Assembly (NCBI GenBank): GCA_018303025.1
Contig: JAGVYZ010000017.1
Span: 1-33,832, forward strand
Direction: 5' to 3'
DNA length: 33,832 bases
From: Candidatus Woesearchaeota archaeon
Lineage (GTDB): Archaea; Nanobdellota; Nanobdellia; SCGC-AAA011-G17; GW2011-AR20
The translations under genes and the position numbers were made by a program. Of this stretch, positions 1-33,832 are shown piece by piece. Numbering within the stretch: the stretch's first letter is position 1; the number at the start of each line of letters is the position of its first letter. The notes below the pieces were generated by a model that worked only from the letters and a program-made list of their open reading frames with translations, did not search any database and was not told the origin of the DNA.

Positions 1-645
1 AGCTAATTTTAAGAAATCAGTCAAGTAATACTCTTTTTGTGAGTTATTATTCTTTAATTTGGTTATGTTTTCCCATAACCATTTTGCATTAAAACAAAGA
101 TAACTTGCATTTAGTTCTGTTATATTTAGTTGTTCTGGAGAAGCATCCTTTTTTTCAACAATGGCTGAAACTTCACCTTTGTTGTTTCTTATTATTCTAC
201 CTGAACTATAAAAAGCAGAACGCCAGTCATTAAAGTCTGGTATTTTAATGGTAGTTAAGGTTATAACACTTTTACTTTCTATATGTGATTTTACTAGATC
301 TTTTAGCATTTTAGGAGTAATTGTTGGATGATCACCATATAAAACTAGAATATTTTCTGCTTTGTTTTCTAAATGGTCTTTACAAACTCCGACTGCATGA
401 CCTGTACCTAATTGTTCTTTTTGTTCAATGTAGTTATAGTTAGTTCCTAATGCTTGAACAACTTTTTGGCCTTGGAATCCTATAACTATGATTGGTTTTT
501 TACAAATTTTAGATTCTTTAATTGACTTTAAAGCATATTTTATTATTGGCTCATTATTAATTTCTATTAAAACTTTAGGAATATCTTCAGAATTCATTCT
601 TTTGCCTTTTCCTGCTGCAAGGATAATTATTTGAACTTTTTCCAT
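1..645 (-). CDS. GlmU-like sugar-phosphate nucleotidyltransferase (5' part, runs off window)
   Basis: The reading frame is open from an ATG at 645 down to base 1, giving the first 215 residues; the rest lies outside the window. The N-terminus carries the nucleotide-binding signature LAAGKGKRM (residues 9-17) followed by PKVL, then EQLGTGHAVG, a YGDHP motif and QKEYYLTD. These match the uridyltransferase domain of GlmU, which makes UDP-GlcNAc from GlcNAc-1-phosphate and UTP. The motifs fit GlmU better than glucose-1-phosphate thymidylyltransferases. Whether the C-terminal left-handed beta-helix acetyltransferase domain is present cannot be seen. A TATA-like stretch around 664-678 on the minus strand lies about 26 nt before the ATG, consistent with a leaderless transcript. 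The gene is divergent from the surface-protein gene at 745. Confidence 0.88.
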   Translation of the reverse strand, partial: MEKVQIIILAAGKGKRMNSEDIPKVLIEINNEPIIKYALKSIKESKICKKPIIVIGFQGQKVVQALGTNYNYIEQKEQLGTGHAVGVCKDHLENKAENILVLYGDHPTITPKMLKDLVKSHIESKSVITLTTIKIPDFNDWRSAFYSSGRIIRNNKGEVSAIVEKKDASPEQLNITELNASYLCFNAKWLWENITKLKNNNSQKEYYLTDFLKLA

Positions 646-693
646 TTTAACTAGATATTGTAACTTATATGTTATACCATTAAATTCGTTAAC

Positions 694-701
694 TTTATAA
701 A
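694..701 (+). promoter_or_regulatory. TATA box of the surface-protein gene
   Basis: TTTATAAA, centred 47 nt before the ATG at 745. This leaves a leader of about 20 nt with a Shine-Dalgarno AAGGAG at 728-733. Confidence 0.65.
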
Positions 702-744
702 GATTAATATTCTAGTTTTTCTATCATAAGGAGACAATATTAAA

Positions 745-2028
745 ATGAATACAAACAAAAAAACTTTATTTAGTGTTTTATTAACTTTTGTCGTTATTGG
801 GATGTTAATTTTATCTGGTCCTGTTTCTGCTATCAATGTTTCATTAAATACACCTGATGTTAATGTTTTAACTGATACTAACAAAGAGTTTACTGTTGAA
901 GTAAAAGTTAATGATGGTGAATTCTTACCTTTATTATCCACTGATATGAAATTTTCAGATGGTTCAAAAGAAGTAACATGTAAAATCAATGAAAAAAATG
1001 TTGTTTCTGGTTGTGATTTCTTAACTGTAAAAAATAGAGTAGTTAAGAGTTTAGATTCTGGTTATGGCTATGGATACGGTTATGGTTATGGCTATAATAA
1101 TTATGGTTACAATTCATTTGGCTATGGATATGGCTATGGTTATGGAACAAGAGAAATTATGGGAAGTGGTTCTGGAACTATTACTTATACATTAAATGTT
1201 GATGTTGTTAAAATGGCTGATGATGTTTCAGCTGATACAATAGTTGTTGAAGCTAAAGTTTATGGTGGAGATGTTGAAGGTAAAGATGTAAATTACTTTA
1301 AAGGAACTTCAAGCTTTGCTATGAATAATGAAGCTAGTTCAACAATTACTGATGGTAGTGTTGCTAACACTATATCATTTAATGGTTTAACAATAAAAGT
1401 ACCTGCTGGTGTTTTAGCTGATGGAGTAAATGTTGTTGCTGATCAAGTAACAGCAGCTGGAAATCCAAAAACAAGTACATTTAAATTATTTGGTAAAGTT
1501 TATGACTTTTCAATTTCAGATGGCACTAAAACCTTTGGTAGTGCTTTAGAAATTACATTAAGTTATAGTGATGCTGAATTAGGCACTTATGATGAAAGTA
1601 AAATAGTACCTGCTTGGTATAATACTATAACTGGTGATTGGGAAACATTAAGTGTTAAATCAAGAAATACTACTGCTAATACAATTACATTTGAAACAAC
1701 TCACTTTACTCAGTTTACATTATTAGCTGATACTTATGTAGCTCCTGGAACTGTATATTACAGCTCTGGCGGAAGTACAACTACTCCAAGAAGAACAGAT
1801 AGTGGTTCTGTTGATAGTGAACCAATAGTATTGCCTCCTGTAGATCAAGCTGTAGATAATACTAATGATAATACAAACGCACCTGAAGCTAAAGAAGGTG
1901 CATTATCAAGCATTACAGGTGCTGTAACTGGTGCATTAGGAAGCACTGCTGGAATCATTATTATGGTTTTAGTTGTAGCTGGTATATTCACAGGTAGTTT
2001 CTTGTATATGAGAAAGAAAAGAAAGTAA
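745..2028 (+). CDS. Secreted, C-terminally anchored surface protein with a Gly-Tyr tract
   Basis: A 427-residue protein with a Sec signal peptide (hydrophobic 8-25, likely cut after VSA, residue 29). An N-terminal beta-rich domain contains a possible disulfide pair (C79, C90). Residues 106-134 are an almost pure alternating Gly-Tyr tract broken by a short Asn/Ser-containing spacer. A second beta-rich domain (about 200-330) ends in a segment reading ETTHFTQFTLLA, a strand pattern common in archaeal surface proteins. A Ser/Thr/Pro/Asn-rich stalk follows (about 335-385). A transmembrane helix (about 398-420) with a basic tail KKRK ends the protein. The start is supported by AAGGAG 12 nt upstream. 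I do not recognise a named family; a cell-envelope role is inferred from the architecture. Confidence 0.85.
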   Translation: MNTNKKTLFSVLLTFVVIGMLILSGPVSAINVSLNTPDVNVLTDTNKEFTVEVKVNDGEFLPLLSTDMKFSDGSKEVTCKINEKNVVSGCDFLTVKNRVVKSLDSGYGYGYGYGYGYNNYGYNSFGYGYGYGYGTREIMGSGSGTITYTLNVDVVKMADDVSADTIVVEAKVYGGDVEGKDVNYFKGTSSFAMNNEASSTITDGSVANTISFNGLTIKVPAGVLADGVNVVADQVTAAGNPKTSTFKLFGKVYDFSISDGTKTFGSALEITLSYSDAELGTYDESKIVPAWYNTITGDWETLSVKSRNTTANTITFETTHFTQFTLLADTYVAPGTVYYSSGGSTTTPRRTDSGSVDSEPIVLPPVDQAVDNTNDNTNAPEAKEGALSSITGAVTGALGSTAGIIIMVLVVAGIFTGSFLYMRKKRK

Positions 2029-2179
2029 TCTTTTTCTTTTATTTTTAATTTAATCTATCTTGAAGATATAAGCAAATTAAACTTAAAATATTAAAGAAGT
2101 TGATGTGAGCATTTAACCTTTCTTTTTCTTCAAATTTTATTTCTTTATTTTTTCAGACATTTTGCCTTTCTTTTTTTAG

Positions 2180-2205
2180 CAGGTTCGTGAAGGATGCAAT
2201 CCTTA
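2180..2205 (+). repeat. Dispersed hairpin repeat, complete copy A
   Basis: Head CAGGTTCGTG followed by stem AAGGAT, loop GCA and stem ATCCTT, then A. It is preceded by a T-run ending in TAG, like most other copies. It lies in the spacer upstream of the EF-1A promoter. Confidence 0.85.
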
Positions 2206-2222
2206 CTTTGCCTTCTTTAATC

Positions 2223-2250
2223 AAAACTTTTCTTCGCGAAGAAAAGTTTT
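2223..2250. promoter_or_regulatory. Perfect 28-bp palindrome overlapping the EF-1A TATA box
   Basis: AAAACTTTTCTTCG is followed directly by its exact reverse complement with no spacer. The right arm runs into the TATA box TTTATAAA at 2248-2255. Transcription would start near 2277, so the palindrome probably lies outside the mRNA. That favours a double-stranded DNA site over an RNA hairpin. Confidence 0.7.
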
Positions 2251-2255
2251 ATAAA
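2248..2255 (+). promoter_or_regulatory. TATA box of EF-1A
   Basis: TTTATAAA, with a predicted transcription start near 2277 and a Shine-Dalgarno GGAGG at 2293-2297. Confidence 0.7.
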
Positions 2256-2297
2256 GCCTGTTTTTCCAAGTTTAATATATAATTAATCATTCGGAGG

Positions 2298-3542
2298 ATC
2301 GTAGGTCATGTAGATCACGGAAAATCAACCACAGTCGGTAGATTATTATACGACTCTGGTAATATCTCAGAGCAGGCTTTGAGAAAATTAAAAGAAAAAG
2401 CAGAAGAATTAGGAAAAGGTGGATTCGAATTTGCTTTTGTAATGGATAACTTAAAAGAAGAGAGAGAAAGAGGAGTTACCATCGACTTAGCACATAAAAA
2501 GTTTGAAACACCAAAATTTGAATTTACAATTATTGATGCACCAGGTCATAAAGATTTTATTAAAAATATGATTACAGGAGCTTCTCAGGCAGATGTTGCT
2601 ATTTTAGTTGTTGCAGCTGCAGAAGGTGCAATGGCCCAGACAAAAGAGCACATAATGCTTTGTAGAACATTAGGTGTAGGACAAATGGGTGTAGCTGTCA
2701 ATAAGATGGATACAATCCAATATGACGAAGCTAAATTCAATAAAGTTAAAGGTGAAATTGAAGGAATTTTAAAAACAGTCGGTTACAAAGACATTCCTTT
2801 CATACCAGTATCTTCATTGCATGGCGAAAATATAGTTAAAAAATCAGATAAAATGTCATGGTATAAGGGACCTACATTACTTGAACAATTTGACTTGTTT
2901 AAAGTTCCAGAAAAACCAGTACACTTGCCATTAAGACTGCCAATCCAGGATGTATACAACATTACAGGTATTGGAACAGTTCCAGTTGGAAAAGTAGAAA
3001 CAGGAATAATGAAAGTAAATGATAAAGTAATAATTGTTCCAGCAAGAGAAGGTAAAGGTGTGGTTGGAGAAGTAAAAACAATAGAAATGCACCACGAACA
3101 AATTACTCAGGCAGAACCAGGAGACAATGTTGGATTCTCTGTTAGAGGTATCGGAATTAAAGATATCGCTAGAGGAGATGTATTAGGTCATGTATCTAGT
3201 CCTCCAACAGTTGTTGAAGAGTTTACTGCACAAATAGTAATCTTAAATCACCCAACTGTTTTAACAGTAGGCTATACTCCAGTATTCCATATTCACACAG
3301 CTCAGATAGCTTGTAGAATAACAGAGTTAGTCAAAAAGTTAAATCCAGCAACAGGTGAAACATTACAGGATCATCCTGATATGTTAAAGAACGGAGATGC
3401 AGCTATAGTTAAAGTAAAACCAGCAAAACCATTAGTAATTGAAAGACAAAAAGACATTCCTCATATGGCAAGATTTGCTATAAGAGATGCTGGTTCAACA
3501 GTAGCAGCTGGTTTCTGTATAGACTACGTTGCAAAGAAGTAA
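2298..3542 (+). CDS. tuf: Translation elongation factor 1-alpha (5' end anomalous)
   Basis: EF-1A is the GTPase that delivers aminoacyl-tRNA to the ribosome. The P-loop GHVDHGKST is encoded at 2304-2330, followed by the switch regions ([17 protein letters not shown]), the NKMD guanine-specificity motif and both beta-barrel domains to an intact C-terminus (FCIDYVAKK). The start is abnormal: the frame is open only from 2283, and no ATG, GTG or TTG precedes the P-loop. Family members carry about 8-11 more residues (pattern MAK..KPH.N..) before this point. GGAGG (2293-2297) directly abuts the first recognisable codons, ATC GTA GGT. The nearest ATG (2308) is out of frame and followed at once by TAG. 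Position 2298 marks where homology starts and is not a claimed start codon. A TTG at 2379 would remove the P-loop and is not credible. Confidence 0.9.
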
Positions 3543-3570
3543 TTAACTTCTTTTTTTCTTTATTTTTCTT

Positions 3571-4224
3571 TTAATAATGTTTTTTTCTTTCATTTAAATT
3601 TGCTTTATTAAAAAGATTGTAAACAACATAAGATAAGGTTCCTATAAATCCAATAGATAAATCCCACATAGTATCATCTAATTTTTCAATAACCATGTCA
3701 AATTTTCCCAATCCTTGTAAATTTCTTAAAAATACACCTTGCAATTTTAAATCAAAGAAGTAATCTAATAAATATTCACCAATCTCAAATAAAGCCAGAC
3801 TTCCAATTACAATAAATAAAACAAAAATAATCTTCCACTTATATTCTAAATCCAATCTTTTTACCATATGATAAACAATAGAAGCATAAAATATAGGTTG
3901 TATGAAATGTAATATCTTATCATAATTAGGATAGAGATAATAAAAAGGACTTAATATAAATCCAAAAAATGCAATAAATACAATAAAGAAATAATGATGT
4001 TTTTGATAGTTTAAATCAAAATATCTGTCTATTAAATAGAAAGATACCAATAAGCTCATAGCAGAAAGTGCTCTTATAAAAAAAGAGGCATTTTTGAATA
4101 AATATAAAACTATTAAAATAAAGACACAAATCCCAATTATAACTCTCCTTTTTATTCTATATTTTCTGTTCTTGTCAGGATCCATCCCTCCCTTAGAATG
4201 CTGAAGTTTATGAACATTTCCCAA
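3571..4224 (-). CDS. YjdF-like (DUF2238-type) integral membrane protein
   Basis: A 217-residue protein with about six transmembrane segments after a basic N-terminus. Between helices sit YDKILHF, LFEIGEYLLDYFF and DDTMWDLSIGFIGTL. These resemble the conserved polar motifs of the YjdF/DUF2238 family, whose function is not established. The first ATG (4224) lies 24 nt from the centre of a shared TATA box, suggesting a leaderless start. A second ATG at 4185 (MDPDKN) has GGGAGGG just upstream but with almost no spacing. The gene sits on the opposite strand between EF-1A and uS10, which are neighbours in many archaea, so it interrupts a conserved pair. Confidence 0.65.
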   Translation of the reverse strand: MGNVHKLQHSKGGMDPDKNRKYRIKRRVIIGICVFILIVLYLFKNASFFIRALSAMSLLVSFYLIDRYFDLNYQKHHYFFIVFIAFFGFILSPFYYLYPNYDKILHFIQPIFYASIVYHMVKRLDLEYKWKIIFVLFIVIGSLALFEIGEYLLDYFFDLKLQGVFLRNLQGLGKFDMVIEKLDDTMWDLSIGFIGTLSYVVYNLFNKANLNERKKHY

Positions 4225-4244
4225 GAAAAATCTAAAACAAAACG

Positions 4245-4252
4245 TTTATAAA
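4245..4252. promoter_or_regulatory. Symmetric TATA box shared by divergent genes
   Basis: TTTATAAA is its own reverse complement. It lies 27.5 nt before the uS10 ATG on the + strand and 24.5 nt before the ATG at 4224 on the - strand. No second TATA box is evident in the 51-bp gap, so one box may serve both directions. Confidence 0.6.
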
Positions 4253-4275
4253 TGAAATTTTAAGCTTAATTTAAA

Positions 4276-4584
4276 ATGCAAAAAGCAAGAATAAAATTAG
4301 CAAGTGCAGAAATAGACAAGATTAATCAAATCTGTGATTCTATCTTAGAAGTTTGTAAAAAAACAAAGACAAAGGTCTATGGTCCTATTCCTTTACCTAC
4401 TAAAAAAATGAAAATTACAACAAGAAAATCTCCTGATGGAGAAGGTAAAGCTTCTTTTGAAAGATACCAGATGAGAGTTCATAAAAGATTAATTGATTTA
4501 GGTGTAGACGAAAGAGCATTAAGATTAGTAATGAGAGTCCCTATCCCAGATGGTGTTAACATATCTATAGAGATTCTTGAATAA
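4276..4584 (+). CDS. rps10: Ribosomal protein uS10
   Basis: A 102-residue protein of normal length for archaeal S10, a 30S subunit protein. The N-terminal ARIKLAS, the loop KVYGPIPLPTKK, RKSPDGEGKASFERYQMRVH and the C-terminal RVPIPDGVNISIEI are all typical. The ATG lies one TATA spacing (27.5 nt) from the promoter, so the transcript is probably leaderless. EF-1A, S10 and tRNA-Ser are a known archaeal neighbourhood, and the tRNA follows here. The first head of the dispersed repeat begins 2 nt after the TAA stop. Confidence 0.96.
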   Translation: MQKARIKLASAEIDKINQICDSILEVCKKTKTKVYGPIPLPTKKMKITTRKSPDGEGKASFERYQMRVHKRLIDLGVDERALRLVMRVPIPDGVNISIEILE

Positions 4585-4585
4585 G

Positions 4586-4691
4586 CAGGTTCGTAAAAGG
4601 TCTTTCTTTGGCAGGTTCGTAATGTTTTTTTCTTAGTGCAGGTTCGTAATGTTTTTTTCTTAGTGCAGGTTCGTAAAGGGTGCAACCCTTA
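4586..4691 (+). repeat. Repeat array B: three head-only units then one complete hairpin copy
   Basis: Heads CAGGTTCGTAA begin at 4586, 4612, 4639 and 4666. Units 2 and 3 (4611-4637, 4638-4664) are identical 27-bp tandem copies with a seven-T tract. The last unit (4666-4691) is complete: stem AAGGGT, loop GCA, stem ACCCTT. A further degenerate head, CAGGTTT, lies at 4734. The array fills the spacer between uS10 and tRNA-Ser. Confidence 0.85.
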
Positions 4692-4820
4692 CTTCAATAG
4701 AAATTTTAGAATAAATTGGTTTTTTCTTTAGCACAGGTTTATTTTGCAAAAAGAAAAGTGTTTTAAAACAATAAATTCTTTTTTATTTACGCCGGGATCG
4801 CGTAATCTGGTATCGCACAG

Positions 4821-4871
4821 AGCTTTTCTTGTAAGAAAACCTCTAGGAAAAGAACACAAAAAAGCGTGTAA
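4821..4871 (+). other. tRNA intron 1 (51 nt, between positions 29 and 30)
   Basis: The bulge-helix-bulge core is exact. Exon bases GCAC (4815-4818) pair with intron bases GTGT (4866-4869). The 5' bulge is AGA (4819-4821) and the 3' bulge is AAG (4870-4872). An inner helix pairs GCTTTT (4822-4827) with AAAAGC (4860-4865). Cutting after the second base of each three-base bulge gives precisely the boundaries needed for a paired anticodon stem. No outer helix is visible, as is common for non-canonical positions. Confidence 0.88.
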
Positions 4872-4879
4872 GTCTGGAA

Positions 4880-4893
4880 ATATGCAACGGGAA
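4880..4893 (+). other. tRNA intron 2 (14 nt, canonical 37/38 position)
   Basis: Its removal is needed to bring ACCTG next to the anticodon loop. Runs of A on both sides leave the cut ambiguous by up to three bases. The 37/38 choice gives bulges AAA and AAA and a weak central helix CTGG/CGGG with one G-G mismatch. The outer helix is complete only after intron 1 is removed, which would order the two splicing events. Confidence 0.75.
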
Positions 4894-4941
4894 AACCTGG
4901 CCTTTCGGGGCTTCTGGGTTCAAATCCCAGTCTCGGCGTAC

Positions 4942-5379
4942 TTAAATTTTTTCATTTAGAATTAAAGGTATTTCTCTTTCTCTAATGGTTGATAGTATTA
5001 TGATTTCTAATCCTGCACTTAATGGTGTTATAATGCATCGTTCTTTATTATGCTTAATTACACAAGTATATGCATTTGGATCCAGAGGGTCTAAATCTTC
5101 AGCTCTACTGAGATAATGTGCCATATGGTTTCTTACTTCAGTTGCATTTACTCGAGGTATTGAATCGGAAGGTGTGACTATTAAAGAATATATTGCTGTT
5201 GCAATTAATTTTTGATGATTTACTACTAGCAAAAACTTTTGACTTCTAATTAATTTTAAGTAACTTGCAAATTCATTCCTGAAATCAGTAGCAGTTATTC
5301 TTCTTAATTCCAAATCTCGTAGAGTCGAATATAAATCATCTAAATTAAACTCTCCAAGAGAAATATAGGATTTGTTCAT
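4942..5379 (-). CDS. Tandem Phd/YefM-like antitoxin-type protein
   Basis: A 145-residue protein that appears to contain two copies of the Phd/YefM fold. The first copy starts at RITATDFRNEFASYLK (about 28-43) and the second at RVNATEVRNHMAHYLSRAED (about 80-99). Each is followed by strands like those after the Phd N-terminal helix (FLLVVNHQKLIATAIYS; TCVIKHNKERCIITPLS). Phd proteins normally bind operator DNA and neutralise a toxin encoded next door. No toxin gene is visible beside it: one neighbour is the tRNA, whose 3' end lies 3 nt from this stop codon, and the other is psmB. It may be an orphan regulator. The assignment rests on motif pattern only. Confidence 0.6.
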   Translation of the reverse strand: MNKSYISLGEFNLDDLYSTLRDLELRRITATDFRNEFASYLKLIRSQKFLLVVNHQKLIATAIYSLIVTPSDSIPRVNATEVRNHMAHYLSRAEDLDPLDPNAYTCVIKHNKERCIITPLSAGLEIIILSTIREREIPLILNEKI

Positions 5380-5454
5380 ACTTTTTTTAAATACTAAAAG
5401 CTTAAAAATCTTTCATAATAAATTTTTAACTAACCAAAAATCATCAGCAAAAAG

Positions 5455-5462
5455 TTTATAAA
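5455..5462 (+). promoter_or_regulatory. TATA box of psmB
   Basis: TTTATAAA centred 37 nt before the psmB ATG, predicting a leader of about 10-12 nt. Confidence 0.65.
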
Positions 5463-5495
5463 CAACCAATAGATAAGGAAATTAAGTGAATTCTT

Positions 5496-6110
5496 ATGGA
5501 ATACCAAAAATTAGAAACCGGAACAACTAATGTAGGAATAGTCTGCAAAGATGGAGTTATCTTGGCAGCAGATAGGCGTGTCACCTTAGGTGGAAGAATA
5601 ATTTCTTCAAAGAAATTTGAAAAATTCGCAGAATTAAATGATGATTCAGCAGTTGTTTTCTCAGGTTCAGTATCAGATGTCCAATTAATATTAAAAATAA
5701 TAAAAGCACAATTAAGATTAGACTTTTTCAGAAGGCAAAAAAGATTAACAGGAAGAAGCACATCTTCATTATTGGCAAATATGGTTTATAATAATTTAAG
5801 AAAAATGTTCCCGGGTATAACTGGTTTTGTTCTTGCAAATAAAACAAAAGATAAATTTTCATTATATAGCATAGGCGTAGATGGAAGCATTGTTCAGTTT
5901 GATGACTACACAACAGATGGTTCAGGAATGATGTTTGCAGCAGGTGTCTTAGAAGGAAATTACGATAAAAATATAACAGTAAAAGAAGGAGTAGAATTAG
6001 CAAAAAAAGCAGTTACAGCATCAATGGAAAGAGATGCTGCATCAGGTAACGGCATTGATATATTGGCAATAACAAAAGACGGAATTAATAAAATTTCAGT
6101 ATCAAGATAA
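5496..6110 (+). CDS. psmB: Proteasome beta subunit
   Basis: The catalytic subunit of the 20S proteasome. A short propeptide MEYQKLETG is followed by TTNVGIVCKDGVILAADRR. Autocleavage after G9 would free the nucleophile Thr10 (mature Thr1). Mature D17 and the lysine in SSKKFEKFAEL (mature K34, one residue displaced relative to the usual K33) complete the catalytic set. The GSG motif (SGNGIDI, DGSGMMF) region is present. At 204 residues the length is normal. The gene is followed by aCPSF1 in the same direction, a pairing seen in other archaea. A repeat array lies between the two genes. Confidence 0.95.
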   Translation: MEYQKLETGTTNVGIVCKDGVILAADRRVTLGGRIISSKKFEKFAELNDDSAVVFSGSVSDVQLILKIIKAQLRLDFFRRQKRLTGRSTSSLLANMVYNNLRKMFPGITGFVLANKTKDKFSLYSIGVDGSIVQFDDYTTDGSGMMFAAGVLEGNYDKNITVKEGVELAKKAVTASMERDAASGNGIDILAITKDGINKISVSR

Positions 6111-6124
6111 AATTCTAAATAAAT

Positions 6125-6203
6125 CAGGTTCACAGGAAAATTATTCCAGGTTCATGAAGGATGCAAGTTTTTATTTGCAGGTTCATGAAGGATGCAATCC
6201 TTA
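6125..6203 (+). repeat. Repeat array C: two partial units and one complete hairpin copy flush with aCPSF1
   Basis: Heads CAGGTTCAC (6125), CAGGTTCATGAAGGATGCAA (6147, lacking the right stem arm) and a complete copy at 6178-6203. The complete copy has stem AAGGAT (6188-6193), loop GCA and stem ATCCTT (6197-6202). Its final A is the first base of the aCPSF1 start codon. Confidence 0.85.
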
Positions 6204-8095
6204 TGACAGAAATAATAAAAGAAATATTAAAGAATATTCCAGATAATAGTGTAATATCTTATTCTGGTTTCGAAGGAGCAAATATAGTTCTCTATACAAA
6301 TAGCAAGGATTTTTTTCTAAAAAATGACGAGTTAATTAGAGGCATAGTAAACATAGTAAAAAAAAGAATTGAATTAAGGCCAGACCCTTCTTTATGCATG
6401 GATGAAGAAAAAACAAAAAAAGAAATTATTGCTTTAATACCAGAAGAAGCTAAAATAGGCGAAATAATTTTCGACCCTCAGCGTTCAATAGTTATAATTG
6501 AATCAGAAAAACCAGGTGTAGCTATAGGAAAATCAGGTGAAATACTAAAAGAAATAAAACATAAAACATTCTGGATTCCTGAAATAAGAAGAACACCTTC
6601 AATAAGGTCACCAATAATAGAAAAAATTCGCCAGGTTTTATATGAAAATAATGATTATAGAAAAAAATTTCTTGATAAAGTAGGAAAAAGAATTTATGAC
6701 AATTGGAGTAATAGTAAAAAAGAAATGTGGATTAGAGCCACTTTCTTAGGTGCAGGAAGACAAGTAGGCAGATCATGTATTTTGCTCCAAACACCTGAAT
6801 CTAGAATAATGCTAGATTGTGGTGTAGATGTTTCAGCTCAAGAGCCAAAAGATGCTTTTCCTTATTTAGATGCACCTGAGTTTAAATTAGACCAGTTAGA
6901 TGCAATAATAATCTCTCATTCTCATCTCGATCATGTTGCATTAGTTCCTTATTTGTACAAATTAGGATTTCAAGGTCCATGTTACATGACAGAACCAGTC
7001 AGAGATGTAGCTTCATTATTAGCATTAGATTACATTAGCGTATCACAAAAAGAAGCAAGAAAAGTATTATTTTCTTCAACAGATGTAAAAGAAATGGTTA
7101 AGCATACAATTTGCCTGGACTTTGAAGAAGTTACAGATATAACACCAGATATAAGATTAACATTTTACAATTCAGGTCATACCTTAGGAAGTGCATTATG
7201 TCATTTGCATATTGGAAATGGCCTGCATAATTTATTATATACAGGTGATATCAATTATGAAGTAACTAATTTATTGAATCCAGCAGTAACAAGATTCCCA
7301 AGATTAGAAACATTAATCATAGAATCAACTTATGGTGGAAAAGATGATGTTCGTCCAACAAGACAAGAATCAGAACAGGAATTATTTAATATAATAAAAG
7401 AAACATTGGAAAAAGGCGGAAAAGTATTATTGCCTACATTAGGTGTTGGCAGGTCCCAGGAAATTATGCTAATAATAGAAAAAGCAATTAGAAATAATTT
7501 ATTGCCAAAAGTTTCTGTTTACTTGCAGGGAATGGTTTGGGATATCACAGCTATACATACAGCTTATCCTGATTTTTTAAGTAATATAGTAAAAAAAGAA
7601 ATTTTCCATAATGATAGTAATCCATTCTTAAATGAAATATTTAAAAGAGTTGGAAGTAAGAAAGAAATGGACCAAGTAGTGGAAGGTGGTCCATGCGTTA
7701 TCATAGCTACTTCAGGTATGATGGAAGGTGGTCCTTCTGTAGAATACTTTAAACAATTAGCAGACAATGCAAAAAATTCATTAATCTTGAATTGCTATCA
7801 GGGTCCAAATACATTAGGTAGAAAATTATTGAATGGAGACAAAGAAATAATGTTTGATTCAGAATCTACCCCATTAAAAGTCAAAATGAATATTTATCAT
7901 ATTCCAGGATTTTCAGGACATAGTTCCAGACAGCAATTATTAAATTATTTAAAGCATGTTTCCCCTAAACCAAAAAAAGTAATATTAGTTCATGGTGAAA
8001 GTTCTAAATGTTTAGACTTGGCTACAGCAATTCACAAGCAAGAGCATATAGAAACAAACGCTCCCAAGAACTTAGAAGCAATTAGGTTAAGGTAA
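6203..8095 (+). CDS. aCPSF1, KH-domain beta-CASP ribonuclease
   Basis: The archaeal homologue of CPSF73, an RNase that processes mRNA 3' ends and drives transcription termination. From the ATG at 6203 it has 630 residues, close to the family norm. N-terminal KH-type domains include GKSG (about 109-112). The metallo-beta-lactamase core carries HSHLDH (239-244), where HAHLDH is commoner, then GHTLGSA, YTGDI and ESTYGG. The beta-CASP domain has LPTLGVGRSQE, ATSGMMEGGPS and GFSGHSSR. An upstream in-frame ATG (6161) would add 14 residues encoded entirely by repeat sequence, and family alignment favours 6203. The complete repeat copy ends on the start codon and can fold so that GAAGGAT, the only Shine-Dalgarno-like sequence, is paired. 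Confidence 0.93.
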   Translation: MTEIIKEILKNIPDNSVISYSGFEGANIVLYTNSKDFFLKNDELIRGIVNIVKKRIELRPDPSLCMDEEKTKKEIIALIPEEAKIGEIIFDPQRSIVIIESEKPGVAIGKSGEILKEIKHKTFWIPEIRRTPSIRSPIIEKIRQVLYENNDYRKKFLDKVGKRIYDNWSNSKKEMWIRATFLGAGRQVGRSCILLQTPESRIMLDCGVDVSAQEPKDAFPYLDAPEFKLDQLDAIIISHSHLDHVALVPYLYKLGFQGPCYMTEPVRDVASLLALDYISVSQKEARKVLFSSTDVKEMVKHTICLDFEEVTDITPDIRLTFYNSGHTLGSALCHLHIGNGLHNLLYTGDINYEVTNLLNPAVTRFPRLETLIIESTYGGKDDVRPTRQESEQELFNIIKETLEKGGKVLLPTLGVGRSQEIMLIIEKAIRNNLLPKVSVYLQGMVWDITAIHTAYPDFLSNIVKKEIFHNDSNPFLNEIFKRVGSKKEMDQVVEGGPCVIIATSGMMEGGPSVEYFKQLADNAKNSLILNCYQGPNTLGRKLLNGDKEIMFDSESTPLKVKMNIYHIPGFSGHSSRQQLLNYLKHVSPKPKKVILVHGESSKCLDLATAIHKQEHIETNAPKNLEAIRLR

Positions 8096-8155
8096 TTTGT
8101 TTTCTTTCAGGAATTTCTTTTCCATGAAAACTTTTGTTTTCAGGGTCCCAAAGTA

Positions 8156-8193
8156 TTCAGCTTTGCTGAATGTTAGAAGAGACTTGCTCTTCT
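8156..8193 (+). terminator. Two tandem hairpins downstream of aCPSF1
   Basis: TTCAGC-TTT-GCTGAA (8156-8170) and AGAAGAG-ACTTG-CTCTTCT (8175-8193) are both perfect stems. They lie in the 192-nt gap before the FHA gene. A role in 3'-end formation or mRNA stability is inferred only. Confidence 0.45.
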
Positions 8194-8287
8194 TTAATCT
8201 TGTCTTTTAGGATGTAAAAGAAACCTAAGCAATAAGATTGAGATAGTTATACAAAAAGTTTAAGTATATAATTTATTTTTTAGTTAT

Positions 8288-9646
8288 ATGCCTTATTTGG
8301 ATTTAAGTAATTATGAACATGAACCAATTGCTTTTCTAAAAACTCCAAAAGGAGATATGCCCATATTTAAAAGAAATATAACAATTGGGAGAGATAGCAG
8401 TAATGATATAGTTTTAGAAAATGTGTGGGTTTCAAGAAAACATTGTCAGATTCTGTATAATAGAGAAAAACACAAATTTCAATTAAGAGATATAGGCAAT
8501 GAAAGTAAAGGAAGCACCTATGGAACCTATGTAGATGGAAAATTTATAAAAAATAGTTTAATAGATTTAAAATCACCTTCTATAATATCAATAAAAAATA
8601 ATGAACAAAATCAAATAGAATTAGTATTTATTCCGGTTTTTGGCGCATTAGTTGAATTGCCTACAAGCCAAATTTTCAAAATACCATTAAGTCCACAAAT
8701 AATAGTAGGAAAAGAAGGAAACATAAAACCAACAGCTAATAATTTAGTTTCAAGAAATCATTTGCTCATAAGTTTCAATTTTAGCGAAGGGCATTATGTA
8801 GTTAGAGATGTAAGCACTAATGGAACTTTAGTGAATAATACGCCTATTGAAAAAAACAAAGATTTTCGTTTAATAGATAATACAATTTTATCTTTAGCAC
8901 CACAAACAGGTTCATCTATATTTGAATTTAAGCACATCACAGATATCCAAGTCTCACAAGAAAAAAAACAAGGAAAAAAAGACAATAGATGGTTATACAC
9001 CCAACATAGTATTGATGAATTATCAAAATCAGATAAGATTACCAAAAGATCTGATGGAAGATACTATTATGAGGGAAGACCCTTAATTCATCGAGATTCT
9101 CCTATTGATGGTGGTGTTTATTTAGTAGCAAATACAGGCGAAGCAGTTGTTGTAGACTCAATAAAATATCCAGAAATAAAAAAAGTTTATGAAATTGCAA
9201 AAAAGAATGCATTATCTCCTGCTTTTTTTTCTTTTAATAAAAAAATAACAGAAGAAAAAATTCTAAAAGCAGTTTATAAAACAGTTAGTAAAATAATGGG
9301 TTATCATCTTGATGATGTTGAAGAAATAATAAAAAGATTAAATGTTGAAAATAATGGAAAAATAGCTTTAGACGTTTTTATTGAAAAACGAATTGGGGTC
9401 TGTAGGCAGCAAGCATTATTATGCGGTGTTTTAATCGAACTATTTATTAAAGAAAATTTTCTTCATGGAAAGATAAGTGTAGATAGAAATATGTTAGCAT
9501 TAGGTGGTCATGCTTGGGCGAGATACACTAGCCCCTCTAATGAAATATGGATTTTAGATGTAGCTCAGCACTATTTTGGATTGCTAAAAGATGCTCAAGG
9601 TCAAGGTAGGTGGGCTTATGATAGGCCTGAAGAAGCACAATTTTGA
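8288..9646 (+). CDS. Double-FHA protein with a C-terminal transglutaminase-like domain
   Basis: A 452-residue, probably cytoplasmic protein. FHA 1 (about 27-112) has IGRDSSNDIVL, SRKH (49-52) and STYGT (76-80). FHA 2 (about 137-215) has VGKEGN, SRNH (155-158) and STNGT (176-180). FHA domains bind phosphothreonine. A linker with a basic patch follows. The C-terminal domain has GVCRQQALLCG, GGHAWARY and WILDVAQ, giving a candidate Cys372-His408-Asp424 triad of the transglutaminase/papain-like superfamily. A protease or transamidase acting on phosphoprotein partners is inferred; no kinase gene is visible in the window. The gene stands alone, with an AT-rich TATA-like sequence around 8258-8272. 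Confidence 0.8.
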   Translation: MPYLDLSNYEHEPIAFLKTPKGDMPIFKRNITIGRDSSNDIVLENVWVSRKHCQILYNREKHKFQLRDIGNESKGSTYGTYVDGKFIKNSLIDLKSPSIISIKNNEQNQIELVFIPVFGALVELPTSQIFKIPLSPQIIVGKEGNIKPTANNLVSRNHLLISFNFSEGHYVVRDVSTNGTLVNNTPIEKNKDFRLIDNTILSLAPQTGSSIFEFKHITDIQVSQEKKQGKKDNRWLYTQHSIDELSKSDKITKRSDGRYYYEGRPLIHRDSPIDGGVYLVANTGEAVVVDSIKYPEIKKVYEIAKKNALSPAFFSFNKKITEEKILKAVYKTVSKIMGYHLDDVEEIIKRLNVENNGKIALDVFIEKRIGVCRQQALLCGVLIELFIKENFLHGKISVDRNMLALGGHAWARYTSPSNEIWILDVAQHYFGLLKDAQGQGRWAYDRPEEAQF

Positions 9647-9697
9647 GGTAATTTTCTTCTGTATTATATAAAATATATATTGCAAATATTAGCAATA

Positions 9698-9705
9698 TTT
9701 ATAAA
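9698..9705 (+). promoter_or_regulatory. TATA box of the 9751 secreted-protein gene
   Basis: TTTATAAA at a suitable distance from the ATG at 9751. A 7-bp inverted repeat AAATATT-AGC-AATATTT (9684-9700) overlaps its left edge, but in such AT-rich DNA it may be chance. Confidence 0.6.
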
Positions 9706-9750
9706 TAAAAGGGTAAATTGAAAGACTCCAATTAATAAAAAGAGGCAAAA

Positions 9751-10170
9751 ATGAGAACACAACACAAAACTCCATTCTTTATGTCTGCTATTACAGCAGC
9801 AGTTGTCGCAGCAGGTTCTTTAACTTGCACATCCACTGAAGTAAGAACACAACCACAACAAATTGTTAATCGTCCAACAATTGACAATGTAATAGCTAAT
9901 TTATCAAGAATGACTGATTTAAACACAGATAGCACTCATACCCAATTAAATGGAATCTTGCAAGGATATCAAATAGAAATACTTGCTTCCAAAGATGATA
10001 AAAATAAGCCAGCATATCAAATCACAGCATATGGAGAAAATGGAAAAAGAATATTTACAGCTGTTTATAATGGTACACATTTACCCAATGTTACACAAAA
10101 TGGTTCAGAATATGCCTGGAAAGGAACACTTCCCCTATCAGCAGCTTCATATATAACAGAAAAAATTTAG
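9751..10170 (+). CDS. Small secreted protein, unrecognised
   Basis: A 139-residue protein with an N-terminal signal (positive start, hydrophobic 9-24). Cys26 follows GSLT, near but not matching a standard lipobox, so lipid attachment is uncertain. The mature part is rich in Thr, Asn and Gln. It ends in a beta-strand-rich stretch (YQIEILASKDDKNKPAYQI, KRIFTAVYNG). A weak AAAGAGG precedes the ATG. I recognise no family. Confidence 0.7.
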   Translation: MRTQHKTPFFMSAITAAVVAAGSLTCTSTEVRTQPQQIVNRPTIDNVIANLSRMTDLNTDSTHTQLNGILQGYQIEILASKDDKNKPAYQITAYGENGKRIFTAVYNGTHLPNVTQNGSEYAWKGTLPLSAASYITEKI

Positions 10171-10209
10171 ATTCAAAACTTTATTAAACTTAGTTTTCTT
10201 TTTTCTTTT

Positions 10210-10647
10210 ATGAAATTAAAATACAAACAGCTTCCAGAATTAACAACAGCAGATATTGCTTATGAGATTTATGGAAAAAATTTAAATGAACTCTTTGAAA
10301 ACTCAGCATTAGCTTTATTCAACACAATGTGCAATTTAAAGAAAGTCAAGCAAAAAATAAAAAAAATAATCAAATTAAAAAATGAAAATTCTCAGGATTT
10401 ACTCTTTGATTTTATAGAAGAGTTAATTTTCTTAAAAGACTCAAAATATATCTTATTCTCAAAATTCAAAGTCAAAATAAAAAATAATGAACTACAAGCA
10501 GAATGTTTCGGCGAAAATATTAATCAAGCCAAGCACCAATTAAAAGTAGACGTTAAAGCAATTACATATCATAAATTTGAACTAAAAAAAATGCAGGGTC
10601 ATAAGGGGAGCAACCCCTATATAGCAAGAATGGTTTTGGATATTTAA
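10210..10647 (+). CDS. Archease, activator of the RtcB RNA ligase
   Basis: A 145-residue protein matching archease throughout. The N-terminus has TTADIAYEIYGKNLNELFEN (usually HTADIA, so the family His is Thr here). LLFDFIEELIFLKDS and VDVKAITYHKFELKK follow, and the end is ARMVLDI. Archease promotes guanylation of RtcB, which joins tRNA exons after intron removal. This fits the two-intron tRNA-Ser in this window. The loop before the last strand reads MQGHKGSNPYI and is encoded by an in-frame copy of the dispersed repeat (10594-10619), where relatives have a short turn. The gene starts a cluster with the HExxH protein (gap 1 nt) and the TrmI-like gene. Confidence 0.9.
   Translation: MKLKYKQLPELTTADIAYEIYGKNLNELFENSALALFNTMCNLKKVKQKIKKIIKLKNENSQDLLFDFIEELIFLKDSKYILFSKFKVKIKNNELQAECFGENINQAKHQLKVDVKAITYHKFELKKMQGHKGSNPYIARMVLDI
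10594..10619 (+). repeat. Dispersed hairpin repeat, copy D, in frame inside archease
   Basis: Head CAGGGTCATA, stem AGGGG, loop AGCAA, stem CCCCT. Compared with copies A and C, extra G-C pairs replace A-T pairs on both sides, so pairing is kept. Confidence 0.8.
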
Positions 10648-10648
10648 C

Positions 10649-11845
10649 ATGAATTATTCAGAATTACTAAAAAGAATTCAGGAATATGGACATTATTATT
10701 CACTTAAATTAGAAATTCTGCCAAAAAAAGCTAATCTAGAAATTCAAGATAATCCAAGTGAAATAAGAAGAAATAAGCAATTAATTGCTCAAATTGTAAA
10801 CTTATTAGATCGAGAATATAAATTAATAGTTTCTTTATCTGAATTCTTATCAAAAAATAAAGCTCAAATAAAAGAAGATATTCTAAAACAAATTAAAATA
10901 AACCAGAAAGAAATAGAAAGAGCTTTAGACACATTTGCACAAAGAGTATCGAGATTTTTAGAGTCAATTAAAAGTCAAAAACTAGCATTATTTAGAGTAT
11001 CTAGCTCAGGAGATACCCTATTTAATAAAGATTGGAAAAAATTCTTAGAAGCATTAAAAGAGCAAAATGCTTTATGTTTAGATTATCCAGTTGAAAAATC
11101 AGAAGGATTCAAAAAAAATTTAAAACCGAAAGGTTTAGTTGGAATTACATTATCTTTGTTTTTAGCAGTTACCTTATTAAATGCTTCTCCAGTTTTAGCC
11201 CAATCTGCACAATTAACAGACCAACAAAAAACTGAGTTAATTCAGCAAAGAACAAGAAGGATGCAGGCAAATGAATTTCTAGTTCATCAAAATGTGCTTG
11301 ATGCTTACTTTAATACTTTAATGAAAGAAAAAAGTTTGTATCATGGTGCAAAAGGAGGATATTTAAAAATAAACTATCTATCCTTTTGGAAAAGAATAAC
11401 TTTTAGGAGAGAACTGGTAAGATTAGGATACTCTCAAGAAGATATAAATAAATACCTTAACTTATTCACTCAAGAACAGATTATTGTTTTATCAGAGAGT
11501 CTTTTAGAAAATGAATCAGAATTTAATAATATTTTGTCTCATGAAAGGATTCATCTTCTTATGGATAAATTAAGTAAAACAGATTTAGATGAATTAAAAA
11601 GAGCCTATGATGATTTAATAAATCGAAAAACCCAGTTTGGTACGTGGTTTATTGAAGATGGACCAGATAGAGCAGTAACCTCAGATGAATATCATTTAAT
11701 TGTACAAATGAATTGGAATGAGTTCTATCCTTATTTAGCAGGAAATAAGTTTAAAAGCAGAGTTGAAAGAGCATTAAGAGAAGAATATCCAAGAGCAAAT
11801 CAGATTTTTCAAGATATGAAAACAAGAAGTTTAGAAGGATTATAA
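10649..11845 (+). CDS. Membrane-anchored protein with HExxH metallopeptidase motif
   Basis: A 398-residue protein. Residues 1-160 are charged and helical, with coiled-coil character around 40-110. One hydrophobic segment (about 163-184, ending SPVLAQ) looks like a transmembrane anchor or internal signal. The C-terminal half contains SHERIH (297-302), a HExxH zinc-binding motif, and a downstream NEFYPYL (357-363) whose Glu could be the third ligand. If the helix is an anchor, either face could hold the peptidase; the Sec-like ASPVLAQ favours an external catalytic domain. The start lies 1 nt after the archease stop, which suggests translational coupling. I do not recognise the family. Confidence 0.7.
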   Translation: MNYSELLKRIQEYGHYYSLKLEILPKKANLEIQDNPSEIRRNKQLIAQIVNLLDREYKLIVSLSEFLSKNKAQIKEDILKQIKINQKEIERALDTFAQRVSRFLESIKSQKLALFRVSSSGDTLFNKDWKKFLEALKEQNALCLDYPVEKSEGFKKNLKPKGLVGITLSLFLAVTLLNASPVLAQSAQLTDQQKTELIQQRTRRMQANEFLVHQNVLDAYFNTLMKEKSLYHGAKGGYLKINYLSFWKRITFRRELVRLGYSQEDINKYLNLFTQEQIIVLSESLLENESEFNNILSHERIHLLMDKLSKTDLDELKRAYDDLINRKTQFGTWFIEDGPDRAVTSDEYHLIVQMNWNEFYPYLAGNKFKSRVERALREEYPRANQIFQDMKTRSLEGL

Positions 11846-11846
11846 A

Positions 11847-12419
11847 ATGGAAAAGAACTTTTTAGAAAAACTAGAGAAAATAAAGCGAGGACCAGCAATA
11901 ATCCAAAAAAAAGATATAGGAATAATATTATCTTACACTTCAATAGATAAAGATTCAATAGTTTTAGATGCAGGTTCTGGTTCAGGAGTTTTATCAGCAA
12001 ATTTAGCAAGATTTGTAAAAAAAGTTTATTCATATGAAAAAAATAAGGAATTTTATGAAATAGCAAAAGAAAACTTCTCTTTCTTAAAAATAAAAAACAT
12101 TGAAATAAAAAACAATGACATTTACGAAGGCATAAAAGAAAGCAATTTGGATTTAATAACATTAGATTTGCCAGAGCCAGAAAGAGTTTTACAGCATGCA
12201 GAAAAAGCATTAAAGCAAGGCAGTTATTTAGTCGCATATCTTCCAAATATAACCCAAGTGATTACATTCACAAATGAAGTTAAAAATCATCATTCATTTA
12301 GTATAGAAAAAATTCTAGAAAATATTGAAAGAGCCTGGAAAATAGAGCCAGGCATAGCCAGACCAGAACATCAAGGTTTAATGCATACTGCTTTCTTAGT
12401 TGTTTTAAGGAAAAGTTAG
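11847..12419 (+). CDS. TrmI-like tRNA (adenine-N1) methyltransferase, N-terminally short
   Basis: A 190-residue SAM-dependent methyltransferase. KRGPAIIQKKDIGIIL, VLDAGSGSGVLSANLA (SAM-binding motif I), YEKN at the end of strand 2, and DLPEPERVLQHAEKAL follow the order of the TrmI/GCD14 family. That family methylates A58 (and A57 in archaea) in the T-loop. Family members are about 250 residues, with an N-terminal beta domain before RGP. Here only about 13 residues precede it, so that domain is missing. The start is 1 nt after the preceding stop, and no longer in-frame start is evident. RPEHQGLMHTAFLVVLRK gives a complete C-terminus. Confidence 0.83.
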   Translation: MEKNFLEKLEKIKRGPAIIQKKDIGIILSYTSIDKDSIVLDAGSGSGVLSANLARFVKKVYSYEKNKEFYEIAKENFSFLKIKNIEIKNNDIYEGIKESNLDLITLDLPEPERVLQHAEKALKQGSYLVAYLPNITQVITFTNEVKNHHSFSIEKILENIERAWKIEPGIARPEHQGLMHTAFLVVLRKS

Positions 12420-12444
12420 ACTCTAATGAGTCTCAAACAAAAGA

Positions 12445-12452
12445 TTTATAAA
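12445..12452 (+). promoter_or_regulatory. TATA box of the 12482 secreted-protein gene
   Basis: TTTATAAA centred 33 nt before the ATG, predicting a leader of only a few nucleotides. Confidence 0.65.
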
Positions 12453-12481
12453 TAGTAATACTACTTTAAAATAACAACAAA

Positions 12482-13042
12482 ATGGCAATATACAAACAAA
12501 ATACAGGATTTGGAAGAAGATTTTTAGCAACTTTAGCTTCAGTAGGTTCTTTGCTTTATGCAGGAAATGCTTTAGCAGAGGAAGGAATAATGCAACGTAT
12601 GGAAAGAATACAACAAGAGCATCTTAGTGCCCATGAAAGAATGCAATCAGAAATTGGAGAGGCATTTGGATATCATGGTGGCATACATCTAAGATATGAA
12701 GAAGCAAAAATAAGAGTTATATCTAACGGTGCTGATAATGCAACAAATTATTTAACAGATATTTTAGCTGCAGAAGATAATAATATAGCTAATGTAGATT
12801 TTTCATTAGCTACAGTTAGGAGAAATGCAGACAAAAGAAAGATACAGGCAGGTGTAGATTCTGTTTCAAGACTCCAAGCAAGGAATTGGACAAACTATGA
12901 TGCAAAAATAGATTCTTTAGTTGGAGCAATGGCAGCAAATATGCAAGATTTAAGAACACAAATTTATGGTTCTCAACCAGCAACTCCACAAAGAGCAAGA
13001 AGTCCTTCAACTCCACAAAGAGCAAGAACCCAAAGAAGATAA
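12482..13042 (+). CDS. Secreted protein with C-terminal Pro/Arg repeats, unrecognised
   Basis: A 186-residue protein with a signal peptide (GRRF then a hydrophobic run, likely cut after NALA at residue 32). The mature part is predicted helical and polar, with many Gln, Arg and Met residues. The tail repeats TPQRARS/T. At DNA level a 27-nt period is seen, with the same 21 nt at 12981-13001 and 13008-13028. The tail is strongly basic and could bind nucleic acid or the cell surface, but this is a guess. It is a single gene after the TrmI operon with its own TATA box. Confidence 0.72.
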   Translation: MAIYKQNTGFGRRFLATLASVGSLLYAGNALAEEGIMQRMERIQQEHLSAHERMQSEIGEAFGYHGGIHLRYEEAKIRVISNGADNATNYLTDILAAEDNNIANVDFSLATVRRNADKRKIQAGVDSVSRLQARNWTNYDAKIDSLVGAMAANMQDLRTQIYGSQPATPQRARSPSTPQRARTQRR

Positions 13043-13069
13043 TAATTCTCTAAAATTCTTAAGGAAAAA

Positions 13070-13747
13070 CTAACTTTTTGTGATAAAGTGTAAAATTTTA
13101 TCAGCATAAGCAGTTGCTAATCCACATCCGTATGCAGTATAATTAGGTATATTTCCCATATTCCAACCAGAAAAAAGAGAAGCAGTTGCAGTTGTTAATA
13201 AGGCAATATCCCCCTTAGTGTCAAAACCTCTATCACTTATTCCAACCATAACACCTAAAGCATAATGCATTCCTATTATACTTACCTTTGGCATCATTTT
13301 TATTTTCGGAAAGTCTATTATTTCTTTAATAAAAGGTGAATATGGAATTGGTTGTTTTGCAAACCTTTTTTGAAACTCTTTTATTCCCTTAGGATGATGT
13401 TTTATTTCTGGTAAAATGAAATGTTTATCGATTTCTCTTATGGTACTTTCGCTTGCTCGATCATAACCATCATCACAAAATGGTCTGAAAATAACTAACC
13501 AACTTCCTACTCGCGGATCTTCTAAAAGTTTTCCTTGAGTATTTACAAAAGGATAAGGAATAGAACCAGTTACCTGATAAGACGGCATTAATCTTGTCCG
13601 TGTATTAATAAAATCAGGAATTCCCTCTTTCGAATCTTTAAAAGCTATTATCCTAGATTTTGAATCTTCAACTAATTCAATACCATCTTCAAATATATAT
13701 CGTGTAAGTGATTCATTTTCTCTCATTTGTTTTGATACTCTAGACAT
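13070..13747 (-). CDS. Hypothetical protein, divergent from a TrmB-type regulator
   Basis: A 225-residue protein from the ATG at 13747, which has GGAGG five bases upstream (13753-13757 region). An in-frame GTG at 13765 would add six residues but has weaker signals. The N-terminal two thirds are soluble and mixed. The last 75 residues contain weakly hydrophobic, Gly/Ala-rich segments (MHYALGVMVGI, IALLTTATASLFSG, YTAYGCGLATAYADKI) that could be membrane-associated. I recognise no family. Divergent placement with a transcriptional regulator suggests it may be the regulated target. Confidence 0.65.
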   Translation of the reverse strand: MSRVSKQMRENESLTRYIFEDGIELVEDSKSRIIAFKDSKEGIPDFINTRTRLMPSYQVTGSIPYPFVNTQGKLLEDPRVGSWLVIFRPFCDDGYDRASESTIREIDKHFILPEIKHHPKGIKEFQKRFAKQPIPYSPFIKEIIDFPKIKMMPKVSIIGMHYALGVMVGISDRGFDTKGDIALLTTATASLFSGWNMGNIPNYTAYGCGLATAYADKILHFITKS

Positions 13748-13802
13748 TTTATCCTCCATTTTCACCTCTTAAAAATTCAGTATTTAGTAGATATAAAACA
13801 TA

Positions 13803-13820
13803 GTTGTAGTGAGTAACAAC
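13803..13820. promoter_or_regulatory. Inverted repeat between two divergent TATA boxes (candidate operator)
   Basis: GTTGT-AGTGAGTA-ACAAC. A minus-strand TATA-like box (TTTTATATC, about 13790-13799) lies on one side and a plus-strand box (ATTTATTAA, about 13823-13831) on the other. A protein bound here could block both promoters. Assignment to the adjacent TrmB-like protein is inferred from position. Confidence 0.45.
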
Positions 13821-13853
13821 AACATTTATTAAGAGTAAAATTATCCTAAAATT

Positions 13854-14561
13854 ATGAAAGTAGAAGAACTAATAGATATAGGATTGACAAAGAATCAAGC
13901 AGAGATTTATTTAGAATTATTAAAAAATCCAAGCCAGACAGCAGGAAAGCTTGCTAAAAAATTAACAATAGACCGTTCTTTTTGCTATGGCATTACAACC
14001 AGCTTGGTAAATAAAGGGCTATTAAATTATATAAAAAAAGAAGGGAAAAGAGTATTTTTTGCTTCTTCTCCTGAAAATTTTCTTAAGGACTTTGAAGAAA
14101 AAAAGACCAAATTAGAAAAAATAGTTGAAGATTTAAAAAAAATAAAAGAATCGCCAGAAGAAGAAAATCTAGTCAATGTTTACGAAGGCAAGGATGGTTT
14201 AAGAGTTTATGTGAGAGATTTTTTGGAATCAGATTCCTTTTGCACATTAGGTGGAAATTTAAGCATTTTTGACAAGCTTAAATTTGAGTATAAGCATTAT
14301 TTGAAAGAATTAAATAAAAAGAACATTGAAGGAAAAATAATAACTTCTGTAAAAAATAAAGAATCAATAAAAGATTTATACTCTAATTCAAAAGTCAAAA
14401 TAAAAGCGCTAAAAGAAATAAAAACCAATGTTAATTTTACTATTTTTAAAAATAAGATAGCAATATATTCAGCAGAAGAAACACCTTATGTTATCATTAT
14501 AAAAAACAAGAATATTTCAGAAGCTCTTAAATTATATTTTGATGAATTGTGGAAGAATTAG
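13854..14561 (+). CDS. TrmB-family transcriptional regulator
   Basis: A 235-residue protein. The N-terminal winged helix-turn-helix (about 1-75) has ELIDIGLTKNQAEIYLELLK, TAGKLAKKLTIDRSFCYGI and LVNKGLLNYIKKEGKRVFFA, the TrmB arrangement. A short coiled coil (about 76-105) and a C-terminal domain follow (VNVYEGKDGLRVYVRDFLES onward), similar to the TrmB effector/dimer region but short. TrmB proteins repress or activate sugar and other metabolic genes in archaea; the ligand cannot be read here. A TATA box about 27 nt upstream predicts a leaderless start. Confidence 0.85.
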   Translation: MKVEELIDIGLTKNQAEIYLELLKNPSQTAGKLAKKLTIDRSFCYGITTSLVNKGLLNYIKKEGKRVFFASSPENFLKDFEEKKTKLEKIVEDLKKIKESPEEENLVNVYEGKDGLRVYVRDFLESDSFCTLGGNLSIFDKLKFEYKHYLKELNKKNIEGKIITSVKNKESIKDLYSNSKVKIKALKEIKTNVNFTIFKNKIAIYSAEETPYVIIIKNKNISEALKLYFDELWKN

Positions 14562-14815
14562 TTTTCTTTAATATTAACCAGTCCTTGCAAAATTTGTGAT
14601 ATTCCAAATATGATAAGTGCTATAAAAATTAATACTAAAAGAAAATTTTCGATTTCAACAAATCGATTAAAAACCCAAAGTTCAGTAGTTGTACCTACAG
14701 GTATAACTACACCCAAAGAATCACTAAAAAAATAAGAAAACCCCAAACAAACTAAACCACCAATAACCTGAATCCCGCCAATAATTCTCTTGAAATTCAA
14801 ATCAATCTTAATCAT
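14558..14815 (-). CDS. Small two-helix membrane protein
   Basis: An 85-residue protein with hydrophobic segments at about 10-32 and 55-80. Its stop codon overlaps the regulator's stop by 4 bp on the opposite strand. A TATA-like AATTTATATAC about 27 nt upstream suggests a leaderless start. No family recognised. Confidence 0.6.
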   Translation of the reverse strand: MIKIDLNFKRIIGGIQVIGGLVCLGFSYFFSDSLGVVIPVGTTTELWVFNRFVEIENFLLVLIFIALIIFGISQILQGLVNIKEN

Positions 14816-14889
14816 CTAATTTAAAACAATCTTTTTAGTATATAAATTTTATCTTTCAGATTTATTTAAAAAAGTTGCTTAAGAAAAAA

Positions 14890-15222
14890 TCAATATTCAG
14901 GAGGCATATAAGATTCAACAGCAATTCTAACATTAGCAAGTACATCTTCAAACCCACGAACAATTCTGCGAGGTGATTGTTTCAAAATATCATCAACTAA
15001 ACCAATTGCATCTTCGAAGACTGCATGTTGTTCTACATTCAAAGGATTAACAAAGGAAAGTTTTCTTTCCAAATCAGATTTGAGATTTAACAAATTAGCT
15101 CTAATTTTTGTATATTCTTCAGGTCTAGGTTGTTTTAGTCTATCATATAAAGCAAAACCAAAAGCAGTAGCACTAAGACCCACTGCAATATACGCAGGCA
15201 ACATAGAAGGATCATTTCCCAT
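14890..15222 (-). CDS. Small protein with one N-terminal membrane helix
   Basis: A 110-residue protein with a hydrophobic segment (about 8-25, AYIAVGLSATAFGFALYD), followed by a polar, probably helical region ending MPPEY. AGTTTATATTTT about 27 nt before the ATG fits its own leaderless promoter, so it is probably not cotranscribed with rad50 upstream. No family recognised. Confidence 0.6.
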   Translation of the reverse strand: MGNDPSMLPAYIAVGLSATAFGFALYDRLKQPRPEEYTKIRANLLNLKSDLERKLSFVNPLNVEQHAVFEDAIGLVDDILKQSPRRIVRGFEDVLANVRIAVESYMPPEY

Positions 15223-15252
15223 TTAAATTTTCAGATAAGAAAAAATATAAAC

Positions 15253-17295
15253 TTATCTAAAAACTTTACTTACATGATTTTTCTTCTCAATCCTTATAAC
15301 ATTATCAACAAAGCCTTCAACCTTCGCTTCATGGCTTACAATAATAATCTGTTTAATTTGTAGTTCATCCAAAACAACTTTTAACCTGTCAAGCTGTTCC
15401 TCGCTAAATCCATCAGTTGGCTCATCTAATATAATCAAGTCTTTGGTTTTGATAGTAGAAACTAAATTATTAATAACCTGATTTAAAGCAAGTCTATAAG
15501 CAAGTGCAATAGCTGTTTTCTCTCCCCCGCTTAAATGATTGTAATCAATAAGATAATTATTCTCATCAATAATAACTGAAAATTCATCATCTAATCTCAC
15601 TTTAATATTCTGCCCTTCAACTAATAATTCAAACCATTTAGAAAATAAATTGTTAAAATCATAATTTATTCTTAGCATTACTTTTCTTTCAATTTCAATT
15701 AAAGCATTCAAAAAATCATTTTCAATATAATTCTTCAGCATTAAAAGTTTTTCAAGTTTATTTCTCGTAATTATCTGTTCTTCAATCCTTCCTTTAACTT
15801 CTTTGATTTTTGTTTCATAATTTCTTATTTTAGTATTAATTTCGGCTTTTTTTATCTCAAAGCTTTTCAAAATCTTCATTAAATTATCCAGTTCTTTAAC
15901 TTCATTTTCATCAGAAATATCTTTTATCTCGCTTAAAATAATTTCAAGTGCAGTTATCTCTTCATTAAACTTTAAAATCTCATTATCAAATTTTAAGATT
16001 TCATTAAATAAATTCTCTTTCATTGTTTTTTTCTCATCCAGGCTTCTTTTTCTTAACTTCATGGCTTCAAAAAGTGATTTTCTTTCCATAATAGAATCAT
16101 ATATTTTCTTCTCAAGAGCTAGTTTCTCTTTAATTTCATTTTTCTTAGTGTTTAAAATAAGAATTCTTTCATTACTCTCATTTATTTTAAAAAGACCTTC
16201 ATCTCTTATTGTTTTTTTATGCCCATCATTTACATCCTGCTTGCAAATAGGACATAGTTTCATGCTTTCAATTTTGCTTATATTTTCATTATTAGTTTTA
16301 ATTAAAGAATCTAAGCTATAAACTTCAGAATCAATCTTCCTGATTTCAGCATCATATTCATCAATCTTTTTCTTAATCTCGATTAAAACAGAAGGTTCAA
16401 ATTCAACATCTTTAATCTCATTAGTTAATTTCAAAACATCTTCATCAATTTTCTTGATTTCATCTTTATTTCTTTCAATTTTCTCAAGCTTAAATTTCAA
16501 AGATAATCGTTTTATTTCCAAATCCTTGTTTATCTTGTTCCTGTTCTCAATTTTCTCCTGTATTTTCTTAACTTTCTCTTTTTTCTCATTAATTTCTAAA
16601 GTATTTTTCTCAATCTCAATCAAAACAGGAATAATCTCATTTTTCTCAACTTCAAGATATTTCTCATTTATCTTAAGTTCATTGGATAAATAATCAAAAT
16701 TAGAAAGTCTTCCTTCAAAATTTTTAATTCTTTCTCTAAACCTCTGAGAAATTATCTTGGAATTTTCTTTTATTCTTTTGTATTTATCAATCCCAAAAAC
16801 TCTCCTTAATGTATCTAATCTAACTTCACTATCTTCATTAAGAATAGCCTTCATCTCCTCTTGTGGTGTATAAACAGTATACCTGTAAATAAAATCCTTG
16901 GACTTAGAAATAAGTTCAGCAGGATATTGCAATAATTCAATTACTTTCTGCTTTATTTCTAAAGGACTTAATTCTATCTTTTCATTATCAATAATAATAA
17001 AACCATTTTCCTGCCCAACAGAATCACCGCTTCTTTTCAAATTTCTTTTAATCACAATCTTAGAATCCAAAAAAAATTCAATCTCAACATATCCTTCTTT
17101 AGCTCCTTTTCTCAATAATGCTTCTCCTGAAAGTTCATTCTTCCTTAATCCAAACAAGCAAAATTCAATACCTAATAAAATCGTTGTTTTCCCAGAGCCA
17201 ATATCACCGCTTAATAATAGACTTCCCTCAGGAAAATTAATCTCTTCATCAGTATAGCTTCTTATATTATGTAATTTAACTTTTTTAATAATCAT
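15253..17295 (-). CDS. rad50: DNA double-strand break repair ATPase Rad50 (short form)
   Basis: An SMC-like ATPase partner of Mre11. Walker A is GDIGSGKTT (30-38). Long coiled coils run from about 175 to 560. The zinc hook CPIC (348-351) lies near their middle. The ABC signature LSGGEK is at 588-593, and Walker B ILDEPTD follows at 622-628 with SHE after it. At 680 residues it is shorter than most archaeal Rad50 proteins (around 850-900), and the deficit lies in the coiled-coil arms, not the ATPase halves. Its start overlaps the mre11 stop by 11 bp, so the two are translated from one mRNA. Confidence 0.94.
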   Translation of the reverse strand: MIIKKVKLHNIRSYTDEEINFPEGSLLLSGDIGSGKTTILLGIEFCLFGLRKNELSGEALLRKGAKEGYVEIEFFLDSKIVIKRNLKRSGDSVGQENGFIIIDNEKIELSPLEIKQKVIELLQYPAELISKSKDFIYRYTVYTPQEEMKAILNEDSEVRLDTLRRVFGIDKYKRIKENSKIISQRFRERIKNFEGRLSNFDYLSNELKINEKYLEVEKNEIIPVLIEIEKNTLEINEKKEKVKKIQEKIENRNKINKDLEIKRLSLKFKLEKIERNKDEIKKIDEDVLKLTNEIKDVEFEPSVLIEIKKKIDEYDAEIRKIDSEVYSLDSLIKTNNENISKIESMKLCPICKQDVNDGHKKTIRDEGLFKINESNERILILNTKKNEIKEKLALEKKIYDSIMERKSLFEAMKLRKRSLDEKKTMKENLFNEILKFDNEILKFNEEITALEIILSEIKDISDENEVKELDNLMKILKSFEIKKAEINTKIRNYETKIKEVKGRIEEQIITRNKLEKLLMLKNYIENDFLNALIEIERKVMLRINYDFNNLFSKWFELLVEGQNIKVRLDDEFSVIIDENNYLIDYNHLSGGEKTAIALAYRLALNQVINNLVSTIKTKDLIILDEPTDGFSEEQLDRLKVVLDELQIKQIIIVSHEAKVEGFVDNVIRIEKKNHVSKVFR

Positions 17296-18445
17296 CTTTG
17301 AAAACTTCCTCTAATTTCATATGTTTTATAAAATTCTTAAACAATCTTTGTTCAAAATCGCTAGATTTTTCATCATCGCTTTTCTCATAATCTAATGCTT
17401 TTAATATCTCATCAAGGCCATCAGAATTTTCAAGTTTAGTAATAACCTCATCTTCTATCTCACTAATATTTTCTTTAACATCTTCATCAAAAATTTCAGC
17501 AGTTAATTTATTTGAATTAATCAAAACACAATAAGCATCTTTAAAATATTCATTTATTCTGTTAAAGTTTAAATCAGAAGGCTTCCCAATTTTCAATATC
17601 CCTTCAATCCTAATCATTAAAATTTTATCATTAAAATCATGAATAGTTTCAATAATCTCATTCTCAATTTCATTGGGTGTTTTTGAATTAGCATCAAAAA
17701 AGCATATTTTTACATTAACTAATTCAATCTCAATTTTCTCAAGATTTAATTTATCATCCACAATGTAAAAGCTTCCTTTTCCTAACTCTTCTAATTCCTT
17801 GAAATTATTAGGAAATAATGGGCCAGGATAAACTAATTTTCCTTTTCCAAAATCAATTTCTTTTACATAATGAACATGCCCGCCAGCATAATAATCAAAA
17901 GATTTAGGCAATGAATGTATACTCTGCCCTTCAACTTTTTCCATGTCTTTGGGTTTAATTTCATTTATAGTAGTATGAAACATAAAAATCTTGAATCCTT
18001 CTTCATCATCTAAATATCCTAAATCTTCATAAAATGATTTCTCTAGATTATTTCTTAACCCCAATAATCCAGTAATTTTAGTATTAGTTTTATCTATAGT
18101 AAACTTCAATTTTCCATCTTCAATTAAAAAAACATTTTTCAATAAGCCAGCTTTTTCCAGAACATCAAGCATTGTTTTCCCAGAAGGTGAAAAATCATGG
18201 CTTCCAGGCACAATATAAACTTCAATATCTCTTTCCTTTAATTTTCCTAAAATAGAAGCAACTTCAGAAATCAGCTCAATGCTAGGCACAGAAGTGTTAA
18301 ACAAATCACCTGAAATCAAAACAAAAGCAACATGTTTCTTAATGCAGATATTAACAGCCTCATTAAATGTCTTTATAGTTAATTCCTTTAGTTTAGGTTC
18401 TCTCCATCCACCTATATGACAATCAGCAATATGTCCAAATTTCAT
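17285..18445 (-). CDS. mre11: DNA double-strand break repair nuclease Mre11
   Basis: A calcineurin-like phosphoesterase with manganese-dependent nuclease activity. Counting from the ATG at 18445 (386 residues), metal-binding motifs are DCHIG (D8, H10), SGDLFN (D47), GSHDFS (H83, D84), FHTT (H157) and GGHVH (H190, H192). A C-terminal acidic region (about 330-386), where Rad50 would bind, completes it. An upstream in-frame TTG (18454) would add three residues. The ATG at 18445 is preferred because a TATA-like stretch (about 18465-18477) is centred 26 nt upstream, giving a leaderless start. First gene of the mre11-rad50 operon. Confidence 0.94.
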   Translation of the reverse strand: MKFGHIADCHIGGWREPKLKELTIKTFNEAVNICIKKHVAFVLISGDLFNTSVPSIELISEVASILGKLKERDIEVYIVPGSHDFSPSGKTMLDVLEKAGLLKNVFLIEDGKLKFTIDKTNTKITGLLGLRNNLEKSFYEDLGYLDDEEGFKIFMFHTTINEIKPKDMEKVEGQSIHSLPKSFDYYAGGHVHYVKEIDFGKGKLVYPGPLFPNNFKELEELGKGSFYIVDDKLNLEKIEIELVNVKICFFDANSKTPNEIENEIIETIHDFNDKILMIRIEGILKIGKPSDLNFNRINEYFKDAYCVLINSNKLTAEIFDEDVKENISEIEDEVITKLENSDGLDEILKALDYEKSDDEKSSDFEQRLFKNFIKHMKLEEVFKDDY

Positions 18446-18505
18446 AATAATCAATCAAAAAGTCTTAATAAATAAATTTTTATACTCCAACACCTATCTT
18501 CCACT

Positions 18506-18793
18506 ATGCTAGAACCACCAATACCCTATGAATTAGATGAACATGATTTAGATTTAATCAAGCCTTCTCAGATGACTAAAATAAGATCATTATTCATAAA
18601 AAAAGAAATCCCAAAATTAAAAGAAGAAGAGAATGAATCAATCCAAGTAAAGCCAATAAGACCAGAACCATTAATGCATATTGATATTTTAGAAGAAAGA
18701 AAAGAAAAGTTAATCAGCAGAAAATCAGAATTCTCATCTCCAGAAATAGAAAAAAGCGAAAAAGAAATATTAAATAAATTATCCAGATTGTAA
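18506..18793 (+). CDS. Small charged protein, unrecognised
   Basis: A 95-residue protein, proline-rich at the N-terminus (LEPPIPYEL) and charged and probably helical at the C-terminus. No hydrophobic segment is present. A TATA-like TTTTATAC (18478-18485) is centred 24.5 nt before the ATG, supporting a leaderless real gene. It is divergent from mre11 and overlaps the next gene tail-to-tail by 15 bp. No family recognised. Confidence 0.55.
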   Translation: MLEPPIPYELDEHDLDLIKPSQMTKIRSLFIKKEIPKLKEEENESIQVKPIRPEPLMHIDILEERKEKLISRKSEFSSPEIEKSEKEILNKLSRL

Positions 18794-19156
18794 TCTTATT
18801 CTATCATAAATCATTCTTGCTCTTTCATATAATTCCAATTTCTCTTTCTCATCTTTTATTTTTTTGTATAAATTAGTTAATTCAGTATAAACTTGCATTG
18901 CTTCAGCAACTCTATTCTCAATTAATAGAGAATCAGCTTTTCTTAATAATAATTTGAATTCATGTACTCTTTTATCTTTAAAGTGATATTCTTTTGCTTC
19001 ATGTACTTTTTGAACCTTAGAATGCTTTCTTTTCTTTATTTTCCCATTCTCTTCTTTTCCAACATAAATAGACTTTACCTGTTTTCCTATTCTTTTGCTT
19101 TTGTAATGATAAGGCCCATAAGTTTTGCCCTTTCTTTTAATATATCTTTTAACCAT
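18779..19156 (-). CDS. Small basic protein with YGPYxY motif and helical tail
   Basis: A 125-residue protein. The N-terminal third is very basic and reads KRKGKTYGPYHYKSKR, then SIYVGK. This resembles a small domain seen in phage- and transposon-associated proteins (GPY..Y ... YIGK pattern); I cannot name the family with certainty. The C-terminal half (about 60-125) is predicted as two helices, a possible coiled coil. TTTATAAA at 19180-19187 lies 27 nt before the ATG, supporting a leaderless start. Nucleic-acid binding is inferred from charge only. Confidence 0.6.
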   Translation of the reverse strand: MVKRYIKRKGKTYGPYHYKSKRIGKQVKSIYVGKEENGKIKKRKHSKVQKVHEAKEYHFKDKRVHEFKLLLRKADSLLIENRVAEAMQVYTELTNLYKKIKDEKEKLELYERARMIYDRIRLQSG

Positions 19157-19219
19157 ATTATTATAAAATATATCTCTTATTTATAAAAATTACCTAAGAA
19201 AATAAATCAAACAAGATAA

Positions 19220-19984
19220 TTAAACAGGAGCTTCAAAATTATTATAATACCATAAAGGAATAAAACGGACACGAAAATTTCCATTAGCAACCTCTGTATC
19301 CAATACTTTATTAACTCCTGGTTGAAAATGAGTTAAGAAAAAAAGGTTTGCTTCTCTGAAGGCAATTAAACTTTGATGAGTAATAAATCTTTCTGACAAA
19401 AATGGCATTTTTGGCACTATTTTATCTATTAATCTTGAATAAAAAGCCCTAGTAGGAGCAAAGGCAGTAACCCCAAAATGTGAAATTATCCCAAAATAAT
19501 CAAATAATCCATTTTCAATAAATATTTTATCGCCAACCAAAAAATCAAGAGAAAATCTTCCAGCAGAATAGAAATCTTGTTTAGAGGGGCAAATATCAAG
19601 ATGTTCAGGTCCTACATTACCCACCTTTGGATGAGTATGATAAAATACTGCTTTTTCATCTAAGGCAGCTAAAAATTTTTTCAATTCATCATCAATATTA
19701 GCTATAATACTTATATTAAATCCAATAACACTTCCTTCCCTAAGATCCTCTCCAGGTTTAGTTGCAAAATATAACTCACAACCTTTATCAATTGTATTTC
19801 TCAATTTAAGCCATATGTTATCTTTAAAATAAACAAAAGAAGCTTCAGGTTCATCTAAATTTAATTCATTACAGTATTGTCTTTGATAATGTATAGCTCC
19901 ATCTGTTTCAGAAGCTCGTAAAACTTCAGGATATCTTGCTAAATCCATTTCAAGATTTCTAAATGAAATTTTTCCTTTTACCAT
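19220..19984 (-). CDS. JAMM/MPN-like metallopeptidase candidate
   Basis: A 254-residue protein. Residues 112-137 contain VFYHTHP (H116, H118), then S134 and D137 in PSKQD, which resembles the JAMM zinc motif HxH...S..D used by deubiquitinase-like isopeptidases. The gap between the HxH and the Ser is about five residues longer than the usual ten. The upstream catalytic Glu is not certain. A later segment (LDFLVGDKIFIENGLFDYFGI) has the beta-alpha character of the MPN fold. A TATA-like GGTTTATAA (20005-20013 region, minus) lies 26 nt before the ATG. Archaeal JAMM enzymes remove SAMP modifiers, but no SAMP gene is seen here. Confidence 0.55.
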   Translation of the reverse strand: MVKGKISFRNLEMDLARYPEVLRASETDGAIHYQRQYCNELNLDEPEASFVYFKDNIWLKLRNTIDKGCELYFATKPGEDLREGSVIGFNISIIANIDDELKKFLAALDEKAVFYHTHPKVGNVGPEHLDICPSKQDFYSAGRFSLDFLVGDKIFIENGLFDYFGIISHFGVTAFAPTRAFYSRLIDKIVPKMPFLSERFITHQSLIAFREANLFFLTHFQPGVNKVLDTEVANGNFRVRFIPLWYYNNFEAPV

Positions 19985-20050
19985 CAGCTATTGTTTTTAT
20001 CTTTGGTTTATAATTCTTTCTATTTTAATCACTTAAGAATAATAACAATA

Positions 20051-20296
20051 TTAACAAAGATCAACAACTTTTTTCTTACTTTTCAAACCAAAAACAATCT
20101 TAACTCTTTTTCCAGTTAATTTAGAAAAAAACTTGATAATCTCAACATTAGCTTCATTGTCAATAGGCATTCCTTTAACATTCAAATAAACAATATTAGT
20201 TTCGCGGGTTCGTGAAGGGTGCAAAACCCTTACTTCTTTAATTATCTCAGTTTTACTTTTCCCAGTTTTAACAATTATTTCTAAAGGAAAGTTCAT
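20051..20296 (-). CDS. DUF167 (YggU-type) protein with a repeat-derived insert
   Basis: An 81-residue protein of the DUF167 family, recognised by the C-terminal part [20 protein letters not shown] followed by [11 protein letters not shown]. The family function is unknown. Residues about 21-33 ([13 protein letters not shown]) are encoded by an antisense-oriented copy of the dispersed hairpin repeat (20205-20232), inserted in frame in the loop before the third strand. The start overlaps the rpoK stop by 4 bp, so the two are cotranslated. Confidence 0.8.
20205..20232 (+). repeat. Dispersed hairpin repeat, copy E, inside the DUF167 gene
   Basis: Head CGGGTTCGTG, stem AAGGGT, loop GCAAA, stem ACCCTT, then A. 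It reads on the + strand like all other copies, although its host gene is on the - strand. Confidence 0.85.
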
Positions 20297-20499
20297 TTAG
20301 CAGAAGGTAAAGGTCTTTTGACAGTTATAGGCAACATGTTAGAATCAAACTCTAGTTTAGCAATTTCAATTGAGCTGTATTTTATTCTCTCAAAATCTTC
20401 TTTGGTTAATTTTACTAAAATAGGAGCACCCATAGCTATTTGCAATGCTCTAGCACCAATAACTCTAGCTTTCTCATATTTAGTTAATTTAACTGCCAT
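20293..20499 (-). CDS. rpoK: DNA-directed RNA polymerase subunit K (Rpb6 homologue)
   Basis: A 68-residue protein from the ATG at 20499. [20 protein letters not shown] and the C-terminal PITVKRPLP are diagnostic of RpoK, which stabilises the polymerase core. Another in-frame ATG two codons upstream (20505) exists. TTTATAAA at 20521-20528 is centred 25.5 nt before 20499 but only 19.5 nt before 20505, so the shorter, leaderless form is preferred. Followed by the DUF167 gene with a 4-bp overlap. Confidence 0.93.
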
Positions 20500-20520
20500 A
20501 TTCATAAACTCTAAAAACTA

Positions 20521-20528
20521 TTTATAAA
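20521..20528 (-). promoter_or_regulatory. TATA box of rpoK
   Basis: TTTATAAA at leaderless spacing from the ATG at 20499. It lies just before the stop codon of the upstream gene (20530). Confidence 0.65.
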
Positions 20529-20529
20529 T

Positions 20530-21006
20530 TTACCTGTTTAAGAATTTAATCCAATACTTCTTCAAATTCTTGGGCAATCGTTTATTATTCCATTCAGCCC
20601 ATTCTTTTCTTAGATGTTCTGGAAGATTTTCTGATTGCCATTTAAACTCTTCAATAACCTTATCTTCACTATCAAGAGCAGCAATCTTAAGGCTATAATA
20701 AGCAGGCCCAAAAGCATGTTCCTTAACATGGCAAGTTGCAACAGCCTGTCCAGCAGCATGAGCAGCAAAACAAGATTTATCATTCTCTTTTACTTCACTA
20801 GCAGCCTTATGACTATCTAATGAAGCTGTTCTTATGACTTTCATGCTAAAGATGCCTGTTTTAATCCATTCTTTGCAGGTTTCAATAGCTTTTCTCGGCC
20901 TCTCATCATGAGAATATGATTCAAAAAAAGGAAGCACTCTTTCACTGCATTTTATAGCCCAAATAGCTAATAATTTTTTATCTTCATTTAATTTTTCTTT
21001 TAACAT
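20530..21006 (-). CDS. Imm5-like protein
   Basis: A 158-residue all-helical protein. The pattern LLAIWAIKCSERVLPFFE, RPRKAIETCKEWI, SHKAA and AAHAAGQAVATCHVKEHA follows the Imm5-like family of putative immunity proteins, described mostly from bacterial polymorphic toxin systems. Archaeal members have no assigned role. No toxin gene is adjacent. Residues about 128-158 form a basic tail (KNLKKYWIKFLNR). A housekeeping role or defence against a competitor's toxin are both possible. Confidence 0.65.
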   Translation of the reverse strand: MLKEKLNEDKKLLAIWAIKCSERVLPFFESYSHDERPRKAIETCKEWIKTGIFSMKVIRTASLDSHKAASEVKENDKSCFAAHAAGQAVATCHVKEHAFGPAYYSLKIAALDSEDKVIEEFKWQSENLPEHLRKEWAEWNNKRLPKNLKKYWIKFLNR

Positions 21007-21053
21007 TGAATTATAATTTAGATTAAATTTATTAGTTTATTTGAAAGTTTCCT

Positions 21054-21392
21054 TTATTGTCTTCTTCTTTCAGCATCATATAAGAAATCAATCATTCTAT
21101 TTTCAGCAGTTCTAGTAAACTTTCCTTTCAAATTTTTAGTAATATCAGGCAATATGTAAATTTCATCAACACAAGAATCCCTATCAACTAAATATTCATC
21201 TTTCCTAGTATCTCTTATAATGTATACTTTTTCATGGCTATCAATTAGTCTCATTTCTCTTGCTCCATCAAGATAAGTGCAATAAGTATCTACATTTTGT
21301 TTCCATTTGGGAAAATCAGGATTTTCTAGTCTTTCACTTCTTAAACCGCATGAACTTAATACAATAAGTAAACTAAAGAGTAGTTTTCTCAT
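21054..21392 (-). CDS. Small putative lipoprotein
   Basis: A 112-residue protein. The N-terminus MRKLLFSLLIVLSSC fits a lipobox with Cys15 as lipidated residue. The mature part is charged, with two further Cys (in DTYCTYL and DSCVDE) that could form a disulfide. The ATG overlaps the dphB stop by 4 bp, so it is cotranscribed with a translation-related operon, an odd context for an exported protein. No family recognised. Confidence 0.65.
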   Translation of the reverse strand: MRKLLFSLLIVLSSCGLRSERLENPDFPKWKQNVDTYCTYLDGAREMRLIDSHEKVYIIRDTRKDEYLVDRDSCVDEIYILPDITKNLKGKFTRTAENRMIDFLYDAERRRQ

Positions 21393-22078
21393 TTTTCAAA
21401 TCTCACTAAATAATCTTCTTCCATAAAATGCATTTTTCCAGGAACAATCAAACATTGAGGAAATACATCAAATTTAAGCTTAATCAAGTCATCAATTTTT
21501 CCATAAACAATCTTCTCATTTTCAGTGCCTAAAGCAGAGCAAACAATAATTTTGCTATTAATCTTGTTCTCTTTCAAATACTTCAAAGCAGCAACAGCAT
21601 CTAAAAATTTATTATTTATAGGGTCCAAATCTAATAAAAGCAAAGTATGTAATCCTAGTTTCATATTCTCTTTTAAAGAGTCAATAGGGCTTTTAACTAA
21701 AGAAAAAGGAATAGAAATTGCTTTTCCAAAATTATAAAGACTTAATCCAGTCCTCCCAATAGAGGTAAATATAGAAATCCCATTAACAATTTTAACATTT
21801 CCTTCAATCAAGCTTAAATGAGTTGTAGCAGAAAAAACATCACCATAAATAAGCAAAGCAACATTTTTTTTCTTGCCTTCATTAACAAGTTTGTCAGATT
21901 CAACTTCTTCTCTGTTTAATTTAACAATCTTCTTTCCAGTTAATTTTTCTAATTCATTTACAGAAGCACCTAAAGAAGTATATCCTTCCAAATAAACAAT
22001 GTCAGAACTTTTAATTTCTTCTAAAGCTTCTAAAGTAATATCTTTTAGTTTCAAACCAATACTAATTAGTTTTAGCAT
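21389..22078 (-). CDS. dphB: Diphthine synthase
   Basis: A SAM-dependent methyltransferase that methylates the modified histidine of EF-2 during diphthamide synthesis. LKLISIGLKLKDITLEALEEI, YLEGYTSL, GDVFSATTHLSL and NGISIFTSIGRTGLSLYNFG match DphB in order. It is 229 residues, somewhat short for the family (about 250-265). The start codon directly follows the eL24 stop with no gap. It belongs to the eL8-eS28-eL24-dphB-lipoprotein operon. Confidence 0.93.
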   Translation of the reverse strand: MLKLISIGLKLKDITLEALEEIKSSDIVYLEGYTSLGASVNELEKLTGKKIVKLNREEVESDKLVNEGKKKNVALLIYGDVFSATTHLSLIEGNVKIVNGISIFTSIGRTGLSLYNFGKAISIPFSLVKSPIDSLKENMKLGLHTLLLLDLDPINNKFLDAVAALKYLKENKINSKIIVCSALGTENEKIVYGKIDDLIKLKFDVFPQCLIVPGKMHFMEEDYLVRFEK

Positions 22079-22291
22079 TTATTTAGATTCTTCTTTATTT
22101 TCTTTAGCCGCAATTGGCTTGCCTTTTTCAAAATTAGCAGTCCACTTGACATTTCTTGCTTTTCTATGCAAGTTTAATGCATTTTTCTCACATTTAGAAT
22201 TGCAAAAATAATTAATCTTGCCAGTAACAAAGACAAACATCTTTCCAGCGCCTTTAGGCAACTGTCCACCGCAAAATGTGCATTTTACCAT
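22079..22291 (-). CDS. rpl24e: Ribosomal protein eL24
   Basis: A 70-residue 50S protein with the zinc-binding pattern CTFCGG and FCNSKCEKN (CxxC ... CxxxC) and KARNVKWT. Length is normal apart from a Lys/Glu tail. It starts immediately after the eS28 stop. Confidence 0.95.
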   Translation of the reverse strand: MVKCTFCGGQLPKGAGKMFVFVTGKINYFCNSKCEKNALNLHRKARNVKWTANFEKGKPIAAKENKEESK

Positions 22292-22639
22292 TTATTTACG
22301 TCCTTGCATTAATTTTCTAGCTTCTATCTCAGTTTCTCTTAACATTAAAATATCGCCTATTCTGACAGGACCCTTGACATTTCTTCTTAATACTTTTCCA
22401 GCATCTCTTCCTTCCTGAACTTTGCATCTAACTTGAGTTGCTTCTCCCCTCATTCCAGTTCTTCCTGAAATTTCCTCTACTTGTGCAGGAAATGCTAATG
22501 AAAATAATCCACCAGAACTCTTAATACCCATAATTTCTCTTTTATCAATCTGAGTAGTATTACTTTGTTGTTGTCCTCTTTCTCTAGATTGTTGCTGAGA
22601 ACTTTTCTTTTCTTCTTTCTTAAATTCTTTTTTTGCCAT
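22292..22639 (-). CDS. rps28e: Ribosomal protein eS28 with N-terminal extension
   Basis: The conserved core [20 protein letters not shown] onward through [19 protein letters not shown] is typical of S28e, which is usually about 70 residues. Here about 40 extra residues precede it, rich in Lys, Glu, Gln and Ser ([15 protein letters not shown]). An internal Met (codon at about 22531) could give a near-normal protein. I keep the long form because the frame is open with no stop and lies 30 nt after the eL8 stop. Confidence 0.93.
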
Positions 22640-22669
22640 TTTATTTTTCTTTCGATGAAGACTTTCTTA

Positions 22670-23002
22670 TTAAGAAAGGCTCAATTCTTTAATTATGTGT
22701 CTGGATTCGCCTTCTTGAACTATTGCAACAGCAGATGTAGCTAAACCTAAACCAGCAGCCGCTCCCAATTCTTCTTTGCTTCCTACATTTATGCAAGGAA
22801 TTTTCTTCTCTTCACATAATAAAGGTAAATGCATAAGAATTTCTTTTGGATTTACATCATCAGCTATAACAACTAATTTAGCTTGTCCTTTTTCAACACA
22901 TTTGGTAACTTCATTAACCCCTTTCTTTAATTTGCCAGTTTTTTTAGCAATTTCAATAGCTTCATAAGCTCTCTCTTGTTTCTCTTTTGAGACTTCTGCC
23001 AT
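22670..23002 (-). CDS. rpl7ae: Ribosomal protein eL8 (L7Ae)
   Basis: A kink-turn RNA-binding protein of the large subunit; in archaea it is also part of box C/D, H/ACA and RNase P particles. KKGVNEVTKCVEKGQAKLVV, IADDVNPKEILMHLPLLCEE, and GSKEELGAAAGL are diagnostic. It is 110 residues, with Shine-Dalgarno TAGGAGG before the ATG. First gene of the operon. Confidence 0.96.
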   Translation of the reverse strand: MAEVSKEKQERAYEAIEIAKKTGKLKKGVNEVTKCVEKGQAKLVVIADDVNPKEILMHLPLLCEEKKIPCINVGSKEELGAAAGLGLATSAVAIVQEGESRHIIKELSLS

Positions 23003-23047
23003 TTTAATCCTCCTAGTTTAAAGTATAAATAAAATTTCAAACACGTA

Positions 23048-23055
23048 TTTATAAA
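23048..23055 (-). promoter_or_regulatory. TATA box of the eL8 operon
   Basis: TTTATAAA on the minus strand. The predicted start near 23026 gives a 24-nt leader carrying GGAGG. Confidence 0.65.
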
Positions 23056-23067
23056 ACTATTGCTTGA

Positions 23068-23087
23068 GTTGCATTGTGTTGCATTGT
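23068..23087. repeat. Tandem 10-bp direct repeat
   Basis: GTTGCATTGT occurs twice head to tail. The core TTGCATTGTTA recurs at 24131-24141 beside the transposase remnant. It could be a trace of an old insertion, but evidence is thin. Confidence 0.4.
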
Positions 23088-23143
23088 TACCTTAAAGGGT
23101 GCTAAGAGTTAAATTTTTAAGTTCCTACTTCTTTAGTAAAAAC

Positions 23144-23242
23144 ATGATAAAAATCAAAGGTGAAAAAAATCTTGAAAGAAAGATGAAAGAGTTAGAACCA
23201 AAGGGATTAAAGCACTTAAATAAGAGATTAAAAGAAATCTAG
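23144..23242 (+). CDS. Possible 32-residue charged peptide
   Basis: ATG at 23144 to TAG at 23240-23242. The peptide is Lys/Glu/Leu-rich and helical (starts MIKIKGEKNLERKMKELE). A TATA-like AAATTTTTAAG about 28 nt upstream would allow a leaderless transcript. It lies in the 362-nt gap between eL8 and the membrane-protein gene; I see nothing else in that gap except the tandem 10-bp repeat and promoters. It may be a remnant. Confidence 0.3.
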   Translation: MIKIKGEKNLERKMKELEPKGLKHLNKRLKEI

Positions 23243-23364
23243 GTTTGCTTTGCTCAAAAAGTTTGAAGATAGTAATATTGTGGTTTGTGTTGTTGAAAAA
23301 TGATTTTTTAATATAGTTTTTATAACCTAATAATTGTTTAATAATTGAATTTTTAAGTAAAAGA

Positions 23365-23823
23365 ATGACTCAGGGAATTTGGATTCTAAACTTTATTCTG
23401 TTAATGTTGGTAATTTTAGTTTATTTAGAAAATGTATTAAATTTCTTAAATAAAAGAATTTCTAAATGTAGAGAATTTATTAAAAATAATGAAAGTGTAT
23501 TTAGTCTTTTCTTTAGTTTTTTATTTGCAATAGAACAAGCATTTTTAATTATTTTAACTTATATATATCAAGAAAATAGCAAAATTCTTGTTTTAATAAT
23601 TAGTATTTTTGCCCTAATTGTAATTTTAACAGCATCATTAGAAAAGTTTATTTTAGAAATTAAAAGAAGATATGATAAAGAACAGATACAATGGATAGAA
23701 AGTTTAGTAGATTATAGATTAGAAAGTTATAGTGATAATATGTCTAGACTTTCTAAAAAATTAAGTGAAATAATGATAAAATTAAAGGAAAAAATGATAA
23801 AATTAAAATCAAAGGAAAAATAA
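23365..23823 (+). CDS. Small membrane protein with C-terminal coiled coil
   Basis: A 152-residue protein with hydrophobic segments at about 5-25, 46-67 and 73-92, followed by a charged helical tail (about 95-152). The tail includes near-repeats IMIKLKEKMIKLKSKEK. A TATA-like GTTTTTATAACC lies around 23313-23324. No family recognised. Its 3' end overlaps a small opposite-strand ORF by 15 bp. Confidence 0.55.
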   Translation: MTQGIWILNFILLMLVILVYLENVLNFLNKRISKCREFIKNNESVFSLFFSFLFAIEQAFLIILTYIYQENSKILVLIISIFALIVILTASLEKFILEIKRRYDKEQIQWIESLVDYRLESYSDNMSRLSKKLSEIMIKLKEKMIKLKSKEK

Positions 23824-23943
23824 TTTTTTACCTTCATTTTTTACTTTTTTTGTATCTTCTATATTCTTTTCAGTTTCTTTTAAGAGTTGTTCAATTTCTT
23901 TTTCTAGAATTTTAAGTTCTTCTTCTTTTTTAGACATAGACAT
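23809..23943 (-). CDS. Small coiled-coil ORF (44 residues)
   Basis: ATG at 23943 preceded by GAGGGGTGAT, a good Shine-Dalgarno, and by an AT-rich TATA-like stretch (about 23975-23990). The stop is at 23809-23811. The product is a charged heptad-like helix (KKEEELKILEKEIEQLLKET). A second in-frame ATG lies two codons in. The signals support a real gene, though the partner and role are unknown. Confidence 0.5.
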   Translation of the reverse strand: MSMSKKEEELKILEKEIEQLLKETEKNIEDTKKVKNEGKKLFFL

Positions 23944-23996
23944 ATCACCCCTCTTGTATTAATAAATATTATGTAATTTTTATATATAAATCTTTC

Positions 23997-24125
23997 TCAA
24001 ACAAATTTACCTGAAGAGAGTGATATCAAATCAAGCCATTTATTACCCTCTAACTTCAAATCAGTAGCCAATTCATAAGGGCATTTGTTTATAGCTTGAT
24101 GTTTTCTTATGAAGTTATAATAATC
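23997..24125 (-). pseudogene. Transposase C-terminal remnant
   Basis: An open stretch of 42 codons without a start reads DYYNFIRKHQAINKCPYELA, then GNKWLDLI and a stop. This is the typical C-terminal end of DDE integrase-type transposases (YYNF.R.H..L....P.E ... NKW..LI). The frame is closed by TGA just upstream (24126-24128), and no more of the gene is recognisable. It marks an old insertion in a decaying region. Confidence 0.7.
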
Positions 24126-24214
24126 TCATATTGCATTGTTATACAGATTTTTTTAATAAATATAAAAATAGATCACTCTTAATAAATTTAAAAGTGACAG
24201 TCCTTCTTTTTAGC

Positions 24215-24379
24215 ATGAATACAACTCAAATAAAAAAAGTAATGAAAAAGTACAAAGATGCTTGGGAAAAGCAGGATTCTAACCTAATTTTAGAATGTTT
24301 TACTAAAAATGGTATTTATCAGGAAAGACCTTATGAACAACCAAATGTTCCAGATATAACTTATCAACTCTATGTTTAA
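24215..24379 (+). pseudogene. Truncated NTF2-like (SnoaL-type) gene
   Basis: 54 codons from the ATG at 24215. MKKYKDAWEKQDSNLILECF and TKNGIYQERPYEQP match the first helices of the NTF2-like fold, where proteins are normally about 110-130 residues. After EQP the sequence diverges (NVPDITYQLYV) and stops, so about half the domain is missing. It lies next to the transposase remnant, which may have caused the break. Confidence 0.6.
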
Positions 24380-24463
24380 TGTTTATTGAAAAGTAATTTT
24401 TCTTTTTCCTAAAGACATTCTGCTTTCTTTTTATCGAAGATTTTTCTTAGTGTTTTCTTTTTC

Positions 24464-24493
24464 AGGACTTTTTCTTTTACAAAAGAAAAACCT
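24464..24493 (-). terminator. Hairpin at the 3' end of gltX
   Basis: On the minus strand AGG, TTTTTCTTTT, a short loop, AAAAGAAAAA and CCT form an extended stem that abuts the gltX stop codon. T-rich sequence follows. Consistent with 3'-end formation. Confidence 0.5.
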
Positions 24494-26172
24494 CACTTAT
24501 GTCCAAAAAAGAAAACTAATTTATTTTTAAGTTTTTTATCAAGTCTTAAGAATCCAAATCTTTCAGCCTGAATAACTTCATTCTCTTTTACCTTAAGCAA
24601 GTTTTTCTCTCCAAAACCATTAACAATAGAACCATCTTCTAAATAAACTTCAACATTTATTTTCTCATTTTCAGGCAGCCAGTGCATTATTCTTTCTCCT
24701 TTGCCCTTATATTCATCATGTGTCCTGGAATGAAAAGTAAATTTACTCGCTTCAAGAGTAAAATTCAAGCAATCCATTAATCTATAAAGTTTATTCTCAT
24801 TAAGCATGTCAAAATCTTTTCTTTCAATTAAAAAATTTTCATAAGTATTAAACTTCCTTCCTTTTTTCCTTAATTCAGGATGCAGGTTTAATTCAACTTT
24901 CTGTTTAGGTGCATTAGAAACTTTAATTTGAACAGGATTCAAAACAAAAAAATACCTGTTAGCTTTTTCATCAACTTCTTCTTTATTATAAGAAGAAAGT
25001 GTATCAAAACTAACATTGATATTATTTTTATTCATTCCTAAATCAAATATGAATTTAGACAAAGCTTCTGCCTTAAACCCTCTTCTTTTCAAAGCTAATA
25101 TTGTCAATAATCTAGGATCATCCCATCCTAATAATTTTCCTTGTTTAATTAATGCTCTAGTCTTAGAAGTGCTTTTAATATCATTAAAAATTAATTTTCC
25201 AGTGTAAATTGTTTCAGGATAATTCCAGTTAAAATAAGAATAAAGATATTTTTGTCTTACATCAGAAATTTGTAAGTCAATTCCTCTGATAATATGAGTA
25301 ACCCCTAATAATTTGTCATCAACAGCAGAAGCAAAATTTAACAAAGGCCAGACTTTAGCATTTTTCTCTAAAGGATGATTATTATTTTTATTATCTACAA
25401 TCCTGAATCCAGGCCAGTCCCGAGCAGCAGGATTGCTATCCATAATATTTGTTTTTATTCTATAAACAGCCTCACCTTCTTTATAGGAAGTAAACATTTT
25501 TTTCCATCTTTCCAATTGTTCTGTAACACTTAAATTCCTGCAAGGACATTCTATTTTTTTATCTCTTAATTTTCTATATTCTTTAACATCACAAGTGCAA
25601 ATATAAGCCCAATTTTTTTTAATAACAGTTTCAGCATATTTGTAATAAATTTTTAGCCTTGAAGATTGTATAACTTTCTTGGAAATATTAACACCTAAAA
25701 ATTTCAAGTCATTTTCAATCCATTTGTAAGCATCTTTTAAAGGATATTTTCCTTTAGGATCAGTATCATCATATCTTAAAATAAATTTTCCTTTATACTT
25801 TTTAACATAAAACCAGTTCAATAATGCCTGCCTGCTTCTTCCTAAACTTAAAGGACCATTTGCATTTGGTGCAAACCTCATCACAACATTTCCATGATGA
25901 ACATTTTCTAATTCATGCAATTCTCTTTTTTTCTCTTCTTTTTTATTATCTAATAATTCAGGGTCAATTTTCTCTATTTCATGAATCTGTTTTTCTAATG
26001 TCCAGGAATTAACTTCTTTTACAGTATCTTTAATATCTTTCATTAAATCTTTAATTTTTTCTTTAAGTTCAGGCTTTTCAGATAATATTTTTCCAATAAC
26101 AGCGCCTTCACTTGCCTTCCCATTAAACTTGACTGCATTTTGCAATGCATACTTTAAAATTAAAGTTTTCAT
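24493..26172 (-). CDS. gltX: Glutamyl-tRNA synthetase, archaeal type
   Basis: A 559-residue class I synthetase of the archaeal/eukaryotic GlnRS-like type: an N-terminal helical region (1-90), then the Rossmann fold starting MRFAPNANGPLSLGRSRQ. The HIGH motif is replaced by SLGR (109-112), and KMSKS is reduced to STSKT (333-337). Cysteines 192, 194, 209 and 211 form a likely zinc site. The C-terminal anticodon-binding beta barrel is complete (YEGKGERI-like region to GFLRLDKK). A TATA-like AATATTTATAC centred about 25 nt before the ATG predicts a leaderless mRNA. A hairpin follows the stop. Confidence 0.93.
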   Translation of the reverse strand: MKTLILKYALQNAVKFNGKASEGAVIGKILSEKPELKEKIKDLMKDIKDTVKEVNSWTLEKQIHEIEKIDPELLDNKKEEKKRELHELENVHHGNVVMRFAPNANGPLSLGRSRQALLNWFYVKKYKGKFILRYDDTDPKGKYPLKDAYKWIENDLKFLGVNISKKVIQSSRLKIYYKYAETVIKKNWAYICTCDVKEYRKLRDKKIECPCRNLSVTEQLERWKKMFTSYKEGEAVYRIKTNIMDSNPAARDWPGFRIVDNKNNNHPLEKNAKVWPLLNFASAVDDKLLGVTHIIRGIDLQISDVRQKYLYSYFNWNYPETIYTGKLIFNDIKSTSKTRALIKQGKLLGWDDPRLLTILALKRRGFKAEALSKFIFDLGMNKNNINVSFDTLSSYNKEEVDEKANRYFFVLNPVQIKVSNAPKQKVELNLHPELRKKGRKFNTYENFLIERKDFDMLNENKLYRLMDCLNFTLEASKFTFHSRTHDEYKGKGERIMHWLPENEKINVEVYLEDGSIVNGFGEKNLLKVKENEVIQAERFGFLRLDKKLKNKLVFFFGHK

Positions 26173-26206
26173 AAAAAAAAGTAATTTTACAAGTATAAAT
26201 ATTTAT

Positions 26207-26531
26207 CTATGAACTAACGCTTTTCAATTCAATTTTTACATCTATGCTAGGAATACCTCTTCTTGAAAGATTAATAAAAATCAAATTTTGAGCTTCTCTG
26301 GATAAAAGCTTATCATTCTGCGTTTCAAAGATAAGAGAACCATTATCCCTATTTACCCCCAGGTTCATAATATAAAACATCTCCTTCCCATCTAAACCTG
26401 TCAGAAGAAACAGGATACTGTTCCCTGGTTCCTCGTATACTTTCAACAATAGCAGGAATAACACTACCCTTATTACCATTCAAATTATTAAAGTAAAAAG
26501 AATATCTAAAATAGATTATCACATCATCCAT
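26207..26531 (-). pseudogene. Small gene split by a frameshift at a G5 run
   Basis: Two overlapping frames make sense only when joined. The first starts at 26531 (MDDVIIYFRYSFYF...) and reads to GDVLYYEPGG then a stop at 26349. The second carries VNRDNGSLIFETQNDKLLSR to the end at 26207. Both switch at CCCCC on the + strand (26356-26360; GGGGG in the mRNA). Removing one G would give one protein of about 107 residues reading YYEPGVNRDNG. No family recognised. A TATA-like sequence 25 nt before the ATG suggests it was or is expressed. Sequencing error, true decay or frameshifting are all possible. Confidence 0.6.
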
Positions 26532-26623
26532 TTTCTTGGAGTTAAAATTTGATTTATAAGAATGATTATATTAAAAAAAGTATTATGAAAAAGTGTTATT
26601 TTTCTTAAGTAGTAGGTTAGCTT

Positions 26624-26631
26624 TTTATAAA
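26624..26631 (+). promoter_or_regulatory. TATA box of the zinc-ribbon gene
   Basis: TTTATAAA centred 27.5 nt before the ATG at 26655, leaderless spacing. Confidence 0.65.
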
Positions 26632-26654
26632 TCAAAGGATTCTGCAATCCCACT

Positions 26655-27095
26655 ATGGTAAAATGCCCAAGCTGCGGTCACGAATTTGAAGATATAAAGC
26701 CAGGTATTTTCAGCAGACCAAATACAAGAAGTATTTTTTCTGATAATTCTTCAAGTATCTTTCCTAACAATAGACCAATGCCTATGCAATCACAGCCTTC
26801 TTATCAGCAACCACAACAGCAACCAGTTCAGCCACAACAACAAGAACAATCTCAACCAGTGCAACAGCCTTCTTATCAGCAGCCAGAGCAACAAAAACCA
26901 GTATTTCAGCCACAGCCTTCTTCTCAATCTTCATATCAATCACATTCTGAACCAGTAACACAGCAAAGACAGCATATTGCAATTACAACAGGTAATAGAA
27001 CAATAAGCCCAGAAGAACAAGAAAAGAGAAAAAGAGAACAAGAATCAGCAGCTCGCATTTTATCTTTCGCAGCTCAAGGCAAAAAAACTCGATAA
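26655..27095 (+). CDS. Zinc-knuckle protein with Gln/Pro-rich low-complexity region
   Basis: A 146-residue protein. It begins MVKCPSCGHEFEDI, a CPxCGH half zinc ribbon. Residues about 38-105 are low complexity, dominated by Gln, Pro, Ser and Tyr, with SYQQP repeated (YQQPQQQP, YQQPEQQ). The C-terminus (about 112-146) is a charged helix (SPEEQEKRKREQESAARIL) ending in a basic KKTR. The composition resembles prion-like domains that drive condensation, which is unusual in a small archaeal genome. A leaderless start is likely. The function is unknown; nucleic-acid association is inferred. Confidence 0.7.
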   Translation: MVKCPSCGHEFEDIKPGIFSRPNTRSIFSDNSSSIFPNNRPMPMQSQPSYQQPQQQPVQPQQQEQSQPVQQPSYQQPEQQKPVFQPQPSSQSSYQSHSEPVTQQRQHIAITTGNRTISPEEQEKRKREQESAARILSFAAQGKKTR

Positions 27096-27097
27096 AT

Positions 27098-28546
27098 TTA
27101 TTTTGAAAAAATTTCTCTTATTTTCATTTTAGCTTCTTTAATTTGTTCATCGCTTAATTTAATTCCTTCTAAAGTATGTTCAGGCTCGCTTGTAATAGAG
27201 TAAATTCTTTCTTCAGACTCTGCTTGTCTTTTCATACCCATAGGCAATTCAGGAGCAAATCCTATTGCTTTTTGAACATCTTCTGGAAATTTTCCAGGAT
27301 CAGCAGTTTCATAAATAACTGCCAATTGAGAAGGTTCAATAAAATGTTCTAAAGCTCTCCACCCTACTGCTCCATGAGGATCAAGAATAACTCCAAATCG
27401 TTCATAAACATCTTTCATTGTTTTATAATGTTCTGGATTAGTTACACTTATTGAAACAATATCTCGCCTCATTGCATCAATATCAGGCATAATATCAATA
27501 ATTCCTTCTCTAATAACTTTTTTAGTTATAGGGTCTCTTTCATCAAACATATGTCCATTATAAAAATCAATTAACCTTGCTAAATTACCTGGATGAGAAA
27601 CAATCATTGCTGAAGATGGTGATTCTTTAGAACTACTAACAACATATTTTCCAGTTCTTAAAAAATCAGGAAATTCAGTATTTTCATTCACTCCACAAAT
27701 AATTTTTCCAATAGGCAAACCCATTTCTTTTGCAATTACAGTTCCCATCATATCCCCAAAGTTTCCAGAAGGTATGCTCATAATTACTTGTTCTCCATTT
27801 GCAATTCTTGAATAAGCAAAGAAAGGATAAACAGCTTGGGGCAATAATCTTCCAACACTAATTGAATTAGCAGAAGTTATTCTTTCTTCATCCCCAAATA
27901 TTTCACCTGCAAATTTTTTATCACCTAAAATAATCCTTGCAAGTGCCTGGCAAACATCAAAATCTCCATTTACTTCAAAAGCATAAACATTTCCCTTTAA
28001 TGTAGTCATTTGCCTTCTCTGACCATCACTAACTAAACCTTTAGGAAAGAATACAATATTATCAACATTATCTAAGCCATATAAAGCATCAGCAACAGCA
28101 CCGCCAGTATCACCGCTAGTTGCAACTATAACCATTCTTTTAAGGCTTCTTTCACCAAGAAAATAATTAAGTGCTCTTCCAAAAAATCTCGCAGCATAAT
28201 CTTTAAATGAATATGTAGGTCCATTAGTTAACCACAAAATATGAGTTCTATCAGTAACATGCTGAACATTAGTTAGAATTTTATCTTCAGAATATGCATC
28301 ATTTAATAATTCTTCAAGTTTTGCAAAAGGAATTTCAGAACCAAGAAATAGATTAAGAACTTGAAATGCAATTTGTGAATATGATTGCTGAGACATATCT
28401 CTTATTTGTTCAGAAGATAGTTTAGGAACATTCCCTCTAGCCATCATATACAAACCATAATTAGAAGCCATTCCGTTTAATAAAGCAGTTTGAAAATTTA
28501 CTATCTCTAATTTATTATTTGTACTATAATAAGTAACAGGTCTCAT
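27098..28546 (-). CDS. thrC: Threonine synthase
   Basis: A PLP enzyme converting O-phosphohomoserine to threonine. From the ATG at 28546 (482 residues): YYSTNN near the start, TNGPTYSFKDYAARFFGRAL with PLP lysine K115, ATSGDTGGAVADAL (phosphate-cup region), IPSGNFGD, and a complete C-terminus. It resembles the longer bacterial/yeast-type ThrC. An in-frame upstream ATG (28564) is disfavoured because TTTATAAA (28568-28575) is centred 25 nt before 28546, giving a leaderless start. It is a single gene; no other threonine-pathway gene is visible here. Confidence 0.93.
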   Translation of the reverse strand: MRPVTYYSTNNKLEIVNFQTALLNGMASNYGLYMMARGNVPKLSSEQIRDMSQQSYSQIAFQVLNLFLGSEIPFAKLEELLNDAYSEDKILTNVQHVTDRTHILWLTNGPTYSFKDYAARFFGRALNYFLGERSLKRMVIVATSGDTGGAVADALYGLDNVDNIVFFPKGLVSDGQRRQMTTLKGNVYAFEVNGDFDVCQALARIILGDKKFAGEIFGDEERITSANSISVGRLLPQAVYPFFAYSRIANGEQVIMSIPSGNFGDMMGTVIAKEMGLPIGKIICGVNENTEFPDFLRTGKYVVSSSKESPSSAMIVSHPGNLARLIDFYNGHMFDERDPITKKVIREGIIDIMPDIDAMRRDIVSISVTNPEHYKTMKDVYERFGVILDPHGAVGWRALEHFIEPSQLAVIYETADPGKFPEDVQKAIGFAPELPMGMKRQAESEERIYSITSEPEHTLEGIKLSDEQIKEAKMKIREIFSK

Positions 28547-28567
28547 TTTAATAAAACCAAGCAAAAG

Positions 28568-28575
28568 TTTATAAA
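28568..28575 (-). promoter_or_regulatory. TATA box of thrC
   Basis: TTTATAAA centred about 25 nt from the ATG at 28546; it selects that start over 28564. Confidence 0.65.
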
Positions 28576-28615
28576 GCTAATTTTTTCTTTACCTTTTACC
28601 TGATTAAGTTTTTAG

Positions 28616-28660
28616 CAGGTTCGTGAAGATATTTTGGGTTCATGAAGGGAGAATCCCTTA
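28616..28660 (+). repeat. Repeat array F upstream of the uL1 operon
   Basis: A head CAGGTTCGTGAAG (28616-28628) is followed by a complete copy GGGTTCATG, stem AAGGGA, loop GAA, stem TCCCTT (to 28660). TGGTGCAACCCTAACCC after it looks like a piece of another copy's hairpin. The closing stem pair here is A-T, where other copies have T-A or G-C. Confidence 0.85.
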
Positions 28661-28712
28661 TGGTGCAACCCTAACCCGTACAACTACAATAGTTCAGTAG
28701 GAGGGAAATAAA

Positions 28713-29525
28713 TTGGATAAAGGTCAAATATTAGAAACAATAAAACTTGTAAAAGAACATTCTCCTAAAAAGAAATTCAACCAGACCTTAGATATGATTG
28801 TTAATTTAAAAAATCTTAATCTTAAAAATCCAAATGAAAATATGGACTTATTTATTACAGTGCCTCATAAAATAAAAAAGCCAAAGATTTGCGCTATTGT
28901 AGGTCGGGAATTAGAAACATCAGCAAAGATTTTTGATAAAGTAGTTAACATAGAAGAATTAGAAGTATTAAAAAAAGACCAGAAAGAAGTAAAAAGACTT
29001 TCTAATCAATTTGATTTCTTTATTGCTCAGGCAAATTTAATGGCTGGAATAGCAACAGCATTCGGTAAAATTCTAGGTCCTAGAGGTAAAATGCCAAATC
29101 CAAAAGCAGGTGGAGTTGTTTTGCCAAATTCTAATTTAGAGCAGGTAAAAGAAAAATTTAATTCTTTAGTCCAGATAAAAACAAGAAAAGAATTAGTAAT
29201 AAAAACTCCTGTTGGAAAAGAAAACATGAGTGATGAAAATATTTTAGAAAATACAATGTTAATTTACAATGCTTTAATTCATGCATTGCCTCAAGAAGAA
29301 GCAAATGTTCGCGAGGTAATATTCAAGCTTACAATGGGCCCAGCAATAAAAGTTGGAGCAAAGAAAGAAGATATTTTAGCAAAAGTAGTAAAAGAAACAA
29401 AAAAAGAACCTAAAAAAGAAAACAGGTTCGTAAAGGATTCCAAGTCCATAAAGGATTCCAAGTCCATAAAGGATTCCAGGTCCATAAAGGATTCCAGGTT
29501 CATGAAGGGTGGAACCCTTATATAA
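28713..29525 (+). CDS. rpl1: Ribosomal protein uL1 with repeat-built C-terminal tail
   Basis: The start codon is TTG at 28713, with GGAGGG 10 nt upstream (28700-28705 region). The core is typical L1: ILGPRGKMPNPKAGGVVLP, a stretch that binds 23S rRNA, and MGPAIKVG. Archaeal L1 is about 215-220 residues; this one is 270. The last 34 residues (from about 237) come from the dispersed repeat: an 18-nt unit translated as KDSKSI or KDSRSI four times, then RFMKGGTLI from a complete copy whose end supplies the TAA. L1 proteins often repress their own operon by binding the mRNA leader. It is the first gene of uL1-uL10-L12. Confidence 0.95.
   Translation: MDKGQILETIKLVKEHSPKKKFNQTLDMIVNLKNLNLKNPNENMDLFITVPHKIKKPKICAIVGRELETSAKIFDKVVNIEELEVLKKDQKEVKRLSNQFDFFIAQANLMAGIATAFGKILGPRGKMPNPKAGGVVLPNSNLEQVKEKFNSLVQIKTRKELVIKTPVGKENMSDENILENTMLIYNALIHALPQEEANVREVIFKLTMGPAIKVGAKKEDILAKVVKETKKEPKKENRFVKDSKSIKDSKSIKDSRSIKDSRFMKGGTLI
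29423..29522 (+). repeat. Repeat array G: four 18-bp head units plus one complete copy, inside uL1
   Basis: Units at 29423-29440, 29441-29458, 29459-29476 and 29477-29494 are versions of CAGGTCCATAAAGGATTC. A complete copy follows at 29495-29520 with stem AAGGGT (29505-29510), loop GGA and stem ACCCTT (29514-29519). The period is a multiple of three, so the frame is kept. Confidence 0.9.
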
Positions 29526-29526
29526 A

Positions 29527-30309
29527 ATGCCAAAAAACCAGCCAAGAATAAATGAAGCTAAAAGAAGCGAAGTTGAAAAACTTAAAGAGTTGCTTAGAAA
29601 GTACTCTGTTATTGGTATTGCTGATTTAACTAGCTTGCCTTCCAGACAATTGCAAGCAATAAGAGCAAAATTAAAAAAAGAATTAACAATAAGAAATTTC
29701 AAGAAAAGATTTGTTAAAATAGCAATAAGTGAAATAAAAGCAGAAAAAGATTTATCATCTTTGGAGCCTTTTTTAAAAGATTCAAATCCAGCAATTTTAT
29801 TTTCAAATAATGATCCATTTAAATTATCAAAAGAAATCAGAAAATCAAAATCAAAGAGCAAAGCAAAGCCAGGGCAAAAAGCACCTCGTGATTTAATCAT
29901 AGAAGCAGGTCCTACTAATTTTACACCAGGCCCAATTATTGGAGAATTAGGCCAATTAGGAATAGTTGCAGCAGTAGAACAAGGAAAAATTGCAATTAAA
30001 AAAGATAAAGTCCTAGCTCATGAAGGCGAAGAAATTTCAGGAAAAGCAGCTGAATTATTATCAAAATTAGGTGTAGAACCAATGGAAATTGGTCTTAATG
30101 TATTAGTATTTTATGATAAAGGAACACTTTATAAAAAGGATATTTTGGATGTAGATGAAGCAGAATATATTAGAAGATTAGTGTTAGCTTATAGAGAAGC
30201 ATTAACATTGTCAGTATCAATAGAATATCCTACAAAAGATAATGTTTCAAAATTAATTGCAAAAGCAGACAATGAAGTTAAAGCAATAAAAAATAAAATA
30301 AAGTTATAA
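29527..30309 (+). CDS. rpl10: Ribosomal protein uL10 (P0)
   Basis: The stalk base protein that anchors L12. From the ATG at 29527 it has 260 residues: EVEKLKELLRKYSVIGIADL, TSLPSRQLQAIRAKLKKE, DLIIEAGPTNFTPGPIIGEL, and the spine helices YIRRLVLAYREALTLSV. The usual archaeal C-terminal tail, acidic and ending in a GLG.LFG motif for factor binding, is absent; the protein ends ADNEVKAIKNKIKL. An upstream in-frame GTG (29509) would add residues made only of repeat sequence. The start lies 1 nt after the uL1 stop and 7 nt after a repeat hairpin containing GAAGGGTGG, a possible Shine-Dalgarno. Confidence 0.94.
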   Translation: MPKNQPRINEAKRSEVEKLKELLRKYSVIGIADLTSLPSRQLQAIRAKLKKELTIRNFKKRFVKIAISEIKAEKDLSSLEPFLKDSNPAILFSNNDPFKLSKEIRKSKSKSKAKPGQKAPRDLIIEAGPTNFTPGPIIGELGQLGIVAAVEQGKIAIKKDKVLAHEGEEISGKAAELLSKLGVEPMEIGLNVLVFYDKGTLYKKDILDVDEAEYIRRLVLAYREALTLSVSIEYPTKDNVSKLIAKADNEVKAIKNKIKL

Positions 30310-30327
30310 TCAGGGAGGAAAATAAAA

Positions 30328-30615
30328 ATGGAGTATATGCACGCTGCAATGTTATTACACAAAGCAGGAAAGAAAATAGATGAAGAGCATATGACTAAAG
30401 TATTAACAGCAGTCAGTGTCACAATAGACCATGCTAAAATAAAGGCAATAGTCTCTGCATTAGACGGCGTTAATATTGATGAAGAAATAAAGAATGCATC
30501 AGCTGTAGTAGCATCAACACATGAAGCAAAAGTAGAGAAGAAAGAAGAGAAAAAGGAAGAAAAGAAAGTTGATGAAAGTGCGGCAGCCGCAGGTCTTGGA
30601 AGCCTATTTGGCTAA
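30328..30615 (+). CDS. rpl12: Ribosomal protein L12 (archaeal P1)
   Basis: A 95-residue stalk protein. The N-terminal dimerisation domain (MEYMHAAMLLHKAGKKIDEE, DGVNIDEEI) is followed by an Ala and Lys/Glu hinge and the factor-binding end AAAGLGSLFG. A Shine-Dalgarno AGGGAGGA precedes the ATG. With uL10 lacking its own tail, L12 would carry all copies of the LFG motif on the stalk. Confidence 0.96.
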   Translation: MEYMHAAMLLHKAGKKIDEEHMTKVLTAVSVTIDHAKIKAIVSALDGVNIDEEIKNASAVVASTHEAKVEKKEEKKEEKKVDESAAAAGLGSLFG

Positions 30616-30658
30616 TTTTTTTCATTTTTAGCAACATGCTTAGAAATTTAGACGCAAA

Positions 30659-31501
30659 ATGGAAGAGAATAAAGAAAAAAGTAGTTTGAAGAAGGAAATA
30701 TCAGAGTTAAAAACAAGACTTAATGATATAAACCAAAAAAAAGAGCTTTTCTACAATAAAAAAGAAGAACTCAAGAAAAAAACTAATTCTTTAATTACTG
30801 AAATTAAATCATTAAAGGAAAATACATCTAGTTCTAAAGAGAATAAATCAAATAGGGATGAACTAAATAAAAAAGTTAAAACATTAGTTGAAGAAGCAAA
30901 AAAGCTCAATCAGGAAAAAAAAGATTTTATGCAAAAGCATAATATCATAAAAGACCCTTCTTCTATTAAAAGTTTGATTGACAGCATGCAGTATAAAATA
31001 GAAACAGAAGCTCTTTCAATGGAAAAAGAAAAATCAATGATGAAGAAAATAAAGGAATTAAGAAAAGAATATAGTGCTTCATCAGAACTAAAAAAAGTCA
31101 TTGATAAATTATCCCTAATATCAAAAGAAATAGATGAAACAAGACAAAAAGCAGATTCATTTCATAAAAAATTAACAGAAGGTTCTTCTGAACATTCTGA
31201 AAAATTTAAAGCTTTAAGCACAGAAATAGAAAAAATAAAGACAGAGGAAGAGGAAGCTTTCAAGAAATTTTTAGATTATAAAAAAGAATTCCTGGAAATA
31301 AACAATTCATTAAAGGAAAAACTAAAAGAATCAAGCAAATTCTCAGAAAGAACAGAAGAAACAAGAGAAAGGAAAAAAGAGACAAGAAAAGAGAAAAATA
31401 GTGAATTATTAAAAGAAAAAGCAAAAGACGTTGAAGAAAAGATAAAAACAAAGAAAAAACTTACAACAGAAGATTTACTTGCTTTCCAGTCTTCTGAATA
31501 G
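30659..31501 (+). CDS. Archaeal coiled-coil protein (COG1340-like)
   Basis: 280 residues, almost entirely coiled coil, with no hydrophobic segment. The end, TKKKLTTEDLLAFQ, matches the conserved C-terminus of the uncharacterised archaeal coiled-coil family COG1340. It follows L12 by 43 nt and may be part of the operon. A hairpin AGGTTT...AAACCT (31500-31520) sits at its stop codon and could end transcription. Confidence 0.75.
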   Translation: MEENKEKSSLKKEISELKTRLNDINQKKELFYNKKEELKKKTNSLITEIKSLKENTSSSKENKSNRDELNKKVKTLVEEAKKLNQEKKDFMQKHNIIKDPSSIKSLIDSMQYKIETEALSMEKEKSMMKKIKELRKEYSASSELKKVIDKLSLISKEIDETRQKADSFHKKLTEGSSEHSEKFKALSTEIEKIKTEEEEAFKKFLDYKKEFLEINNSLKEKLKESSKFSERTEETRERKKETRKEKNSELLKEKAKDVEEKIKTKKKLTTEDLLAFQSSE

Positions 31502-31579
31502 GTTTCCAAAAAGAAAACCTGAAAAGAAAGCGAAAAGTTGTAAAAACTCTTTAATTTAACAGTAAATATTTTCTTAATG

Positions 31580-31705
31580 CAGGTCGTTTGTTGGGTTCAT
31601 GAAAGGCGCAGCCCTTATGTCGTAAGGGATGCAGGTTTTGTTAACAGGTTCGTGAAGGTGTTAACCTTTTTTTCTCTAGCAGGGTCGTAAGGGGTGCAAC
31701 CCCTA
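31580..31705 (+). repeat. Repeat array H: partial and three complete hairpin copies
   Basis: Partial heads at 31580 and 31632. Complete copies at 31593-31617 (AAAGGC-GCA-GCCCTT, one imperfect pair), 31645-31668 (AAGGT-GTTA-ACCTT followed by seven T) and 31680-31705 (AAGGGG-TGCAA-CCCCTA). It is the densest and most diverged cluster in the window. Confidence 0.85.
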
Positions 31706-31715
31706 CACAGAAACA

Positions 31716-31723
31716 TTTATAAA
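31716..31723 (+). promoter_or_regulatory. TATA box of the large surface-protein gene
   Basis: TTTATAAA starting 11 nt after the last repeat. It predicts transcription near 31745 and a leader of about 40 nt with a strong Shine-Dalgarno. Confidence 0.65.
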
Positions 31724-31783
31724 AGACTACTTTGTAGTGTATACAAGATAAAATCTATACAAAATACATAGGGGGGTAAAACT

Positions 31784-33727
31784 ATGAAAAAATTATTTTT
31801 AGGATTAGTATTTGCATTATTCCTAGTAACAGGATTTGCAAGTGCAGCTATCCCAAGTATTACAGTAACAGGTCCAACATATACACCTTCAAATACTGTA
31901 GACTTAGGAGAAACAGTAACTGTAAAATATACAGTTGTAAATAGTGGCGCAACAGGAGCAGATTTAACTTTTACAAGCAATGAATTAAAATTAGGAGATT
32001 ATACTTTAGGAACTCCAACAATTGCGGGTAAAACAGTCGCAGCTGGTGCTACTGAAGACATAACCTTCCAAATAACAATTCCTTCTGAATCAAGAAGATC
32101 AGGAACTTATAATGGAATAGTTACAATAAAAGATGGAGCAGCTACACCAAATACAGACTCAAAAAATTATAATATTGTTGTAAAATCAAAGACAGCAATG
32201 AAAACTTCATTAACAAATGAAAAATTATCATTGAAAATGCCAGCAGATGAAACAACATATATTGCAAGTTATGAAATAACAAATACAGGTTCTGTAGAAT
32301 TATCAGGTTTGGCAGTTGAACAATCAGGAGATTTCTCAGATGGTTCTAATACAATAACAGTAAAACCATCAATAGGAAAAACATTATTAAATCCAGGTGA
32401 TACAACAACTGTTTCAATAGAGCTTAATGTTCCAAAGAAAACAGAAGTTAACATATACAATGGTAATATAACAGTAAAATCAGGAAACAATGTATTGAAA
32501 ACATCTGACTTACAAATAGAAGTAGAACCAAAAATGTGTAAAGACGGAAGAAGATCAGACAGTAATTCAATAACAAGTTCTAACACAGGAAACATAAGAG
32601 TTGAAATCGACAATCCAGATGATGGAGATGAATATGATGTAGGCGATGAAGTAGATGCAACTATTACAGTAACAAATTTCAAAGACAAAAAAATGGATGT
32701 AGTTGTAGAAGCAACATTATATGATATGACAGATGATAAAGAATTAGTTACAGTAGAAGACACATTATCATTAGATAAAAGAGGAGATGAAGACGACGAA
32801 CAATCTGTAGATTTAACATTACAAATTCCATTTGATGTAGAAAATGACAATGTAAGATTATTTGTCAAGGCATACGAAGATGGCGATGAAGATGTAAATT
32901 GTAACTATGAATCCATAGACCTGGATATAAATAGAGTAAACGATGATGTAAAAATTCAAAGCATTGATATGGATAAAACCAATTTTGAATGTGGAGAAAT
33001 GGGAACATTAAATGTAAATTTGTTTAATGCAGGTAAAAAAGACCAAACAAATGTAATTGCAATCTTAGAGAACACTGAATTAGGTTTAAGCTTGAGATCA
33101 GAAGCTCCATTCGAATTAAAAAAATTTGATAAAAATGGAAATTCAGCAACTCAAATGTTTACATTTACAATACCATTTGGTGCAAAAGAAAAGTCATATA
33201 CTTTAACAGCTAAAGCAAAATATGGTTCAAATAAAGAATCAGTAGCAATAAAAACAATAACAGTAGCTGGTTGTGTAGCAGTAAGAGCAGAAGTTACTCC
33301 AATGCAAGCTGAGATAAAAACAAGTGCTGGTTCAAAAATAAGTGTTCCTTTCAAGGTAAAGAGCAACTTAGGAACAGCATCTACATATAGTGTAGAAGTT
33401 TTATCAACAATTGCAGATTCAGTAACAAAGCAGGTATCAGTAGCTCCAAATCAGGAATCAACAAGTTTTGTTGAATTAACAGTTAAAGAAGGAACAGCAG
33501 CTGGAACATATCCAGTAAGCATTAACTTAAAAGATGCTGGAAATATTGTAGATACAAAAACAGTAAATGTTGTTGTAGGTGCAAGTTCTGGTTTCAATGA
33601 TGTAACTGGTTCAACAATAAGCAACTTGTTCAGTTCCAATAACAAATGGTTATTGATAGCTGGAAACGCAATCTTAGTAGTTTTAGTAATACTATTGATT
33701 GTAGCTTTAGTAAGAAGAAGAGATTAA
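31784..33727 (+). CDS. Large S-layer-like surface protein with Ig-like domains
   Basis: A 647-residue protein with a Sec signal peptide (MKKLFLGLVFALFLVTGFAS, cut near residue 21). Several beta-sandwich, CARDB/COG1361-like domains follow (about 22-130, 135-245, 265-375, 390-500, 505-600). Each has the pattern of extracellular archaeal proteins, such as VNSGATGADLTF, ITNTGSVELSGL, VTNFKDKKMDV and LFNAGKKDQTN. A Ser/Asn-rich neck, a transmembrane helix (about 622-643) and the tail RRRD close it. A strong Shine-Dalgarno, GGGGGG, is 7-8 nt upstream. It is probably a main envelope protein, given the good promoter and ribosome-binding site; that is inference. Confidence 0.85.
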   Translation: MKKLFLGLVFALFLVTGFASAAIPSITVTGPTYTPSNTVDLGETVTVKYTVVNSGATGADLTFTSNELKLGDYTLGTPTIAGKTVAAGATEDITFQITIPSESRRSGTYNGIVTIKDGAATPNTDSKNYNIVVKSKTAMKTSLTNEKLSLKMPADETTYIASYEITNTGSVELSGLAVEQSGDFSDGSNTITVKPSIGKTLLNPGDTTTVSIELNVPKKTEVNIYNGNITVKSGNNVLKTSDLQIEVEPKMCKDGRRSDSNSITSSNTGNIRVEIDNPDDGDEYDVGDEVDATITVTNFKDKKMDVVVEATLYDMTDDKELVTVEDTLSLDKRGDEDDEQSVDLTLQIPFDVENDNVRLFVKAYEDGDEDVNCNYESIDLDINRVNDDVKIQSIDMDKTNFECGEMGTLNVNLFNAGKKDQTNVIAILENTELGLSLRSEAPFELKKFDKNGNSATQMFTFTIPFGAKEKSYTLTAKAKYGSNKESVAIKTITVAGCVAVRAEVTPMQAEIKTSAGSKISVPFKVKSNLGTASTYSVEVLSTIADSVTKQVSVAPNQESTSFVELTVKEGTAAGTYPVSINLKDAGNIVDTKTVNVVVGASSGFNDVTGSTISNLFSSNNKWLLIAGNAILVVLVILLIVALVRRRD

Positions 33728-33760
33728 ACTTTTCTTTCTTTTTTTTATTTTTTATATTAA
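33728..33760 (+). terminator. Poly-T terminator after the surface-protein gene
   Basis: The stop codon is followed by CTTTTC, TTTC and two T-runs of eight and six. Archaeal RNA polymerase terminates at such tracts. Confidence 0.5.
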
Positions 33761-33795
33761 AAAAATGTTAAGCTTAAATTAAATAAAGAATTAAA

Positions 33796-33832
33796 ATGGT
33801 AAGAATATTAACAAAAGAAGAAATATTAGCAG
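33796..33832 (+). CDS. Start of a gene cut by the window end
   Basis: ATG at 33796 opens a frame reading MVRILTKEEILA to the last base. An AT-rich TATA-like stretch (about 33768-33782) lies at leaderless distance. Too short to identify. Confidence 0.5.
   Translation, partial: MVRILTKEEILA

Follow-up and report, generated by a model that had tools for sequence, protein, structure and literature searches.

A strand-polarised family of short bulged hairpin repeats, apparently undescribed, in a draft genome of a woesearchaeotal archaeon

Short palindromic repeats are widespread, and the spread of most of them is not explained. In REP sequences, a short 5' motif is followed by a hairpin of 20-40 bp, and many dispersed copies are found mostly in spacers and sometimes in genes; one REP group has a conserved bulge in its hairpin (PMC8266576, PMC3733652). 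REPs usually occur as inverted doublets (PMC3116915), and TnpA-REP requires both the 5' motif and the bulge of the folded single strand (PMC8266576). Rickettsia palindromic elements (RPEs), which measure 105-146 bp and carry terminal inverted repeats, enter spacers as well as conserved protein genes, the latter in frame (PMC2229807). Elements of the IS200/IS605 type, which depend on Y1 HUH enzymes, are recognized through hairpins and prefer one replication strand, their transposases acting on the lagging-strand template (PMC6006769).

The window analyzed here (the whole stretch of 33,832 nucleotides) is one contig (C32) of a 1.06 Mb draft genome, G000, which comprises 55 contigs and is 87.5% complete. 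The EF-1A, archaeal uS10, FttA/CPSF, archease and Cdc6 genes of this draft are archaeal, of the DPANN type. A sequence-only reading of the window had reported ten complete copies of a repeat made of a head and a hairpin. When scored with a covariance model (R1, 27 positions and 8 pairs) built from 23 copies, with full copies defined by a score of at least 30 bits, nine of them were complete (39-47 bits, all on the same strand) and the one at 31645 was degenerate (Table 1). Most of the positions given were exact, and two (28636 and 31593) were off by one. In the window, the hairpin pattern was matched 10 times vs 1.1 expected, a number reached in none of 100 shuffles.

The family extends beyond the window: on 33 contigs of G000, the R1 search identified a minimum of 85 full copies, along with dozens of heads that are only partial. 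The head 10-mer CAGGTTCRTG alone occurred 62 times in G000, and its reversed control 0 times. That the sequence lies outside known families, as the first reading held, agrees with the result of the Rfam search, in which no match was obtained in the window at the gathering score. Similarly, viral contigs gave no match to the repeat, and no description of it was encountered in the literature searched on palindromic repeats of DPANN archaea and on strand-biased repeats, which leaves out most subscription journals. The repeat family is apparently undescribed. A match in Paenibacillus was not counted, since it lies downstream of a chemoreceptor gene and is probably a hairpin of the terminator type that resembles the repeat by chance.

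Table 1. Repeat copies and partial copies in the window, with their R1 scores
Feature	Position	Strand	Context	Score (bits)
Full copy	2180..2206	+	Spacer upstream of EF-1A gene	45.8
Three partial heads, tandem units of 26, 27 and 27 bp	4586..4665	+	Running into the next full copy	
Full copy	4666..4692	+	After uS10 gene	46.7
Partial copy: head and 5' arm, 3' arm replaced	6147..6177	+		23.7
Full copy	6178..6204	+	5' end of FttA/CPSF-like gene (Pfam KH_TffA, Beta-Casp)	45.7
Full copy, GGGTC/AGGGG subtype	10594..10620	+	In frame within archease gene	39.1
Full copy, 29 nt, longer loop	20205..20233	+	In frame within minus-strand DUF167 gene (PF02594)	42.7
Older copy, head and 5' arm only	28616..28634	+	Interrupted by the next copy	
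Full copy, GGGAGAATCCC subtype	28635..28661	+	Nested in the older copy, followed by the latter's 3' part GGTGCAACCCTAAC	39.7
Partial heads, 18-bp tandem array	29423..29494	+	Encode the tail of ribosomal protein L1	
Full copy	29495..29521	+	C-terminus of ribosomal protein L1 gene (...DSRFMKGGTLI; Pfam Ribosomal_L1)	45.8
Full copy	31592..31618	+	Spacer, followed by remnant TCGTAAGGGATGCA	39.1
Degenerate copy with its own short AAGGT/ACCTT stem	31645..31671	+		13.3
Full copy, GGGTC/AGGGG subtype	31680..31706	+	Spacer	42.7

The unit measures 27-29 nt and consists of a head, (G)CRGG[T/G]TC, followed by the hairpin RT-(bulged purine)-AAGGRY...RYCCTTAY. In an alignment of 81 genome copies (53 distinct), columns 8-9 pair with columns 28-29 and columns 11-16 with columns 22-27, while column 10 is unpaired and is a purine in all 81 copies (G in 56, A in 25). 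Over the distinct rows, 98.8% of the cells were paired. Changes on both sides of a pair were counted in 54 cells vs 15 in shuffles, none of 500 shuffles reaching 54, and they were destroyed when the partner was slid by one to three columns, a one-column slide lowering pairing to about 50%. Thus, the paired stem variation put forward in the first reading holds beyond both controls. This alignment was fitted to the structure of the model, which favors pairing; with a hand-chosen MAFFT set (A2), the result was the same. The outer pair R8-Y29 is GC in 56 copies and AT in 25, with 0/81 exceptions and no wobble intermediates, and three other pairs also change on both sides; pair 16-22, for its part, is TA in 52 copies, CG in 20 and AT in 7. 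As DNA, the repeat folds with modest energies (-4.4 to -4.8 kcal/mol).

Within the head, column 5 tracks the stem pair 12-26, T5 going with A12 in 72 copies and G5 with G12 in 8/8; this association may reflect a subfamily rather than a contact. Pairing of the head GGTT with a loop AACC was discarded on inspection of the C-G subtypes (GGGCGGAGCCC), in which the head is retained although AACC is missing.

Extra heads are located upstream of many copies (in the window at 4586, 4612, 4639, 6147, 28616 and 29423). Together with the outer R-T/A-Y pair, the bulged purine and the use of a single strand, they had been missed in the sequence-only reading. At 28616-28674, a copy of the GGGAGAATCCC subtype splits an older copy, whose head and 5' arm lie on one side of it and whose 3' arm lies on the other, and this nested composite recurs on contig C25. 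Similar remnants are present on contigs C7, C38, C52 and C53, including TTCGTGAAGG...CCTTAC right after a complete copy. Such composites and remnants fit repeated insertion into older copies. Slippage operates too, as seen from exact tandem heads of 18 and 27 bp.

Among 65 copies examined with respect to genes, the latter being called as simple open reading frames whose termini may be wrong, 34 were intergenic vs 12% expected (p ~1e-14), 11 overlapped gene ends and 20 were inside predicted genes. The DUF167 copy was counted as intergenic because its gene falls below the length cut. Eighteen of the 20 in-gene copies were co-oriented with the gene and two were opposite; 16 of these 18 share one frame (SRFVKGATLT-like), and one reading frame of the repeat is closed by a stop. 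Insertions are in frame in conserved genes, namely those for archease, DUF167 and ribosomal proteins, whose counterparts in relatives are free of inserts, so that the invasion of spacers and genes, which the first reading had likened to that by RPEs, was borne out. The archease copy makes the C-terminal hairpin of the protein longer by a net 5 residues vs 29 aligned relatives. The DUF167 protein is about 10 residues longer than its relatives, near the size of the 29-nt copy. A ribosomal L22-like gene, identified by eye, has one copy near each end, and in the FttA/CPSF-like gene the next ATG comes after the hairpin. No target-site duplication was found, nor any empty site at DNA resolution, as the relatives are too distant.

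The family is near-absent from relatives. In 40 of them, CAGGTTCRTGAAGG searched with one mismatch gave 0-3 scattered matches each, approximately as in the reversed control. Among 371 genomes sampled from the phylum and examined with stricter filters, three matched the model, namely G000, G033 and G303. Of these, G303 is a distant genome with a single copy, the position of which matches that of Pacearchaeota Meg22_46_Bin_225. A related version without the bulge (e.g. CAGGTTGAT-AAGGGTGCAACCCTTAT) is present in G033 and in G026, a genome of another family of the same order; the G026 version also has extra tandem heads upstream and keeps to one strand per contig (C42 and C63).

The surprising and most informative feature of the family is its near-absolute, gene-independent polarity. 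When the 85 full copies were considered, no contig had copies on both strands, although 16 contigs hold at least two copies (52 comparisons); if the copies are independent, the probability of such a single-strand arrangement is about 2^-52. The strand is constant per contig whatever direction the genes run. The one exception is a degenerate copy on contig C50 (position 8098), which lies on the opposite strand.

In addition, base composition was examined at fourfold degenerate sites oriented along the repeats. The GC skew was -0.53 in co-oriented genes vs -0.03 in opposite genes, and the TA skew was -0.20 and -0.25, respectively. The gene-independent skew was negative for both GC and TA in 21/21 stretches, which corresponds to a C-rich and A-rich repeat strand. 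Polar words drawn from the skew set had the same sense in 15/16 held-out contigs, contig C13, whose composition disagrees with the orientation of its copy, being the exception; they also agreed in 24/24 bins of the 102 kb contig C50 (96 kb sampled). The axis of the repeats and the compositional axis of the chromosome coincide. Since the repeat strand is the C/A-rich strand by this independent test, the repeats are aligned with what looks like a replication axis, which suggests that their spread is coupled to DNA replication. Going by the C/A-rich composition and by the position to the left of cdc6 on contig C47, the head would lie on the lagging strand; against this, several ribosomal-protein operons and 54% of the coding DNA run with the repeats. 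The complete relative G001, examined with a view to telling the leading from the lagging strand, had no clear compositional skew, and the draft G000 contains no SSU rRNA whose orientation could be used.

This polarity bears on whether the repeat could be an expressed RNA element or a terminator selected as structured RNA. A covarying hairpin and the co-orientation of most in-gene copies would be expected of such an element. Yet orientation goes with the strand of the chromosome rather than with the neighboring gene, genes of both directions have copies before, after or inside them, and both the modest folding energy and the lack of an Rfam match argue in the same direction; we regard this explanation as very improbable. 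The first reading had offered mobilization in trans or expressed RNA structures as interpretations; that proposal is supported overall, with its RNA branch losing weight since the strand of the copies does not change with the direction of the genes.

Chi and KOPS motifs are strongly oriented along the chromosome; they are 8-mers without hairpins, are conserved across relatives and are not gene-invading inserts. If the repeat were a functional polar motif of this type, its orientation would be selected as a translocase or a nuclease reads it. The near-perfect agreement of polarity with the compositional axis would then be expected, and other words, CAGCAG among them, are strongly polar in G000 too. 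Such a motif, however, would have no need of a covarying hairpin, and the density of the repeat is uneven (per 10 kb, about 4.5 clusters in one part of contig C28 and about 0.5-1 elsewhere). As the repeat is, furthermore, absent in relatives and includes nested and degenerate copies, this possibility is very improbable.

A fixed strand would also be explained if replication errors made and maintained the repeats with no transposase, slippage duplicating the heads and template switching in quasi-palindromes copying the arms. Arm-to-arm switching would account for paired changes without intermediates, such as the absence of wobble at R8-Y29, and the partial heads in tandem units of 18, 26 and 27 bp point the same way. 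Copying of the arms, on the other hand, should erase the bulge, which every aligned copy retains; moreover, 11 identical copies at many unrelated loci are not a product of slippage, and the in-frame inserts in conserved genes also speak against this mechanism. In our opinion, it is unlikely to be the origin of the family.

With regard to a mobilizing enzyme, the sole Y1 transposase gene found in the draft is an IS200-like tnpA at 8804-9151 of contig C20, a contig that also carries a copy of the repeat. The presence of an intact tnpA on a copy-bearing contig would suit a MITE of this resident element, with shared ends. But the covariance model had no match at the ends of the IS200-like element, where inspection by eye revealed unrelated hairpins and no CAGGTTC head, so that a MITE is the least probable of the explanations considered. 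Several relatives carry similar Y1 genes yet do not have the repeat. A second PF01797 match, on contig C41, was spurious, its open frame reading as valyl-tRNA synthetase.

The explanation that we favor, and hold to be reasonably probable, is that the repeats are mobile palindromes of 27-29 nt, non-autonomous, which are inserted at replication forks with fixed polarity and moved in trans by a putative enzyme that processes single-stranded DNA. Insertion would take place while the DNA is single-stranded at the fork, with a constant polarity relative to fork movement, and the enzyme would recognize the hairpin in its folded form, together with the bulge. Within genes, insertions would persist only with an open frame, in loops or termini, and new copies would strike older ones, leaving partial heads and stranded 3' arms. 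By analogy with Y1 HUH enzymes, which provide a precedent, fixed polarity and dispersal would fit insertion into single-stranded DNA at forks. Another possibility, which we consider doubtful, is a new minimal form of mobile DNA: a bare bulged hairpin of 27 nt, with near-exclusive orientation to replication, moved without Y1 or RAYT enzymes by host replication enzymes, for example those of Okazaki-fragment processing or a primase-polymerase for which the folded hairpin would be the substrate.

A polarity that is near-absolute and independent of genes ties the spread or the maintenance of the repeat to replication, which makes the mechanism testable. If it holds in complete genomes, the copies could mark the direction of forks in drafts. 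The family also extends invasion of protein genes of the RPE kind to an archaeon of DPANN type, ribosomal proteins included, with the hairpin pairs and the bulge kept.

Among known systems, the repeat resembles REPs and REPINs, with which it shares dispersed copies made of a 5' motif and a hairpin with a conserved bulge, here the unpaired purine. It differs from them in its head, CRGG[T/G]TC, where those repeats have the foot GT[AG]G or CGTC: the AAGG arm is preceded by (C)RTG or (C)RTA, whose R and T pair with the 3' AY. Furthermore, the copies do not form inverted pairs and keep one fixed strand per contig, and the host is an archaeon whereas those of REPs are bacteria. No RAYT gene flanked by copies was found in the 87.5%-complete draft, and the sole Y1 gene found there has no flanking copies. 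In-frame insertion into conserved protein genes is shared with RPEs, which are, however, much longer and bounded by terminal inverted repeats, where the present unit is a bulged hairpin of 27-29 nt; a comparable strand polarity is not reported for RPEs in the literature searched. The hairpin and the preference for one strand recall IS200/IS605 elements, but those encode a tnpA themselves and have two ends that differ from each other, whereas the repeats are gene-free and do not share the ends of the local IS200-like element. Strong orientation is common to the repeat and to Chi/KOPS motifs, from which it differs in not being conserved in related genomes. By the features tested, the family is a member of neither the REPs nor the RPEs, and its anatomy is that of a small palindromic mobile repeat like both of them.

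In the alignment of 81 repeat copies, head base 5 was found to covary with stem pair 12-26, a T at this position going with an A-T pair and a G with a G-C pair. This covariation may simply mark a subfamily, or it could reflect a guide-type contact or the formation of a base triple. A longer, GTGCACTTTCTTTAAATCACAAAGACAAAGTCTTTGGGACCC-like repeat adjoining heads was common to two loci (L006 and L018/L019; contigs C12 and C26).

The strand asymmetry of the genome was very strong: when words were counted over 365 kb, CAGCAG occurred 220 times on the strand bearing the repeat copies versus 21 times on the other. Compared with this genome, no clear skew was found in its complete relative G001.

In the EF-1A gene (window 2290-2380), the usual N-terminus seemed to be missing, and the reading frame contained no ATG, GTG or TTG ahead of the G1 box; either the start codon is unusual or the assembly is in error. 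The insert at the GGQ site of an aRF1-like gene looks by eye like an intein that contains a homing-endonuclease-like stretch.

Features listed by position
Feature	Position	Description
Perfect palindrome AAAACTTTTCTTCGCGAAGAAAAGTTTT	window 2223-2251	flanked by repeat copy and EF-1A
tRNA-like gene	window 4789-4938	D-arm and T-arm present, long insert
Release factor aRF1-like gene	L063 1799-3205 (G000:C41)	intein-like insert at GGQ site, by eye

Judged by eye, the tRNA-like gene is probably an intron-containing tRNA; ARAGORN made no call for it, whether introns were allowed or not. An exact repeat copy, the only one in a distant Pacearchaeota genome, adjoins a tRNA gene (L060 7279-7305) and reflects either mis-binning or horizontal transfer. 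In the same-order genome G026, copies of the related, bulge-less family (L120, L124, L126) apparently lie within tRNA genes, adjoining the T-loop, and by visual inspection alone they appear to be placed as if inside introns.

Follow-up and report, generated by a model that had tools for sequence, protein, structure and literature searches.

We asked how a serine tRNA gene whose anticodon lies on an 8-nt exon between two introns is built, in what order its introns might be removed, and where they came from. The gene occupies positions 4791-4938 on the plus strand of the window, by which we mean the whole 33,832-nt stretch of DNA that was analysed. It belongs to a MAG (G000) of 1.06 Mb in 55 contigs that is 87.5% complete; counts for this genome are based on searches and retrieved stretches. 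The genome is nearest to Woesearchaeota/Nanoarchaeota MAGs (a neighbouring CPSF-type protein reaches 69% identity), and the host is a tiny symbiont-type archaeon in an order of Woesearchaeota-type DPANN.

The gene has five parts, all on the plus strand, and after splicing gives an 83-nt class II tRNA-Ser(GGA). Exon 1 (4791-4820) carries the acceptor 5' strand, the D arm and anticodon-stem nucleotides 27-29 (CAG), and matches intronless orthologues. Next come a 51-nt intron 1 at site 29/30 (4821-4871), placed by bulge-helix-bulge (BHB) analysis, folding and the occurrence of 29/30 introns in 24 parsed serine tRNA genes of the order; exon 2, GTCTGGAA (4872-4879), which comprises the 8 nucleotides 30-37 and, by the cloverleaf and the orthologues, the anticodon GGA at 4876-4878; and a 14-nt intron 2 at site 37/38 (4880-4893), placed by BHB analysis, folding and a pairing test. 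Exon 3 (4894-4938) supplies nucleotide 38, the anticodon-stem 3' strand, the variable arm, the T arm, the acceptor 3' strand and a discriminator G. Removal of both inserts restores a complete cloverleaf, as expected of archaeal BHB tRNA introns, and in folding the spliced 83-mer is a perfect class II tRNA with acceptor stem GCCGGGA/UCUCGGC, anticodon stem CAGGU/ACCUG, loop CUGGAAA and T arm CUGGG-UUCAAAU-CCCAG. Because of a run of A residues, intron 2 can be placed in four equivalent registers with an identical product; 37/38 is the canonical register, and we rejected the others because the central helices are worse in all of them. A one-intron reading was also rejected, since the 7-nt anticodon loop forms only once both inserts are gone. 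The earlier note, which had read a tRNA-Ser(GGA) with two introns, a middle exon of 8 nt holding the anticodon and a 14-nt intron in the anticodon loop, is borne out by the cloverleaf and, most strongly, by orthologues that lack introns or carry one or two of them.

That note also warned that simple tRNA scans may miss or misread the gene, and two of them did miss it: ARAGORN (bacterial settings, no introns) and Rfam at the gathering score each found no tRNA in the window. We used the ribosomal protein S10 neighbourhood and a pattern for the 5' half of serine tRNAs as means of finding orthologues across the order. The S10 gene lies upstream of the tRNA (4276-4584, plus strand), and this gene order is repeated in several relatives. 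The stretch 4584-4690, also upstream of the tRNA, holds tandem CAGGTTCGTAA...TTTTTTTCTTAGTG units, and ACGAACCTG strings similar to these units occur elsewhere in the genome (L299, L304). Farther upstream, an ORF at 745-2028 encodes a probable surface protein with an extended (GY)n run and a transmembrane tail at its C-terminus. In the window genome the 5'-half pattern finds four Ser-type genes, which we read as one per anticodon: GGA (4791-4938), GCT, TGA and CGA. A second Ser(GGA) gene, which would have spoken against the earlier reading, was sought with this pattern in the MAG and was not found, and the gene is the only UCU/UCC-reading serine tRNA gene seen in the genome. It should be needed, since 15 ORFs of the window contain 108 TCT and 22 TCC codons (UCU/UCC, 130 of 386 serine codons).

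The core of intron 1 is well formed. The central helix pairs GCAC (4815-4818, nucleotides 24-27) with GUGU (4866-4869) in 4 of 4 positions, one of them G.U; the bulges are 3 nt each (AG|A and AA|G); and the inner helix has 6 bp, between GCUUUU (4822-4827) and AAAAGC (4860-4865), so that two 3-nt bulges surround a 4-bp helix (3-4-3). When we shuffled intron 1 (100,000 mononucleotide and 20,000 dinucleotide-preserving shuffles), 4 of 4 central pairs arose in 0.3-0.4% of cases, and never together with an inner helix of at least 6 bp. We also looked for an outer helix adjoining the bulge and found 0 bp (C23xU31, U22xC32). This makes intron 1 a relaxed motif by the definition in the literature, as the strict hBHBh' form has outer and inner helices adjoining both bulges. 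The claim of an exact BHB at 29/30 thus holds for the site and the 3-4-3 core, and the word exact does not. The BHB of intron 2 is imperfect, with 3 of 4 pairs in the central helix CUGG/CGGG (a G-G mismatch) and, after removal of intron 1, the full anticodon stem as its outer helix. Judged by their sequences, both introns are relaxed rather than strict motifs.

Comparison across the order shows the same gene with different sets of introns. Three Ser(GGA) orthologues have none (G009/L124, G011/L139 and G017/L009) and align without gaps to the spliced window product outside the variable loop. Three others have only the 29/30 intron (L141, L159, L190) and four only the 37/38 intron (L002, L142, L145, L110). 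Among two-intron orthologues, the anticodon-stem intron lies at 29/30 in one (L151), at 27/28 in four (L006, L018, L136, L092) and at 30/31 in four (L003, L020, L128, L172). The central helix is specific to the site: GCAC/GUGU at 29/30, UCGC/GCGA at 27/28, and CACC/GGUG or CACA/UGUG at 30/31; in relatives, the type seen in intron 1 is GCAC/GUGU or GCGC/GYGY. The 29/30 central helix has 4 of 4 pairs in 22 of the 24 parsed serine genes, from three isoacceptors, in counts biased by a parser that demands paired stems and favours good BHBs; the intronless orthologues are an unbiased check. The three neighbouring sites suggest either sliding or repeated gain of the anticodon-stem intron.

On the order of splicing, the earlier note had argued that the outer helix of intron 2 forms only after intron 1 is removed; we count 2 bp before the exit of intron 1 and 5 bp after it, and these counts and the folding fit its suggestion that intron 1 would be spliced before intron 2. 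The BHB of intron 1 is absent from the unconstrained minimum-energy fold of the precursor, and nucleotides 24-27 are wanted by both the D stem and this BHB, so the D stem must open. Constraining the fold to contain the BHB costs 2.1 kcal/mol relative to the minimum if intron 2 is present, and 5.6 kcal/mol if it is not. Intron 2 lowers the predicted cost because its UAUGC (4881-4885) can pair with GCGUA (4800-4804), the D-stem 5' strand. In the same constrained fold, UCUGG of the D loop (4806-4810) pairs with CUGGA (4874-4878) as a substitute outer helix. Intron 2 may therefore help intron 1 to fold in the pre-tRNA.

Complementarity between the D strand and intron 2, with compensating changes, recurs in several GGA and GCT genes that have both introns (for example GCGUAA/UUACGC, GCAUAA/UUAUGC and GCACAA/UUGUGC). 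The combined shuffle p value for genes with both introns is about 3e-10; it ignores kinship and post-hoc noticing, and such p values overstate the case because the pairing was noticed before it was tested and the sequences are related. The same shuffle test found no such pairing in TGA genes, and the pairing is hence no general rule, being strong in GGA and GCT genes and absent in TGA. Taken over the order, intron 2 changes the cost of the intron 1 BHB little (median 0.7 versus 0.85 kcal/mol). Sequence, folding and comparison together point to a most likely course of three steps. (i) The 3' strand of the D stem (nucleotides 24-27) would pair with the end of intron 1 (GCAC/GUGU), while intron 2 would hold the 5' strand (GCGUA/UAUGC) and CUGG of the anticodon loop would hold CUGG of the D loop, giving the substitute outer helix. 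(ii) The splicing endonuclease, from a single alpha-type gene and presumably a homotetramer, would excise the 51-nt intron, and RtcB would ligate the exons. (iii) The D arm and the full 5-bp anticodon stem would then form, the intron 2 motif would arise, and the 14-nt intron would be excised.

Intron 1 also matches a dispersed palindromic element with the core GAAGCCTTTTnnnAAAAGCCTTCAGGGAAAA. A BLAST search of the genome with this repeat gave 30 hits, one of them a diverged copy within intron 1 (4823-4857, plus strand; E 9.4e-6, 86% over 35-37 nt). Intron 1 aligns with the repeat at a score of 50; the best of 5000 dinucleotide shuffles reached 32, and 22 other anticodon-stem introns from the order scored 8-28. 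With the window copy kept out of its training set, a covariance model predicts about 70-90 copies in the 1.06-Mb genome (71 at E<=0.001 and 87 at E<=0.01, the E values being rough); this model gives the window copy a low score (23.1 bits, genome-wide E 0.07) that is nonetheless the best in the window. Another match, in a window ORF (18172-18204), looks like chance and was rejected. Copies lie in spacers, in frame within protein genes and in introns of at least six other tRNAs, a dispersed palindromic distribution, partly in frame in genes, that is typical of MITEs and Rickettsia palindromic elements. In-frame copies were seen in DNA polymerase DP2 (L351, minus strand, with a local duplication) and close to the C-terminus of S19e (L296), both in the window genome, and in a B12/radical-SAM protein of G026 (L329, minus strand). 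Within the order its occurrence is patchy. A general form of the pattern has 19 copies in G000, 15 in G064, 14 in G026, 12 in G059 and 9 in G042, and zero in 87 of 103 genomes, among them all 12 same-family relatives; the reversed pattern, our control, matches 3 times in total. At 29/30, the same-family genomes G003 and G007 have short introns (20-21 nt) that differ in sequence from intron 1 (L151, L141); in the window gene, the repeat has therefore probably invaded an existing 29/30 intron or taken its place. The spread of copies hints at mobility.

The repeat also sits in other tRNA genes. Near-identical introns of 68-74 nt interrupt the T loop (59/60) of six tRNA genes of this genome (L121, L287, L288, L289, L290 and L291), which we read by eye as Ser(TGA), Leu(CAG), Glu(CTC), Val(GAC), Leu(TAG) and one more. 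The introns have a mean identity of 89% and the 45-nt upstream exons are 50% identical; such likeness of introns between otherwise unrelated tRNA genes within a genome is the mark of tRNA intron transposition. At least two further T-loop introns (L413) hold diverged repeat copies, behind a tRNA-like 5' part lies a seventh copy (L292), where the T arm is incomplete, and an eighth (L293) lies outside any tRNA. Across genomes, nucleotide 57 covaries with intron nucleotide -6 (A-T 23, G-C 6; exceptions A-G 5, A-C 2, A-A 1, G-A 1), with a Fisher p of 3.8e-5 in the table of A/G by T/C. We take the T-loop introns to be real BHB introns, and the near-identical ones look like newer copies of the family found in intron 1. 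Other genomes each have their own set of near-identical T-loop introns in different tRNAs (G028, e.g. L382; G026, L377 and L394; G079, L369; G057, L386), and the sequences differ from genome to genome, which suggests repeated spread within genomes. We note several further oddities among these genes. tRNA-Val(GAC) (L289, about 1348-1600) appears to have three introns, in the D loop with two tandem repeat copies, at 37/38 and at 59/60. The only tRNA-Ser(CGA) gene (L122, G000:C50:98711) lacks the T-stem 5' strand and the start of the T loop, which would be a deletion, an assembly error at the repeat or something stranger. At four same-family loci (L133, L135, L144, L147), Ser(GGA) or Ser(GCT) carries a T-loop intron unrelated in sequence, and the T-loop intron of Ser(GCT) in the window genome (L120) is similar to one in G042 (L182).

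The genome has an RtcB gene and one EndA gene (176 aa, L058:1258-1788; PF02778 and PF01974), with both N- and C-terminal domains in a single gene and catalytic Y, H and K columns conserved in 35 homologues. Its closest solved chain is the Nanoarchaeum equitans alpha subunit (3iey_A, E 9.8e-38). A single strong PF01974 gene is present in 38 of 41 mostly near-complete relatives, and a search of these 41 for a beta subunit or second PF01974 gene at E<=10 gave three scattered weak hits, none consistent; an earlier genome set included one genome with two PF01974 genes and 6% contamination. Endonucleases of broad specificity have a CSL or ASL, a loop insertion of 11-18 residues with a lysine near the active site. 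In the EndA alignment the spacing around the loop site is as in M. jannaschii and a long insertion is absent, and a conserved Y-D-[KQ]-S-R-[FY]-G motif stands at about this site. According to reviews, efficient removal of relaxed motifs is confined to (alpha-beta)2 and epsilon2 enzymes, which achieve it via their CSL/ASL loops (PMC6379350, PMC12397907), and alpha4 enzymes are said to cleave such motifs inefficiently (PMC6379350). Either the alpha enzyme here would accept a wider range of substrates than supposed, or a diverged partner escaped our search.

A tRNA-Ser(GGA) gene with two introns of the BHB kind and the proposed ordered splicing is, with high confidence, the best explanation of the locus on sequence and folding. 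The gene might instead be a decayed pseudogene whose apparent introns are the product of a repeat insertion and drift, while another Ser(GGA) gene does the job, and a repeat copy does sit in intron 1; a second gene could also be missing, because the MAG is fragmented and incomplete. We consider this very improbable and rejected it on conservation, covariation and single copy: every exon stem and conserved base is intact by cloverleaf and orthologue alignment, the core of intron 1 is far above the chance level, the same intron sites come back in orthologues, the 5'-half pattern finds just four Ser-type genes with one per anticodon, and UCU is a frequent codon. If both introns are real, they might still leave in either order, or intron 2 first, with the pairing between D arm and intron 2 irrelevant. 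One-intron orthologues of both kinds (L141, L002) mean that each intron can be spliced alone, and some archaeal enzymes cleave relaxed motifs missing one outer helix (PMC6379350); free order is nevertheless unlikely, if a serious contender, as intron 2 has an outer helix of just 2 bp while intron 1 is in place and its prior exit raises the cost of the intron 1 BHB in the window gene.

The remaining doubts concern the origin of intron 1 and the enzyme. Similarly shaped A/T hairpins make up many of the order's introns, and hairpins bound to form an inner helix might resemble the repeat by convergence. This seems rather improbable given the length and identity of the match, its score against shuffles and other introns, and its inclusion of a non-structural string, GGAAAAGAACAC. 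Another doubtful alternative is that an (alpha-beta)2 enzyme with an unrecognised beta subunit cuts the relaxed introns, as in N. equitans, whose alpha subunit, the closest structure to EndA, works with a beta partner. The single PF01974 gene in most relatives and the lack of a consistent second match weigh against it. Moreover, even the alpha protein itself hits N. equitans beta at 2e-14, and our search should thus have picked up a beta of that kind; the nanoarchaeon Nst1 is likewise without a recognised beta (PMC3655853).

Multi-intron archaeal tRNAs are already known, and the two-intron gene by itself adds one more member. Accounts of Thermoproteales genes (Sugahara 2007/2008; Tocchini-Valentini 2009; reviewed in PMC4090602 and PMC6379350) describe two or three introns per gene, and the archaeal sites named in these reviews include 29/30, 30/31 and 59/60. 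The window gene resembles them in having BHB-type introns at canonical and non-canonical sites, and its 8-nt middle exon results from the combination of 29/30 and 37/38. It differs in its mesophile-type DPANN host with a single alpha-type endonuclease, in an intron 1 that is a genome-wide dispersed repeat, and in an intron 2 predicted to aid the folding of intron 1. Similar introns in different tRNAs of one genome recall known tRNA intron transposition, whereas the family here also occupies spacers and lies in frame in protein genes. In this it resembles Rickettsia palindromic elements, described (Ogata 2000/2002; reviewed in PMC10969869) as dispersed, about 150 bp long and in some cases in frame in conserved protein genes; ours is likewise dispersed and palindromic with some in-frame copies, but archaeal, with a core of about 31-40 nt and many copies in tRNA introns. 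In Caldiarchaeum, tRNA-Thr gained an intron through a mobile element (PMC3293823). Both cases tie recent intron gain to mobile DNA, there in one gene by plasmid-like integration and here through a putatively mobile hairpin repeat in many tRNAs. What appears to be new is that the tRNA gene is tied to a palindromic repeat dispersed over the genome and to an apparently alpha-only enzyme.

We tentatively propose, with clearly less than even confidence, that a short, mobile palindromic repeat spreads through the genomes of some Woesearchaeota-type archaea in the form of tRNA introns that are spliceable and self-tolerated. These would be removed by a broad alpha-only endonuclease, creating or enlarging introns in the anticodon stem, anticodon loop and T loop, with sister copies in spacers and in frame in genes. 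The repeat copy in intron 1 hints at such a source of new tRNA introns. Reviews call for snapshots of archaeal tRNA intron insertion (PMC4033280), and this order gives them: one tRNA gene occurs with 0, 1 or 2 introns, its anticodon-stem intron occupies any of three neighbouring sites, and in one genome the introns of several tRNAs belong to a single repeat family. Genes of this kind escape the tRNA finders in common use, which makes both the tRNA counts and the completeness estimates of these genomes too low. A single alpha-type endonuclease seems to serve relaxed introns throughout the order, so enzyme specificity can be tested cleanly. If our proposal is true, new tRNA introns would have in the repeat a source that is direct and datable, and these archaea would be an exception to the rule that binds relaxed introns to beta-containing or epsilon enzymes.
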